Shown here in pieces: positions 1-64,000 of a stretch of 64,000 nucleotides of DNA. The translations under genes and the position numbers were made by a program. The notes beneath the pieces are model-generated. The model worked only from the letters and a program-made list of their open reading frames with translations. It searched no databases and was not told the origin of the DNA. The stretch is taken from the NCBI RefSeq assembly GCF_000186865.1, contig NW_008705562.1, forward strand, positions 1,335,933-1,399,932, given 5' to 3'. Within the stretch, counting starts at the first letter, position 1. The number at the start of each line of letters is the position of its first letter. The stretch is from Aureococcus anophagefferens (Eukaryota; Sar; Pelagophyceae; Pelagomonadales; Pelagomonadaceae).

Positions 1-3000
1 CGCTCGCGTCGAACCGGGAGTCGCGGCTGCGGACGCTCGACGTCGGCGACAATCTCGTGGGCCTCAACGAGGGGCGGAACCTCTGCGTGCCCGACTACGT
101 GACCGGCGGCGAGGCCCTGGCGTCGGCGCTCGGCGTCAACGTGTCCCTGACGAAGCTGGACCTCTCCTGGAACGCGCTCCGCGACGAGTCCGCGCGCGCG
201 CTCGGCCGCGCCTTCGCGGACAACGCGTCGCTCTTCGACGTCAACCTGGAGTACAACGGCTTCGGGGACGCGGGCTGCGAGGCCGTGGCCATGGCCCTCG
301 AGCAGAACAGCGGCATGCGCATCCTGCGCCTCGCGCACAACGGCGTCCGCCAGCGGGGCGCGTTCGTCATGGGCTGCTGCCTCGGCTACCGGCGCAAGCC
401 CTTCCACAAGCTGACCTTCATGGGCAACCACCCGGGCGCCATCGGGGCCCGGTCGTTGCTGGCGGCCGTGCGCGCGCGGCGGGGCGAGTTCATGGTGCAC
501 ATGGACGGCTGCAGCACGCACGAGACGAACGAGGACGCGCGGTTCTTCGACGTGCTCAAGCCCGCGGGCGCCTACAAGCTGAAGCTCGACGAGCCCTACG
601 ACTACTGCGTCGCCCGGAGCCTGCTCACGGTGGCGACGCACCGCCCGGGCTGCAAGTTCGCGTCGCTGTCCGTCGCGCCGGGCGACGACCCGCGCGCGCA
701 CGCCGCCGACGTCAAGCTCTCGCGCACGGAGATCACGCCGGAGCAGGAGCGCATCCTCGTGTGGAAGCCCATCATCGCCCACATCATGGCGCGGGGCGCC
801 TTCCCCCACCACAAGCTCGAGGAGGTGCTGGGCAAGTGCCACCTGCACCCGCCGCCGCACGCGCTCCAGCGCATCCGCGAGCACGTCGACGGCCACCTCC
901 AGGGCTTCCTCACGACGGGCAAGCAGCCCAAGTCGGCGACGAAGCTGCGGACCGACGGGTCGCTCAACAGCAAGTTCGAGCACGCGGAGCGCAAGGTCGA
1001 GCACGCGGCGCAGATCTCGCGCGGCCGCGGGTCCATCGACAAGGGCAAGGAGGGCGGCCGCGGCAAGCTCACGCACGAGGTCATGTTCGACATGATCTTC
1101 CGCGGCGCGTTCAAGATCGTCGACGTCGACGGCTCCGGCGAGCTCAGCGCCGCGGAGATCGCCGAGTGCGGGTCCCTCCTCGGCACGAACATGGACGAGG
1201 ACGAGGCGCGGCGCGTCATCGAGGAGCACGACAAGGGCCACGACGGCGCCCTCTCCGAGTCGGAGTACGTCGCCTACATGCTCAAGGTCTTCCTCAACGC
1301 CCCGACGGGCGCGTCGGCGCCCCTCGTCGACAAGGACGGCCAGGTCTGGGACGTGCCGCGCGACGGCGCCATGACCGCGGTCTTCGAGTGCGAGGACGGC
1401 TCCAACGGCCACGCCTGCCACATCGGCAGCGACGCGGGCGTGCGCGGCCTGCTGGCCATGATCAACAGCGCGTCGACGGACCTCGAGAAGCTCAAGCTCT
1501 TCGACTGCGCGACGGCCGAGGGCGGCGCGTCGGGCTTCTTCACGTTCGCGCAGGGCCAGCAGATCATCGACATGTGCAGCCGCACGGCCCACCTCGACGT
1601 CTACGAGATGTGCCGGAAGCTGGCGACGTCCATGGCGTCGCCCGAGGACTGCACGGCGCTCCTCGCGCACAACCTCCGCGAGGACCAGCAGCTCGCGCTG
1701 CGCTGCGAGCTCGGCCCGCCGCTCTGGCGGACCTGCGTGGGCAGCCTCGGCGGCCACTACTGCCTCGACCTGGCCAGCGTCGGCGACCGCGAGATGCTCG
1801 AGCTGCTCATGAACAAGAGCAACGGCGAGCAGGTCAACTGCCGGCGCTGGAAGCAGGCGGACGTGTCGCAGCAGGGCAGGTGGAGCGGCCTCCTCCGCAA
1901 CGTGCGGCTCAACCGCGCGCCCTACGGCAAGCTGCTGGCCATCGAGAGCCTCCCCGCCTGTGGCATGCTGTCCTTCGACGTCGTGCCCATGAACCGGCCG
2001 CGCGAGGGCGACGCTGCCATGGACGGCGAGCGCTTCGAGGGCATGCTCTCGTCCGTCAAGGCGCGCGAGTGGCGCGCGGGCGCGAACCCGCCGGAGAAGT
2101 CGAAGCTGCTGTCGAAGCGCGAGAAGAAGAAGGCGGCGCTGAACAAGAAGAAGGGCGACGACGGCGCGCTGCCGCCCGTCGCCAAGGCGCCGCCGCGCGC
2201 GGGCGCCAGGGGCCGGAAGAACGCGGGCGACGAGGCGGTCTGGCCCTACGCGCCCGACTGGCCGCGGCGGCGCGGCGCGGCGCTGCTCACGGAGGACCAG
2301 ACGACGGCGCTCGCGTCGCAGCTCGTCGAGTCGTCGCTCGAGGGCTTCGCGACCGCTGGCGTCGACGCGGACGAGACCGCGGCCGTCGAGGGCCGCGCGC
2401 CGGAGCCGCCGCCGGAGCCCAAGGCGCCGCCGGGCCGGTCCACGCGCCGGCCGCCGGCCGCGGAGGCCCCGCCGGCCAACGACCCGCTCCGGCCGAAGAT
2501 CCGCTACCTCCGCGTCTCGAAGCGCGCGGGCTGCGCGGGCGCCGTCGACGGCGACGACGCGCGGAAGCTCCACCTGCCCAAGGTCGAGCCCCTCGCCTGG
2601 CTCACGATCCGCCTCACGGCCCTCGAGGTGCGGGCGACCAAGGCCTTCTTCACCGCGGCGCAGGCCGCGGCGCTCTGGGACCTCATGCCCGAGGGCGAGG
2701 CCTGGGCCGAGCTCCGCGTCCAGCTCCTCGTGATCCTGTACCGGCGCATCGTCGACGTCGAGAACCTGCACACGGCGCTCCTCTGCCGCGTGTCGCACCG
2801 CGACCTCCTCCGCGTCCGCCACCGCCTCGGCCCGCTCGCGGTCTTCAACCCGCGGCACCCGGACGGCTACCACCGCTACACGCTGAGCAAGCACGACGAG
2901 CGCGAGGTCGTCAAGATCCTCGTCAAGCTCGCCGACGAGGAGGACGGCAAGCAGTGGTACAAGGAGCTCTACAAGCGCTCCGAGGGCTTCGCCGACTCCG

Positions 3001-3227
3001 ACTGGACGCCGGGCTGGACGCTGCCCGTGACCTGGACGGACCCCGAGCCCAAGGACCCCACGGACATCCACGTCCCGCGCAGCGGCACGGTCCAGTTCGA
3101 GTGGAAGTGCTCCAAGCCCGCCTGGCACGTCCGCGACAGCCTCCTCCACGTCGTCGCCGCGGGCTCCGCGCCCGCGCACGCGAACCTGCTCCGCATCACG
3201 AACCAGGGCCACGTGCTCCACAGGTAA
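1..3227 (+). CDS. LRR and EF-hand protein, 5' truncated
   Basis: The reading frame is open from the window edge (codons start at base 3), so the true start lies outside; the GTG at 57 is only an internal codon. The N-terminus carries ribonuclease-inhibitor-like leucine-rich repeats (LTKLDLSWNAL, LFDVNLEYNGF, MRILRLAHNGV). Around residues 340-415 there is an EF-hand pair: a canonical loop DVDGSGELSAAE and a second loop starting EHDKGHDGALSE, so calcium binding is likely. Two helical blocks (about 470-560 and 850-930) loosely recall DUF4476-type repeats; this is weak. A proline/alanine-rich linker joins them. The frame ends at TAA 3225-3227, inside CAGGTAAGG, which would also serve as a splice donor, so a further 3' exon cannot be excluded. 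Probable calcium-responsive scaffold; no enzymatic motif seen. Confidence 0.75.
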   Translation, partial: LASNRESRLRTLDVGDNLVGLNEGRNLCVPDYVTGGEALASALGVNVSLTKLDLSWNALRDESARALGRAFADNASLFDVNLEYNGFGDAGCEAVAMALEQNSGMRILRLAHNGVRQRGAFVMGCCLGYRRKPFHKLTFMGNHPGAIGARSLLAAVRARRGEFMVHMDGCSTHETNEDARFFDVLKPAGAYKLKLDEPYDYCVARSLLTVATHRPGCKFASLSVAPGDDPRAHAADVKLSRTEITPEQERILVWKPIIAHIMARGAFPHHKLEEVLGKCHLHPPPHALQRIREHVDGHLQGFLTTGKQPKSATKLRTDGSLNSKFEHAERKVEHAAQISRGRGSIDKGKEGGRGKLTHEVMFDMIFRGAFKIVDVDGSGELSAAEIAECGSLLGTNMDEDEARRVIEEHDKGHDGALSESEYVAYMLKVFLNAPTGASAPLVDKDGQVWDVPRDGAMTAVFECEDGSNGHACHIGSDAGVRGLLAMINSASTDLEKLKLFDCATAEGGASGFFTFAQGQQIIDMCSRTAHLDVYEMCRKLATSMASPEDCTALLAHNLREDQQLALRCELGPPLWRTCVGSLGGHYCLDLASVGDREMLELLMNKSNGEQVNCRRWKQADVSQQGRWSGLLRNVRLNRAPYGKLLAIESLPACGMLSFDVVPMNRPREGDAAMDGERFEGMLSSVKAREWRAGANPPEKSKLLSKREKKKAALNKKKGDDGALPPVAKAPPRAGARGRKNAGDEAVWPYAPDWPRRRGAALLTEDQTTALASQLVESSLEGFATAGVDADETAAVEGRAPEPPPEPKAPPGRSTRRPPAAEAPPANDPLRPKIRYLRVSKRAGCAGAVDGDDARKLHLPKVEPLAWLTIRLTALEVRATKAFFTAAQAAALWDLMPEGEAWAELRVQLLVILYRRIVDVENLHTALLCRVSHRDLLRVRHRLGPLAVFNPRHPDGYHRYTLSKHDEREVVKILVKLADEEDGKQWYKELYKRSEGFADSDWTPGWTLPVTWTDPEPKDPTDIHVPRSGTVQFEWKCSKPAWHVRDSLLHVVAAGSAPAHANLLRITNQGHVLHR

Positions 3228-3471
3228 GGGCCCAATTAGCTATCGCACGCGGGGGGGGGTCCCAGCTCGCCGGCCTACGTCGTCGCCAGGCCTGCGCAGC
3301 TGCGAAGTCAGCTGCGGACTTAGCTGCGGCTGTGCGGGCGACGCTCGGTGACCTCCATGCCGAAAGTCAAGGTGTATGGGAAACATGCCCAAAGTTGACG
3401 TTGGCGTGCAGCCCCACGCAACGATGGATCTCGTCTTTAGCTAGCTCTAGAGCGACCGCCTCGACTGCGCC
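3228..3471. other. intergenic region with G9 run
   Basis: About 240 bp between two plus-strand genes. It contains a run of nine G at about 3251-3259 and AGCTGCG-type short repeats near 3298-3330. No RNA gene or clear promoter motif was recognised. Confidence 0.4.
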
Positions 3472-4185
3472 ATGCCGCAAGAAGACGATTTCTCGCGCGA
3501 CACGCCCTATTCGGAGCCGCCGTCGTCGGTCTCGGAGCACAAGGCTGACGACGAGCGCTCCCACGACGACGACGCGTCGCACGCGAACGAGAGCATCTCC
3601 CTCGACGGCAGCGACGACTGGCTCGAGGACGGCGCGCTCGAGCCCGAGCAGGGCACGGCGGCCTGGGCCAAGGACGAGGCCGGCGGGCACCACCGCCGGG
3701 GGCAGATCGTCGTCGAGGCGCACGACGACGCGGAGCACGTCAAGGAGCACGAGCTGCACGAGAAGGTCGACCACTTCTGGGAGGACGAGGACGTGCTCGC
3801 CTACAGCAACGTCGTGCGCATGTGCCTCGCCGGCGACGTGGGCTCGCTCGAGGAGGGCGTCAAGTTCGCGAACAAGTACCGCCGCGCGCACGAGATCGCG
3901 GACGAGCAGCACGTCGCGGTCATCGAGCGCCACGGCTGGTCCGACTACCACTGGAAGTCGACCGCGCCGGAACCCGTCATCCCCCTCCAGTTCCGGCGGA
4001 AGGAGGCGGAGGAGGAGGCCAAGGTCGAGGACTACGAGCTGCCGAGCGAGCCGTTCGTCGAGGCGGGCACGAAGGAGCACTACGCCAAGTTCGGCTACGA
4101 CTACGGCCCGCGGAACACGTTCTCGAGCCTCATGTTCAACGCGCGCGCCAACGCGAAGACCGTCAAGGCCTACTGCGAGGAGAAG

Positions 4186-4218
<33 letters not shown>

Positions 4219-4251
4219 TTCGTCCTCGGCGACGGCTGGTCCGACGAGTCG

Positions 4252-4305
<54 letters not shown>

Positions 4306-4968
4306 GAGGTAGAAGCGGTCGCCGTCGTCGAGCGGCCCGCGACGCCCGAGTCGCCGGCGACGCCGCCGCCGCGCGCGATCACGCGGGCCGACGCGCGCGC
4401 CGTCGACGCCGCGGTCCGGTCGCGGCTCCAGGCCCTCGAGAAGCTCACGAAGATCCCGCTGGACGTGCGCGTCGACCTCGAGGCGGGCCGGCTCGTCGTC
4501 CCGCGCCAGCGCATGGTCAAGTGGGGCCACCCGAACACCGACGACGTCCGGACGGCCGAGGGCCGCCGCGTCGTCGCGGAGATCGGCCTCGCTTTACGGC
4601 ACCTCGACGAGGAGTGCGCGGCGCGCGACCTGCCGCTGACGGCGTCCGTGCGCGTCAAGGTGCGCTGCGGCGACGACCGGCCCCTCAGCGACCAGCAGCG
4701 GAGCCAGGCGGACCGCCTGTCGCTGCGGCGCGCGCGCCGCGTGCGGCGGCTCGTGCTCGAGCAGAACCGGTCCATCCGCGAGGAGAGCGTCGTCGCGCTC
4801 GTCGGCGGCGTCGCGCCCAAGCCCGACGCGCCCGCGGTCCACGTGGCCCTCGCCCTCGAGCGGCGGCGCGTCCTGCCCGCGGCGGCGACGAAGCTCCGCG
4901 CGAAATCGAAGGCGCTCCTCTTCCTCGGCGCGGCCGCCGCGGCCGCCGACGAGAAGGACGACTACTAA
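3472..4968 (+). CDS. acidic protein with Glu-Pro repeats and OmpA-like C-terminal region
   Basis: 498 aa, ATG start. The first 230 residues are acidic and probably disordered. Two Glu-Pro tracts follow (residues about 239-247 and 260-279), encoded by GAGCCC repeats. Residues about 306-475 form a folded domain whose pattern matches OmpA/MotB peptidoglycan-associated domains. A VRVKVRCGDD strand sits where the I-x-G-H-T-D strand lies. ADRLSLRRARRVRRLVLE resembles the N-x-x-L-S-x-x-R-A helix, and VVALVGGVAPKPD resembles the terminal G-x-G strand. The Asp/Arg pair that binds diaminopimelate is only partly kept. No signal peptide is visible. The stop lies 8 bp from the stop of the opposing gene. 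The OmpA assignment is remote and inferred by eye. Confidence 0.7.
4186..4305 (+). repeat. GAGCCC hexanucleotide repeats (Glu-Pro)n
   Basis: Two in-frame blocks of GAGCCC, roughly 4186-4220 and 4249-4305, separated by a unique segment encoding FVLGDGWSDES. They encode the Glu-Pro tracts of the acidic protein and are likely length-variable. Confidence 0.85.
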
Positions 4969-4976
4969 GGTGTTAC

Positions 4977-5903
4977 CTAGAGCTCGCCCGCGGGCTTGTC
5001 CGCCGCCTCAACTGCCGCGTCCTCCGGCGGCGGGTCGTCCTTGTGCTCGTATTTGTGGATGATGGAGTTGCGGTGGCAGGAGTGGAAGTACCACGCGTAG
5101 AGCGCCGCGTCGACGGCGTGGTCGAGGTCCGCCATGCTCGCGGCCGTGTCGCCGTGGTTCGGCGCGTAGGCGGCGGCCTTCTGGCGGCACTGGGCGGCGA
5201 CGGCGCGGAACCAGAGGGGCTCGGCGACGACCGACGTCTCGTCCTTGGCGGCGTCGGCGTCCGCCGGCTTGAGCTCCTCCGCGAGCCACGCGACCGTCGC
5301 CTCGTCCTCGATCTTCATGCGCGCGCAGTAGCGCGCCGTCACGGCCTTGTAGTCGCCGAGGGGCTCGTCCGGGTCCAGCGCCTCCTGGACCGGGAAGAGC
5401 TCGAGGCCCTTGGCCTCCAGGAGCCGCTCCGCGTAGCGCGACCGCGATTTCTCGAAGAGCGCGAGGAGCTCGTTGGTCTCCGCCTCGGCGCAGGTCGTCG
5501 CGCCCTTCTTCACCGTGCAGGCCAGGCCCGCGACGAAGGCCTTGAGCACCCAGGACCGCGGGTCCGCGGGCACGAGCTCGTAGAAGTTCGCGACCTGGTC
5601 GGCCTCGAGGTCCCTGAGCGCGTCCGCGAGGAACTTGCCGAGGGCGACGCCCGTGTTGCGCATCTTGAAGCTGTTCATGACGATGCCCTGCTTCACGGCG
5701 TCGCAGGGATCCTTCATGAGCTCCACGACCTGGCCGTAGTGCTTGGGCGTCAGGTGGCTACCGAGGAGCGCGTCGAGGATCGGCAGCGCCGCGGCGTCGT
5801 AGGGCTCCAGCGCGCAGACCTTCTCCGTCGCCGCCGTGTCCGCCGCGGCGTCCGCCGCGAGGCTCGAGGCGACGACGACGGCGCAGACGAGGTGTCGCAG
5901 CAT
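4977..5903 (-). CDS. secreted or lumenal protein of unknown function
   Basis: The frame is open from 5942, but the second methionine (codon at 5901-5903) is preferred because it starts a clear signal peptide (MLRHLVCAVVVASSLAADA), giving 308 aa. The mature protein is helical with scattered cysteines (VCAL, DPCDAV, ACTVKKGATTC, RYCAR, AQCRQ, HSCHRN) that could form disulfides, fitting a secretory or lumenal location. No catalytic motif or known family was recognised. It is convergent with the acidic protein (8 bp between stops) and divergent from the CNG-type channel, with a short shared promoter of about 150 bp. Confidence 0.65.
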   Translation of the reverse strand: MLRHLVCAVVVASSLAADAAADTAATEKVCALEPYDAAALPILDALLGSHLTPKHYGQVVELMKDPCDAVKQGIVMNSFKMRNTGVALGKFLADALRDLEADQVANFYELVPADPRSWVLKAFVAGLACTVKKGATTCAEAETNELLALFEKSRSRYAERLLEAKGLELFPVQEALDPDEPLGDYKAVTARYCARMKIEDEATVAWLAEELKPADADAAKDETSVVAEPLWFRAVAAQCRQKAAAYAPNHGDTAASMADLDHAVDAALYAWYFHSCHRNSIIHKYEHKDDPPPEDAAVEAADKPAGEL

Positions 5904-5951
5904 GGCTCGCGGATTGCAGTGGCCACAGGGGAGCTGCGGCAACGAGACCTA

Positions 5952-5958
5952 GTTGAAC
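5952..5958 (+). promoter_or_regulatory. GTTGAAC motif in a divergent promoter
   Basis: GTTGAAC followed by CACAACA lies between the secreted-protein start (5903) and the channel start (6057). Very similar AT-richer motifs occur upstream of other starts in this GC-rich window (15603, 44803, 53976, 57818). Role inferred only. Confidence 0.3.
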
Positions 5959-6056
5959 CACAACATCGATCAGTCAATTAGAGATGTCAATTAGATCGCA
6001 CCAGGCTCTTTTCGGCAGAAGCGGGCAGCCTCGAACGTTGCCGTCGGTGCCGAGTC

Positions 6057-8661
6057 ATGTCGGACACGGAGAGCGAGTCGGCGCTGGAGCTCGGCAGCCG
6101 CCTCACGGCGTCGTCCCTGTCGCCGACGCTGCCCGGCGACGCCGAGCCGCTCAAACCGGTCGACAAGGCGTCGGAGCCGCGCGGCAACCTGCTCAAGAAG
6201 CAGAGCGAGTCGCGGCTCGTGGGCCTCCAGCGCGAGGACAGCGTCGTGCGCTTCGCCGGCGAGGTGTCGCCGGCCAAGACGGAGACGCCGAGCCGGCGGC
6301 CGAGCAGCGGCCACGTCATGAACCGGCAGCACTCGGCCTTCAACGCGATCGTCGACGGCAACATCGAGGAGTACGAGAAGCGCGTCGAGAAGCGCCTGCA
6401 GCCCGGCGGCTACACCATGCTCCACCCGGCGTCGAAATTCCGCCTGCTCTGGGACATCCAGATGCTCGTCTACGTCGTCTACGTGTCGCTGCTCTTCCCG
6501 TACTACATGGGCTTCAACACGGAGGCCAAGGGCGGCGTCGCGATCTTCGAGCTCATGATCGACTACCTCTTCATGGTGGACCTCGTCCTGAACTTCCGCA
6601 CGGGCTACATCGACCGCAACGGCATCGTCGTCCTGGACGGCCGCCGCGTCTTCCTGCACTACCTGCGGACGTGGTTCGTCCTCGACTTCGTGTCGTCGGC
6701 GCCGCTGGACCTGCTCCTGGGCCCGGCCTTCCGCAACCTCAACGCGGCCAAGCTCCTCAAGGTCGGGCGCCTCTTCAAGGCGCTGAAGATGCTGCGCATC
6801 GGCAAGCTGGCCAAGCTCACGCAGGAGTCGGGCGTCACGGAGTCGCTCGACGAGTTCATGGTCTCCGCGCCGGCGAACGCGCTCTTCAACCTGCTCAAGG
6901 TCGTGGGCTCCTGCGCCCTCCTCTGCCACCTCATGGCCTGCTTCATGGCGCTCTCCGGGCCGGGCTTCCTGGAGACGTACGCGTGCGCCGACGACGACGG
7001 CGGCTGCCACGAGGGGAACGCGAACGACTGGCCGACGAAGCGCAAGTACCTCGCGTCGCTCTACTGGGCCATGTCGACGATGACGACCGTGGGCTACGGC
7101 GACGTGATCCCGCGGTCCGACGAGGAGCGCGCGTACGCGATGGTCGGCATGATCGTCGGCGGCGGCTTCTACGGCTACGTCATCGGCATCATCTCGACGC
7201 TCGTCGCCGTCTCCGACGCGAACATGCGCGCCTACAACGAGAAGATGGGCGTCGTCAACGCCTGGCTCGAGTTCAACGACCTGCCGCGCGAGATGCGGCG
7301 CAAGGTGCGGACGTACTTCAAGACGTTCCTCAGCGAGCGGAGCGCGCTCGACGAGCAGGCGATCCTCAACGACCTCGACCCGGGGCTGCGCGCCGAGCTC
7401 GGCCAGTACCTCATCCCCGACGCGGTCCGCGACTCCGCGCTCTTCTCGGGGCTGCCGCCGACGGTGCTCGCGAAGCTCTCGACGCTGCTCCGGCCCGTGC
7501 CCGCGGCCGTCGACGACGTGCTCCAGGTCCAGGGCACGCACGGCGTCACGATGCACGTCGTCGTCGCGGGTTTGGTCGAGGTCGGCCGCAGCGCGAAGCT
7601 GCCCGCGCGCGGCGACTCGGTCACGCTGGAGTCGCCGAAGCTCGCGGGCGCGTTCTGGGGCCGCCAGGCGTCGGACCTCGGCGCGCCGGGGTCGCCCAAG
7701 GGCCCGACGACGACCCACTTCCTCAGCGCGTCGGACACCTTCGGCGAGCTCGTCGTGCTGGGCATCGAGCACACGTACTCGGCGACGGCGACGGCGCGCG
7801 AGCCAACCGCGCTCTACATGATCGAGCAGGCCCAGCTCTACGAGCGCTTCGGCGCCATGCCCGAGGTCATCAACAAGATGCGCCAGCACGCCATCGAGGC
7901 CCGCGAGGAGCGCCAGACCGGGCGCGGGGGGCGGGCGAGGAGACGGGCAAGGAGGCGGCGGCGGCGCGACGCTCCCGACGGGCTTCGCCGACACCATGCT
8001 CGAGGCCCTGGGCGACATCCAGCACCGCCTCGAGGAGATCTACGACCGCCTCGACGGCATCGAGCAGGCGCAGGCCGACCCCCGGTCCGAGGCGCTCGCC
8101 GCCGAGGCCGCGCTCAACGCGTCGCTGAACGCGTCCGTCGCCGCGGTCCTCGACCGCGACCGCGCCAAGGCGGCGCGGCCGCCGGGCGACGCCCAAAAGG
8201 GGCCCGCGCCGCGCGCGGGCGCGACGCCCTACGCGAGCCCGGACGCGGGCGGCCGCCGCGTCCCCCTCGTGCGCCAGCTCAGCGACCACCGCATCACGGA
8301 CAACTCGCCCGAGGCCAACGCGAACCGCCGGCGCCTCAAGCGCTTCGAGGAGCTCCTCGAGAACCGGTCGCCCGAGCCGACGCGCCGCGCGATCTCCGCC
8401 GTCGACGCGGAGCACTGGATCGCCGCGACGAACAAGAGCCGCGACCGCAAGCACGCCGCCCAGGCGCCCCGGTCCACGCCGGCGGCCTACCGCTCCCTCG
8501 CGCCCAAGGACGACGCGGCCGCGGCGCGGCCGCCGTTCAAGAAGGCGTCCTCGGGCTCCGCGCTCGGCGAGCACGCGGCCGCGGAGGAGCGGCCGGGCCT
8601 GGCCCGGTCCGTGTCGGACCCGAGCCCGGAGACCGCGGAACGGACCCTCGGGGAGACGTAA
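6057..8661 (+). CDS. cyclic-nucleotide-gated / EAG-type K+ channel with a 1-base frameshift
   Basis: Voltage-gated-like cation channel of the plasma membrane or endomembranes. S1 is about residues 131-155. S2-S3 follow (LMIDYLFMVDLVLNF, TWFVLDFVSSAPLD). S4 carries spaced basic residues (KLLKVGRLFKALKMLRIGK). The pore is at about 335-352 with the K+-selective TVGYGD filter, followed by S6, a C-linker and a degenerate cyclic-nucleotide-binding fold (about 460-620, FGELVVLG kept). The N-terminal frame turns into Arg-rich nonsense after about residue 620. A second frame (DTMLEALGDIQHRLEEIYDRL onward, to the stop at 8659-8661) supplies a plausible coiled-coil and basic tail. Removing one G from the G6 run at 7926-7931 joins the two frames without a stop. 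No GT or AG intron fits, so this is a sequencing error or a real mutation. Confidence 0.8.
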
Positions 8662-8667
8662 GTACGT

Positions 8668-9497
8668 TTAGTGGCCACCGGGCGGGCACCAGAAAGCGAC
8701 GACGTGGCTCGCGGCGTCGAGGGGGATGGGGCGGCCCGCGGCGCGCGGCGCCGGCACGTGATAGTAGCTCTGGCGCACGGGCGGCGGCCCCTTGCGGGAT
8801 TTCTTGGCGCTGAGCTTGGAGACGAGGCCGGAAAGCACGCGGCGGTGCTTGGCGACGAACTCCGCCCAGCCGCCGGCGGCCCGGATAGCGTCCCGTAGTT
8901 CGAAGGCGGCCTCGTTACCGGGCTCGCGCTCCCCAAAGTCGGCTACGGCGATGTCTTGCGCGCCAGCGCGCAGAAACACCTTGACCAGGTTGCAGTGCCC
9001 GTGAGTGAATGCGATGTAGAGGGGCGTGTTCTCCTTCGCGGGTTCCCCGTCCAAACCTACGCCAGCATCGTCGACGCGAGCCCCGGCTGCGAGGAGAAGC
9101 TTCGCGCAGCGTGTGCAAATAGGCACCCCCATGCCCACGGAGAAAGCGAAAGCCATCGCAGCCAAGGGAGTCATCCCAAAGGAGATCGTGTGGACGTTCG
9201 CGCCGGCCGCGAGCAACACGGCCATGACCTGGTGATGGTGCCCTTTCCAGCTTCGTGAAGCGCCGTCCATCCAGTGTTTCGTCTGGCGTCGACGTCGGCC
9301 CCGCGGCTGAGCAAAAAAATCGCGGCCGCTAGCCGATTATTTTTTACAGCGAGTCTCAGAGGCAAGCCGTCATTATAGTTCAGCCAGACTCCGACATGAA
9401 CTCCGACTGTCCCCGTACACATCCACATCGTCTGCAAGGCGTCGACATCTCCGCGTCCAGCAGCATCAACTAAGTGGTCAGCTGTCACGCTCATCAT
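8668..9497 (-). CDS. ankyrin-repeat protein interrupted by a frameshift
   Basis: Two overlapping frames form one gene. The first (start ATG 9497) reads ankyrin repeats to TGWTALHEAG. The second resumes with KGHHHQVMAVLLAAGANVH and ends at 8668. Together they give the standard TALHEAxxxGHHxVxxLLLxxGAxV repeat. One extra base in the AAAGGG stretch (plus-strand 9241-9248) would join them, so one base appears to be missing. About four ankyrin repeats are visible (RGADVDARR, AGANVHTIS, AGARVDDAG, AGAQDIAVA), then a basic tail. Probable protein-binding adaptor. Its stop is 6 bp from the channel's stop. GC is lower than in the neighbours. It could be a pseudogene; a sequencing error is equally possible. 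Confidence 0.65.
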
Positions 9498-9607
9498 AGC
9501 GCAGGCGGGGCCGCCTACGGGATGCGCGAGGTCCAGCCCGCCATCATCGTCGAGGCCACTGCATCATTTCCGCGTCGGGCCGGGTTGCCTCGACAGATCA
9601 TCGAGTG

Positions 9608-11158
9608 ATGGCCACGTCCTTCGCGATGCGCCGGGCCACCGTCGCCGTCCTCGCGGCCCTCGTCCAAACCTGCGGCGGCTTCGCCGCGACGCACGCGCCG
9701 CGCCCGAAAACGACGCTCGCCGCGTCCGACGACTCCTGGGCCGTCGAGCTCCAGCAGGCCGCCGGCGGCGCGGAGGAGAAGGAGGCGGCGTCGTGGCTCA
9801 AGGGCAAGAACGCGGGCGTGGATGGCGGCGAGCGCGCGCGCAACGACGCGCTCATGGCCTGGCTCACGGACAACGACGTCTGGGTCAGCGAGCTCAGCGG
9901 CTGGAACGTGCCGCCGCACAGCATGGCGCTCGCGACGACGACGTTCGACGAGCTCGAGGGCGAGGACAGCGGCCGCGGGCTGCTCGCGCGGCGCGCGATC
10001 ACGCAGGACGCCGAGCTCATCCGGTTGCCCGTGCGGCTCTGCATGACCAAGGCGTCCGCGCTCAAGGCGCGCGAATTGAGAGGTTCCCTGAACGACGACA
10101 CGAACGAGTACATCGCCATCGCGCTCCTGCTGATCCTCGAGCGGTCCAAGGGGTCCCGCAGCTTCTGGTCCGAGTACATCGCCATCCTCCCGACCAACGA
10201 GGACGTCGGCGCGACCTTCACGTGGCCCGCGGAGGAGCTCGCATACCTCGAGGGGTCGCCCGCCGCGTCCGCGACGGCGTCGATGATGGCCAAGCTCCGC
10301 GCGGAGCACGCCGCCGTGCTCGAGGGGAACAGTGCTCTGGACCCGGAGATCTTCACCTTCGAGGCCTGGCAGTGGGCCTTCACGAACCTCTTCAGCCGCG
10401 CGATCCGGTTAAAGGCGTCGCGCGCCGGCGAGCTATTGGCGATGGTGCCCTACGTCGACTTCATCAACCACAGCCCCTTCTCGTCGAGTTATGTTGATGC
10501 CCGTGAAGTCCCCAAGGCCTTCCCCTGGGAGGAGAAGGAGGACGAGGTGGTCTTGTTCGCGGACCGGGCCTACAAGAAGTTCGAGCAGGTCTTCATCTCC
10601 TACGGCCCGAAGTCGAACGCGGACCTGCTCTTGCTCTACGGCTTCGCGCTGGACCGGAACCCCTTCAACAGCGTCGACCTGGCCGTGGGCGCGTCGAAGG
10701 ACGACGCCCTCTACGACGCGAAGGAGCGCTTCGCGCGCGGCGCGGGCCGCGACGTGTCGAGCGCCGCGTTTCCGCTCTACGCGGACCGGTTCCCCGACGA
10801 GCTCGTCCAGTTCCTGCGCATGGCCTGCGCGACGGAGGACCACCTGGGGGCGCGGCCGTTGGACGACCCGGACAACTACGTCGACATCCTGTCCCTGGAC
10901 AACGAGCTCGCGGTGCTCGACACGATTCGGGACGCGTGCGACGCCGCGGTCGCCGCGTACCCGGCCAAGTCGGGGGACGACGTGCCCGACGCCTTCCTCT
11001 CGCGCAACCAGCGCATGGCGAAGCGCCTCGTCAACACGGAGAAGCGCATCCTCCTCAAGACCATCGCCGCCGTCGAGCGCAAGTCCAACGAGCTCCTCGC
11101 CGCGCCGTCGTTCGCGTTCGAGCGGCGCCAGCCGGACGTGCTCTCGAACTTCAAGTAA
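9608..11158 (+). CDS. plastid SET-domain lysine methyltransferase, Rubisco LSMT-like
   Basis: 516 aa from ATG 9608 (an upstream in-frame GTG at 9605 is ignored). The N-terminus is a heterokont bipartite presequence: a hydrophobic signal peptide, then a phenylalanine cleavage site (TCGGFAATHAPR), so plastid import is likely. The SET domain spans about residues 120-345 with GRGLLARRAI, the catalytic-core MVPYVDFINHSP and the FISYGPKSNADLLLLYGF block that holds the active-site Tyr. A helical C-terminal half (about 380-500) fits the Rubisco LSMT substrate-binding domain. The family methylates lysines of chloroplast proteins such as Rubisco large subunit or aldolase; the target here is unknown. 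Its stop is 5 bp from the opposing calpain stop. Confidence 0.85.
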   Translation: MATSFAMRRATVAVLAALVQTCGGFAATHAPRPKTTLAASDDSWAVELQQAAGGAEEKEAASWLKGKNAGVDGGERARNDALMAWLTDNDVWVSELSGWNVPPHSMALATTTFDELEGEDSGRGLLARRAITQDAELIRLPVRLCMTKASALKARELRGSLNDDTNEYIAIALLLILERSKGSRSFWSEYIAILPTNEDVGATFTWPAEELAYLEGSPAASATASMMAKLRAEHAAVLEGNSALDPEIFTFEAWQWAFTNLFSRAIRLKASRAGELLAMVPYVDFINHSPFSSSYVDAREVPKAFPWEEKEDEVVLFADRAYKKFEQVFISYGPKSNADLLLLYGFALDRNPFNSVDLAVGASKDDALYDAKERFARGAGRDVSSAAFPLYADRFPDELVQFLRMACATEDHLGARPLDDPDNYVDILSLDNELAVLDTIRDACDAAVAAYPAKSGDDVPDAFLSRNQRMAKRLVNTEKRILLKTIAAVERKSNELLAAPSFAFERRQPDVLSNFK

Positions 11159-11163
11159 GGCCC

Positions 11164-13526
11164 CTAGTCGTCGAGGGGGTAGCACGCGTGGAAGCCGCCG
11201 GGCTGCACGGGCGGCCGGTGCGCCTCGCCGCGGACCTTGTTGTAGATCCACGCGAGCTTCGTGTTCTGGATGGCCCAGGACCCGCGGTACGGCGACCGCG
11301 CTAACACGATCTGCCAGCTCCGCGGCGGGAGCGTGTCCTCGACGGCGTAGGCGTCGTCGGGCTTGCTCGGGTCCAGGACGCCGCCGTGGCGGCTCGACAC
11401 CAGGTTCCGCGCCGCGCCCAAACCCACGGTCACCGTGAGGTACGAGCTCCGCCGCCGGTTCTCCACCACGTAGATGCCGTCGAGCTCGTAGACGCGCTCG
11501 TCCTCGTCGGCGCCCGGCGCGGCCTTGGCGGTTTCGCCGCCCTGGGTGGCGCCCTTGGCGATGACGGCCGCGCGGACCGCCGCCGCGAGCGCGTCGGGCG
11601 CGAGGCCCGCCGCGGCGACGTGCTGGAGGGGGCGCGACGAGTAGAGCACGGCCGCGAGCGCGTGCTTCGAGCCGATGCCCAGCACGCGCCAGTTGAGGCA
11701 GAGGGGCACCAACAAGTAGGCGCGGCCCGGCGCGAGCTTCAGGNNNNNNNNNNNNNNNNNNNNNNNNNNNNNNNNNNNNNNNNNNNNNNNNNNNNNNNNN
11801 NNNNNNNNNNNNNNNNNNNNNNNNNNNNNNNNNNNNNNNNNNNNNNNNNNNNNNNNNNNNNNNNNNNNNNNNNNNNNNNNNNNNNNNNNNNNNNNNNNNN
11901 NNNNNNNNNNNNNNNNNNNNNNNNNNNNNNNNNNNNNNNNNNNNNNNNNNNNNNNNNNNNNNNNNNNNNNNNNNNNNNNNNNNNNNNNNNNNNNNNNNNN
12001 NNNNNNNNNNNNNNNNNNNNNNNNNNNNNNNNNNNNNNNNNNNNGGTCGTCGGCTCGCCGGCGGGCGCGGCGACGCGGAACGCGGGCGTCGGCGCGTCGA
12101 GCGCGTCCGGCGACGACACGGGCCACCGCACCTGCGCGAAGTTCCGCCGCAGGCGGCAGACCGTGACCTCGTGGAAGTACTTGGCGACGTCCGCGAGCGC
12201 CATCCAGAAGACGCCGTCGTCGGACGCCAAACACCGGCCGTCGTCGAGCATGGCCCGCGCGGCCTCCGGCAGCGCGGCCCACTCGGGCCCGCCCCTACTC
12301 CAGGGCCCGCGCCACTCGCGCTTCGCCCAGGGGTTCCTCAGCTGGACGAGGCGGGCTTTGCCCGCGCCGACCGTGACGTCGACGACGCGCAAAACCGCGT
12401 ACTCGTGCGCGTTGAGTAGACCGACCCGATCGTAGATCTTCTCCTCCTGCGCCTCGTCGGCGCCGAGGCCCGTGAAACCGCAGGACGCGGAAATAATAAA
12501 CCCGGAGCGGTGCGCGTGGACCAAGGCGCCGTGGAGCTCGTCGAGGCCGCCCGTTTTTTTAAGCATCTCGTGGATCTTCGGCCACGTCCGCGTCGGCAGC
12601 CCCGTCAGCAGCCCGAGCGCCTCGGCGGCGTTGCCGCTGTCGAGCGCGCCGTAGGAGCCGTGGAGCTTCGCCGCCGCCTTCTCGACGATCGCGGGCCAGA
12701 GCGCGCCCGCGTCGACGCCCGCGAACGCGGGCCGGCCGTCGCGGCGCGCGGGCACCGCGTCGTCGACGGTGACGACCCGGAACTCGCCCGCGAGGCAGAG
12801 CCGCGCGGCGAAGACGCCCGCGGCCGACCGGCCCGAGTCGTCGGCGGCCCAGACGAGGCGCCGCACGAGCTCGGGGAAGTTCGCGAGCACGCTCAGCGAC
12901 GACAGCAGCCAGCAGTCGCCGAGCGCGCCCTGCCCCACGTCGCGCGGCCGCGGGCCGTCGGCCCCGAAGAGGCCCACGGGCCGCCCGTCGGGACCCGCCA
13001 GGGCGCCGCCGCGGACCCAGCCCGCGACGTCCTTGGCGGAGTGGGCCGGCAGCGCGTAGCCGTCGCGCGATAAAGCCGCGGGACCCTGGAATTTGTCGTC
13101 GACGTACTGGCCGCCGCGCTTCTCCGCCGCGGCGCAGAAGGCGCGGCCCGCGGCGACGTCGCTGCGGAACTTGTCGTCGGCCGTGAAGTAGGACCGGCCC
13201 GTGGACACGCGCGACCGCGCGTCCCTGGCCCTCGTCGCCGCCTCGGTCCGCGGCGACGCCGCGGGCGGCGGCGGCGGCCGCGCCGCCGCCGCGCGCCGCG
13301 CCGCCGCGAGCTCGCGCTTCAGGGCCTCGCCGCGCGACACGTAGGTCTCCATGCGCGCCGCGAGCTTCGCCGCCTTGGCGGCGTCGCGCTCGACCTTGAC
13401 GATGGCGAGGAGCGCGCCCGCGGCGTCCATGTAGCGGGCCAGGGCCGTGGCCCTGTCCCCGGCCTGGTCCGCGGCGACGGCCTGCGACGCGAAGTTGATC
13501 GCGATCTCCAGGTCGGGCGCGACCAT
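11164..13526 (-). CDS. MIT-calpain cysteine protease, interrupted by an assembly gap
   Basis: The N-terminal 75 residues (AINFASQAVAADQAGDRATA) match a MIT domain of the kind that binds ESCRT-III proteins. An Ala/Pro linker follows, then the calpain core. The catalytic Cys is in QGALGDCWLLSS (about residue 203), the His in LNAHEYAVL (about 375) and the Asn in QLRNPWAKREW (about 400). All three catalytic residues are present, so the protease should be active. The architecture resembles calpain-7/PalB. The gap 11744-12044 falls after the core. Beyond it a beta-rich C2-like/domain-III segment (LTVTVGLGAARNLV, SWAIQNTKLAWIYN) continues to the stop. The frame changes across the N run, which means nothing because the gap length is estimated. 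Confidence 0.85.
11744..12044. other. assembly gap (301 N)
   Basis: Unresolved sequence inside the calpain gene, between the protease core and the C2-like domain. Its true length is unknown. Confidence 0.99.
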
Positions 13527-13644
13527 CGCTAGAAGAATCGGTCGCGCCTCTCAGAAGAAGGCCGTAGCCGGGCACATGCTGTGATCGATGCCGTGGCGAA
13601 GCCGGACTTGCCTACAAGTGCAGGGCAACAACCAAGCCGCGGTG

Positions 13645-14706
13645 ATGATGAGGGCAGCCATCGTCGTCGCGCTGCCCGCGGCGCTCTGCGCCGCCGTGGC
13701 ACCGTCGCGCGACTTCTACCGCAACGGCACGTCCCTGCCGTCGCTGGGTCCGCGCCCGTACGTCTCGGCCATCGTCATGAGCTACAACCATAAGGGCAAC
13801 ATCGCGAAGATCGCCGAGCTCCTGCACGCCGAGCCTGGCGTCGGCGAGATCGTCGTCGCCGAGGACGGGTCGACGGACGGGTCGCCGGAGGCCTGGCGCG
13901 CGCACCTGGCGCCGCGCGACAAGCTCGTCGCGTCGGCCGACGTGCACGAGATCCGCGCCTACAACGGCGGCGCGCGCGCCGCGACGGGCGCCGTCTACTG
14001 CTTCCTCCAGGACGACGACCTGCCGGACGACGCCGGCTGGGCGCGGGAGGTGCTCGCGCTCTTCGAGGCCTTCCGCGGCGCGCGCCTCGGCGTCGTCAGC
14101 GGCCTCGCGGCCGAGGTCTGCCAGGTCGAGCTCGGAGAGGTGCAGGTCGACCACCCGGCGGCGATGAAGAACGCCAAGGTCACGCGGCCCCTGCCCTTTG
14201 TGGCGCCGGACCTCGCCGGCGCGGCGCCGGGCCGCGGGAGCCCGCCCTTCGCGTTCGCGACGGAGGCCTGGCTCTCGCCGCTCTGCGTGAGGGCGGACGC
14301 GTGGGCCGCGCTCGGCGGCTTCGACGAGACGCTGTCCGCGCCGGGCGAGCCGGGCATCGGCCTCGACATCCACCTCTCGCTCCGCGCGGCCGCGGATTTC
14401 GGGTTCACGGTGGGCGCGCACGGCGCGAAGTTCACGAGGGGGGTGGGCGGCCACGGCACCGTGTCGGACCCGGCCAAGGCCGCGCTCCGCCTGCGGAAGC
14501 GCAACGAGATCTCCCAGCGCATCCGCCAGGTCGCGGGCTGCCGCTGGCCGCCGGAGATGCTCACCCGGGCCGCGGAGCTCAACGCGCGGTATTTGCGGCC
14601 CCGCGCGGGCGCCGAGGACCAGCGCGCGGCCGTCGAGGCCCAGTGCAAGCCGTTCCTCCGGCGGCCCTGCCCCCCGCGCGGCCAGGGGGGAAGGCGACCG
14701 CCGTAA
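13645..14706 (+). CDS. GT2-like glycosyltransferase with signal peptide
   Basis: The frame is open from ATG 13588, but the ATG pair at 13645/13648 starts a signal peptide or membrane anchor (MMRAAIVVALPAALCAAV), so 13645 is preferred (353 aa). It has a GT-A fold: the nucleotide-binding strand VSAIVMSYNHKGNIAK (about 39), EDGSTDGSPEAW (about 73) and a metal-binding Asp cluster CFLQDDDLPDD (about 118). WAALGGFDETL is the usual acceptor-side motif of family 2 transferases. It probably acts in the ER/Golgi on glycans; donor and acceptor are unknown. The C-terminus is basic and Pro-rich. It is divergent from the calpain and convergent with the armadillo gene. Confidence 0.75.
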   Translation: MMRAAIVVALPAALCAAVAPSRDFYRNGTSLPSLGPRPYVSAIVMSYNHKGNIAKIAELLHAEPGVGEIVVAEDGSTDGSPEAWRAHLAPRDKLVASADVHEIRAYNGGARAATGAVYCFLQDDDLPDDAGWAREVLALFEAFRGARLGVVSGLAAEVCQVELGEVQVDHPAAMKNAKVTRPLPFVAPDLAGAAPGRGSPPFAFATEAWLSPLCVRADAWAALGGFDETLSAPGEPGIGLDIHLSLRAAADFGFTVGAHGAKFTRGVGGHGTVSDPAKAALRLRKRNEISQRIRQVAGCRWPPEMLTRAAELNARYLRPRAGAEDQRAAVEAQCKPFLRRPCPPRGQGGRRPP

Positions 14707-14745
14707 GTCGCGGCGGTGGAGGCTTCTTACTAGCCGCGGGGCTTA

Positions 14746-15558
14746 TTACATGAGGAAGGCCGCGGCGGCGATGGCGATCTCGTCGGGGATCGCGCGCGGG
14801 AGGCACGCGCGGAGCAGGACGCACGCGGCTTCGCGCTCGGCGGTGGGACCTGCATGGGCCACGGCTGTGTAATCACCGTCGACGGTCACGCTGCCGTGCT
14901 GCACGAACTCGACGACCGCGTCGAAGCCGACGGCCCGCGCGATCGCGACCTTGTTGGCGTCGTTGTCGTGCGCGAGGTGGCGCAGCGCCCACACGGCCTG
15001 CAATCCGCCCCTCCCGCTCCCGTCGCGCACGAGGTCGACGAGCGGCGGGATGCCGCCGGCCTCGGCGATCAGGACCCGGTTGGCATCGTTGATCGCGAGG
15101 TTGTGCAGCGCCGACGCGGCCTCCTCTTTGGCCTCCGCGCTTCCATCGCGCAGGAGCGCGACGAGCGGCGCGATGCCGCCGGCCTCGACGATCAGGACCA
15201 AATTGGCGTCGTCCCCGCGCGCGAGGCTGCTCAGCGCCTTCGCGGCCTCCGCTTTGGCCTCCGTGCTCCCGTCGCGCAGGAGCTCGACGAGCGGCGGGAT
15301 ACCGCCGGCCTCAGCGATCAGGACCTTGTTGGCGTTGTCCCACGCGAGGTTGCGCAGCGCCTCCGCGGCGCACTCTTTGCCCTCCGCGCTCCCGTCGCGC
15401 AGCAAATCGACGAGCGGCGGGATACCGCCGGCCTCAGCGATCAGGACCTTGTTCGCGTCGTCCCACGCGAGGTTGCGCAGCGCCTCCGCCGCCGCCGCCT
15501 TCGCTGCGTCGTCGCCCTCTCGCAAGGCGGGTAGGTAAAACGCGATCACATAGGCCAT
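14746..15558 (-). CDS. armadillo-repeat protein
   Basis: 270 aa made of about five 41-43-residue ARM repeats, each with the signature ANKVLIAEAGGIPPLVDLL, RDGS and AAEALRNLA. The first two repeats are almost identical in protein and DNA, showing recent tandem duplication or gene conversion. The last repeat is divergent and ends in an Ala-rich helix. No other domain is present. Very large families of such near-identical ARM proteins are known in pelagophyte genomes. Likely a protein-interaction scaffold. Confidence 0.85.
   Translation of the reverse strand: MAYVIAFYLPALREGDDAAKAAAAEALRNLAWDDANKVLIAEAGGIPPLVDLLRDGSAEGKECAAEALRNLAWDNANKVLIAEAGGIPPLVELLRDGSTEAKAEAAKALSSLARGDDANLVLIVEAGGIAPLVALLRDGSAEAKEEAASALHNLAINDANRVLIAEAGGIPPLVDLVRDGSGRGGLQAVWALRHLAHDNDANKVAIARAVGFDAVVEFVQHGSVTVDGDYTAVAHAGPTAEREAACVLLRACLPRAIPDEIAIAAAAFLM
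14990..15500 (-). repeat. tandem ~126-bp armadillo units
   Basis: Successive units share long stretches around GCCGGCCTCAGCGATCAGGA and CTCCCGTCGCGCAG with a period near 126 bp, matching one ARM repeat each. The units at about 15300-15500 are the most alike. Confidence 0.8.
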
Positions 15559-15574
15559 AGGGACATGACCTACC

Positions 15575-15588
15575 CGCTTTGCAAAGCG
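15575..15588. promoter_or_regulatory. perfect 14-bp palindrome in a divergent promoter
   Basis: CGCTTTGCAAAGCG is a perfect palindrome 17 bp upstream of the armadillo start and about 90 bp upstream of the FABP-like start. It could bind a dimeric regulator; no factor is known. Confidence 0.3.
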
Positions 15589-15602
15589 CGGCGGAAGTTT
15601 CC

Positions 15603-15609
15603 GTTCAAC
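15603..15609 (+). promoter_or_regulatory. GTTCAAC motif upstream of the FABP-like gene
   Basis: GTTCAACATT lies 72 bp before the ATG at 15681. The same 10-mer occurs at 44803, and GTTCAACATA at 57818. Candidate promoter element, by recurrence only. Confidence 0.3.
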
Positions 15610-15680
15610 ATTATCCTTGATTCTTCAGCCGAGGTGGCCACCAAAAGCTGCCCACCCAATACTTGGTAGCTGCTCGCACG

Positions 15681-16269
15681 ATGGCCGCGATAGAAAGCAA
15701 AGAGTGGCCCGTGGTCCGCTGGCAGGTGCAGGAGCGGACGGGCGACTTTGAGAAGTGCGTTCCCCAGGACGGTCTCGGTGATCACGCGTGCCACACATAG
15801 GTTCGTCGAGGAGGCCGGCGCGGGCAAGGAGATCGCGTCTTGCTCCGGTGTCCTCCACGACGGTCTCGGTGATGATCACGCCGCACACAGGTACATGCAG
15901 CAGGCCGTCTCCGAGGGGTCGAAGCCCAAGTTCGACCTGGGCATCGCCGACGGCAAGTGGGTCCGCGTCGAGAAGGGCGTGGTCATGGACCGGACGGTCG
16001 CGCCCGTGCCGCTCGACGGCGCGGAGATCGAGGACAAGGACATCCTCGGCAACGTGATGAAGATCACGGGCGCGCGCGAGGGCGACGACAAGGTCGTCGT
16101 CACCATGAAGCGCGACGGGAGCGACTGGTCCTGCACCAACACCTACGAGCGCTCCGGCGACTCCTTGACGATGACGCTCCTCAACATGAAGGGCACGACG
16201 TTCACGATGTCGATGAAGACCATCGTCGAGAAGGACTACATGGCCTCCATGGGCAGCATGTTCTCCTGA
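15681..16269 (+). CDS. fatty-acid-binding-protein-like (calycin), three exons
   Basis: Proposed exons are 15681-15754, 15801-15836 and 15891-16269, giving 162 aa. Both introns are GT-AG, and their phases (2, 2) close the frame exactly. Exon 1 gives the FABP-type start (MAAIESKEWPVVRW). Exons 1-2 give DFEKFVEEAGAGKEIA, equivalent to the helix-turn-helix lid. Exon 3 gives the beta-barrel strands (KWVRVEKGVV, VVVTMKRDGSDW, NTYERSGDSLTMTL). Size and strand order fit cytosolic lipid carriers. No targeting signal is visible. The two introns share a sequence motif (see the intron entries). The exon model is inferred from family fit and splice phase, without transcripts. Confidence 0.65.
15755..15800 (+). 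other. intron 1 of the FABP-like gene, shares its 3' half with intron 2
   Basis: 46-nt GT-AG intron (GTGCGT donor, CACATAG acceptor). Its 3' part GACGGTCTCGGTGATCACGC followed by CACACATAG recurs in the next intron. Confidence 0.6.
15837..15890 (+). other. intron 2 of the FABP-like gene, repeat of intron 1
   Basis: 54-nt GT-AG intron (GTCTTG donor, CACACAG acceptor). It holds GACGGTCTCGGTGATGATCA then CGC..CACACAG, a near copy of intron 1's 3' half. This suggests that both introns arose from the same short element. Confidence 0.6.
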
Positions 16270-16351
16270 GGCCGACGGCCGCCGCCGCCGGCGAGGTGTC
16301 GGCGCGCCTTTCCCGCGCGCGTCGTCGTCGTGTGACCTAATGCTACACATG

Positions 16352-19300
16352 TTACGCCGCGCCAGTGGCCCCGGCGCGCATGGGCAGCAGCCCGAGGTCC
16401 GCCATGCGCGCGAAGTGGGTCCGCGCGGCGGCCTCGTCGAAGGACGGGCACAGGGGCAGGCCGGCCCGCGCGAGCGCGGCGTCCGTCGCCGTCGACGTGA
16501 ACGCCGGGAAGTCGGCGATCTCGCCGAACTCGTCGAGGACGGGCAGGAGCGGGAAGAGCGCGTTCTCGCCCGGCCCCGCGGCCTTGACCCGGTCCTTCCA
16601 GTCCGAGAAGGGCACGGCGCCCGCGCCGACGTCCGCGCCGAAGGCGCGCGCCCACGCGAAGAGGTCCGCCCACTGGAGCTCGGCCTCGGAGAGGTAGTGG
16701 AAGCAGCCGCCCAGATTCGCCGCGTCGGCCGCCAGCGCCGCGACGGCCGTCGCCACGAAGTCGACGGGCGCCGTCCGCTCCGTCCACGAGATGTCCGGCG
16801 CGGATCCGAGCTCCGCGGCGCCGCGGAGCGCGAGGAAGAGGAAGTCGTCGAAGTTGCCGCCGCCGCGGACCCGGTCGCCGACGACGCGCGGCGGCCGGTG
16901 CACCGTCACGGGCAGGCCGCGGTCCCGCGCGAGAAGCACGAGCCGCTCCGCGACCCACTTCGTCTGCGCGTAGCCGCCGAAGACGGTCCCGGGCGGCGCC
17001 AGCGCCGCGTCCTCGCCGAAGCCGTTGTCGCCGCCGCCGAGCGTCGACAGCGACGACACGAAGTGGAGCGGCACGGGCGCCGCGTCGTCCTCGCCGCCCG
17101 CGGCCGCGCAGAGCTTCAGCAGCTCCACGGTGCCGCCGACGTTCGCCGCCTTGAGCGCCTGGAACGGGTACAAAAAGTTCACGAGGGACCCGCTGTGGAA
17201 GACGGCGTCGACGCCGCGCCGCACCTCGTCCCAGGCCGCCTCCGTGAGACCGAGCCTCGCGAGCGCGAGGTCGCCCCGGAGCGGCGCGACGCGGCTCAGG
17301 TCGACGTCGCCGAGCGCGGCCTCGTCGCCGCCGCAGACGAAGTTCAGCACGGCCGTCCGCACGCGCGCCGCGGCCTCGGCGTCGTCGCGCGCGCGCACGA
17401 GGCAGTAGACGCGCGCGTACCGTCCCGACGCCGCCAATTCCCGTAGCAAATAGGACCCCACGAAGCCCGTCGCGCCCGTGACGAGGCACGCCCGCGGTTT
17501 CGCGACGCGCGCGGCCAGCGCCGCGGCGTCGTGGCGCGGCCGCGGCCGGATCGCGTCGTCGAGCACGACCTCGGACTCGAGGTCGAAGGCGTCGTCCGGC
17601 GCGCCGCCGCCGGAGCCCCGCGCGTCGAGCAGCGCCGCGAGCGCCGCGACCGTCGGCGCGGCGAAGAGCTCGCTGAGCTTCGGCGCCGCGCCGAAGACGC
17701 GCTCGACCGTGCCGAGGAGGTGCGCCGCGGAGAGCGACGTGCCGCCGAGGTCGAAGAAGGACCGGTGGACGCCGACCCGGTGCTCGTCGACGCGCAGCAC
17801 CAACGCGAAGGCCGACGCCACGCGCGCCTCCGTCGCCGTCCGCGGGCCCCGGCCGTCGTCGGCGAGCGCGTCGTCGTCGCGCCGCGTCTCCGCCAGCGCG
17901 GCCCAGTCCGGCGCGGGCAGCGCCCTCCGGTCGACCTTGCCGTTGGGCGTGTAGGGCAGGCGCGCCAGCGGGATGAAGGCCGACGGGCAGGCGTGGGCCG
18001 GCAGCCGGCTCCGGCACCACTGGGCGAGCTCCAGGTCCAGATCCGGCGACGGGTCGCCGCGCGGCACGTAGTAGCCCGCGACCTTGCCCTCGGCCGCGAC
18101 GGCGACGGCGACGTCGACGCCCGCGTGGCCCGCGAGGGCCGCCTCGATCTCGCCGAGCTCGCAGCGCATGCCGCGGATCTTCACCTGGTCGTCCGCGCGG
18201 CCGACGAAGTGGATCGCGAGCGAGCCGTCGCCGCCGCGCCGCCACCGCGCGAGGTCCCCCGTGCGGTAGATGCGGTCGCCGCCGTCGAAGGGGTCCGCGA
18301 CGAACTTGCGCGCCGTCACGTCGGCCATGCCCATGTAGCCGTCGGCGACGCCCAGGCCGCCGACGACGAGCTCGCCGACGACGCCCACGGGGACCCGGCG
18401 CAGCCGCGCGTCGACGACGTCGCAGGTCACGTGACACGACAGGGGCCGGCCGATGGGCACGTCGTCGAGGTCGAAGCCGCCGCGCCGGCCCGGCCGGGGG
18501 ATCTCGAAGAGCGTGGATAGCACGGTGCACTCCGCGGGGCCGTAGTGGTTGTCGACGCGGAGGCTCGCGGCCGCGGCCGCGTAGAGCGCCGCGGGCGGGA
18601 GCGTCTTCAGCTTGTCGCCGCCGAAGTAGAGCACGCGCAGGTCCGGGAGCTTCGGCGGCGCGGCCTCCGCGTCGTAGAAGGCGAAGAGGAGCTCGACCAG
18701 AGGCGTCGGGAGGAGGCAGAACGTCGCGCGCGCCTCCGCGAGCCGCTTCGACAGCGACGCGGGGCAGGCCCGCGCGTCGTCGTCGACGATGGCGACGGCC
18801 GCGCCCACGGCGAAGAAGGGCCAGACCTCGAGGTTCCAGGGGTCGAAGCCCGTGCCGACGCACTGCGCGGCGACGTCCGCGGCGCGCGTGCCGTACTCGG
18901 CCTCGTGCCACCCGCAGGCGTGGGCCAGGGCCCCGTGGCCGACGACGATGGCCTTGGGCGCGCCCGTGGACCCGGACGTGTACTGGACGTAGGCCGCGTC
19001 GTCCTCGGCGACGCGCGCCGCGGCCGCGGCCTCGAACTTGCGCACCTCCGGGAGCGGCTCGCGCCGCGCGGCCTCGAGCATGTTCCGCGCGGCGCCGGCG
19101 TCGAAGGGTAAGAGGGGCGCGACGTCGCCGGACGCCTCGCGGCCGATGTCGCCGTAGAGGGGCCGCTCCGCGACGAGCACCGCGGCGCGCGCGTTCCGCG
19201 CGAGCCGCTCGAGGCGACCCGGCGGGTGGGACGCGTCGAGGAGGCAGTAGGGCCGGCCGCTCGCGACGGCGCCGACGGCGGCGGCGACGACGCGCCACGT

Positions 19301-22300
19301 GCGGGGCAGCGCGACGACGACGGCGCCGCCCGCGGCCCCGCCGACGTCCTCCGCGTCGCCCGCGTCCGCCGCGAGGCGGCCCGGGCTCGCCGCGCCGTCG
19401 CTCGAGAGCCCCAGGGACCGGCCGAGGTCCGCGTAGTCCACGGAATCGCAGACGCTGCGGCTCCGGCCGTCGTCGGACGAGCCCTGGGAGTCCGCGGACG
19501 ACTGGCGCGACCGCGGCTCGCGCGGCGTCTCCGACGAGAAGAGGCCCCGGAGCTTGCCCGCGAGCGTCGGCCGCCGCAGGGGCGTCGGCGGCAGCGACGC
19601 CGTCGGCGCGCGGCGCGTCGTCGACGACAGCTCGTCGACCGTGTCGGCGAACTCCTTGGCCAGGCGCCGCAGGTCGCCGTGCGAGAGCGCGAGGCCCGCG
19701 GCGTCGTCGAGCGCGACGGCCGCGCCGCGCGTGTCGGCGCTCCGGAGCCACTTGGCGAGCACCGTGCCCCGGACGCGGTCCGGGTCGCCGCCGAGGGCGG
19801 GCCCGCGGCGCGCGGCCTCGAGCTCGCCGGCCTCGGCGGCCGTGACGACGTCGAGCTCGCCGAGCTTCGCGTCGACGGGCGCGTCCGCGACCGTCGCCAC
19901 GAAGGCGGCGAAGCGGTGCGCCAGGGCCGCCGCCGTCGCCGGGCGGAAGAGCGCCGTCGCGTAGGTGACCTTGCAGCGCAGGGACCCGTCGGCCGGGTCC
20001 GCGGCGACGCTCAGCGACACGTCGAACGCGGACGTCTCCGAATCCGTCGGCAACGACTCGAGCCGCAGCGCACCCTCCAGCTCCAGCGACGACCCGGGGA
20101 TGGCCAAAAAGGGCGTCAGCGCGTCGCCCGGCGCCGCCGCGCGCTCCAGCGCGAAGAGGGTCTGGAAGAGCGCGGGCCGCGACGCGTCAAAGTCCGCGGC
20201 CAATCCTAGATCGTCGACGAGCTTCGCGAGCGGATAGTCCTGGTGGTGCACGGCGCCGACGACGGCGTCGCGCGCCGCGGCGAGCGCGTCGCCGAAGGTC
20301 GCGTCCGTGTGGAACGCGATGCGCAGCGGCATCGCGTTGACGCAGTGGCCCAGAATCTTCTCGCGCTCGTCCGTGCCGCGGCACGCGAGCGGCGCGCCGA
20401 CGACGATCTCGCCGCGCTTCGCGTCCTTCGTGCGCTCGTCGGCCCGCGCGTGGCGGTGGAGGAAGGCCGCCCAGGCCGTGAGGAGCGCCACGTAGAGCGT
20501 GCAGCCCCGGTCGCGCGCGCGCGCCTGGAGCCTCTCCGCGACCGCGCCCTCGACCGCCGCCGCGACCGTCGCGCCGGCGAACTTCTGCAGCGACGGCCGC
20601 GGGAAGTCCGTCGGCAGCTCGAGGATCGGCAGGTCGCCCTTGCCGACGAGCTCGCCGCGCCAGTAGGCGAGGGACGCCTGCGCGTCGGCCGACTCGAAGT
20701 ACGCCGCCCGCTGCCACCGGCCGAACGCCGCGTACGACACGGCCGGCTCCCGCGCCGCCCCGGCCTCGCCGGCGACGCGCCGCGCGTACTCGCGGGCGAC
20801 GTCGTCGAGCAGCAGCCCCAGGCTCCAGCCGTCGCAGGCGACGTGGTGCAGCGTGAGCTGGAGCTCGCCGCCGAGGGCCTTGGCCGCGCGCTGCGCGGCG
20901 CCGTCGACGAGCGCGAGCGACGCGCGCGTCGCGCCGTCGAGGGTCGCCGCCGACGCCTTGCCGCCGCTGCCCGTGTCCCGCGGCGGCTTCTGGGGCGTCT
21001 TCGCCTTGAGGGCCGCGCGCGTCGACCGCCGCCGCGCGGGCGACAGCGACCGCGCGCGCGCGCCGTCGCCCGAGGCGTCGCGCCCCCGCGCCGGCGCGTC
21101 GTCGTCGGCGTCGACGTAGAGGCGCCCGCGCAGCAACGGCCCCTCCTCGAGGTCGAAGGGCGTCCGCGCCTCGTCGCGCCGCAGCGCCGCGACGCGGTCG
21201 TCGTCGAGCCCCCGCGTCCGCACGACCTCGAAGTCGAGCTCCGCGTCCCCGGCCTCGAGGACGACCTGGACGGGGTCGCCGCCGTCGCCCAACGCGTAGA
21301 CGGTCCGCAGAATCGCGTGGCGCTCCTGGACGGCCTCGAGCGCCGCCGACAGCGCGCGCGCGTCGAGCGGCGCGCGGATTCTCGCCGCGAAGCACACGTT
21401 GTAGTGCGCGTCGTCGGGCGCGAGGCGCCACGACAGGTACATGCTGAGCTGGTTGTAGCTCAGCGGGTGGGGGCCCGAGGCCTCCGCCCAGGCGTCGCCG
21501 GGGAAGGCGTCGAAGGCGCTCGCGATCGCGGCGGCCTCGTCCGCGGCGTCGCCGCGCGGGCCCGCGCTCGCGGCCTCGAGGAACGCGGCGAGCGCGCGCG
21601 CCGTCGGCGCGTCGAAGATCTTCGACAGGGGCACGTCGACGTCGAAGGCGCTGCGGAGTTTCGCCGCGAGCTGCGTCGCCGCCAAGCTGTGGCCTCCGAG
21701 ATCGAAGAACGACGCGGACGCGGGCACGTACGACGATCCTAGAACCTGGGCGATGAGCTCGGCGACGATCTCCTCGAACTCGCCCCGGGGCTGGTCGCCG
21801 ACGCCGTCGGACGCCTCGAAGTCGCCGCAGGTCGCCGTCGTGACGTCGGGCAGGGCCTTGGCGTCTACTTTCCCGTTCGGCGTGTACGGGAGCTCGTCGA
21901 GCAACACGTAGCGCGCGGGCACGGCGTAGCTCGGCAGGGCGTCCGCCGCCGCGGCGCGGAGCTTGCGGACCGACAGCTTCTTGACGAGGTCCGCGGGCAC
22001 GACGTAGGCGACGAGGAACGCGGACGTCGCGTCGTCCGCGTCGGGCACCGCGAGCGCGACGTGCGCCGCGGCGACGTCCGGCCGCGCGCCGAGCGCCGCC
22101 GCGACCTCGCCGAGCTCGACGCGGAAGCCCCGGATCTGCACCTGGGAGTCCAGGCGCCGTAAGAAAACGAGGTTGCCGTCGCCGCGCCACCGCACGAGGT
22201 CGCCCGTGCGGTAGCACCGCTCCGCGGCGCCGCCGACGTCGAGGTCGACGAACTTGGCGCTCGTCAGATCCTCGCGGTCCAGGTAGCCCCGGGCGACGCC

Positions 22301-25300
22301 GACGCCGCCCACGAAGAGCTCGCCGGGCACGCCCACGGGGCACAGCGTCTTGCCGTTCGCCGTGTCGACGACGAACAGGCGCCGGAGCGCGAGCGGTTTC
22401 CCGATGGGCGGCGCGTCGAGGCCGCCGCCCACGTTAAAGGCCGCGCAGGCGATCGTCGCCTCCGTCGGGCCGTACTCGTTGAGCAACTTGAGGGACCCCA
22501 GGAGGTGGTCCGGCAGCCCCCGGTGCAGCGCGTCGCCGCCCGTGTGCGCGGTCCGCAGCGCCGGGCACGAGTCGAAGCCCCGGCCCTTCTCCAGCTTCAG
22601 CACGAGCTCCAGGAGCGCCGTCGGCACGAAGGCCACGGTCACGCGCGACCGCCGGAGCCACGCGCAGAGCGCGCCGGGGTCGACCTTGGCGGCCTCGGGC
22701 GCGAAGTCGACCGCCGCGCCCACGAAGAGGCCCGGCCAGACCTCGAACCCAAAGGCGTCAAAGGCCGCGCCCGCCACCTGGGCGAAGACGTCCTCGCAGC
22801 CGCAGGGGTCGCCGTAGACCTTCGTCGCCAGGTTCCAGCACAACGCCACCAGTCCGCCGTGGGGCACCAAGACGCCCTTGGGCGTGCCCGTGGACCCGCT
22901 CGTGAAAATGATGTTCAGCACGGGATCCGCGCCGTCGTCGTGCGCGACGGCCGCGGCCCTGGCGATCTTCCGCGGCGCGGCGTGGCCGCGGCACGCGCCG
23001 TGGGCGCCCCAGAGCGACCCGCCGAGGCCGCCCGCGACGGCGACGACCGCGCGCTCGTCTTCGTCGTCGGCCAGCGTCGCGCGCCACATGCCCGCGCCGC
23101 CGACCTCGTCGCCGAGCGTCACGAAGGCCTCGCCGCGCGCGTCGTCGAGCACGAGGATCGCCGCCCTCGACTGCAAGACCACCGTCGTCTTCCGCGCGCG
23201 CGGCACCTTGACGTCGATGGGCACGTAGGGCCGCTTGCCCAGGGCCGCGCCCAGGAAGGCCACGACGACGAGCGGGCCCCGGCGGCAGCAGACGGCGACG
23301 CAGGCGTCGCCCGGCGCCGCGGCGGCCCACGCGTCGCGGAGCGACGACGCGCGAGCTGCGAGCTCGCCGTACGTGAGCTCCTCCATCTCCGGCGGCTCCT
23401 GCGACTTGAGGCGCCGCAGCGCCACGCGGCCCGCGTGCGCCGACGCCGCGTAGAGCACGTGCGCGTCCAGCAAACGGGCGACGCCCGGCCGGGAGGGCGC
23501 GGCGTCCGCGCCGACGCCGAGGTCGCGCGCCGCTCGCTCGTCCGCGGGCCCCAGCAGCGGGAAGTCGAAGAGGGGCGCGTCGACGTCGGCGACGCTCGAC
23601 GCGACGAGGTTCGCGAAGGCTCTCAGGAGCCGGTCGCCCGTCGCCGCGTCGAAGAGGTCCGCCGCGTAGAGGAGCTCGCACCGCGCGGCGCCGCCGCCGC
23701 CGACGACGACGGTGAGCGTCGCGTCGAAGGGGCAGCTGCGGCGCGACGCGGGGAGCGCCAGGGGTTTCAGCGCGAGGCCCCGGCGCTCCCACCAGGCCCC
23801 GTCGCCCGCGTCGGCGCCCGCCGACGGCGCCGTCGCGCCCGCGAGCACGCGCGCGAGCGCGCCGTCGTCGCCCAGGGGCGTCTCGTGGAGCGCGAACATG
23901 GTCTGGAAGACGGCGTGGCGCGACCCGTCGCCGGCGCCGCGGCAGGCGGCGTGCTCGCGCGCGACGTCCGCGAAGGGCAGCGCGCCGTGGCGCCGCGCGG
24001 CCTCGAGCGCGCCGCCGACGCGCCGGCAGAGCGCCGCGAGCGTCAGCGGCCCGTCCGCGCCGTCCTCGAGGCGCACGTGGAGCGGCAGGCTGTTCACGCA
24101 GCAGGCCACGAGGTCGTCGCCGGCGCCCCCGAGGCCGTCGCGGTTCGCGCCGGGCACGCCGACGACGACGTCGCGCTGGCTCGCGAAGCGGCCGAGCGTC
24201 GCGGCCCAGAGCGACGCGTAGACGCAGAGCGGCGACACGCGCCACTGGCGCGCCCCAAAGGCGACGGCGCGGACGAGGGCGTCGTCGAGGGCCGCCGCGG
24301 CGCAGCCCGCGCGGAACGTGGGCCTCTTCGGCCGCGGCCGGTCCGTGGACACGTCGAGGGCCGTCGCCGCGCCGCCGTCGCCGCGCGAGAACGCGTCGCG
24401 CCAGAAGGCCACGGCCGCGTCGCGCCGCGGGCTCGACGCGTAGGGCCCCCGCTGCCACGCGGCGACGGCGCCGAGCAGGCCCGGGGTCTCCGGCCTCACC
24501 GCGTCGCCGCCGTACGCGTCCGCGACGTCGCGGAGCAAAATCTCCAGGGCCCAGAGGTCGACGGCGACGTGGTGGAAGACGAGGGCGAGGGCCCGCGGCA
24601 CGCCGCCGCTCGTCACGAGCGTCGCGAAGACCAGCGGACCGTCGCCGTCGAAGGGCTCCGGCGTCCGCGCCGCGGCGGCGGCGACGGCGGCCGCGGCGTC
24701 GTCGCTCTCCGTCGCGGACCAGCACGCGGACGCCGCGGCGTCGCCGTCCAACGGCTCGGCGTAGCGCTCGCCGTCCTCCTCGACGTAGCGCGTGCGCAGC
24801 GCCTCGCGCGCGCGCACGACGGCCTTCACCGCGGCCTCGAGCCGGGCGGCGTCCGCGTCGGGCCGGAGCCACGCGCACACGGGCACGGCGTAGAGCGACG
24901 CGCGGCCCGGGCCGGACCGGTCCCGCTCGAGCCAGAAGGCCTCCTCGGACCGCGTCGGCGGCCGCCGGCCGGCGCGCGGCGCCGCGTCGAAGCGCGGGAG
25001 CGCGGGGCCGGCGTCGTCGTCGTCGCCGTCGTCGCCCGCGGCCTCCTCGAGGAGGGCCGTGGCGAGGCTCCCCGCCGGCGGCGCCGCCTGGCCCTTGCGC
25101 AGCGCGCGCGCCACGGAGCGCACGGACGCGCTGCCCCGGAGCAACGCGTCCGCGAGGTTCGCGCCCCTGGCGAGGTCGGGCACCGCGAGCCGCAGCGCGG
25201 ACGCGACGCGCGCGGCGGCGAGGGACGTGCCCCCGAGCTCCGCGAAGACGTCGCCGGCCCGCGCGCTGCCCGACTTGAGCAGCAGCGCCCGCTCGAAGGC

Positions 25301-28300
25301 CGCGGCGACCGCGGCCTCGACGGCGTCCGCGTACGTCGCGCGCGGCGCCGCGCCGTCGCGCGCGTCGACGTCGTCGCAGTCCTCGACGGGCGGCAGGCGC
25401 CCGCGGTCGAGCTTGCCGCTCGGCGTCAGCGGCAACGCGGCGACGCGGAGCACGCGCGACGGGACCATGTACGCCGGCAGCGCGTTCGCCGCGACGCCGC
25501 GCGCGCCGCCGTCGCGCCGGAGACTCTCCAGCTCGTCCTCGTCGACGACCGCAAAGGCCACGAGGACCTTCTCCTTGACGGCCCCGTCGCCCGCGTCGAC
25601 GACCGTCGCCGCGACGGCCCGGAGCGCGCCGTGCGCGGCTAGCGCGGCCTCGACGTCGCCCAATTCGACGCGGAAGCCGCGGACCTTGACCTGGTCGTCG
25701 AGGCGCCCGACGCACTCGATGACGCCGCCGGGGAGCCACCGCCCCACGTCGCCCGACGCGTAGAGCCGCGCGGCGCCGTCGCATCGGAACCGCGCGTCGG
25801 CGTCCGGCGACGCGCCGACGTAGCCCCTGGCGAGGCACGTGCCCCCGATGAAGATCTCGCCGCGGACGCCGACGCCGCAGGGCTCGCGCGCCTTGTCGAG
25901 CACGTAGATCTTCGTGTTGTCCACGGGCGCGCCGATGGCCGGCAGCGTCGGCCAGGCCGCGCCCGCCCGGAGCTCGTGCGCGGTGCAGACGTGGCTCTCG
26001 GACGGGCCGTAGTGGTTCCAGAGCGTCGCGCCGGTTCCGCAGGCCCGCAAAAAGGTGGCGATGCCCGGCGTCACCTGGAGCCGCTCGCCCGCGGAGACGA
26101 CCTCCTTGAGGGCAACGGCCGTCGGCTCGTCGCGCCACGCGTCCGCGAGACCCGCGAGGGCCACGAAGGGCGCGAAGAGGCGCTCGACACCGCGCCGGGA
26201 GATGAGCGCCAGCAGCCCGGCGAAGTCGCGCCGCGTCGCGTCCGGGCAGAGGACGACGGCCGCGCCGGACCGCCACGTCACGAAGAGCTCCTGCGCGTGG
26301 ACGTCGAAGGACAGCGGCGCGAACTGGAGCGTCCTGCAGGGCTCGAAGCCCGGCCGCGTCGTCTGCCACCGCACTAAATTGACGAGGGCGCGGTGGGGGA
26401 GGACGACGCCCTTGGGCTTTCCCGTGGAGCCGGACGTGAAAATCACGTACGCGGGCCGCGGCCCCCAGGGGCCCGCGGGCAGCTCCTCGAAGCCGCTGGC
26501 CCTCGACCGCGAGGGCGGCGGCGTGGACAGCGCCCCGCCGTCGTCGACCAAAGCGACGAGCGCCGCGTCTTCGTCGTCGCGCGCGCCCGCGACCGCGTCC
26601 GCGAGGCCCCGCGTCGCGACGAGCACGGACGCCTTCGACGCGTCGAGCATGTAGCGCAGGCGCTCGAGGGGGTAGGACGCGTCGAGGGGCACGTAGGCGC
26701 GCGCGGCGCGGAGCACGCCGAGGATACCGACAAAGGCCGCGGGCGCGTCGCGCGGCGCGCAGACGGCCGCGGGCGGCGGCCGGAGCGACGCGCCGTCGAG
26801 CGCGACGAGGAACGCGGCCAGGACGCCGCTCAGCCGCTCTAAATCCCCGTAGGCGACGCGCGCCACGGCTTTGTCCTTGGCCTCGAACTCGAGGGCCGGC
26901 GACGACGGGGCGTCGCGCGCCGTCTCCGAGAACGCGAAGTCGTGGACGCCGCGGCCGTGGACCGCGCCCGCGTGCGCGTCGCCCGTGTCCGTCGCGTTCC
27001 ACTGGGCCACCAGACGCGTCTCGCCGTCCGTGACGAAGGAGCAGGCGTCGAGGGCATCGTGGTGCTTCAGCGCGCCCAGGCAGCTTTCGAGGAGCTTCTT
27101 GAAGTGGTCGCACGCGCGTTCGGCCGTCGCGCGGTCGTAGCGGTCCACGGCGTAGCGCACGGCGCCGGCGTGCTTCATGACGCGCTTCTTCGACCCCGCC
27201 GCGCTCCGCGCGAAGGGCGCCGGGTCCTCGCAGAGCCACAGCGTCAGACCGCTGTCCGCGAAGCCCGCGCGCTCCGCGGGCGGCGGCAGCGGCTCCAGGG
27301 GCACGCCGCCGACGTCGACGAGCTTCTTCGGCGCCCGCCCGAGCGCTCGCTGGTGCGCGTCGCCGAGGCCCAGGGCCGTCTCCGTCCAGAGCTCCGTGCC
27401 GGACCAGCGGCTCGCCTTCGAGGCCGTCTCGAAGCGCGCGCCGCGCATCGCGTCGCTCAGCAGCACGGCCTCGGGCACGTGGTCCTTGTGGGCCAGGGCG
27501 CCGTCGACGGCCTTGCGCGTCGCCGCCAGCGCGTCGCGGAACGTGCGGCAGCCGCTCAGGCGCACGCGCACGGGGATCCACGACGCCGCGTCGCCGACGA
27601 CGAAGTCGAGGCCCAGGTCGTTCTCGTGGCCGACCAGGATGGACACGACGACGTCGCTCAGGTCGCCCTTGGCGCCGTCGCTCGAGCCGTAGCGCTCGTA
27701 CTTGCCCAGCAGCGTCGCGTAGACCGCCAGCAGCGACACGAACGTGTCCGCGCCCTCCGCGCGGCGGCACGCGGCGTAAAACTCCGCGACGACGCCCGCG
27801 TCCACGGCAAAGGGCACGACCCGCGCCCGCCGCGTCTCCCGGCCCGGCGGCGGCGCGGGCCGGTCCGCGACGCCGTCCAAACTCAGCTCGTCCAGGCGCA
27901 GGCCGCCGAGCTCGCGGTCCCAGTACGCGGCCGCGCGCTCCGCGGCCGCGCCGCCGCGGTTGTGCGCGCGGCGCCACTCGCAGAAGTCGACGACGGGCGA
28001 CCCGTCGCCGGCCGTGAGCAGGCGCGCGCGCCGGCCCTTCTTCGGGTCCACGAGGATGGCCGACACGCGGCGCCAGTCGTCCAAGAGGGCCATGAGCTCG
28101 CCGACGTCCGCGGCGAGGCGGTGCACGCACAGCAGCAACAGGCTGCCCCGGCCCGCGCGCGACGGCGCGCGGCCGTCGGCGTCGTGCTCGCTCTGGACGC
28201 CGATGTCGAGGAGCGTCGCGCGCAGGAGCTGGCCCCGGCCCACGTCCATCGCGCCGTCGTCGAGCGCCTCCTTGACGGCCGCGCGGAGCTCGTCGCTGTC

Positions 28301-29476
28301 CGTCGACGTCCAGCGCACGCGGCGCCAGGCGCTCGGCACGTCGCCCGCGCGGCGCACCTCGCGCGTGCCGCTCTCGGCGTCGTAGGCGCAGCGCAGCGCC
28401 GGGTGGCGCTGGATGAGCACCTCGAGGCTCCGCTGGATCGTCCGCGCGTGCGCGTCCGCGCGGAGGCGGAGGACGATGGGCGACGCGAGGGCGAGCGTCG
28501 GCGGCGCGGCGCCCCGCGCCTTGGCGGCGACGAGGTCGAGCACGAGCTTCTGGGGGCCCGCGACGGGCAGGCGCGGCGCCGCGGCCGCGCGCCGCGGCGT
28601 CTCCGGCTCCGACGACCGCCGCAGGCGCTGGTCCGGGAAGCTCCGCGCGCGCGTCAGGGGGAGGAACTCCTGGAGCGACCCGGCGACCTTGGCGAGCGAG
28701 CCCGGCGACGCGCCGAGCCGGCGGCCCGGGAGCGACGGCGACGTCCCTAACGACCCCGCGTCCGGGCTCTCGCCGAGGGACCCGGCGACGGGCGACGGCG
28801 GCGGCGGCGACCGCTCGCGGCCGCCGAGGAGCGTCGCGCCGCGGAACCGGCCCGCCTCGACGGAGCCGTCGCGGACGGACGGCGCGCGCGGCCGGTCGTC
28901 GCGGACGCCGTCGGCCCGGAGCATGCGCGCCTCCGCCGCCGCCGTCTCCTCGTGGGCCGCGGCGTCGAAGACGAGGGGCGTCGCCTGCTTCACGAGGCCG
29001 CCGGGCAGCGACGCCTGGAGGCTCGCGGCCGCCGCCGCGGCGCCGCCGCCGCCGCCGAGCGCGTGCTCGATGGCCCGCCGCCAGCCGTTGGCCTCGCCGC
29101 CGTCGCGGCAGACGAAGCGCAGCCCGCTCCGCCGCGTGCCGTCGGCGACCTCGACGACGACGCAGACGCCCCGGCGGCCCGAGCCCGACCGCGACTCGAC
29201 GGCGACGCCGCGGACCGTGTCCAGGTGCGCGAAGCCCGACGGCGCCGGCGACTTCTCGTCGACGTACCAGAGCAGCCAGGGCGGCGCGAGCACGCAGACG
29301 CGCTGCTTGAAGTTCCAGCCGAGGTGCTTGCCGCCCTTGCGCATGGCGCCCTTCTTCACGCAGTTGCGCGCGGCGAGCGGGAAGGACGTGCGCTCGGGGA
29401 GCAGGATGCCGCAGCGCTTGATGACGTGCTCCATGGGCGAGTCCTGGGGCGTCGGCGCCGGCGACTCGTCGGCCAT
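16352..29476 (-). CDS. trimodular nonribosomal peptide synthetase with N-terminal PH domain and terminal reductase
   Basis: 4374 aa in one uninterrupted frame. Order: PH-like domain (about 45-140, FKQRVCVLAPPWLLWYVDE to NGWRRAIEHAL); Ser/Arg/Pro-rich linker; C1 (about 310-760); A1 (870-1360, FTSGSTGKPKG); T1 (GGTSL, Ser about 1415); C2 (1500-1970); A2 (2010-2540, FTSGSTGTPKG); T2 (LGGHSL, about 2593); C3 (2670-3200); A3 (3260-3850, YTSGSTGAPKA); T3 (LGGTSL, about 3908); thioester reductase (3995-4374, VTGATGFVGSYLL, YAQTKW). All A domains keep the amine-binding Asp (SFDVHAQEL, AFDAFGFEV, GFDPWNLEV) and the PxGKxD lysine. C3 has an intact HHVACDGWS. C2 reads HHVAVDLW. C1 reads HRLAADV, degenerate, as in an inactive or starter condensation domain. 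Predicted product: a tripeptide (or dipeptide/acyl variant) released as an aldehyde or alcohol; identity unknown. Confidence 0.93.
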   Translation of the reverse strand: MADESPAPTPQDSPMEHVIKRCGILLPERTSFPLAARNCVKKGAMRKGGKHLGWNFKQRVCVLAPPWLLWYVDEKSPAPSGFAHLDTVRGVAVESRSGSGRRGVCVVVEVADGTRRSGLRFVCRDGGEANGWRRAIEHALGGGGGAAAAAASLQASLPGGLVKQATPLVFDAAAHEETAAAEARMLRADGVRDDRPRAPSVRDGSVEAGRFRGATLLGGRERSPPPPSPVAGSLGESPDAGSLGTSPSLPGRRLGASPGSLAKVAGSLQEFLPLTRARSFPDQRLRRSSEPETPRRAAAAPRLPVAGPQKLVLDLVAAKARGAAPPTLALASPIVLRLRADAHARTIQRSLEVLIQRHPALRCAYDAESGTREVRRAGDVPSAWRRVRWTSTDSDELRAAVKEALDDGAMDVGRGQLLRATLLDIGVQSEHDADGRAPSRAGRGSLLLLCVHRLAADVGELMALLDDWRRVSAILVDPKKGRRARLLTAGDGSPVVDFCEWRRAHNRGGAAAERAAAYWDRELGGLRLDELSLDGVADRPAPPPGRETRRARVVPFAVDAGVVAEFYAACRRAEGADTFVSLLAVYATLLGKYERYGSSDGAKGDLSDVVVSILVGHENDLGLDFVVGDAASWIPVRVRLSGCRTFRDALAATRKAVDGALAHKDHVPEAVLLSDAMRGARFETASKASRWSGTELWTETALGLGDAHQRALGRAPKKLVDVGGVPLEPLPPPAERAGFADSGLTLWLCEDPAPFARSAAGSKKRVMKHAGAVRYAVDRYDRATAERACDHFKKLLESCLGALKHHDALDACSFVTDGETRLVAQWNATDTGDAHAGAVHGRGVHDFAFSETARDAPSSPALEFEAKDKAVARVAYGDLERLSGVLAAFLVALDGASLRPPPAAVCAPRDAPAAFVGILGVLRAARAYVPLDASYPLERLRYMLDASKASVLVATRGLADAVAGARDDEDAALVALVDDGGALSTPPPSRSRASGFEELPAGPWGPRPAYVIFTSGSTGKPKGVVLPHRALVNLVRWQTTRPGFEPCRTLQFAPLSFDVHAQELFVTWRSGAAVVLCPDATRRDFAGLLALISRRGVERLFAPFVALAGLADAWRDEPTAVALKEVVSAGERLQVTPGIATFLRACGTGATLWNHYGPSESHVCTAHELRAGAAWPTLPAIGAPVDNTKIYVLDKAREPCGVGVRGEIFIGGTCLARGYVGASPDADARFRCDGAARLYASGDVGRWLPGGVIECVGRLDDQVKVRGFRVELGDVEAALAAHGALRAVAATVVDAGDGAVKEKVLVAFAVVDEDELESLRRDGGARGVAANALPAYMVPSRVLRVAALPLTPSGKLDRGRLPPVEDCDDVDARDGAAPRATYADAVEAAVAAAFERALLLKSGSARAGDVFAELGGTSLAAARVASALRLAVPDLARGANLADALLRGSASVRSVARALRKGQAAPPAGSLATALLEEAAGDDGDDDDAGPALPRFDAAPRAGRRPPTRSEEAFWLERDRSGPGRASLYAVPVCAWLRPDADAARLEAAVKAVVRAREALRTRYVEEDGERYAEPLDGDAAASACWSATESDDAAAAVAAAAARTPEPFDGDGPLVFATLVTSGGVPRALALVFHHVAVDLWALEILLRDVADAYGGDAVRPETPGLLGAVAAWQRGPYASSPRRDAAVAFWRDAFSRGDGGAATALDVSTDRPRPKRPTFRAGCAAAALDDALVRAVAFGARQWRVSPLCVYASLWAATLGRFASQRDVVVGVPGANRDGLGGAGDDLVACCVNSLPLHVRLEDGADGPLTLAALCRRVGGALEAARRHGALPFADVAREHAACRGAGDGSRHAVFQTMFALHETPLGDDGALARVLAGATAPSAGADAGDGAWWERRGLALKPLALPASRRSCPFDATLTVVVGGGGAARCELLYAADLFDAATGDRLLRAFANLVASSVADVDAPLFDFPLLGPADERAARDLGVGADAAPSRPGVARLLDAHVLYAASAHAGRVALRRLKSQEPPEMEELTYGELAARASSLRDAWAAAAPGDACVAVCCRRGPLVVVAFLGAALGKRPYVPIDVKVPRARKTTVVLQSRAAILVLDDARGEAFVTLGDEVGGAGMWRATLADDEDERAVVAVAGGLGGSLWGAHGACRGHAAPRKIARAAAVAHDDGADPVLNIIFTSGSTGTPKGVLVPHGGLVALCWNLATKVYGDPCGCEDVFAQVAGAAFDAFGFEVWPGLFVGAAVDFAPEAAKVDPGALCAWLRRSRVTVAFVPTALLELVLKLEKGRGFDSCPALRTAHTGGDALHRGLPDHLLGSLKLLNEYGPTEATIACAAFNVGGGLDAPPIGKPLALRRLFVVDTANGKTLCPVGVPGELFVGGVGVARGYLDREDLTSAKFVDLDVGGAAERCYRTGDLVRWRGDGNLVFLRRLDSQVQIRGFRVELGEVAAALGARPDVAAAHVALAVPDADDATSAFLVAYVVPADLVKKLSVRKLRAAAADALPSYAVPARYVLLDELPYTPNGKVDAKALPDVTTATCGDFEASDGVGDQPRGEFEEIVAELIAQVLGSSYVPASASFFDLGGHSLAATQLAAKLRSAFDVDVPLSKIFDAPTARALAAFLEAASAGPRGDAADEAAAIASAFDAFPGDAWAEASGPHPLSYNQLSMYLSWRLAPDDAHYNVCFAARIRAPLDARALSAALEAVQERHAILRTVYALGDGGDPVQVVLEAGDAELDFEVVRTRGLDDDRVAALRRDEARTPFDLEEGPLLRGRLYVDADDDAPARGRDASGDGARARSLSPARRRSTRAALKAKTPQKPPRDTGSGGKASAATLDGATRASLALVDGAAQRAAKALGGELQLTLHHVACDGWSLGLLLDDVAREYARRVAGEAGAAREPAVSYAAFGRWQRAAYFESADAQASLAYWRGELVGKGDLPILELPTDFPRPSLQKFAGATVAAAVEGAVAERLQARARDRGCTLYVALLTAWAAFLHRHARADERTKDAKRGEIVVGAPLACRGTDEREKILGHCVNAMPLRIAFHTDATFGDALAAARDAVVGAVHHQDYPLAKLVDDLGLAADFDASRPALFQTLFALERAAAPGDALTPFLAIPGSSLELEGALRLESLPTDSETSAFDVSLSVAADPADGSLRCKVTYATALFRPATAAALAHRFAAFVATVADAPVDAKLGELDVVTAAEAGELEAARRGPALGGDPDRVRGTVLAKWLRSADTRGAAVALDDAAGLALSHGDLRRLAKEFADTVDELSSTTRRAPTASLPPTPLRRPTLAGKLRGLFSSETPREPRSRQSSADSQGSSDDGRSRSVCDSVDYADLGRSLGLSSDGAASPGRLAADAGDAEDVGGAAGGAVVVALPRTWRVVAAAVGAVASGRPYCLLDASHPPGRLERLARNARAAVLVAERPLYGDIGREASGDVAPLLPFDAGAARNMLEAARREPLPEVRKFEAAAAARVAEDDAAYVQYTSGSTGAPKAIVVGHGALAHACGWHEAEYGTRAADVAAQCVGTGFDPWNLEVWPFFAVGAAVAIVDDDARACPASLSKRLAEARATFCLLPTPLVELLFAFYDAEAAPPKLPDLRVLYFGGDKLKTLPPAALYAAAAASLRVDNHYGPAECTVLSTLFEIPRPGRRGGFDLDDVPIGRPLSCHVTCDVVDARLRRVPVGVVGELVVGGLGVADGYMGMADVTARKFVADPFDGGDRIYRTGDLARWRRGGDGSLAIHFVGRADDQVKIRGMRCELGEIEAALAGHAGVDVAVAVAAEGKVAGYYVPRGDPSPDLDLELAQWCRSRLPAHACPSAFIPLARLPYTPNGKVDRRALPAPDWAALAETRRDDDALADDGRGPRTATEARVASAFALVLRVDEHRVGVHRSFFDLGGTSLSAAHLLGTVERVFGAAPKLSELFAAPTVAALAALLDARGSGGGAPDDAFDLESEVVLDDAIRPRPRHDAAALAARVAKPRACLVTGATGFVGSYLLRELAASGRYARVYCLVRARDDAEAAARVRTAVLNFVCGGDEAALGDVDLSRVAPLRGDLALARLGLTEAAWDEVRRGVDAVFHSGSLVNFLYPFQALKAANVGGTVELLKLCAAAGGEDDAAPVPLHFVSSLSTLGGGDNGFGEDAALAPPGTVFGGYAQTKWVAERLVLLARDRGLPVTVHRPPRVVGDRVRGGGNFDDFLFLALRGAAELGSAPDISWTERTAPVDFVATAVAALAADAANLGGCFHYLSEAELQWADLFAWARAFGADVGAGAVPFSDWKDRVKAAGPGENALFPLLPVLDEFGEIADFPAFTSTATDAALARAGLPLCPSFDEAAARTHFARMADLGLLPMRAGATGAA

Positions 29477-29624
29477 ATCGCCCTGGCTCTAGGGCGTCGG
29501 CGACTCGTCGGGCAGCGTCGCATCCATCGCGACGGCTCCAGAAGAAGGCTGCCCTATGTTGGACTAGTTATTGAAGGGGAATGAAACCGATTTGCCCGGC
29601 TGCCCCGCCATCGACATCGAGAGC
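29477..29624. promoter_or_regulatory. bidirectional promoter between the NRPS and MFS-like genes
   Basis: 148 bp separate the NRPS start (29476) from the first ATG of the transporter (29625). A direct repeat (GGGCGTCGGC..CGACTCGTCGG) sits just inside the NRPS start (about 29449-29471) and again at about 29490-29511. Shared control of the two genes is inferred from this arrangement. Confidence 0.5.
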
Positions 29625-31163
29625 ATGGGCGCCGACGTCCCCGGACCGCTGCGGCGCTACCGCGACGCGCAGCTGCTGAGCGCCGTCGGCTTCGGCGTGT
29701 GGTGGGTGCTGCTCAGCCCCGCCATCCTCGCGACCATCGGCCCCAAGGGCGTCGGCGGCGCGCGCATCGCCTACAACGCGGCGCTCTTCGTCGTGAGCCC
29801 CGTGGCCGGCGGCGCCGTGGAGCGCGGCGACGCGCTGCGGCTCCTCACCTGGTCGTCCCTCGGGCGCGTCGTCGTCTACGCGGCCGCGCCGCTTTTGTGG
29901 GCTTTCGTGCGGCAGTACGATCGCGTAGACTACGTCTTCGCGCCGTCGTTCTTCGCGCTCATGGCCGCCGACGGCGTCTTCGTCGCCTTGGTCAACGTGG
30001 CGTCCATCGACTGCGGCGGCACGGACCTCATCGCCGCGCGCCTCGGCCTCGGCGCGGCCGTCACCGACGAGCTCCGCGACCAATTCAACGCGTTGCACCA
30101 GCTCTTCCTCGACGGGTCCATGGTCGTCGGCGCGCCGGCCGTCGCCGTGGCGCTCTACGTCGCCGCGACGACGTCCGGCGACCTGCCGAACCAGAGCCTC
30201 GCGCTCCTCGGCGCCCTGGGGGCCGTCATGGTCGTCTCCTTCGGCGTCGCGGTCGCGCTCTACGGCGTCGTCGGCGCGGCGGCGCCCGCGCGCACACCAA
30301 ATAGCGACGAGCCGCCGGCGAAGGGCGGCCTCCTGCGCCAGATGGGCGGGGCGCTCCGGGCCCTGCCGTCGGACGCGTCCTACGTGGCGTCGCTCGACGG
30401 GAGGCTTCTGTGGCGCGTCTTCTTCCTGGCCATCGACACGGCCGTCGAGGACGCCGTCGTCGCCGTGGTCTTGCCGGCCCTCGCCAACGAGCTCGCCTGC
30501 CACCCGCACGGCATCGCGACGACGGGCGCGGCGTACGCGGAACACTGCGACGGCGAGTGGCGGCTGCGCGGCGGCGCGTACCTGTCGGTCATCGTCGCCG
30601 TCGGCAAGATCGGCGGCGTCTTGGCCGGCGTCGTCATGCACGCGCGCGCGGCGGAGCACCAGGCCCAGGGCGACGCGCACTACCGGAAGCTCTTCAAGTC
30701 GTCGCTGCTCGGCGGGCTGTCGTTCCTCGGAGTGCCCGCGGTGGCCCTCGGCGCCGTCCCGGGCCTCGGCCGCGACGGCACCTACGCCCTGATCTGCCTC
30801 GCGACGTTCGGCTTCTTTCTGTTGATGACCATGCCGAAGATCGGCTTCGCGACGCTCCTGCAGCACATGGCGACCGCGAGCGACGCGCCGGGCCGCGTCT
30901 TCGGCTTCACGGCGGCCTTCATCATGGTCGTCGACTCGCTCGTCGTCGCCGGCCTGAGCCTGTGCGCGCCGTCGGCCGCGATGAAGCTCTCGACGTTCCT
31001 CTGGATCGCCGGCGGGTCCGTCGCGGCGATCGGGCTCTTCGAGGGCGCGTGCGGGCCCCGGCTCGTCCTGGGGGCCAAGGGCGACGGCCCGCGGCCCTCG
31101 CTCGGCGCCGACGCCCTCGGCGGGGACACGCTGGACACGGCGCGGCCGCTGATTAATGCGTAA
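29625..31163 (+). CDS. MFS-like multi-pass transporter
   Basis: 512 aa from ATG 29625; the longer frame from TTG 29571 adds 18 polar residues and is less likely. About 11-12 hydrophobic helices are visible (LLSAVGFGVWWVLLSPAILA, ALLGALGAVMVVSFGVAVAL, LGGLSFLGVPAVALGAV, FGFTAAFIMVVDSLVVAGL), with a hydrophilic central loop (about 225-260) as in 12-TM major facilitator proteins. No substrate motif was recognised. It is head-to-head with the NRPS, 148 bp apart, so export of the peptide product is a reasonable hypothesis. Its stop is 1 bp from the stop of the F-box gene. Confidence 0.75.
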   Translation: MGADVPGPLRRYRDAQLLSAVGFGVWWVLLSPAILATIGPKGVGGARIAYNAALFVVSPVAGGAVERGDALRLLTWSSLGRVVVYAAAPLLWAFVRQYDRVDYVFAPSFFALMAADGVFVALVNVASIDCGGTDLIAARLGLGAAVTDELRDQFNALHQLFLDGSMVVGAPAVAVALYVAATTSGDLPNQSLALLGALGAVMVVSFGVAVALYGVVGAAAPARTPNSDEPPAKGGLLRQMGGALRALPSDASYVASLDGRLLWRVFFLAIDTAVEDAVVAVVLPALANELACHPHGIATTGAAYAEHCDGEWRLRGGAYLSVIVAVGKIGGVLAGVVMHARAAEHQAQGDAHYRKLFKSSLLGGLSFLGVPAVALGAVPGLGRDGTYALICLATFGFFLLMTMPKIGFATLLQHMATASDAPGRVFGFTAAFIMVVDSLVVAGLSLCAPSAAMKLSTFLWIAGGSVAAIGLFEGACGPRLVLGAKGDGPRPSLGADALGGDTLDTARPLINA

Positions 31164-31164
31164 T

Positions 31165-32454
31165 TTAATCCCAAAGGTGGAAGGTGCTCCTGCGGAGGAC
31201 CTCGGGGCTATACGTCTCTCCGAAGTCCGGGAAGACGTCCCACGGGGGCTTCGGTAGAATGCCGTCGTCATCGAGGTTGATAAGGATGTCATCGCTTGTT
31301 CTGGGCCGCGTCGTCACGACGTGGACGCCGCACCAGGGCACGTGCGCTTCGATCCGACGGACGAAAGCCGATGCCGTCGATGGTTGCGGGAGCGTCAAAT
31401 CTTCCAAGACGAGGACGAGCGCGACGAGCGTGCGAGGCAAGAGCGCGAAGACGGCGTAATTCTCCGGCTGCCACCAAGTTTCATGCTCTGTATCGACATT
31501 GCAGATCAGCATCTCAAGGGACGGACATGCGGTTGACAAGTTTCTCAAGAAGGAAGCCATTTCAGGGAGCGGGAATGAGCTATCATTGAAACAGAGCTGC
31601 TTCAGGTTAGGAAGGAGCGGGACATTCTCGGGCAGCATTAGGCCCGATTTTGACATTCGTAATCCCATGATTTCGACCAGCCGGCCTGCCGTCTCCTCGT
31701 CTACGACGGCCGCGCTTTTGAACTCGGCTTCGTCATTGCCGGCGAGGAGGAAGCGGCCCAAGTAATCTAGACAAAGAATATCGAGGTCTTCCCCGATGGG
31801 GAGCAAGTTCACTTCGAAAACAGGCAGTTTCAAGCGCTGGACTTTGTGAAACAGCCGTGTGAGTAGTGACATATTTCGCTGGTCAAGAAGCGAGCCGCAC
31901 CAGCGGCCAGGAGTAATATTGCCGGGGTCGAAGTTCTCGTCGCCGGCATCAAGTTGCAGCTGTTCCCGGTATTCATCGGACTCGTTCCTTCCCCCTGCCC
32001 GGCAGGAGTTGTGCCCTCGCAGCTCGAGGCCCAACGAGTCAAAAAGTGGAGCGAGAGCGGCCGTGTCCTCGTCGCGTGATTGTGAGGATTGCCCATACGT
32101 ACATAGCTTCACCATTTCCAACCGCTGAAATTGCATTCCCGCTAAGCCAGCGCCCAAAGAGTACCAACGACCCGGACCACCATTGCTTCTAAGCATGATG
32201 TCGCGCGTGTGTCGTTCGGCCGCCGCCCGCACCGCGGCCGGCGCGTGCGCCCATGCGGAGTAGAGGCAGCGGAGACGCGGGTCCGATGTTTTCCGGTTCT
32301 TGGTAACCAGAACCAGATTCTGCCAGAGTTCAGGCGCGCCATGGTGCGCTTCAAGCCACGAGTGGTTCACGGAGAAGCGCCGCTTGAAGGCGGCGTCCTG
32401 ATCGCAAGCGAATGTCAACACCAATTGAAGAGCGTCGGCAGGGAGATTCTGCAT
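31165..32454 (-). CDS. F-box-like protein with LRR-like C-terminus
   Basis: 429 aa from the first ATG (32454); the frame opens further upstream at a GTG (32481). The N-terminus has the F-box pattern (LPADALQLVLTFACD, then RFSVNHSWLEAHHGAPELWQNL), which in this family binds Skp1 in SCF ubiquitin ligases. The remainder has scattered leucine-rich segments (LPNLKQLCFNDSSFPL, PSLEMLICNV) suited to substrate binding. GC and codon use differ clearly from the flanking genes, with many A/T third positions. It may be foreign, recently acquired or weakly expressed. Assignment of the F-box is by eye. Confidence 0.65.
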   Translation of the reverse strand: MQNLPADALQLVLTFACDQDAAFKRRFSVNHSWLEAHHGAPELWQNLVLVTKNRKTSDPRLRCLYSAWAHAPAAVRAAAERHTRDIMLRSNGGPGRWYSLGAGLAGMQFQRLEMVKLCTYGQSSQSRDEDTAALAPLFDSLGLELRGHNSCRAGGRNESDEYREQLQLDAGDENFDPGNITPGRWCGSLLDQRNMSLLTRLFHKVQRLKLPVFEVNLLPIGEDLDILCLDYLGRFLLAGNDEAEFKSAAVVDEETAGRLVEIMGLRMSKSGLMLPENVPLLPNLKQLCFNDSSFPLPEMASFLRNLSTACPSLEMLICNVDTEHETWWQPENYAVFALLPRTLVALVLVLEDLTLPQPSTASAFVRRIEAHVPWCGVHVVTTRPRTSDDILINLDDDGILPKPPWDVFPDFGETYSPEVLRRSTFHLWD

Positions 32455-32584
32455 CACCGAATGGATGTCGGGCGACGTCACCGAGTCGCGCGGCGGCGCG
32501 GGCGCAGGCGCGAGTGCGGCCCGGCTGTCGGCCGGAGCTCCTCGAGCTGCTCCGTGGCTGCAATATTGGCTTCACACAACCGCG
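32455..32584. other. spacer between two minus-strand genes, possible extra exon
   Basis: The coiled-coil frame upstream ends just after AAAGGTAAGACGTAG. GTAAGA as donor and ATTGCAG (32545-32551 on the plus strand) as acceptor would remove about 38 nt and add an EQLEEL-type tail ending at about 32478. Not decidable without transcripts. Confidence 0.3.
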
Positions 32585-34012
32585 CTACGTCTTACCTTTC
32601 CCCGGCGCCGCTATCTTCGGCATGCGCGGCGGCGGCGCCTTCTTCTTCCGCCGGTCGTGGTCCGTGAGCGAGGACACGGTCGACGCCTGGGGCTGGTGGA
32701 AGACGGACGCCTTGCGCCGGTTCGGGTCGTTGAGCTCGTCGACGATGCGCTTGCGCCCCTTCTCGATGAGGGTCCTCGCGTTGCCGAGCTGGGCGTCGAG
32801 GCGGTCGATGTGCTTCTTCTGGGCCTTGACGCGGTCGACCGTCGCGAAGTGGCGCGCGAGGGACCGCTCGGCCGCGGCCTCGGCCGCCGCGGACGCGGCG
32901 TGCGCGGCCTTCTCCGACTCGCGGACCCTCGCCTGCTTCTCGCGCACGGCGCGCCGCTCGTCGATGGTCGCCTCGAGGGCGAGCCGCAGCGCCTCGGACC
33001 GGAGGTTCGTCAGGTCGTTGGCGGCCTCCGCGGACGCGGCGCGCGCCTCCTCGGCCAAGGCGCGGTCGCGCAAACCTCGGAGCTGCTCCTCGGTCACGTC
33101 TAAATCGTGGACGGCGGCCGTCAAACGCGCCTCGAGCTCGTCGGCGCGCTCCACCTCGTTCGCGTGGTCCTCGCGCGTCGCGGCGATGTCGTCCTGCAGG
33201 CGCGACGCGAGGTCGCTCTTCTTCTGGAGCTCGTCCGTGAGCAGGTACTGCTTGAAGCGCCGCGACGCGAGCTCGGTCTCGTGGACGGCGATCTCGGCCT
33301 CGGCCTTCACCCTGGCCTCCTTGGCGGCGGCTTCCGCCTTGTCCGCGCGCGTGCCGCTCGCCATCTTCGCGAGCATGTTCACGGTAATTTCTTTCTGCGC
33401 GAACTTCAGCGACGTCCGGAGCCGCTCGTTCTGGGCGACGGACCGCTGCATGCGCTTCTCGTTGAAGAAGACGACGCGCTGGAGCTCGGCCTTCTGCGTG
33501 CGGTTCTCGCGCTCCAGGTTCTCGCACTTCAGGTTCGCCTCCTGGAGGATCTGGAGGATGGACCGGTTCTGCATCGCGGCGATCTTCATGGCCTCGTCCT
33601 TGCCGTCGCTCTGGGACTGGACGACGCCGAGCTGGCGGAGCTCGTGCTCGCGGTCGTCGATCTTGCGCTGGGCCGCGCGCAGCAGCTTGTCCTTGGCCGC
33701 GAGCGCGTTCGCGAGGTCGCCGAGCTCGCGCTCGAGCTTGTCGAGCGAGAGCCGGAGCTGCTCGTTCTGGTTCGACAGCATGTCGATCTCGTGCTGCTTC
33801 GTCAGGATGAGGCGCTCGCAGGACGCCACGGAGACCTTGGCGTCGCTCCCCGTCTGCCGGCTGCTCGACTGCGTCCCGGACCGCTCGCCGCCGGCCTTCG
33901 ACGCCCGACTCGGCGACGCCGGCGCCTCCTCGGCCGGGGCCGCCGTCATGATCGTCCCGCCCGTGGAGAACATGGACGACTGCGCCATGGTCTTGGGCTC
34001 GTTCGCGCTCAT
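32585..34012 (-). CDS. long coiled-coil protein
   Basis: 475 aa. After a Ser/Ala-rich leader (about 70 residues) almost the whole protein is heptad-rich coiled coil (DMLSNQNEQLRLSLDKLERE, KAEAEIAVHETELASRRF, ERADELEARLTAAVHDLD), ending in a basic Pro/Lys tail (RRKKKAPPPRMPK). No motor or membrane segment. Probably structural or a cytoskeletal tether. The 3' end may have one more exon (see the adjacent spacer). It is divergent from the second CNG-type channel, with a 149-bp spacer. Confidence 0.7.
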   Translation of the reverse strand: MSANEPKTMAQSSMFSTGGTIMTAAPAEEAPASPSRASKAGGERSGTQSSSRQTGSDAKVSVASCERLILTKQHEIDMLSNQNEQLRLSLDKLERELGDLANALAAKDKLLRAAQRKIDDREHELRQLGVVQSQSDGKDEAMKIAAMQNRSILQILQEANLKCENLERENRTQKAELQRVVFFNEKRMQRSVAQNERLRTSLKFAQKEITVNMLAKMASGTRADKAEAAAKEARVKAEAEIAVHETELASRRFKQYLLTDELQKKSDLASRLQDDIAATREDHANEVERADELEARLTAAVHDLDVTEEQLRGLRDRALAEEARAASAEAANDLTNLRSEALRLALEATIDERRAVREKQARVRESEKAAHAASAAAEAAAERSLARHFATVDRVKAQKKHIDRLDAQLGNARTLIEKGRKRIVDELNDPNRRKASVFHQPQASTVSSLTDHDRRKKKAPPPRMPKIAAPGKGKT

Positions 34013-34161
34013 CGCGTCGCGCCTCGACGGGCAGCCACCCGCGGACTACGCCTCCATTACCGACCGCGCTAGTCGTGTTAACATCAGCAAGATGCAGTGT
34101 AACACCCGACTTCTTTCTGCGAGCCAAAGGATGGCAGCCCTTCGGGACCTATCCTGATAGC

Positions 34162-37074
34162 ATGGGCGAGCCGGAGGTGCGCGCCAAGCGGGCGAACTCC
34201 CTGGCAGGGCAGATGTTCAAGGCGGTGCTCGCGGACTCGTCCTCCGACGAGGAAGCGCTCGTCGACGCGCCCGCGGCGGCCGTCGCGCTGGCGCCGGACG
34301 ACGCGGAGGCAGCGGCCGCGGTGGACGACGCGGCCGCCGCCGCGGTGGACGACGACGCGCCCGCGAAACCGAAGGTCGCCTTCGCGGCGCCGGCCGAGCC
34401 GCCGGCCGAGGACAAGCGCGCGTCGCTCCGGGCCTTCGGCCAGCAGCAGAGCGCCAAGTACCTCGACACCAACTTTGCGCGGGAGCCGTCGCGCCTGCGC
34501 ACGGAGACCTTCTCGGCGACGCTCATCGACCAGCGCATGCGCCGGTCCATCTACATCGACCGCGAGCGGTCCGACGTGGGGCTCTTCGACAGCCCCATGG
34601 AGGACGTGAGGATGGTCCTCGAGCGCGAGGCGGCGAACGAGAGCCCGTCGGCGCGGCGGCGCGGCGAGCGGTGCTGCTTCGGCCTGCTCCCGGCGCCGCC
34701 CCTCGTCCAGCCGGACTCGAAGCTGCACGTGCGCTGGGACGTCGCGCAGGTGTTCTTCTTGGCGTACGTCGCGACGATGGTGCCCGTACGCGTGGCCTTC
34801 GAGTGGCCCGCGCTGGGGCTCTTCCTCTGGCTGGAGCTGCTCATCGACGTCTATTTCTGGCTCGACATCGTCGTGAACTTTTTGACGGTCGTGCACATCC
34901 GCAAGGGCTTCGAGCTGACGATGGTCACGGACCGCGCGGGCCGGGGCAGGAAACGAGTGCGAACTTCCGAACTTCAAAGGATCCTCTCTCGGTCGTTTTC
35001 CGCTCGTTTTGGCTGATTTTGGGACGAGCGATCATCTCTCGGAACGGTCTCGAAGCGTGGACGCTCTTCCGGGAACGAGCGCGCGCGGAACACTCACGTT
35101 GAAGCGATGTTGCATCACTCGTGTCCCGCCCAGGCGCGGGCATCGCGTGGCACTACGCGCGGACGTGGTTCCTCCTGGACCTCGTGGCGTGCCTGCCCGT
35201 GGGCTACGCCTACAGCATCAAGATGTACGGCTTCAAGGAGCTCAAATGCAACCTGGCGCCGCCGCTGGGCTGCGGCCGGGGCTTCGCGGGCGGCGGCGGC
35301 GCGCGCGAGACGAGCGGCTCGGCGTTGCGGCTCGTGAAGCTGCTGCGCATCTTCCGCCTGCTCAAGCTCGTGCGCCTGGCGCGGCTGAGCCGCTTGTTCG
35401 AGAAGTACGAGGACGAGATGATGTACGTCATGGGCTTCCTCCAGGGCGGCAAGCTCGTCTTCGTGCTGGTCTACGCGAGCCACTGGATGGGGTGCGTCTT
35501 TCTTTCGAGCGCGTTTGGAACGCGACCCACGACGGTAGGTGCTGCTACGCGCTCGTCTTCAAGTTCACACGCGGCGAGGTCACGGTGCTCGAGCGCTACG
35601 TCACGTCCGTCTACTGGGCCATGCAGACGATCACGACCGTCGGCTACGGGGACCTCCAGGACACGACGATCAACTCGCAGATCTTCTCGATCCTGTGCAT
35701 GGCCATCGGCGGGGCGGCCCGCGTCGCGGAACTACGTGGCCCCGGTTTCATGAAAAGACCCGTCCACAGGCGGCATCATGTTCGGCCACCTCATCACGTC
35801 CGTCTTCAACGCGCTGTCTCCCGAGACGCACGAGCGGCAGCACCAGGAGCTCGTCTCGGCGATCATGGGCTACCTCCGCGCGAACAACATCCCCCTCGCC
35901 GTGTCGCGCCACGTGCTCCAGCACGTCCGGAACGGCGTCCCGCGGCCGCGACGATGTTCGAGAGATGTGGGGCGGGAAAACAACAAAACTCGTCACCGAC
36001 GCACCCACGCAGGTCCGGAAGCAGAACTCGCGCCAGTACGTGGACCGCGACATGCTCGGCGCGCTGCCCAAGCAGCTGCGGGTCGAAATCTACGACTATC
36101 TGCGACCGTCGGCGTCCCGCGGCCGCGACCATTTTCGGGTGGGAAGACGATGAAACATCGTCACCGACGTGCGCGGTAGGTACCGCGACACGATCCTCGT
36201 GGCGCCCATCTTCAGCGGCTGCCGCGAGCGCTTCGTGAACCACATCTGCATCGCGCTCTGCCCCATCACGTTCCCCGTCGGCGACCACGTCTACGACAAG
36301 GGCGACGTCGCCGAGGAGGGCATGTACATCATCAGCAAGGGCGACGTCGCCATGCGCTACACGGAGTCGGCCGCGCCCTGGGAGGAGCCCGGCGGCCACG
36401 ATTCCGACGACTCGTTCATGGGCCGCGCGACGGTCTCGGAGGCGCGGCCGCCGGAGGCCGCGGCCGCGGCCGACGCGCCGGGCCGCTGGAGCTTCCTCGG
36501 TAAGAAGCCCCCGCCCAAGGCGCCCGCGGCGCCCGCGGGCCACCGGCCGAGCGGCGGCGGCAAGCGCGGCTCGCGCCGCGCGTCGATGACGCTGCGCACC
36601 GTCGACCTCGCGGACGGCCAGGTCTTCGGCGAGGCGGCGATCCTGGGCTACCCGCGGCGCATCGAGGACACGGTGGCCTGCACGACGACGTCGCTCCTGT
36701 CGCTCACGCAGGCGTCCATCGAGCACGCGCTCCACCTCGAGCCGCGCGTGCGGCGGCGGCTCACGATCATGTTCGTCGACCGGCTCCTCAACGCGCGGTG
36801 CGCGCGCGTTGAGGTCTGCGAGATCCTGCAGGACTGCGACCTCGCCTGGCTCCTCGACGCCGCCGGCGACGACGGGTGCGCCGTGGCGCTCGCGCCCGAC
36901 TGGCGCGACCGGCTCCACGACCCGGCGCTCCACCGGCGGGACGCGTCCTTCGCGTCGCGGCCGCCGTCGCTCTCGGACCCGCCGGACGCGGCGGCCGCGT
37001 CGGCGGACCTCGCGGAGCTCAAGCGCGACGTCAAGGCCATCCTCGCCCACCTGGGCATCGACGGGGCGGCGTAA
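34162..37074 (+). CDS. cyclic-nucleotide-gated-type cation channel, six exons
   Basis: Exons are 34162-34933, 35134-35491, 35539-35708, 35770-35924, 36013-36107 and 36180-37074 (814 aa). Every splice phase closes and the family sequence is continuous across each junction (TDRAGIAWHYARTWF, HWMGCCYALVFKF, MAIGGIMFGHLI, QHVRKQNSRQYV, YLRPYRDTILV). The N-terminal 150 residues are acidic and disordered. S1-S6 follow, with the pore YWAMQTITTVGYGDLQD, a C-linker and a cNMP-binding fold (DKGDVAEEGMYIISKGDVA, QVFGEAAILG) split by a basic insert (SFLGKKPPPKAP). The CNBD is more intact than in the channel at 6057. Intron 1 is a 192-bp introner. Introns 4 and 5 share another element. Introns 1 and 3 have GC donors. 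Confidence 0.85.
34942..35133 (+). mobile_element. 192-bp introner, copy 1 (forward), in the CNG-type channel
   Basis: Flanked by an exact 8-bp duplication GCGCGGGC (34934-34941 and 35134-35141). The ends are imperfect inverted repeats (CGGGGCAGGAAACGAGTG and the complement of ACTCGTGTCCCGCCCAG). The intron runs 34934-35133 (200 nt). Its donor GC is the first two bases of the left duplication and its acceptor is the element's terminal CAG. Splicing there restores the uninterrupted exon exactly. Block GACGAGCGATCATCTCTCGG at 35023-35042 is identical in all three copies. Confidence 0.92.
35492..35538 (+). other. intron 2 of the CNG-type channel
   Basis: 47-nt GT-AG intron (GTGCGT donor, GGTAG acceptor), phase 2. 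Splicing joins HWMG to CCYALVF, continuous through the S5-pore region. Confidence 0.75.
35709..35769 (+). other. intron 3 of the CNG-type channel, GC-AG
   Basis: 61 nt. GCGG occurs at the start of the intron and again directly after the CAG acceptor, so removal leaves ATCGGCGGCATCATG (IGGIM), the natural S6 sequence. The donor is GC; no GT in the region restores the frame. Confidence 0.7.
35933..36012 (+). mobile_element. 80-bp introner-like element making intron 4 of the CNG-type channel
   Basis: Exact 8-bp duplication GTCCGGAA at 35925-35932 and 36013-36020. The intron is 35925-36012 (88 nt) and uses the GT of the left duplicate as donor and the element's CGCAG as acceptor. It begins CGGCGTCCCGCGGCCGCGAC and contains TCGTCACCGACG near its end. 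Both blocks recur in the next intron. Confidence 0.85.
36108..36179 (+). mobile_element. related element making intron 5 of the CNG-type channel
   Basis: 72-nt GT-AG intron, phase 2. It contains the same CGGCGTCCCGCGGCCGCGAC block near the start and TCGTCACCGACG near the end as the previous intron, but a shorter, different middle. No exact flanking duplication remains, so it is probably an older or internally deleted copy. Confidence 0.75.
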
Positions 37075-37109
37075 ACGCTAGCGATGGTGCATGCGGCGTT
37101 ACCCCGTCC

Positions 37110-39113
37110 TCACGCGACGGGCACGGCCGCGGCGCGGTTCGCGCGCTTGATGAGGAGGTCCTGCTCGGCGATGGACTTGGAGAGGGCCAGCGCCGCGTCG
37201 GCGGCGCGGCGCTCCGCGACCTGGCACCGCTCCGCGAGGTGGAGCGCGTGGTCCTTCTGGGCCTCGTGGTCCGCGAGGGCCGCCGCGAGCCGGACCTCGA
37301 GCTGGCGCTCGTAGTCCGCGAGCTTGACGACCGTGGCGTGCTCGTCGGCGAGGCGCGCGTTCGCGTCGGACACGGCGGCGTCGCGGTCCGCGCCGAGCTT
37401 GAGGAGCTGGCCCCGGTGGCGGTCGACGGCGGCCGCGAACTGGTGCGCCGCGTGGTCCGCGGCGCGGCGCGCGGCGGCGAGCGCCTCCTCGAGCTTGCGC
37501 TTCTCCGCGTCGTGGGCCGCGCGCGCCTCGCTCGCCTCGCGGGACCGCGACGTCCGCGCCTCGTCGAGGTCCTTGGCGTGGCGCGCGAGCTCGCGGTCTC
37601 GGGCGTGGAGCTGCGCGGCGAGCTCCCTACACTTCTCCCGCGCGGCCGCGGCCTCGGCGGCCGCGCCGCGGTGCTCCGCGTCGTCGACGTCCGCCGCGTC
37701 CGTGGTGGCGGCGTCGCGGGCCGCCAGGGCCTCCCGGAGCCGGGCCTCCGCGCCCTTGGCGCGCGCCTCCGCGTCCGCGGCGCGCCGCTCCGCGTCGGCG
37801 CGCCGCTTCTCGAGCTGCGCGACCGCGTCCTCCGCGGCGGCGTCCGCGGACCGGAGGGCGCGCGCGGCGGCGGCCTCGGCGCGCCGCGCGGCGTCGGCGT
37901 CGCGGCCCGCGCGCTCCGCGCGCGCCTCGGCCTCGGCCATGGCCTCGTCGCGGCCGCGCAACTCGCGCTCGCGGTCGTCGACGGACTGCGCGCCGCGGGC
38001 CCGCTCGCGGTCCACGGCCTCGCGGATTTGTGCGGCGAGGTGCTCCGCCTCGGCGACGCGCTCGGCGCGCAGCCGCTCGAGCTCGCGCGCGGCCTGGTCG
38101 CTCCGCGCCTGCGCCTTGTCGCGCGCGAGCAAGGCGTTCTCGGCCTTCTCCCGGGCCTCGCGGCCGACGGCCGCGACGGACTCCTCGCGCGCCGCGTAGG
38201 CCGCGAGCTGCTTCTCCATGCCGCCCATGACCCGGAGCATGCCCGCGTTGTCCTGGCGCACGGTCTCGAGGTCGCGCGCCGCGCGCCGCGCGCGCTCGCC
38301 CTCGAGGTCGCAGAGCTGCGTCCGCGCGGACAGCTCCTCCTGGAGCTCGCGGCAGCGCGCGGCGGCGGCCTGGACCCGCGACCAGAGCTCGTCGCCGTCG
38401 GCCTCGAGGCGGCCCCGGAGCTCGTCGCAGACCCGCGCCTTCTCCGCGAGCTCGTCGCGGAGGCGGCCGTTCTGCCCGTGCAGCGCCGCCAAACCCTCCT
38501 TGAGCTCGCCGAGCTGGGAGTTCGCGGACGCGACCTCGGCGCCGTGCTTCACGTAGCGCGCCTCGAGGGCCGCCTGGGCCTCCCGCCGGCTCGCCTCGGC
38601 CTCCTCGAGCGCCGCGAGGCGCTCGCGGCACGCGCCGAGCTCGTCCGCGAGCGCGCCGTTCCTCGACGCCGTCGCGTCGCGCTCGCCGACGCAGCGGTCG
38701 AGCTCGCCCTGGAGCACGCTGCTCTGCTCCACGAGGAGCGCGTTCTCCGCCATGAGGATCTCCACGCGCTCGCCCATCTCGCGCGCGCGCTCCTCGGCGG
38801 CGCCGCCTAAACCCCGCGGGCCCGGGACCTCCGCGCCGCCGGCGTCGTCGCCCCGCGCGCCCACGGCCTCCGTCAGGCGCAGGTGCAGCTCCTCGTTCTC
38901 CGCGACGAAGGTCTCGGCCCGCTGCCGCAGCTTGCTGATGTCCTCGCGGGCGCCGCAGAGCGCCTCGTCGAGCTCGCGCACGCGCCGCTCCGCGGCGCCG
39001 ACGAAGGCGCGCGCCCAGGCCGGGGCCGACGCCGCGAGGTCCGCGACGCTCCGCAGGGGCTCCCCCTCGAGCATGCCCTGCGTCATCTTCTCGATGGCCT
39101 CGATGCCCGCCAT
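37110..39113 (-). CDS. long coiled-coil protein
   Basis: 667 aa from the first ATG (39113); a longer frame begins at a GTG (39140). Nearly the whole length is Ala/Arg/Glu-rich coiled coil (DISKLRQRAETFVAENEELH, ESSVLQGELDRCV, KCRELAAQLHARDRELARHA), with no motor, membrane or enzymatic domain. Likely a structural or centrosomal/cytoskeletal protein. The Ala/Arg bias comes partly from GC pressure, so database similarity would be unreliable. It is convergent with the CNG-type gene, 35 bp between stops. Confidence 0.7.
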   Translation of the reverse strand: MAGIEAIEKMTQGMLEGEPLRSVADLAASAPAWARAFVGAAERRVRELDEALCGAREDISKLRQRAETFVAENEELHLRLTEAVGARGDDAGGAEVPGPRGLGGAAEERAREMGERVEILMAENALLVEQSSVLQGELDRCVGERDATASRNGALADELGACRERLAALEEAEASRREAQAALEARYVKHGAEVASANSQLGELKEGLAALHGQNGRLRDELAEKARVCDELRGRLEADGDELWSRVQAAAARCRELQEELSARTQLCDLEGERARRAARDLETVRQDNAGMLRVMGGMEKQLAAYAAREESVAAVGREAREKAENALLARDKAQARSDQAARELERLRAERVAEAEHLAAQIREAVDRERARGAQSVDDRERELRGRDEAMAEAEARAERAGRDADAARRAEAAAARALRSADAAAEDAVAQLEKRRADAERRAADAEARAKGAEARLREALAARDAATTDAADVDDAEHRGAAAEAAAAREKCRELAAQLHARDRELARHAKDLDEARTSRSREASEARAAHDAEKRKLEEALAAARRAADHAAHQFAAAVDRHRGQLLKLGADRDAAVSDANARLADEHATVVKLADYERQLEVRLAAALADHEAQKDHALHLAERCQVAERRAADAALALSKSIAEQDLLIKRANRAAAVPVA

Positions 39114-39409
39114 CGGCGCGGCCGATGCGAACGCAATCACGATTCGAACTGTCTCCGGTGGGCTGCCACAAGCTGAAGTTGGCGCTGCAGCGAATGTTTC
39201 CGGGCGTGAAATCGTCGAGTTGTCCGCTGCTAGCGCGCCGTCGGGCTGCCCCTCGGTGCGCCGGCGCCGTCGGGTCGACCGTCGCCGGGTCGAGTCGAGC
39301 GGTCGGCGTTTGCCGTTTTCCGCGTGCGCCGCGGCCGGAGCGGCGCGGCGCTGCCCGACGCGCGGGCAGCCCCGGCGCTCCGTGCGGCCGCGACCGCGCG
39401 GCGGGCGCC
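39114..39409. promoter_or_regulatory. divergent intergenic region (296 bp)
   Basis: Spacer between a coiled-coil gene (minus) and a small membrane protein (plus). The left part is less GC-rich (CGCAATCACGATTCG..), the usual look of promoters in this window. No conserved motif was found. Confidence 0.35.
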
Positions 39410-39862
39410 ATGCCGACGCTCCCGAAGACGTCGAAGCGGCGCGCGCCGCCGCCGCGCACGTATCCGCCGCTCGCGCCGCGCGCCTTCTTCGTCCGCCGCG
39501 GCGGCGGCGACGACGAAACGAACGCGGACGCGGACGCGCCGCCGGCGGAAGAGCCGCCGACGCACTGGCCCGCGCGCGTCGCGTACCTCGCGCTCGTGCT
39601 GTCGCCCGCGTCGCTCGCCGTCATCCTGCTCCTGAGAAAACACGCCTGGTTCATGGAGCCGGCCACATTCTCCTACGACTTCGAGCGCCGCGTGAACGTC
39701 TACCGCGAGGAGGCCGTGTCGCCGCGCTACTTCGGCGCGCTCGCGGGCGCCCTTTGTTTCCTGATCTTCGTCATGTTCGTCGTCGTCGCCCTCGAGCCGG
39801 CGGACCCCGCGCCGGCGACGCGGAGACGACCGCCGCGGAAGAAGCGGCCGCCCGCGCGATAG
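39410..39862 (+). CDS. small two-helix membrane protein
   Basis: 150 aa from ATG 39410. There is a basic Pro-rich N-terminus, a short acidic stretch, and two hydrophobic helices (VAYLALVLSPASLAVILLL and ALAGALCFLIFVMFVVVAL) flanking an exposed loop (EPATFSYDFERRVNVYREEA). The tail is strongly basic (TRRRPPRKKRPPAR). This suggests a hairpin membrane protein with both termini on the cytosolic side. No family recognised. Its stop is 19 bp from the opposing UBA gene. Confidence 0.6.
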   Translation: MPTLPKTSKRRAPPPRTYPPLAPRAFFVRRGGGDDETNADADAPPAEEPPTHWPARVAYLALVLSPASLAVILLLRKHAWFMEPATFSYDFERRVNVYREEAVSPRYFGALAGALCFLIFVMFVVVALEPADPAPATRRRPPRKKRPPAR

Positions 39863-39881
39863 CGGCGGTCGCGCGACAGCA

Positions 39882-40693
39882 TTAGGGTTGCCCTCCGAAC
39901 AGGCTCTCCGCGGCCCGCGACGCGTCGCCGCCGTTCGCCTCGAGCACGGCGATGGCCGTCGCCGTGTCGACGCCGAGGGCCTCGAGGAACGCGACGGGGT
40001 CGTCGTAGCCGCCCGTGAGCGCCGCGGCCGCGTTCCGCGGCGCGCCCGCGGGGCTCACCCAGTCGGCGTCCTTCGCCGCGTCGTGGACATTCATGAGGAA
40101 CTCCAGCTGCTCGTCGCGCCGCGAGACCTGCTCCGCCGCGTCGCTCGCGTCGAGCTCGACGTTTTTGCGCTCGAGGAGCTCCTTCCGCAGGTCGTCGAGC
40201 TCCTTGTGGAGGAGCTTGATCTCCTTGTCCTTGGCCTCGGCGACCTTCTCCATCTTCCGGCGGTCGAGGAGGTGCTTCGCGTTCATCGTGCACTTCTCCC
40301 TGAGCGGACGCGCGGTCGGGGGGCGCGGCGCGTCGGAGGCGCCGGGACCGCGCATGTTGAGCACGCTCGCGCGGAGCGTCTCGTAGGTGAGCTTGCCGTC
40401 GCTCTCCTTCAACTGCTTCGCGAGCTTCTCCGCCAGCGCCTGCAGCTCCTTGACCCGTTCCTCGTCGACGACCTGTCGCGAACGCTCACGACGAGACGAG
40501 ATGGTTGGATCACGACCTGCTGCTCCTCGGCGCGCTCCTCGTCCGTCGGCGCCAGCGCCTTGAGCTGCTCCTCGAGCTCGACGACGCGCGCGGTCTTCGC
40601 CTCGAGGCTCGCGCGCGCCTCCAGGAGCGCCTGCTTCTTGTTTTTCAGCTCGACTTCCATCATCTTCGACTGCTTCTGCATGATCGTGAGCAT
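39882..40693 (-). CDS. coiled-coil protein with C-terminal UBA domain, two exons
   Basis: Exon 1 is 40517-40693 and exon 2 is 39882-40472, joined by a 44-nt GT-AG intron in phase 0 (255 aa). The coiled coil is continuous across the junction (DEERAEEQQ then VVDEERVKELQ). The C-terminus is a UBA three-helix domain (PVAFLEALGVDTATAIAVLE to AAESLFGG), which binds ubiquitin. The middle region has DRRKMEKVAEAKDKEIKLL. A possible ubiquitin-linked adaptor. The start ATG at 40693 sits in a frame that could extend upstream through another exon. Confidence 0.7.
40473..40516 (-). other. 44-nt intron of the UBA gene
   Basis: On the minus strand it starts GTCGTGATCC and ends GCGACAG. The exon after the acceptor begins GTCGTCGA, so GTCGT is repeated at both ends, a possible worn target duplication. 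Confidence 0.7.
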
Positions 40694-40920
40694 GGTTCCT
40701 CGTCACCGACTGCTTTGCAGCGTTAGCGTCCCATGTTAATGAAGCACGTCGTGCGGCGCTGGCACATCGAACAGGGAGAAGGCTGCCCCATCGCATTCAA
40801 CGTCGCCGTGTGCCACGGCATCGTGCTGCAGCTCCGCGTGGAGGCTTGTGGAGGACTCGCTGTGCGAAGTCGCGCGCCGCCGTCGAAGCAGCGCCGCCGT
40901 CGAAGCAGCTCGCATCGACG

Positions 40921-43236
40921 ATGGCGATGCGCCGCCTCGCACTGCTCGCCTGCGCGGCCTTGGCCGCCGCGCAGCTCTACGAGGACCACGACCACGTGCA
41001 GGAGTTCACGTCGTCGAGCGCCTTCGAGAAGGCGATCCTCGAGGACGACGCGGCCATGTGGGTCGTCCACTTCTACCAGAGCGGCGACGAGGACAAGGGG
41101 TCGCCCATGATGGCCGACGATTTCGCCGCGTCGGCGCAGGAGGTCTACGCGACGCTGGGCGTCAGGGCGGCCGCCGTCGACGTCAAGGAGAGCGGCGTCG
41201 CGAAGGTCGCCAAGCGGCTCAACGTACAGCAGGTGCCGCTCGTGCTCGGCTTCGGCGGCGCGTCCACCAAAAACCCCTACACGGGCAAGAGCGACCGGCC
41301 CGTCGTCGCCTTCGAGCAGGTCATGACCGAGAGCGGCTTCTCGAAGACGTCGTTCAAGCGCTGGGTCTCGTCGAAGGTCGTGCCCGGCGACGCCGTGTCG
41401 CGCGTCGAGTCCGAGGGCGCCCTCGCCAAGGCCGGCGCGCCCCTGGCCGTGCTCCTTACGGAGCGGGCGACGACGTCGGCGCTTGCGAAGAGCATCGGCG
41501 TCGCGTTCCGCGGGCGGCTCTCGGTCGTCGAGGTGCGCGTCGCGGACGAGCCGTCGCCCCTCGCCGGCGCGCTCAGCCGCGACGGCGACGAGCTGCCCGT
41601 GCTCCTCGCGGGCGCCGACGCCTTCACGTCGCGGGAGGCCCTCACGGCCTACGACGGCGACCTGAAGGACCGCGGCGCCGTCGTGGAGTGGCTCGAGGGC
41701 TTCGCGTTGAAGGAGAAGAAGGCGTCGTCGTCCGCCAAGGCCGAGGCCGCGGCAGAACCCGCGGAGGAGGCGGGCTGGCCCGCGGGCTACGTCCTCGCGA
41801 CGGCCAAATCCGCCGAGGACTACGCCAGGCTCGTCGTGGACGCGGAATCGGCCGTCGTCGCGTACGACAGGGCCGCGGGCCCCGGCGCGCTCGTGGGCAA
41901 GGTCCTCGACTTCGACGGCTCCGGCGCCGTCGTCGCCGTGGAGGTGGACTGCGACGACTGCGCGCCGGCGGGCCCCTACCGCGCCTACGGCGCGGGACCG
42001 AAGAAGAAGAAGCCGCTCTCCGCGGGCGACGACGCCGCGGCCGCGTTCGACGCCGCGGCCGGCACGCTCGCCGCCGACGACGTCATGGTCATCGCCGGGT
42101 CCATGGACATGGACGCCTTCATCCGCCGCGCCATCAGCGCCGGCGAGGGCGACGCGCCCGTCGGCGTCGCGCTCTTCACCAAAAAGGGCGACGTGTCGCC
42201 CGCGATCCGCGCGCTCGCGACGACGCTGGGCAAGCACGCGGGCGTGAAAGTCGCGCAGTACTCGAACCCGGAGCCCGGCGCCCTCGAGGCCTACGGCGTG
42301 CGCAAGCTCCCGTCCGTGCTGGCGTTCTTCGCGCAGGCGCCGGACGAGACGACGCCCATGGACCAGCGCGCCATCGGCGCGGCCCAGTACGACCGCCGCC
42401 AGTTCGGCCCGCCGTCCTTCCGCAGTTTGGTGGCGTTTTCCCTGGACGTCCTGGGCCAGCTCGCGCCCGACCTCGCGAACGAATTGGACGACGGCTTCCA
42501 CGGCGCGTCGAACTTCGACGCCGCGGCGGTCAAGAAGGAGAAGGCCGCGCGCGCGGGCGGGCCCGCGCCGAAGAAGGGCGGCGCCGTCTTCTCGTCCTTC
42601 AACGACGCCGACGCCTGGGCCGAGAGCTGCGGCGCCGAGTCGCCCTACGCGCTCTGCGCGGTCGCGCTCCTCGACGAGCACGGCCGGTCGACGTTCGCCG
42701 ACGAGCTCGCCGTCGCCGAGGGCGTGGCCAAGGCGGAGCAGCCGTCGCCCTTCGCCTTTGGCTGGGTCGACGGCGCGTGCTTCGCCGACTTCTCCGCCGC
42801 GTTCGACGTCTACGAGAGCTCGCTCCCGACGCTCGTGGCCTACGCGCCCAAGAAGGAGCGCTACGCGGCGCTCGTGGGCCGCTACGCGGCGGCCGACGTC
42901 AAGTCCTTCCTCCGCGGCGTCGTGTCCGGCCGCGTGCCCACGGCGCCGCTCCGCGCGGCGCTCGCGGCCCCCACCGGCGGCGACTGCGGCGCCGTCCACG
43001 CGGCCAAGTTCGCGCCGGCCGAGGAGGACTCCCTCGACGACGACTTCATGGCCGAGCTCCTCGCCGAGGAGGCGGCCAAGGCCGCGGAGCTCGAGAAGGA
43101 GGCCGCGGAGGAGAGCAAGCGCCTGAAGAAGGAGGCCGCGGACGCGAAGAAGAAGAAGAAGGCGGCGCCGCCGGAGGACGCCGCGCCGAAGAAGAAGAAG
43201 AAGAAGAAGAAGACGACGAAGAAGAAGGAGCTCTAG
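40921..43236 (+). CDS. ER lumenal thioredoxin-fold (PDI-like) protein without CxxC
   Basis: 771 aa from ATG 40921 with a clear signal peptide (MAMRRLALLACAALAAAQ). At least two thioredoxin-like folds are visible: the first (about 20-130) has WVVHFYQSGDEDKG where the active site would be and LNVQQVPLVLGFG as the cis-Pro strand; another (about 375-470) has YGVRKLPSVLAFF. Neither has a CxxC pair, so it is probably not an oxidoreductase but a chaperone-like PDI relative. The C-terminal 70 residues are Glu/Lys-rich, ending in poly-Lys and KKEL, close to but not a standard HDEL/KDEL retrieval signal. Long AAG repeats encode the tail. Confidence 0.75.
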   Translation: MAMRRLALLACAALAAAQLYEDHDHVQEFTSSSAFEKAILEDDAAMWVVHFYQSGDEDKGSPMMADDFAASAQEVYATLGVRAAAVDVKESGVAKVAKRLNVQQVPLVLGFGGASTKNPYTGKSDRPVVAFEQVMTESGFSKTSFKRWVSSKVVPGDAVSRVESEGALAKAGAPLAVLLTERATTSALAKSIGVAFRGRLSVVEVRVADEPSPLAGALSRDGDELPVLLAGADAFTSREALTAYDGDLKDRGAVVEWLEGFALKEKKASSSAKAEAAAEPAEEAGWPAGYVLATAKSAEDYARLVVDAESAVVAYDRAAGPGALVGKVLDFDGSGAVVAVEVDCDDCAPAGPYRAYGAGPKKKKPLSAGDDAAAAFDAAAGTLAADDVMVIAGSMDMDAFIRRAISAGEGDAPVGVALFTKKGDVSPAIRALATTLGKHAGVKVAQYSNPEPGALEAYGVRKLPSVLAFFAQAPDETTPMDQRAIGAAQYDRRQFGPPSFRSLVAFSLDVLGQLAPDLANELDDGFHGASNFDAAAVKKEKAARAGGPAPKKGGAVFSSFNDADAWAESCGAESPYALCAVALLDEHGRSTFADELAVAEGVAKAEQPSPFAFGWVDGACFADFSAAFDVYESSLPTLVAYAPKKERYAALVGRYAAADVKSFLRGVVSGRVPTAPLRAALAAPTGGDCGAVHAAKFAPAEEDSLDDDFMAELLAEEAAKAAELEKEAAEESKRLKKEAADAKKKKKAAPPEDAAPKKKKKKKKTTKKKEL
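43145..43232 (+). repeat. AAG trinucleotide tracts (poly-Lys)
   Basis: Several in-frame AAG runs, the longest at about 43188-43212, encode the Lys-rich tail of the PDI-like protein. Length variation between strains is likely. Confidence 0.8.
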
Positions 43237-43380
43237 GGGGTGGTGAGTGGCGTAACTTTCTCTCGGAGACGTCCGGAGACGTGGGCTGTACGGCACTGTA
43301 GGAGGGGAATATATAGCAGCCTGCCCGCGCTTTGCGTCTCGACGGCGTACGTTGTACTTCTTGTTGCTAGCCATTATTAC

Positions 43381-44715
43381 CTAGAACTTCACTTCCGTGA
43401 TGCGCTTGCCCGTCCGGTGGAGGTAGAGGCGCTTCTTGAGCTCCGGCACGTTGCCGGCGATGCTGAGCTTGTCCTCCTTGAGCGCGCGCTTGAGCGAGGG
43501 GCGGGTCATGTCGGCGATCTCCCGCTGGTGCTCGAAGTGGGGCTTGAGGAGCTTGAGCTCCGCCGCCACGTCGAAACAGAGCCACACCGAGTCGTCGTCG
43601 TCGCTGTCGTAGTCGCTGTCGTCGACGTCGCGCGGCTCGTCGAGCGGCTCGCCGTCGGAGTCGACCTCGTCGACGTGGATCTTGAAGTCGCCCTTGCACT
43701 GCCCTTGGCGGAAGAGGTACTCGCCGTTCTTGTTGAGCGGCGCGTGCTCGACGACGCGGAAGGGGTCGTCGCGGATCTGCATCGTGTAGCCGTCGCACTC
43801 GAAGGTGGGCGAGCCGCCCTGGTCGAGGTGGCTCCGCAAGAGGTTCGCCGCCTTGTGGCCCCTCGCCCTCGCCTCCGCCGAGAGGAGCTGGAACTCGGAG
43901 ACCTCGTCGCCGCCGAACTTCCGCGCCTTCTGCTTCTCCGAATGGTTGTGAAACGCGTGTTCCTGCGCGGCCGACATCTCGGCGCTCCCGAAGCTGGCGT
44001 TGGCCTTCCGCTCGCGTGCTTCATCCGTCTTGCCCTTGCATTCCTCGGCGTGCATGGCCTTCTCGCGGCCCCGCTGCCGCTCCCGCGGCCGCGTCAGGGA
44101 CGCGCCGGCGACGGTCTGCCCCGCTTCCATGCGCCGGAGCCTGGGAGCCTCGCGGCTCTGCGGCGCGATCCGGCAGCCAAGGCCGTCCTTCAATGTCTCT
44201 ATGGCATCCGCCTCCACCCACGCGACGCGCGTGTTGAGGAGGACCGCGGCGTCGATCATGAAAATTCGCGACGTGCCGACGAAGAGCGCGCGCTTCAACT
44301 CGTCGCGCGCGGGCGAGCCGAAGTACGTCTTGCCGCTCTTCTTGTGCTTGGTCCCGTCGGAGACCCGCCGCGACGCCATCGCGCCCTTGATGCGGTCCGC
44401 GTCGTCCAGGGCGACGACGATCGTCGCCACCGCGTGGATGTTGCCGTCCGCGTCCTGCTCCGTGAGCAGCGGGTTGCGCCGCGTTATTTCGTCATGCGGT
44501 TCGGCTTCGTCGAGCGCCTCCTGGATGGCCGCCCAGCCCTTGGGATCGCTCTCCCGCAGCTGCTTGATCAGCGTCGCTTTCTCGCTGTCACTCAGCAGGC
44601 GCGACGGGGCGTAAAGGTTGTTGCTGTGACCGATGCACTCGCGTTCGTCAAAGAAGATCTCATGCACGGCGCCCTGCCGGATGGTGTCGCGGTTGGTCAC
44701 ACCAGAGATAGGCAT
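43381..44715 (-). CDS. unknown protein with SAP-like C-terminus
   Basis: 444 aa, ATG start. The final 40 residues (PSLKRALKEDKLSIAGN, ELKKRLYLHRTGK) match the SAP helix-extended-helix motif that binds DNA or RNA. It is preceded by an acidic stretch (DVDDSDYDSDDDDS). The N-terminal 200 residues (IFFDERECIGHS, ATIVVALDDADRIKGAMA, TYFGSPARDELKRALFVGTS) look like a folded domain, not recognised. The middle is basic and charged. Likely nuclear. GC is somewhat lower than in the flanking genes. Confidence 0.6.
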   Translation of the reverse strand: MPISGVTNRDTIRQGAVHEIFFDERECIGHSNNLYAPSRLLSDSEKATLIKQLRESDPKGWAAIQEALDEAEPHDEITRRNPLLTEQDADGNIHAVATIVVALDDADRIKGAMASRRVSDGTKHKKSGKTYFGSPARDELKRALFVGTSRIFMIDAAVLLNTRVAWVEADAIETLKDGLGCRIAPQSREAPRLRRMEAGQTVAGASLTRPRERQRGREKAMHAEECKGKTDEARERKANASFGSAEMSAAQEHAFHNHSEKQKARKFGGDEVSEFQLLSAEARARGHKAANLLRSHLDQGGSPTFECDGYTMQIRDDPFRVVEHAPLNKNGEYLFRQGQCKGDFKIHVDEVDSDGEPLDEPRDVDDSDYDSDDDDSVWLCFDVAAELKLLKPHFEHQREIADMTRPSLKRALKEDKLSIAGNVPELKKRLYLHRTGKRITEVKF

Positions 44716-44802
44716 ATTATCGAGAATCAGTCAGCAAAGGCTCGCGCTCGGTGATAAATTTGTGTATTTGAACGCGGGGTCTGTAGAACTGCGTCAATTT
44801 AT

Positions 44803-44809
44803 GTTCAAC
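44803..44809 (+). promoter_or_regulatory. GTTCAAC motif upstream of the SAP-like gene
   Basis: GTTCAACATT, identical to that at 15603, lies 88 bp upstream of the minus-strand start at 44715. Candidate promoter element by recurrence. Confidence 0.3.
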
Positions 44810-44878
44810 ATTGACCTTTACCGGGGACCCGCGATTTCGACGTCGATGGCGACGGCGCCCGACGCCTCGGCGTTGCCG

Positions 44879-44909
44879 CCCCCGTTGTTCTCCCCCAACC
44901 CTTCCCCCC
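44879..44909 (-). other. G-quadruplex-type motif
   Basis: On the minus strand the G runs are 6, 3, 5 and 5 with loops of 2, 2 and 8. This satisfies the common G3+ quadruplex pattern. It lies between two minus-strand genes, 164-194 bp upstream of the SAP-like start. Confidence 0.6.
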
Positions 44910-44960
44910 TGACGAGGGGGAATTCTTAAATCCAGTCTAGATTTGTGGTAGCTTCCTAAT

Positions 44961-47033
44961 TTAGAGGTGGCTCCACCAGTCCTCCCCCGCGCCCGCGGCC
45001 ACGTCGAGCCCCGCGGTCTCCGCGTAGGGCACGCCGAAGTGGGCCTCGAGCGCGCGGCGCACGTCCTCCTCGGAGCCGAGGTCGACGACGTCGACGACGA
45101 CGCCGGGGCCGAAGCGCGGCGCCGTGACCTTGAGCGACGCGTTCGAGATCGTCGTCTTCCGGTGCCGCGTGACCTTGGAGCAGACGAACTTGCGGCCCAT
45201 GGGCTGGCGCGCGTAGCGCGCCGCCTCGGCCTCGAACTCCGCGAGCGACGGGCCGTGATGCTCCCAGGCGCCGTGCGCCGCGGCCCAGCGGAGCCGCGGC
45301 GCCCAGGCGCCGCCGCGGCGCCACTGGAGCTCCCAGTCGTCGTCGACGGCGACGACGCGCGACGCCATGCCCTCGGGCGTCTCGACGGCGTCGCCGGAGG
45401 GCGCAAAGGGCACGGCGGCCAGCGGCGGCTCGCCGAGGCCGACGTCGACGAAGTAGGCGTCGCCGCCGGGGACGCGCGCGACCACAGCCGCGTGGCTCGG
45501 CACGTGGCGGAAGCCCGCGTCGCCGCGGCCCCGCTCGGGCCCCGCGTAGACGCGGCAGGGCAGCAGCTTGCACTCGAAGCCCAGCCGCGCGAGAAACTCG
45601 GAGAAGAGGCCGTTGAGCTCGAGGCAGTGGCCGCCGCGGCGCCGCGTCAAGATCTTCGCCCGCAGCGCGAGCGGCGCGAGCGGCGTCCGCCGGCTCCCCG
45701 GGAGCAGCAGGTCGAGGTTCTCGAAGGGGATCCGCTCGAGCTGCGCCTCGATCAACAGATCGAGCGTCGCGCGCGTCGGCGGCGGCGGCGCCGCGTCGAG
45801 GCCGAGGCGCGCGAGGTACGCGGCCACGAAATGATCGCACGACACCGCGTGCATCTTCAGCACTCGTTTCGCGTCTTCCGGCACGCACCAGACGTTGCCG
45901 TCGTGGTCCGCGTAGCCGCCCTGGTACTTGTCCGGGCCCGGCGGCAGCGACCCGACGAGCGCGCAGGCGTCCGACGCCGGGTCGATGACGAGCGCGGCGT
46001 CGGCGTCGCAGGGCACGCACCAGATTCGGCCGTCGCCGCCGAGCACGCCGCCCTGCCACTTGTTCCGCCGCCGGGGCAGGTCCCCGAAGAGCGACACGGC
46101 GCCCGTGGCGCAGTCGACCTTGAGCACGCGGCTCGCGTCGGACGGCACGGCGTAGACGCAGCCGTTCGCGACGCAGCCGCCGCCCCACTTGTATTTTCCG
46201 CCGTTGAAGGGCTCCGCCTCCGGCAGCGGCAGCAGCGCGACGTCCCCCGTCGCCGCGTCGACGCGCAGCACGCTGCCCGCGTGCGCCGGGAAGCCGTAGA
46301 CGCACCCGTCGGGTCCCAGGACGCCGCCGTGCCACTTGTGCTCGCCCTCGAGCTCGGGGCCGATCAACTCCGCGCGATCCTCGGCCGTGACGACTTTCAG
46401 CACGCGCGACGCGTTGAACGGCACGCAGTACATGTTGCCGTCGTCGCCCAGGATGCCCCCGTACCACTTCGCCGGCCCCGCGGGGAGGTCGCCGAAGACG
46501 CTGACCGCGTCGCCGCGCGCCGGGTCGATCTTGAGGACCGCGTCCGCGTAGCACGGGACGCCGTAGATCTTGCCGTTCGGCGCGAGCTGGCCGCCGTGCC
46601 ACTTGAAGTCGCCGGACGTCCGCCGCAGCTCCTTGCGGCCGAGAAGCTCGACCTTGGACACGTCGACGCGCGGCGTCGCCTTGAGCACGGCGTCGCCGTG
46701 CATCGGGATGCCGTAGGCGCTCGCGCCGACGGCGACGCCGCGGAGCCATTTGAATCTGTTCACGCCGCGCTTGTTGACGCAGCCCTCGCCGAGGACGCTC
46801 ACGCGGTCCAGGCGCGGGTCGATTCGCAAAATGCTCGTCGCGTGGCCGGGGATGCCCAGGAGCGTGCCGTCGACGAGGGCCGCGCCGAGCCATTTCGTCT
46901 TGCCCTTGAGCGCCGGGCCGACGAGCTGCAGGCGGGCGTCGTTGTTAGTGCTTGTCGATGCGCCGGGGTCGCCGCGCGGGCCGGCTGGTGCGCCAGGGCT
47001 GCTGGCAGCGGAAGCTGCGCACAGCTCTGCCAT
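44961..47033 (-). CDS. beta-propeller fused to arylamine N-acetyltransferase
   Basis: 690 aa, ATG start, no intron. Residues about 45-430 hold eight repeats of the form KWHGGxLxxDGxIYGVPxxA followed by xxVLKIDP, a propeller-like array. Residues about 435-690 are an arylamine N-acetyltransferase: RIPFENLDLLLPG, the nucleophile Cys in RRRGGHCLELNGLF, His in PSHAAVVARV and Asp in YFVDVGLGEPPL. All three catalytic residues are kept, so acetyl-CoA-dependent acetylation of arylamines or hydrazines is expected. Stand-alone NATs are about 280 aa; the propeller is an added module and may position a substrate or partner. No targeting signal is evident. Confidence 0.88.
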   Translation of the reverse strand: MAELCAASAASSPGAPAGPRGDPGASTSTNNDARLQLVGPALKGKTKWLGAALVDGTLLGIPGHATSILRIDPRLDRVSVLGEGCVNKRGVNRFKWLRGVAVGASAYGIPMHGDAVLKATPRVDVSKVELLGRKELRRTSGDFKWHGGQLAPNGKIYGVPCYADAVLKIDPARGDAVSVFGDLPAGPAKWYGGILGDDGNMYCVPFNASRVLKVVTAEDRAELIGPELEGEHKWHGGVLGPDGCVYGFPAHAGSVLRVDAATGDVALLPLPEAEPFNGGKYKWGGGCVANGCVYAVPSDASRVLKVDCATGAVSLFGDLPRRRNKWQGGVLGGDGRIWCVPCDADAALVIDPASDACALVGSLPPGPDKYQGGYADHDGNVWCVPEDAKRVLKMHAVSCDHFVAAYLARLGLDAAPPPPTRATLDLLIEAQLERIPFENLDLLLPGSRRTPLAPLALRAKILTRRRGGHCLELNGLFSEFLARLGFECKLLPCRVYAGPERGRGDAGFRHVPSHAAVVARVPGGDAYFVDVGLGEPPLAAVPFAPSGDAVETPEGMASRVVAVDDDWELQWRRGGAWAPRLRWAAAHGAWEHHGPSLAEFEAEAARYARQPMGRKFVCSKVTRHRKTTISNASLKVTAPRFGPGVVVDVVDLGSEEDVRRALEAHFGVPYAETAGLDVAAGAGEDWWSHL

Positions 47034-47547
47034 AAGCTAGGGCAGTCCACGATAACAATCCTTACCGGGAGCCGGTTTGGCAGACCGCAAGGTAAATGTT
47101 GGCTGGCTGGCTGGCTCGGTCGCTGACAGCCACCCATTTCTTCAATGTAGACGTTGCATGTGCAAATCTTGCGATTTTCGTGCGGGAATCATGTCAAAAT
47201 CTAGTTAGGCGCCCGGAGTGGCCCGCCGGGGGTGACGGAAGCGCGAGCGCCGACGCGCGTGGCCGGCGGCCAGCCGGTCGCCGCAGCCGCCCCAGGACGG
47301 CGCGGCGCGCCGTAGGCGCGCGTTGTAGAGGTTGTAGCGAGGGGTCGTTTCGTGGACTGGACGTCCCTGGCTGGCTGGCTGGCTCGGCCCCCGGCGGCTG
47401 GCTGCGGTCTTGGCCTGCCCTTGCCATAAGAGCGCTCGCTGAGTTCAAGGAGGTAAACATAAATGCCTTGAAGACTTCAAGTGGGTTCCAGTTCGAACCC
47501 CGCAAACTGCGGGGCAATGCTGGGCAGCCCTGCTCCGCTCGCGTAGC
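47034..47547. promoter_or_regulatory. 514-bp divergent intergenic region with GGCT microsatellites
   Basis: Between the propeller-NAT start and the ankyrin-channel start. It has two GGCT-repeat tracts followed by CGG (about 47099-47117 and 47370-47390), an AT-richer stretch around 47130-47210 and the inverted repeat CTTGAAGACTTCAAG (about 47467-47481). No RNA gene was recognised. Confidence 0.4.
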
Positions 47548-50500
47548 ATGCCCGACGTCGACGACGCGGCGCCGCCGCGCCGCAAGGTGCGGCGGCGCGA
47601 GAAGGAACGCCGGCCGCAGCGGTCGCTCAGCGCCGAGCCCGTGAAATCGCTGAGCGACGGCGAGGCGGCGCCGGCGCAGACGCCCCTCCCCCGCACGCCC
47701 GCGGCCGCGACGCCCGGGCGGGGCGCGGCGCTCTTCCGCAAGATCCTCACGCCCAAGAGCGCGGCGAGCAACTGGCGGACCCTGCGCCAGGCCCTGGCGA
47801 CCATCGGCGGCGACCGCGCGTGGTACAGCCTGACGCGGCACCAGGGCGGCCCGTCGGCCGAGGACGCGACCGCGGCGCTGCTCGAGCTGAGCGGCATCGT
47901 GCACACGTGCCGCGTGGCGCCCTTCGGCGCGCCCATGCCCGGCGAGGGCGTCTACGGCCGCGTCTGGCGCGTCCTCAGTGGCGTCGCGCTGCCGTCCGTC
48001 GACGGCGCGGCCGCGGCCGGCGGCGCCGCGCCCGGCCCCGCGCGCATCGCGCTCCTCGAGCAGCACGACGACCGCTCGCTGAAGATCTTCCGGGAGCGCG
48101 TCGCCATCGCCATCCGCGGCCGCGCGACGGCGCTGGTGATCACGGAGAAGATGGCGCGCCTCGTCGACGAGCGGCGCCGCGAGTCGCCGCACGACGCTCT
48201 CGTCGACCTCAACGAGCTGCCCTTCCCCGTCGTCGTGCTGCCGGAGTCGGACAACGAGTTCCTGCGGGACGAGATGCCCCAGTGGTCGAACACGCGCCTC
48301 GACGGCTGGCGGGACCTCGAAAAGCGCTGCGCGGCCGCCGGCGGCGCGGAGCCCAAGGAGTCGAGCCTCGTGGCCCGGGAGGCGCTCGCGGCGGCCCACC
48401 GGGGCCACGACTTCATCCTGGACTCCTTCGACGACCGGGGCGTGGATGTGTTGGGGGCGCGCGACGACCGCGGGCGCACGGCGTTGATGCTGGCGGCGAC
48501 GTACGGGAGGCTGGGCGTCGTGAAGAAGCTCCGGCAGCTCGCGCAGCGCGCGGAGGACCGCGGCGCGGGCCGCCGGGACCGGGCCAACGAGCGCGACATG
48601 CGCGGCCGCACGGCGGTCATGCACTGCGTCATCCGGAACCGCGTCGACGTGCTGGCGGCGCTCCTGGGGCCCGCGTGGCGCGCGGACCCGCGGTCGCCGG
48701 ACGCCGCGGGTTTGAACCCGCTCAAGGCCGCGGTGAAGAACGGGCGCAACGAGGCGGCGACGGTGCTGCTGCGCCACGGCGCCTGGGTGCGCGAGGACAC
48801 GGCGGAGCCCTGGGCCCAGGACGTCTACCGCTTCGCCGTCGAGAAGGGTTTGTGCGACGTCGTCCGCGAGTTGTACGAAGCGCGCGCGAAGCTCCTGAGC
48901 TACTCGCGCTACGACGGCAAGGGCGATGTGCTGGATATGGACCTGGGGTCCGCCGTGGGCAGCCCGCTGCTCCACGCGATCCGGCGGCGGCGCCACGACG
49001 TCGTGGACCAGCTGCTCCGGCCCTACCGGGACGCGCGCGGCGCGACGTTCCACCTCTGCAACGTCGACGCGAAGGACGGCGCGGGCCGCCGCGCGCTCCA
49101 CGAGGCGGCGATTTTAGGGGACGTGGGCCTGGTTTCCCGCCTCATGACCCACGTCCAGGGCTGGCCGACGATCTGGTACGGCGGCGAGAAGCGCGTGTCG
49201 CTGAACGCGCAGGACGACCGGGGCTACTCGGCGCTGATGCACGCGGCGTCGCTGGGCTACGTCAAGGTCGTGCTGGCGCTCTGCGACCCGCTGAACCGCT
49301 CGGGCGTCGCCGAGGACATCGACGCGGACCTCGCGGAGCACGCGACGCGACGGACGGCGCTCCACCTCGCGGCGATGTGCGAGATCGAGCAGCCGAAGAC
49401 GATCCGGTCCCTCTGCGTCCACGGCAAGGCCGAGGTCTCCGCCAAGGACAAGTACGGCCACACGCCGCTCCACCTCGCGTCGGACCGGAAGAACGTGTCC
49501 ATCATCCGCGCGCTGCTCGACCACAACGCGGACGTCGACGCGCGCGACATCAACGGCAACACGCCCTTGCACTCCGCGGCGCGCGTCGGCGCGACGGGCG
49601 CCGTCATGGTGCTGCTCCAGTCCGGGAGCCACGTCGACACGGCGAACAAGTGGGGCGACACGGCGCTGCACATCTCGCTCATGCGCTACCACACGAAGGA
49701 CCAGAAGCTCAAGCTGTCGACGCTCGGCTGGCTCGACGAGGACCAAGCGTACGGGGAAACGTCGCTGCGGGAGAAACTCAGCGGTTTCGGCCACGGCACG
49801 ATGCGCCGGCTCGGCGACCTGGCCCACGGTGACCTGCCGGCGGCGTTCGGCGGCGGGCGCGAGCGGCGGCTCTCGTCCGTCGTCGAGGTCGCGGACGTCG
49901 CGAAGAAGGGCAACTTCGAGGGCGTCGTCGAGCAGCTGCTCAACGGGAACGCGGACCTGGGCCGGAGGAACAAGCACGACCTGCCCGCGTTCTCCGTGCC
50001 CCTGCAGGAGCACTACTTCAACATCAAGAAGGACGACTTGGAGGGCGTGCTCCACGCGCGCCACGCGGCCGTGTTCCGGTCGCCCGCGTCCATCGGCCGC
50101 GCCATCCTGCGGTTCCTCTGCGCGCCCTTCGCGGGCGCGCCCACGAACCAGCACAAGACGCGCGTCGCGGACGCGGAGACGCCGAAGGAGGGCGAGACGC
50201 CGCCCCACGCGCTGAAGCGCCGCGACACCTTCGACGACGCGGACTCGCGCAGCGACCACCACGGCGAGGCGCCCTACCACCTGCTCTTCGGGAACAAGCG
50301 CGTCCAGAAGGCCGTCGGCACGGTGTGGCTCCGCAAGTGCTTCGCGGGGTCCGTGCTCATGCTCGCGTTCTACCTCGTCTTCGTCGCGTGCCTCACGACG
50401 CTGGCCACGGTCGTCGTCACGGGCTCGTCGGGCAGCTCCTTCGCGTCGTCGGCGGAGTTCGCGCGGGGGCTGCGCGACGCCTTCGCGGAGGACGGCTTCG

Positions 50501-51276
50501 CGGCGAGGACGGCGGCGCGGAAGCCCGCGAAGGGGCCGCACCCGTTCGACGGCGAGGCGCTGGGCTTCGACCAGGTCACGAACGCCGACGACCTCTTCCA
50601 CTTCCTGGAGACGACCTTCGCCGCGGCCCTCGACGCGCCGGCGCCGGAGCGCTGGTCCGGCGACGGCCAGGAGTCCATCGAGGTCGACGGCCGCGACTTC
50701 CTCCCGGGCTTCGGCGTGCTCGTGGGCCTGCCGCGGCTCATGCAGTGGCGGTCGCGCGCGAACCTCTGCGACGTGCCGGACCGCGCCGAGGGCATGGTCG
50801 CCTTCTGCTTCCGCGAGCCGTCGAAGCCCAAGGGGCGCAGGCACTGGACGGCCGCGGCGTTCGGCGGCCGCGGCGCCGCGCGGCCGCTGTCGCGCGGCGC
50901 CTACGGCCCCGGCGCGTCCGACGACGACGGCGCCGTGCCCGCGGCGGCGCTCCGGGGCTACACGTGGCGGAGCGGCCGCCAGCTCGGCCGCCGGGGGCGC
51001 AGCCGCGCGCTCACGTACGCGACGTACCCGGCGGGCGGCTTCGCGGTGGACCTCCCGCGCGCCGCGGCGAACCGGAGCGACGTGCTGGCGAGCCTCGCGG
51101 CGAACGACTGGGTCGACGCGGCGACGCGGGCCGTGGACCTGCGGCTCGTGGTCTACAACGCGAACGCGAACCTCTTCTGCGCGCTCCACTTCGTCGTCGA
51201 GTTCCCGCCCGAGGGCGGCGGCGGCATCCCCTACGTCGAGTCGCGCGTGGCCCGCGTCTGGCCCTACCTGGCCACG

Positions 51277-51307
<31 letters not shown>

Positions 51308-53906
51308 ACGGCGCGGGCGACGGCGGCGTCGTGCTGTGGCTCGAGGTCGCGTGCTTCGTCTTCGCGTGCTTCTTCTTCGTCCAGGAGTTCGACCAGGCGG
51401 TCAAGGAGAAGTACTCCTACCTGACGAACCCCTGGAACATCATCGACGTCGTCTTCTTCGTGCTCGTGGCGGCCTACGCGCTGACGCGCGTCGAGCAGGT
51501 CCACGACGTCGACGGCGACGACGTCGACTGGAACGCGCGCGACGAGGTCGTGCCCGTGGACCGCGCCTTCGCGCTCGCGGACCGCCACATCATGATCCTG
51601 AGTTTTCTGTGCTGGGTGAGCTGGCTGCGCATCTTAGAGTACCTCCGGGTCTGGAAGCGCGCGGCGATCCTCGTATTGGAGATCACGTACATGGTGCAGC
51701 ACCTCACGGTCTTCGGCGTGCTCATGCTCATCGTCTGCATGGCCTTCGCGTCCGCGGAGCACATCATGTTCGCCTGGTCCGACCCGCACTACAACACCAT
51801 GGTGTCGGCGCTGGGCATGAACTGGGGCTCCGCGTTCGGCGAGGTGTCCTACTGGGAGATCCTGACGATGGACGGCGCGGGCACGGGCGCCTTCCAGCTG
51901 CTGAGCGTGCTCTACCTGCTCATCGTCGTGCTCCTGCTCATGAACCTGCTCATCGCCCTGCTGAGCGAGCAGACGGTGAAGGCGCACGAGCGCTCGGCCA
52001 AGTACTGGTGCTTCGTGCAGCTCGGCATGGTCACGCACCAACGCGACTCCTTCGTGTCCCTCCTGGGCAACGGCATCGCCCGCACGTTCCGCCGCGCGGC
52101 CTTCGCCGACGCGGGCGCCGCGCGCGACTTTGGCGCCTACGGGGTCATGATGGAGAAGCTCGAGGCGCGCGTCGACAACGCGATGGACGTCGACCGCGAC
52201 GCCGCGGGCCTGGCGCCCGCGCAGAGGAGCCCGCGCGTCGCCGTCGCCGCGACGCCCGCGCCGCCGGTGACGCCCCTCGACGAGGGCGCCGCGGCGATTC
52301 TGAAGGGGGCCAAGGACGCGAACGGCGGCGGCACCGCGTGCCTCATGCTCTGCAAACGTCTACTGGACAGAAACGAGCCCTGGCCCGACTACGCGACGTT
52401 CCTGCGCACCCACGTCGGCGCGCTGTACCCCGAGATCGAGTACTTCAACGGCCAGGACCTCAAGGAGGACGTGGGCGCGTCCGAGCCAGGGCAGCAAAAG
52501 AGAGCGAAATTCCCAACTTCAAAGGCTCATATCTCGGCCGTTTTCCGCTCGTTTCGGCTGATTTTTGGACGAGCGATCATCTCTCGGAACGATCTCGAAG
52601 CATGGATGCTGTTTCCGGAACGCGCGCGCGTGGAACACTCACGTTGAAGCGACGTTGAATCACCCTTGTGCTGCCCAGGTCCGAGCAGCACGACGCGGCG
52701 TCGCGCGAGCGGTCGGAGCGCATCGAGTCCCTGTGCCTCGTCGCGAAGCTCTTCGGCAAACACCGCGGCGGCTGGAACGAGTGCAAGACGGGCAATGCGC
52801 CGCTGTCCGACGCGGATTTGACGTTCCTGCGGGAGGAGCTGCTGGAGCGGGTCGTCGCGTCGCCGCAGAACGACGCGCGGACGCGCGCGGAGAAGCTCGA
52901 CAACCTGTTCTGCTACCTGGCCTGCTGCACGGTGGGCAAGATCAAGGCCTTCGCCGACGACGTCGCGCTGGAGACGCAGTTGGAGTCCGTGGACCACGAC
53001 CTGATCTTGCGGAACGCCATGTCCGCGTGTCCGGGACTGCTGCCGTCGTACCAGCGCCTCGACCAGGGCCCCGACACCGTCTACCTCGTCGCGTCCACGG
53101 CCTTTAACCTGGGCCAGTTCCTGCAGGGCGAAAGCTTGCCGGCGTCGCTCGCGCCGCTGAAGCATTTGTGCAAGTCGGACCCGTCGCTGCTCCGGTTCAC
53201 GCTCTTCTCCTGGATCGCGCGCGTGCCGGCCTTCACGCGGCTCAAGTTCCTGTTCGACGGCGCGAAGGTTGCCTGCGAGCACCTCTTCGAGTTGGAGAAG
53301 GAGGACTCCACGGAGGTCAAGGTCTACGACAAATTCCTGAAGCATCACGCGAAGAAGCTCGACATCCCGAAGGACGACCGGCGCCAGGGCGACCGCCACC
53401 TCGTGCGCCTGAGCATGATGCTGCGGGCGAAGGCCAACGAAGTGCCGCGGCTGCGGCGGGCGCTGGACATGCTGGAGCCCGCGACGCGCGCGCTGCTCGT
53501 CGACGAGCTCAACAAGTCCGGCGTCGACGACGGCTGGGCCATCCTGGTCTACTACGCGCCGGATCTGCTGCGGAACATCCTGACTTTGGACAAGCAGAAC
53601 CCCGACTCCGACGGCACGAACGGCGTCATGCACGGGCTCGTCCTTTTGGCGAAGGTGTTTCGGGAGTCTCGAGCGAGGCTGGATAGACACCTGGGCATCG
53701 GCGTCTACACGGTCTCCGTCCACTCGCTTTCTTCCAAGGCCGCGACGAAGGGCATGACGCTCAATCGCTTCCTCGACGAGTCGGCCTTCGTGCTCGAGCA
53801 CATGGGCGACGAGGGCTTGGTGAACACGAAGGAGTGCAAGGACCACTTCGCCAAGTCGCACCCTCCGTCCGACCACGGGCGGTCGCCGGGGAGGATCCGG
53901 CGTTAA
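47548..53906 (+). CDS. ankyrin-repeat TRP-like ion channel, two exons
   Basis: Exons 47548-52478 and 52679-53906 give 2052 aa; the phase-2 junction restores GASEQHDAASRE. After a basic N-terminus and an unassigned region (about 60-300), about a dozen ankyrin repeats run to about residue 800 (GHTPLHLASDRKNVSIIRAL, GNTPLHSAARVGATGAVMVL). A six-helix channel follows: S1 about 926 (VLMLAFYLVFVACLTTLATV), a long extracellular loop, S2-S5 about 1261-1410, a pore-like GMNWGSAFGEVSYWEILTMD and S6 LLMNLLIALLSEQTVKAHE, as in TRP channels. The C-terminal 400 residues (exon 2) are helical and unassigned. A calcium-permeable sensory channel is likely; the stimulus is unknown. Confidence 0.85.
52487..52678 (+). 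mobile_element. 192-bp introner, copy 2 (forward), in the ankyrin channel
   Basis: Exact 8-bp duplication GTCCGAGC at 52479-52486 and 52679-52686. The intron is 52479-52678 (200 nt). It uses GT from the left duplicate and the element's terminal CAG. The ends are CAGGGCAGCAAAAGAG and the complement of CTTGTGCTGCCCAG. The shared block GACGAGCGATCATCTCTCGG is at 52568-52587. Confidence 0.92.
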
Positions 53907-53975
53907 TGTGGGCATGGGCGTTTTGTTTCCACGGCGTCTCATGAAAGCGGCTAGTCCCGGCATCAGTTTTCCCTT

Positions 53976-53982
53976 GTTGAAC
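53976..53982 (+). promoter_or_regulatory. GTTGAAC motif upstream of the 5'-nucleotidase gene
   Basis: GTTGAACTACAACA, 86 bp before the ATG at 54068, nearly matches GTTGAACCACAACA at 5952. Confidence 0.35.
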
Positions 53983-54067
53983 TACAACACTACTTCAAGT
54001 TTCCCGTCAAGCAGTCGATCGATCACTCGTCGATCACCACGAGCCGCGCCACGACATCCTGTTCGAG

Positions 54068-56094
54068 ATGCGCGAGATGCGCGCGCTCCTGTGCATCACG
54101 GCTCTCGCGCAGGCGTTCCTGCACGCGCCGCGGCGAACGATCCGCCGGCAGACGATCCGCGCGACGGCGAGCGACGACGACGAGGGCTTCAGCATCGCCG
54201 GCGACGAGGAGGAGGTGAGCCTCGACCTCGTGGATCTGCTGCGGGCGCCCCCGGACGCGGCCCCGAACCGGAACCGGAGCGTCGACTACTTTGGCGAGTC
54301 GACGTCGGAGCAGGACCAGGAGTGGTCCGAGGAGGCGGACCTCGGTGCGACGGGCGAGACGCTCGAGGAGGCGCTCGCCGCGCTCGGCGGCGCGCGGCCC
54401 GCGGACGCGTCGGCCAAGGTCTTCTGCAGCCGGTCCCTGAACCTGCGGGGCATCTCGGTCATCGGCTACGACATGGACTACACCATCGTCCACTACAAGT
54501 GGCGCGAGTGGGAGCTGCTGGCCTACGAGTGCACGAAGCGGGTCCTCGAGGAGATCGGCTTCCCCGTGGCCGACCTCGAGTTCGACAAGGACCTGGCCTG
54601 CCGGGGCCTCGTCATCGACAAGGACCGGGGCAACTTCCTGAAGATCGACCGCCACGGCTTCGTGCGCCGGGCCATGCACGGCGACGCGCGCCTCGAGGGC
54701 AACGAGCTCGACGCGCTCTACGGGCGGACGCAGGTCGACCTGCGGTCGAACCGCTTCTCCTTCCTCAACACGCTCTTCAGCGTCTCCGAGGGCGTCATGT
54801 ACGCCCAGCTCGTGTCGAAGCTCGACTCCGGCGCGCTATTTCGCGACGCGTCGCCGCCCTTCGACGCGAGCAGAGTCGCCAACTACGCGGACCTGCACCG
54901 CGCCAGGGCAGGAAAAGAGTGCTTCAAGTTATCTTCAACATGAGTGTTCCGCGCGCGACCGTTCCGGGAATAGCATCCACGCTTCGAGAACGCTCCGAGA
55001 GATGATCGCTCGTCCAAAAATGAGCCGAAACGAGTGGAAAACGACCGAGATATGAGCCTCCAAAGTTGGAAATTTCGCACTCTTTTCCTGCCAGGCACCG
55101 CGCGGTGACCAAGGCCCTGGGCCGCGCGCACGGCGGGGGCGGGGGCACGCCCTTCGGCATCAAGGAGGCCGTCGTCCGGGACCCGGCCAAGTACACGCAG
55201 CGCGACCCGGACCTGCTGCGGGCGACGCTCGGCGACCAGCGGACCGCGGGCAAGAAGCTGGCGCTCATCACGAACTCCGACTGGTGGTACAGCAACACGA
55301 TGATGACCTTTGTGTGCGGCGGCGACGACTGGCGCGACCTCTTCGACGTCGTCATCGTCTCCGCGCGGAAGCCGAGCTTCTTCACGACGGAGAAGCTGCC
55401 GTGCTACGAGGTCGTCACGGGCGCCGCGGAGACGGCGGACGGCGCGCCGTTGCTCCGCGAGGCGCGGACGATGGCCGCGGGCCGCGTCTACTGCGGCGGG
55501 TCCGCGCGCCTCGTGGAGAAGCTCTTCAACGTCCAGGAGGACGAGCTGCTCTACGTCGGCGACCACATCTTCATGGACGCGAACGCGGTCAAGGCGTCGA
55601 TGCGCTGGCGGACGGCTTTGGTCGTCCAGGAGCTCGAGGCGGAGATCGAGGCCGCGCGACGCGAGCGCAAAACGGGCGAGCGCATCGACGACATGCTGCG
55701 GCGGAAGGACGACCTGTCCGAGCACTTCAACGGCCTGAAGAACTCGCTCACGCGCTACGCGGACGGCGCCGGCGCGCCGTCGCCGCCGCACGCCGTCGAC
55801 GAGGCCTCGGCCGCGCTGGCCCGGGACCGCGCGCGCGTGCTCCTGGGCGCCATGAAGGACCTCGACGGCGAGCTCGCGCCCTACCTCTACGACGAGGGCC
55901 ACACCTTCAACAAGCACTGGGGCTACCTCACGCGCGCGTCCCACAACGACAAGAGCCACCTCCAGCGCCAGATCGAGAAGTACGCCGACATCTACTGCGC
56001 CAAGGTCACGGACCTCTACAAGTACACGCCCTACCACTACTTCCGCGCCGCGCCCCAGATCCTCGCCCACGAGAGCGACCACGCCCACGACTAA
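54068..56094 (+). CDS. HAD-superfamily 5'-nucleotidase (NT5DC-like), plastid-type presequence, two exons
   Basis: Exons 54068-54894 and 55095-56094 give 608 aa; the junction reads ADLHRAVTKALG. The N-terminus is a signal peptide followed by AFLHAPRR, the heterokont plastid cleavage pattern. HAD motif I is IGYDMDYTIVHYK with the nucleophile and acid Asp. Motif II is ALITNSDWWYSN. The C-terminal motif is YVGDHIFMDANAVK. These match the cytosolic purine 5'-nucleotidase/NT5DC family, which dephosphorylates nucleoside monophosphates. Substrate and compartment are inferred. The gene is interrupted by an inverted introner. Its stop is 59 bp from the opposing gene's stop. Confidence 0.88.
54903..55094 (-). 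mobile_element. 192-bp introner, copy 3 (inverted), in the 5'-nucleotidase gene
   Basis: Exact 8-bp duplication GCACCGCG at 54895-54902 and 55095-55102. The intron is 54895-55094 (200 nt). Its donor is a GC from the left duplicate and its acceptor CAG comes from the element's other inverted-repeat end (TTTTCCTGCCAG). Relative to copies 1 and 2 it is reverse-complemented; the shared block lies at 54995-55014 on the minus strand. Because both ends carry the same repeat, either orientation supplies an AG. Confidence 0.92.
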
Positions 56095-56153
56095 TTTTTC
56101 AGCGGCGACGGAGACGACCATGCCCACGACTCATTTTCCAGCGGCGCTGAAGA

Positions 56154-57002
56154 TTACGCGGCGTCGACGTCGATGGGCGTCGCCGCGGCGACGGCCGCCA
56201 GACCGTCGAGCGCGGCGACGACGTCCGCCGGCGCGCCGTCGCGCGCCTTGAGGTCGCGCCGCGTCTCCTCGAGGCACGCCAGGACGTCGAGGCGCGCGGG
56301 CCCGTCGATGGCCTGGATGAAGGCGATGCGCCGCAGGTCCGCGTCGCCGATCGCGAGCACGCGCTTGAGCGCCTCCGCGCCGGCGCCGAAGACCTGCTTC
56401 TCGACCTCGTTGGCGACGCGCTCGCGCAGCGCCCGCAGGAAGTCGAGCAGCTCCTGGGAGGGGTCCTCCGCGCCGACGACGCGCTCGACCTCGGCGTCGA
56501 GGAAGTCGACGAACGCGACGGCGACGATCGTCTCGGCCTCCTCCGAGACGGCCGCGTCGAGCGCGTCCGACGAGTTCCGCGCGGCGCCGACGAAGAACTG
56601 GAGCAGGTCCCGCCGCGTCGCCTCGACGGCCGCGGCCTCCTCCGCGACGGCCTCGAGCACGGCCCGCGCGACGGTCCTCACGGGCTCCTCGCAGAGCGCG
56701 TCGAGCTGCGCGCCGTCGCACGCGAGCAGGTCCGCGGCGCGGCGCGTGAGGAGCCGCGCGGCGCCGGCGGCGTCGTCCGCGGCGAGCAGCGCGCCGGCGT
56801 CGACGAGGACGGCGCGGGCGGCGGCCATGGCCTCCGTCGTCGCGGGCGGCCGGGCGGCCTTGTTGATCTGGATGTCGTCTCCGAAAAACATGCCTTTTTT
56901 CGCTTCGCATCGAGTCATGGTGTGTCTCGTGGATGCGTGCGGTGGGATGACGAGGCTGCTGGTTGCGATGAGGCTCAGTAGAGCGAGAATAGGACGGGCC
57001 AT
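56154..57002 (-). CDS. helical protein with signal or plastid presequence, unknown function
   Basis: 282 aa from ATG 57002. The N-terminus is hydrophobic (MARPILALLSLIATSSLVIP) and followed by a Ser/Thr/Arg-rich segment, so secretion or plastid import is likely. The rest is an acidic, Ala/Glu-rich helical protein (LLQFFVGAARNSSDALDAAV, EALKRVLAIGDADLRRIAF) without recognised motifs. It is head-to-head with cofilin, 111 bp apart. Confidence 0.65.
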   Translation of the reverse strand: MARPILALLSLIATSSLVIPPHASTRHTMTRCEAKKGMFFGDDIQINKAARPPATTEAMAAARAVLVDAGALLAADDAAGAARLLTRRAADLLACDGAQLDALCEEPVRTVARAVLEAVAEEAAAVEATRRDLLQFFVGAARNSSDALDAAVSEEAETIVAVAFVDFLDAEVERVVGAEDPSQELLDFLRALRERVANEVEKQVFGAGAEALKRVLAIGDADLRRIAFIQAIDGPARLDVLACLEETRRDLKARDGAPADVVAALDGLAAVAAATPIDVDAA

Positions 57003-57113
57003 TGCGACTGCACTGTGGTGCCAGCACTCGCTAAAGAGCTGGGCTCAACACCGGCCCTCTCGGCGTCTGGGCCACGAGCTCCCACCCAGCCTGGAACAAC
57101 AGGGCGCGCCGCC

Positions 57114-57635
57114 ATGTCGCAGAACGTGGCGAAGCTCGACGACGGCACGGAGGCGCACCTGAAGACGGGCGGCGAGCAGATCACGTTCACGAACAAGACG
57201 GTGGCCGGGAGCATCGACGACGAGTGCGGCAAGGTCTTCCAGCTGCTCAAGATCCGACGGAAACACCGCTTCATCGTCTACAAGATCGACGCGACGACGG
57301 AGGCCGTCGTGCCCGAGACCATCGGCCCGCGCGACAGCGGCCTGCCCGACATGCTCGCCGCGCTCCCGGACGCCGACAGCCGCTACGTCATCTTCGACTA
57401 CGAGTTCACGACCTACGACGGCCGGCCGACGAACAAGCTCTTCTTCCTCTCCTGGTTCCCGAACAACGCGACGCCCTACTCGAAGATGGCCTACACCCAG
57501 GCCAAGTCCAAGGTCCGCGAGGTCTTCACGGGCGTCTTCGACATCATGGCCCGCACGACCGAGGAGGCCCGCTGCGCCATCGTGGGAGAGCAGGAGGAGG
57601 AGTCCGACCAGGAGTTCGGCGACGACGACTTCTGA
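57114..57635 (+). CDS. ADF/cofilin
   Basis: 173 aa from ATG 57114; the frame is open further upstream but without family similarity. After an unusual extension of about 30 residues, the ADF-H fold follows: SIDDECGKVFQLLKIRRKHR, FIVYKIDATTEAVV, DSRYVIFDYEFTT, KLFFLSWFPNNATPYSKMAY and KSKVREVFTGVFDIMA. The basic KMxY-T-x-x-K actin-binding helix is present (KMAYTQAKSKV). It severs and depolymerises actin filaments. The tail is acidic (EEESDQEFGDDDF). Most cofilins are 130-145 aa and regulated by a Ser near residue 3; here that position is replaced by the extension. Confidence 0.92.
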   Translation: MSQNVAKLDDGTEAHLKTGGEQITFTNKTVAGSIDDECGKVFQLLKIRRKHRFIVYKIDATTEAVVPETIGPRDSGLPDMLAALPDADSRYVIFDYEFTTYDGRPTNKLFFLSWFPNNATPYSKMAYTQAKSKVREVFTGVFDIMARTTEEARCAIVGEQEEESDQEFGDDDF

Positions 57636-57817
57636 ACTCCGGTGGGTGGCGGGTGGCGATTGTGCGCGCGCGGCGGGCGGTCGCGGCGGCCGATTGGCGG
57701 CGCGCAGCGCGCGGCCGTCGGTCTCGGCCTGGGGGCGCCACGTAATCGGCGCGCGTTTCGGAGATGGGCCTTCTCGCGTGGTCGGCGTCCGTCGCCACCA
57801 GGGATTCTGGAGTTTTG

Positions 57818-57824
57818 GTTCAAC
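57818..57824 (+). promoter_or_regulatory. GTTCAAC motif upstream of the RibD-type gene
   Basis: GTTCAACATA lies 40 bp before the ATG at 57864, matching the motifs at 15603 and 44803. Confidence 0.3.
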
Positions 57825-57863
57825 ATATGGCTCGGAGCCGTCTGGTTGCAGCGGCTCTGGACG

Positions 57864-58901
57864 ATGAGCGCGCCGTCGAGCGCGTCCGTGCAGGCGCTCC
57901 TGGACGACGTCGCGACGCGCATCGCCGCGCACGACGTCGACGACGGCGTGCGCCGCCTGCTCCAGCGCCGGAGCGGCCGCGTCGACCGGGCCGCACGCAC
58001 GCGACCCTTTGTGACGTTGAGCTGGGCGCAGAGCCTCGACGGCAGCATGGCGAACGCGCCGGAGGCGTCGGAGGAGCGCCTCATGCTGAGCGGCTCGGCG
58101 TCGATGGCGATGACGCACGGCCTGCGAGCGATGCACGACGCGATCCTCGTCGGGCGCGGCACCGTGACCGGCGACAACCCGCGGCTCACCGTGCGCCTCG
58201 CGGCGGACGGGTCCGCGGTCGACGTCGCCGCGGCTCAGCAGCCGGTGGCGATCGTGCTCGACGGCGCCGCGCGGACGCCGCCGGACTGCGCGCTCCTCGA
58301 CCAGGCGGCGGCGGGACGGCGCGTCATTATCGTCATCTCCGACTTCCGCACCGACGATACGGAGAAGCACGAGCGCGTGACGAAGCTCCGACAGAGGGGC
58401 GCCTACATACTCTACGTCACCTCTGGAGAAATCCCGGACGACCACAGAGACGGAGAGTCCTCGGCAGACGAAGGGAAGGAGGGGGTCATCTGGGACGACA
58501 CCTTTCTCGTGGGCCGTTTCCTCGCGAAGCTGACAACGGAACAAGGGAAAGACGATGTGGCACACCGGAACTGGCTCGAGAATCATCCGGCCTTCAAGGA
58601 TCGTGGTGGCATCAACTCCATCTTCGTCGAGGGCGGCGTCTCCGTCGTCGACGCGTTCCTCCGGCGGCCCGACCTCGTCGACGAGGTCGTCGTGACCGTC
58701 GCGCCGGTCTTCGTCGGCGGCGTCGGGCCCGCGTCGTCGCCCTTCGCCGGGGGCCCCGCGCGCCTGCGGCGCGTCGCGAGCCTCGCGGTCGGCGACGACG
58801 TCGTCGTCCGCGGCACCTTCGCCGCGGACGCGCCGGCGACCGAGGCCGCCGACGACCGGCCGCCGAAGCGCGCGCGCGCCGACGAGGCGAGCGTCCTCTA
58901 A
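57864..58901 (+). CDS. RibD C-terminal-type reductase (riboflavin biosynthesis)
   Basis: 345 aa from ATG 57864. The DHFR-like RibD_C fold is shown by FVTLSWAQSLDGSMA, GLRAMHDAILVGRGTVTGDN, NPRLTVR and INSIFVEGGVSVVDAFL, ending at VTVAPVFVGG. No deaminase (HAE, PCxxxG) domain is present, so it resembles stand-alone fungal and plant reductases (RIB7 type), which use NADPH to reduce the ribosyl group of the aminouracil phosphate in riboflavin synthesis. A charged insert (about 175-225, DDHRDGESSADEGKEG) with less GC-rich codons interrupts the fold. The first 50 residues are an unassigned helical leader. Confidence 0.85.
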   Translation: MSAPSSASVQALLDDVATRIAAHDVDDGVRRLLQRRSGRVDRAARTRPFVTLSWAQSLDGSMANAPEASEERLMLSGSASMAMTHGLRAMHDAILVGRGTVTGDNPRLTVRLAADGSAVDVAAAQQPVAIVLDGAARTPPDCALLDQAAAGRRVIIVISDFRTDDTEKHERVTKLRQRGAYILYVTSGEIPDDHRDGESSADEGKEGVIWDDTFLVGRFLAKLTTEQGKDDVAHRNWLENHPAFKDRGGINSIFVEGGVSVVDAFLRRPDLVDEVVVTVAPVFVGGVGPASSPFAGGPARLRRVASLAVGDDVVVRGTFAADAPATEAADDRPPKRARADEASVL

Positions 58902-59026
58902 GGCGCGAGGCGAGACCTTCAGCCGATCGGTCGCCGCGAACGCCCCCAGTTCTCTAAGGTGCGTTAGCGGGTGGGAGCTTCAGCCGGCCGCGGCGCGCGT
59001 CGCCTGCCCACGGCGCCGTCCGGCGC

Positions 59027-59800
59027 CTACGCGTACCAGGAGAAGTCGTTGGAGAAGGGGATCATGACGTTGCCGGCGTACTTGGGGAAGTCCGCGAAGC
59101 CGTCGAGGGCGGGCACGGAGCCCGGGACGGCGGACTCGGAGAGGAGGGAGAAGAGGCCGAGCATCGCGAGGCGGCCGTTGTTGATCTCGACGCGGCGCCC
59201 GCGCTCCTTCTCGGCGTCCGTCTGCTCGGGGAAGATCGGGAAGGGCTTGTAGAGGTCGAAGGTGACCTGGCCGAAGCCCGCCGTGCCGCCGATGGGCGGG
59301 TAGTAGCCGGGCATGCCGCCCTTGGCGTAGTGGACGTAGCCCTCGGGGAAGCCCGCGCCCTCGCCGTAGGACTCGAGCATGCCGACGAGCGCGAAGATCT
59401 GGAGCTTGCCCGCCTGGGGGATGTTGTCCCACTGCTCCTGGGGCGTGACGCCCGCGACGTAGCCGCGGTACGGCAGCACCGCGTGCTCGCCGGAGACGAG
59501 CGGCGTGCAGCCGGCGATGAAGCCGAGGAAGCCGGCCATGGCGACGCGGCCGTGCTTGATCTCGGCGTGGCGGAGGTATCCGATGGTGCCCTCGTTGCCG
59601 AGGCCCCAGAAGTCGGCGTTGGTCACGCCGAGCGGGTCCCAGAAGCCCAGGGACGCTCCAAGGGCGTCCGTGTTGGACAGCGCGAGGTCGACGACCTCGT
59701 CCTTGGCGCCCGCGAGCTGCGTGGCCGCCTTGGAGGCGACCGGGGCCACGTAGGCCGAGGCAGAGCCGCAGAGGGCGAGGGCGACGAGGAGCTTGGCCAT
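59027..59800 (-). CDS. fucoxanthin-chlorophyll a/c-binding antenna protein
   Basis: 257 aa from ATG 59800. The signal peptide ends at SASAYVAP, the heterokont ASAF-type site, so the protein crosses the four plastid membranes to the thylakoid. Helix 1 has LRHAEIKHGRVAMAGFLGF and helix 3 RRVEINNGRLAMLGLFSLL, the two pseudo-symmetric Glu-Arg chlorophyll-binding motifs; helix 2 is LQIFALVGMLESYG. It follows FWDPLGVTNADFWG, the usual stroma-exposed start. Light harvesting for photosystems I/II. It is head-to-head with the DUF3445 gene (107 bp). Confidence 0.95.
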   Translation of the reverse strand: MAKLLVALALCGSASAYVAPVASKAATQLAGAKDEVVDLALSNTDALGASLGFWDPLGVTNADFWGLGNEGTIGYLRHAEIKHGRVAMAGFLGFIAGCTPLVSGEHAVLPYRGYVAGVTPQEQWDNIPQAGKLQIFALVGMLESYGEGAGFPEGYVHYAKGGMPGYYPPIGGTAGFGQVTFDLYKPFPIFPEQTDAEKERGRRVEINNGRLAMLGLFSLLSESAVPGSVPALDGFADFPKYAGNVMIPFSNDFSWYA

Positions 59801-59907
59801 CTTGATGTGCTTTAGATTGCGTCGAAAGCGAGGCAGGAGCTTGAGGCGCCGCGGCTCAAGATATCGGCACTTGAGGCCTACATTGCCGTCGCTGCCCCCC
59901 AATCGCG

Positions 59908-61879
59908 ATGGCATCCAGCCTCGCATGGCAGCATGCCATGCTCGAAGCATCGCCGATGATCGTCCTCGCAACGATCTGCCTCGTCCTCGCCGCAGCAGCC
60001 ATCCTCGCAATCAAAAAGGGCCCAAAAGACAAGCCGCGCTCAGCGAAATGGCTCGCGGCGCTCTGGACGCCGGAAAGAACGACGCCGCACGCGCTGCGCG
60101 GCAAGGCCAGCGGCTTGCGCCCCCTGGCCGCCGCGGACTGGGTCGTCGTCGAGCCCGCGGCGACCTTCGTCCCGCAGATGCAGCTTCGTAGGAAGCTCCT
60201 GGACGACCCGCGCACCGCGGACCGCTTCTACGCGACCCAAGCGAAGGAAGACAGAGCCGTGCTCGCCGCGGAGCGCGAGGCGCTCGAGATGCTCGCGAGG
60301 CACCTCGAGCGCCACGGCGCCGCGTCGCATCGCGTCGTCCGCGGCGCCGACGGCCGCGCCGCGGCGTTCGTCGACGAGCTCTCGAAGAAGCGCGTCGACG
60401 TCGACGCGAAAAACCTTGGGCAGCTGTTTCCAGACGGAATTTTGCGAAGGCATCGTGTTCGGACGGTCGTGTCGTGCTTCCGACGCATAGGTTTCGTTCT
60501 CCTGCGAAAATGGCTCCGTTTCACGGACTTTTTTTTTTTCACAGTTCCCTACGTCGATTTGACGCGCTCCGTTTCGAATAATCAGCTCCTCGAAGACAAA
60601 ATCGGGGCTGGAAAAAAATGCCGTTCCATGTTTCCTACATATAAAACTAAGGGATTCCGCGCCTCCGGAGCAAAATCCACGACGATGCAACGCGCGAACG
60701 CCGCGCTCGAAGTCTCGTTAAATACGACGAGCGTTTCTACAATTCCGCATTTACGTACCCCGAAATCGACGAGTGCGGGCCTCCCGACCGTCGCGTTATG
60801 CTCCCGAAGCATGTGACACAAAGCCCCGACAAAAAAACCGGGATTTTTTTCGTCGGCCCCGAGACGCCCTCCCCACCCCTAGCACTCCCTAGTGCTACGC
60901 GCTAGTGATCCGCGCGCCAGGACTACGGGAGGGGAAATCCGTGATAGCGGTCGGACCGCGCGACCGTCGTTCCCCGTGTGGTGCGGCGCCGCTGCCCAAT
61001 GACCCTGGACAAAGCGGCTGCTGGAAGTTGAACGAGACGGGTTGTGTTGAAGTTCAAGTTGAACCTATGATCTAAGTTGAACTTCAAGTTGAAGTCACGC
61101 ATGGCGTCCGGAAGCACGTCTTTGCGCCGGACGCATCCTCGCAATCCAAACACGATGCCTTCGCAAAATTCCGTCTGGAAACAGCTTCCCAATGTTTCTC
61201 GACGTCGACGCGGCGCGGCCGCTCTGGACGGCCGCGCGCGTCGTCCAGGAGGACTTCATCCTGCTGTCGCCCGAGGGCCGCTTCGTCGGCGGCTGCGCGC
61301 TGTTTTCGTTCATGGAGATCGGGCTGCGCGGCGAGAAGGGCAACATGCGGCTCGGAGAGCCCATGGCGTTCATCCACCGCAACGTGCCGGGATTCAACGA
61401 CGCGCGGGGCGTCGGCGAGAAGGTCGCCGCCTTCTTCAAGAAGCTCGACACGCCCCAGGCGCGGAGCAACTGGCTCCTGGTCGGTGGCGGCGTTTCTTTT
61501 CGGCGCGATCGTCGCCTCGAAATCCCCCTCGTAGGTGCCCGAGGCGGGCTTGGACCCGACGCGCTACGCGCTCGACGACGCGAGAGACGACGGCGGCGCC
61601 CTGCCGCTGCTCGACGGCGCGCTCGATCCCCGGGACTGGCACCTGCGCGTCGAGTTCCAGAGCGTGTCGCGCCTCCCCGAGTCGGGCATGATCCTCTTCA
61701 CGCTCCACGTCTACAGCGACCCGCTGCCCTCGCTCGCGCGCGAGCCCAAGGCCGCGGCGGTGCTGCGCCAGGCCGTGCTCGCGCTCGACGAGTCCCACCG
61801 GCGCTACCGCGGCATGTCCGACGCGTGGACCGAGCAGGTCGCCGCGTACCTGGCGCGGCTCGCGGGGAAGGAAGCGTAA
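59908..61879 (+). CDS. heme-dependent oxidative N-demethylase-like (DUF3445) gene split by a 790-bp insert
   Basis: Coding blocks are 59908-60408, 61213-61479 and 61535-61879. Each is a multiple of three, giving 370 aa if the insert and one repeat copy are removed. The N-terminal helix (MIVLATICLVLAAAAILAI) is a membrane anchor. The DUF3445 pattern follows: GLRPLAAADWVVVEP, QLRRKLLDDPRTAD, AARVVQEDFILLSPEGRFVG, the conserved His block AFIHRNVPGF, SNWLL, and RLPESGMILFTLHVYSDPL at the end. The family uses heme to demethylate amines oxidatively. A 55-nt GT-AG intron (61480-61534) is well supported. The large insert has no splice pair that gives exact excision, so the gene may be spliced imperfectly or inactivated. 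Confidence 0.75.
60409..61198. mobile_element. 790-bp element with ~54-bp terminal inverted repeats inside the DUF3445 gene
   Basis: The left end (60409-60463) and right end (61145-61198, reversed) match over about 54 bp, including AGCTGTTTCCAGACGGAATT and GCGAAGGCATCGTGTT. A 14-bp direct repeat TCGACGTCGACGCG flanks it (60395-60408 and 61199-61212). Removing element plus one repeat (804 bp) restores the coding frame. The interior is much more AT-rich than the host and holds no credible gene. It includes a hairpin with A7/T7 arms (about 60826-60860) and mirrored TTGAAGTTCAA / TTGAACTTCAA (about 61047-61090). It resembles a non-autonomous MITE. Confidence 0.85.
61480..61534 (+). other. 55-nt intron of the DUF3445 gene
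   Basis: GT-AG (GTCGGTGG donor, CTCGTAG acceptor), phase 0. It joins SNWLL to VPEAGLDPTRYAL, continuous with the family. Confidence 0.75.
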
Positions 61880-61990
61880 GGGGAAAACAAGAGAGTGCGC
61901 ACGAACACGGATTTGTTGACGTTAACGTTTGCGGCTCGCGGGGAAGGAAGCGTAAGAGGCAAAAGGTTGCGAACGAACACGGATTTTACT
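61858..61990 (+). repeat. 73-bp-period tandem repeat at the end of the DUF3445 gene
   Basis: GGCTCGCGGGGAAGGAAGCG then TAAG..GGxAAAA..ACGAACACGGATTT occurs at 61858 and again at 61931. The first copy contains the stop codon of the gene (LAGKEA, TAA), so its 3' end has been duplicated into the downstream spacer. Confidence 0.85.
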
Positions 61991-62057
61991 ACAAGGGGCA
62001 CAACGCGGCGGGCGGTCGCGCTCAAACGCGGCCGCCGGCGCGCCGCGGGCGCCGGGA

Positions 62058-62644
62058 TCACGCGTCGGCGTCGACGGTGTTCACGGACCGCGCCTTGGCG
62101 ATGAGGTCGTCGGGCGGGTCGTGGACGGAGATGTAGTAGGCGATGCCGCCGCGCTTGGAGACGAGGGGGCACATGAGGAACTCGTTGAGGAAGGGGTGGC
62201 CGTGCTTCGTGTAGTTGACGAGGCGCACCGCGAGCGACGTCGCCGTCTCGAGAGCAGTGCGGATGCGCATGATCGTCTCGAAGCACGTGAGCGGGCCCTG
62301 GAGGAAGCGGCAGTTGCGGTGGAGGATGTCGCCGGCCTCGTAGCCGCACTTGTCGAGCCAGCCCTGCGTGCACGCGACGATGGACAGGTCCGCGTCGTCC
62401 GTCGTGCAGATGAGGTACCTGCGGACGCGCGGCTCGGCGGCGGCCGCGCGCGCGCCGCGCGGGCAACGCGCTTCGTCGGGCGGTGCGCGTTGTTCGCGAC
62501 GACGTAGTCGAGGAGGAGCGCCGTCTGCCAGTCGTGGACGTCGCAGGCCGCCATGATGTCGGCGAGGGGCGCGCCGTAGTGGAAGCCCTCGTTCTTGCTC
62601 GGGTCGTAGATGGGGTCCCGGCCCAATTCGACGCAGGCGGCCAT
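62058..62644 (-). CDS. short LOV-domain photoreceptor, two exons
   Basis: Exon 1 is 62472-62644 and exon 2 is 62058-62418 (177 aa). They are joined by a 53-nt GC-AG intron in phase 2, giving HRPTKYLICTTDDADLS. A nearly full LOV domain is present: WLDKCGYEAGDILHRNCRFL contains the NCRFLQG motif whose Cys (about residue 94) forms the FMN photoadduct. It is followed by RLVNYTKHGHPFLNEFLMCP and GIAYYISVHDPP. The N-terminal 57 residues are not a bZIP, so this is not a standard aureochrome. No effector domain is fused; it is probably a stand-alone blue-light sensor acting through a partner. Confidence 0.8.
62419..62471 (-). other. 53-nt GC-AG intron of the LOV gene
   Basis: On the minus strand it begins GCGCGTTGCC and ends GTCCGCAG. 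A GT donor two bases downstream would break the frame, whereas GC at this point preserves it. Confidence 0.65.
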
Positions 62645-62921
62645 GGCCCTTGCGACGGCGACGCGCGCGGCGCTCTCGGGGTGGTGCGAGCGCTTGTGTG
62701 GGTGCGGGAGGGCGGAGGGCGACGCCGCGGAAGGTGGCCGCACGTAGTTGATGCCGGAGCACGATCCGCTCCATGGAGCTCCAGAAAGTCGAAGTCGCTC
62801 TTGCCGTCATCTTTCCTTCAACAGCGAGCAAGCCCAAACCAGCACCCGGCGCCGCCAGCGCCCGTTTCGGCATCCCACGCTCTCCGGGGCTGCCGCGCGC
62901 GTCGCGCGCCGCGGGGCCGCC
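62645..62921. promoter_or_regulatory. divergent intergenic region (277 bp)
   Basis: Spacer between the LOV gene (minus) and the last gene (plus), with an AT-richer part at about 62745-62840 typical of promoters here. No specific motif recognised. Confidence 0.35.
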
Positions 62922-64000
62922 ATGGACGTCATGGACATGATCATGGAGGCCCGCGCCGAGGCGGAGAAGGAGGGCGAGGACGGGAAGAGCGAGCTGCGGC
63001 AGCTCGCGGACATCGAGCGGCGCTACAAGGAGAACGTGAAGCGCTACGACATGGCCTACTGCCAGCTCGAGTGGCTCGACCAGGACGAGGACGAGGAGCA
63101 GCTCTGCCACTGCGAGTTCGCGGCGCAGGAGAAGGTCGAGCTCGACCGCTTCCACAACCTCTGCTTCCGCGGCCACACGAAGCCCTACGTCTTCAGCGAG
63201 GACGACCAGGTGCTCGCCAAGGTGCTGCTCAAGTGGAGCTGCCACACGCGCGTGCTCGTCTACGAGAAGCAGTGCAAGGAGCTGGACATCCTGCGCGGCA
63301 ACAAGCGCACGTCGACGCTCTTCGGCCTCAAGGGCATCATCCTCTGCGGCCGCTGCATCTTCGACGCGTGGGTCAAGTTCGTCGCGGACCGGAAGCGCGG
63401 CTTCTTCATCCGCGACTTCCACCAGCACCTCGACAGCGAGGAGGAGGACGACGACGACGACGACCAGCTCATGATGATGGCCGTCGGCGGCGGCGGCGGC
63501 GGCGGCGGCGGCATCTTCAACTTCGCCGCGCTCCGGAAGACGAGCCGCGTGCAGAAGCAGCGCAAGTCCATGCGCCGCCTGAGCTCCAACGAGCCCCGCG
63601 CGCGCGCGGCGTCGCGCGCCCTGCTCGCAATCGACGACGACGCGAGCTCCGCGGCGAGCCCGCCGAAGCTCGGCCAGGTGCTGGCCAAGGACCGGGTCAA
63701 GGCCCAGATCTTGGCCCAGGGCAAGGCCGCGGCCGTCTGCTCCAAGTTCACGGTCTGGAAGCGGGGCCTGTTGGGCCCGGACCGCAAGGCCATCAACGTC
63801 GCGGGGCTCCGGCGGTCCACGCGGTCCAAGAGCCCGCCGGGCGTCGAGGAGTACGACGAGGCCGGCCACCGGTCGATGCGCGCGGCGCCGCGCCGGCGCC
63901 GCCGGCGCAAGAAGAAGAAGAAGGCGCCGTCGCGCGCCCCGACGCCCAAAATGCGCGACGACGGCGGCGTCTTCTTCTTCTTGCGCCGGCGGCGCCGGCG
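62922..64000 (+). CDS. unknown charged protein, 3' truncated by the window
   Basis: The frame opens at ATG 62922 and has no stop before the window ends (359 complete codons). The N-terminal 120 residues are charged helix (MDMIMEARAEAEKEGED, RRYKENVKRYDMAYCQLEWL), then a Cys/His-containing stretch (LCHCEFAAQ, CFRGHTKPYV, WSCHTRVLVYEKQC, LCGRCIFDAWVKFVADRK) that suggests a folded domain, possibly metal-binding. Next come an acidic run with a nine-Gly GGC tract (63484-63513) and a long basic tail (RRRRRKKKKKAPSRAP). Family not recognised; probably nuclear or cytoskeletal. Confidence 0.6.
   Translation, partial: MDVMDMIMEARAEAEKEGEDGKSELRQLADIERRYKENVKRYDMAYCQLEWLDQDEDEEQLCHCEFAAQEKVELDRFHNLCFRGHTKPYVFSEDDQVLAKVLLKWSCHTRVLVYEKQCKELDILRGNKRTSTLFGLKGIILCGRCIFDAWVKFVADRKRGFFIRDFHQHLDSEEEDDDDDDQLMMMAVGGGGGGGGGIFNFAALRKTSRVQKQRKSMRRLSSNEPRARAASRALLAIDDDASSAASPPKLGQVLAKDRVKAQILAQGKAAAVCSKFTVWKRGLLGPDRKAINVAGLRRSTRSKSPPGVEEYDEAGHRSMRAAPRRRRRRKKKKKAPSRAPTPKMRDDGGVFFFLRRRRR
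63891..64000. repeat. near-perfect 38-bp inverted repeat at the window end
   Basis: 63891-63928 and 63963-64000 are reverse complements at 36 of 38 positions (CGCCGGCGCCGCCGGCGC and AAGAAGAAGAAG against the mirror image), with a 34-base loop. It lies in the basic tail of the last frame and could form a very stable hairpin. Confidence 0.9.

Follow-up and report, generated by a model that had tools for sequence, protein, structure and literature searches.

The window analyzed here is a 64,000-nucleotide stretch of the Aureococcus anophagefferens genome (contig NW_008705562.1, positions 1,335,933 to 1,399,932 of the forward strand), in which a K+ channel-like gene, an ankyrin/polycystin-type channel gene, and a 5'-nucleotidase gene each harbor one copy of a 192-bp element. 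Copy 1 (34942 to 35133) is flanked by the 8-mer GCGCGGGC at 34934 to 34941 and 35134 to 35141, copy 2 (52487 to 52678) by GTCCGAGC at 52479 to 52486 and 52679 to 52686, and copy 3 (54903 to 55094) by GCACCGCG at 54895 to 54902 and 55095 to 55102, with all of these 8-mers read on the plus strand. A preliminary description of this DNA is correct to the base in its coordinates, in the length of 192 bp, and in the exactness of the 8-bp duplications. The 20-base block that it regarded as common to the copies is exact in all three, though on the minus strand in copy 3; it has three exact occurrences in the window, whereas 0.01 would be expected at up to three mismatches. Copies 1 and 2 point the same way, with the interior on the plus strand (class A), and copy 3 is reversed, its interior lying on the minus strand and inverted relative to the gene (class B). 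The inverted-repeat ends are also present, as a terminal inverted repeat of about 18 bp. A BLAST search of the window with the copies returned these three full-length places only, and further introner families were not seen in the window with the criteria used, among which one screen was insensitive (its G+C filter missed copy 1).

The first copy of each duplication and the adjoining element together make up a predicted plus-strand intron of 200 nt: intron 1 in the K+ channel-like gene (34934 to 35133, GC-AG, phase 1), intron 2 in the polycystin-type gene (52479 to 52678, GT-AG, phase 2), and intron 3 in the 5'-nucleotidase gene (54895 to 55094, GC-AG, phase 2). The donor would come from the first copy of the duplication, and it would be GC in two of the three cases; the second copy of GCGCGGGC is kept in the exon. 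RNA folding of the predicted introns gave z values of -1.05, -0.08, and -2.93 for copies 1, 2, and 3, respectively. Taking out one 8-mer and the element (200 nt) leaves open frames through all three genes, among them the 5'-nucleotidase frame at 53981 to 56094 on the plus strand (PF05761), and homologous proteins fit the junctions, in line with the earlier claim that excision restores the exon to the base. That claim was made for three unrelated genes, which is apt for the 5'-nucleotidase gene relative to the channel genes; the latter are two different genes that both carry the Pfam domain Ion_trans.

The agreement with homologues was followed across each junction. The 5'-nucleotidase neither gains nor loses a residue at the junction in comparison with its relatives P0001 to P0005 (57 to 95% identical), and the alignment of the polycystin-type protein with P0122 (520 of 568 residues identical) runs straight through the junction of intron 2; the source of P0001 and P0122 may be intron-free genomes or transcripts. 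The K+ channel is gapless at the junction of intron 1 against KCNH5, with a gap of two residues not far upstream, and against HCN3 it has two one-residue gaps beside the junction, making the homologue support for the predicted junction of copy 1 weaker than that for copies 2 and 3. Around intron 2, 340 aligned residues are all identical to those of A. anophagefferens JL722_10667, with a single 13-residue gap. This deposited model uses the same acceptor and a different donor, which speaks against the splicing predicted here; because it lacks 13 residues (52440 to 52478, just upstream of intron 2) that P0122 keeps, its donor probably lies 39 nt too far upstream. Elsewhere in the K+ channel-like gene, the frame shifts from frame 2 to frame 1 at about 35480 to 35500, near HWMGCVFLS, with no obvious introner there, reflecting either a sequencing indel or another intron.

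A genome-wide search, as proposed in the preliminary description, revealed a large family. In 49.05 Mb (86 contigs), the 20-base core of this family (family 1) has 1401 exact matches, 685 on the plus and 716 on the minus strand, and the reversed control has none. We sampled 99 distinct exact-core copies including the three in the window, most of them taken in order along contigs C1 and C2 and a few by similarity to copy 1. Copies occurring mainly without 8-bp duplications had been named beforehand as evidence against the mechanism; such a duplication is present in 90 of the 99 copies (76 perfect, 12 with one mismatch, and 2 with two mismatches), and 68 of these 90 are exactly 192 bp long. The duplications of the other nine do not reach the threshold; on visual inspection, several of these copies are introns whose duplications have diverged, and a few have internal deletions or a duplication. 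The bases beside the 8-mer do not repeat, ruling out a longer duplication as the source of the end bases. At L037:1080-1258 lies a relative of family 1 that has diverged heavily and is very rich in G+C, which suggests that old copies drift towards host composition.

Read in gene sense, most copies have the layout GYNNNNNN-C(A/G)GGGCAG...CTGCCCAG-GYNNNNNN. The element ends in AG in all 90 copies with a duplication, a count that is partly built in since the copies were oriented by their AG end; the start of the duplication and the frame test described below are independent of that choice. The duplication starts with GC in 54, GT in 35, and GA in 1 of the 90 copies, so that GY is found in 89, compared with an expectation of about 20% (p ~7e-61). 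At the mirror end of the 8-mer, RC occurs in 27 of 90 copies, close to the 22% background (p 0.055), and the GY constraint is thus one-sided, as splicing requires; a symmetric target preference would not give such a pattern and is not favored as its cause. Among the GY donors, GT is preferred about 2.4-fold (35 of 89, compared with 21% by availability; p 7e-5). The AG ends and the GY duplications, along with the rejoined frames, point to predicted splicing in which the acceptor would come with the element and the donor from the duplicated exon. One family 1 copy, L133 (G000:C1:858839-859359), is an exception, being antisense in or beside a gene and having a duplication that does not start with GY.

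To score the rejoining of the reading frames, the three window genes served to train a codon model, which was applied to 87 copies: of the 90, two were dropped for short flanks and one because its ends were ambiguous, and three of the 87 lie in the training genes themselves. The upstream and downstream flanks, scored separately, give the same strand and phase in 84 of 87 copies, and they agree in none of the 87 when 1, 2, or 4 extra nucleotides are removed as a control. The combined score places 85 of 87 copies confidently in coding sequence, without exception on the strand that the element ends predict, and a stop is absent from 82 of these 85. The intron phases of the 86 copies scored on the plus strand are 0 in 31, 1 in 22, and 2 in 33. 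In the same test, the confidently coding proportion of 98% exceeds the 78% found for 1353 window positions outside the training genes (p 2e-7) and the 67% found for 1361 positions near other copies (p 1e-12). Under random insertion followed by a splice filter in exons, about three-quarters of the surviving copies would be expected to be noncoding, an estimate that assumes half of the orientations and a fifth of the 8-mers to be spliceable in exons; as the copies depart from this, either insertion favors coding DNA or noncoding copies are lost fast. Against a strict coding rule stand the two copies that are not confidently coding and the antisense copy L133. The latter is one of 16 further core matches, assigned by eye to family 1 (12) and family 2 (4; see below), among which the frame test covered L133. 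Enrichment of introners in genes is reported for 161 of 175 genomes (PMC9860276).

The same organization recurs in a second family (family 2), with a length of 203 bp, the ends CTGTGTGGAAATC...GATTTCCACACAG, and 1015 exact core matches genome-wide (control, 0); it was noticed at L013:1930-2132, L037:2442-2643, and L100 to L129, and no copy was seen within the window. The two families clearly have related interiors and differ in their terminal repeats. A duplication with at most one mismatch flanks 28 of 30 copies, all 28 of which read GY...CAG (14 GT, 14 GC) on the strand chosen by coding score; the ends form almost perfect inverted repeats in which either strand offers an AG, and the frames rejoin in 27 of the 28. 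Family 2 retains T at the left-end position corresponding to one at which T is seen in 0 of 25 cases in family 1. Selection against T at this position, by which AG would be kept unpaired in the stem formed by the inverted ends, is not supported: family 2 has the T in 22 of 28 copies, and A-to-T changes are rare here (5.8% of changes), so its absence in family 1 is unremarkable (p 0.23).

We interpret each copy as an introner, namely, a short nonautonomous DNA transposon with inverted ends of about 18 bp that inserted into a coding exon, duplicated 8 bp, and is predicted to be spliced, and we give this interpretation a probability of about 0.93. At the level of sequence, the duplication, the inverted ends, and the restoration of the exon upon removal of one 8-mer and the element are demonstrated. 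The spliceosome would remove the 200 nt, using as acceptor the AG at the element end and as donor the GC or GT that happens to start the duplicated 8-mer; on the gene strand the inverted end reads as a pyrimidine tract followed by CAG, so that the transposon end would double as the acceptor. Insertions with a non-GY 8-mer or with an AG facing the wrong way would be lost by selection, and the transposase would act in trans. Several features by which introners are recognized are found: many similar copies occur as predicted introns in unrelated genes, the 8-bp duplication is constant, the ends are inverted, and, with L133 excepted, one splice site is carried and the other co-opted from the duplication, with the exon exactly restored. 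The transposon-to-intron mechanism invoked in the preliminary description is therefore supported, fitting the three copies and nearly all of the sampled copies genome-wide. It is not new, since introners of this species are already in print: Huff, Zilberman and Roy (2016) reportedly described introners of A. anophagefferens and Micromonas pusilla that carry one splice site and take the other from the duplication. What is added here are numbers and a modest puzzle of orientation. Raw sequence without gene annotation supports the genome-scale making of ready-to-splice introns by transposon insertion, and splice selection is separated from target preference inside the 8-bp duplication. With 1401 and 1015 exact core matches, the two families amount to a natural assay of the donors that this spliceosome accepts, in which GC donors are predicted to be widely used even as GT is favored relative to its availability.

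The puzzle is that the interior, of which at least two haplotypes exist, can point either way in the gene (class A in 51 and class B in 36 of 87 copies), whereas in family 1 the outermost bases track the gene and not the interior. With the ends read inwards, position 2 and its mirror carry the same letter in only 1 of 90 copies. One explanation, to which we give an even chance, is that the two classes descend from several source elements, each with one spliceable orientation, whose interiors were mixed by gene conversion. It agrees with the strong clustering of the classes on the tree, where parsimony requires 15 class changes compared with 29 in shuffles and the well-supported branches force only 3; it also agrees with the state of the ends, the left and right ends of a copy being alike in 77 of 90 cases at position 9 and in 70 at position 11 (neither value was reached in 2000 shuffles), from which it follows that exchange between ends or copies does happen. 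A tree with class B as a single clade is rejected at p-AU 0.0033, although support is weak for most branches. Against several sources, the step from A to B needs, if no inversion is involved, a matched pair of changes, and the 90 copies include neither of the possible intermediates (T...A and A...T in the body frame); in addition, B ends are found on both interior haplotypes (TGC in 16 and CAG in 13 of 38 class B copies; CAG in 40 and TGC in 1 of 52 class A copies).

A single inversion between the terminal repeats would turn A into B in one step, which would explain the missing intermediates, and we consider it about as likely as several sources with gene conversion. The fuller proposal, in which the ends are fixed relative to the gene (CA...AG) and the interior flips between the inverted ends of about 18 bp, in place or during transposition, and in which insertion, to judge from the near absence of noncoding copies, is moreover aimed at coding exons and not random with later filtering by selection, is tentative, and we rate it as rather unlikely in this combined form. 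If it were true, one intron site could exist in two orientations with its splice sites unchanged. Inversion via the terminal inverted repeats of insertion sequences is described in Wolbachia (PMC3004938) and resembles the present case in that the interior is flipped between inverted ends; however, those elements are bacterial and are not introns, and the flip here is deduced from end states and not from alleles. Fixed ends with a flipped interior were not found reported in the open-licence literature, a scope outside which Huff et al. 2016 falls.

The two orientations also bear on a spread through RNA, in which an excised intron would enter another transcript by reverse splicing and return to DNA by copying, a route suggested for the introner-like elements of fungi. 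The confidently coding position of 85 of 87 copies, in the spliceable sense, fits such a route, but neither the 8-bp duplications (90 of 99) nor the inverted ends are expected from reverse splicing, and the interiors lie both ways relative to the gene (51 and 36 of 87). The fungal elements spread by reverse splicing have neither duplication nor inverted ends (PMC9860276) and presumably one orientation only, so that they differ from the present copies in all three respects; given the duplications and the inverted interiors, this route is strongly disfavored and very improbable. Ordinary unspliced transposon insertions disrupting genes or sitting in them would need no splicing to leave the mobile-element signature, but they are scarcely credible in view of the one-sided GY (89 of 90, compared with about 20%), the AG end (90 of 90), and the frames that rejoin in 84 of 87 copies.

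The introner interpretation can be compared with the published systems as far as their descriptions extend. The A. anophagefferens introners in print share with ours the species, introns of about 200 nt (a characteristic length near 210 bp is given in PMC9481584), and duplications and inverted ends, both of constant length (PMC7789003), a likeness that is one of description and not of sequence; a review (PMC10228655) attributes to Huff et al. the co-option of splice sites and the insertion of elements in either orientation. The splicing motifs of the A. anophagefferens elements are stated to be canonical (PMC7789003), whereas most donors here are GC (54 of 90), a point that counts against our reading. 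Similarly, GC donors reach at most 50% per family in PMC9860276, compared with 60% here. Fixed outermost bases around an interior lying either way are not mentioned in these descriptions of A. anophagefferens introners. In the Symbiodinium example of Gozashti et al. 2022 (PMC9860276), the acceptor is likewise carried, the donor comes from the duplication, and the ends are inverted; in Aureococcus sp. family 4 of the same work, both splice sites belong to the element and the transcript gains 12 bp, whereas it gains nothing here. Amoebophrya introners likewise have inverted repeats and flanking direct repeats, but the latter measure 3 to 5 nt and the splicing motifs are very varied and noncanonical, in contrast to the 8 bp and GY-AG of the present copies (PMC7789003).

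The identity of family 1 copies to their class consensus averages 94 to 95%, the median end branch on the family tree is 0.021, and the paired copies of the duplication differ at 16 of 720 positions (about 2%, with the nine diverged cases left out), indicating that the family was active fairly recently. The recent activity claimed in the preliminary description thus stands for the family and is weak for the three window copies, which are only 83 to 87% identical to one another, compared with family means of 89 to 92%, and fall on different branches of the tree; they are not a tight cluster and do not represent a single tight burst.

The transposon origin of the elements was approached through their ends. 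The hAT superfamily has an 8-bp duplication and CAGGG-type ends. Family 1 has the 8-bp duplication and, in most copies, the gene-sense left end CAGGGCAG or CGGGGCAG; its right end is CCCAG and not CCCTG, the inverse of a hAT-type end. An autonomous partner would be an element of 1 to 10 kb with CAGGGCAG or CTGTGTGG ends and a transposase. Searches with the hAT (PF05699) and KDZ Pfam profiles gave no matches, yet their controls gave none either, and the MULE profile had no match with controls detected in 3 of 14 cases. DDE_Tnp_4 had four matches, and the terminal repeats are absent from these four loci (about 3.2 to 3.5 kb each, beyond which more distant ends would be missed). A family 1 end without an adjoining family 1 interior occurs at 7 places, compared with 3 for the reversed control, and by eye each of the 7 is an introner copy; a looser end pattern occurs at 104 places (reversed control, 23), and among the places listed about 7 are not introner-like, no two of them close together. 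The corresponding search for family 2 ends gave 15 places (control, 0), again all introner copies by eye. An autonomous element with matching ends and a transposase was not found by these searches, a result that counts against the introner interpretation and for which the estimated chance of a miss ranges from about 7% (looser family 1 filter) to 25% (family 2 filter) if the ends are exact, and an element with changed ends would always be missed.

Other features were seen in the window. An unbroken open frame of 4378 codons runs along the minus strand at 16352 to 29488, in a genome that is rich in introners. Overlapping direct repeats occupy 14886 to 15504, a 74-bp inverted repeat pair lies at 60391 to 61217, and the window ends in a self-complementary stretch (63891 to 64000).
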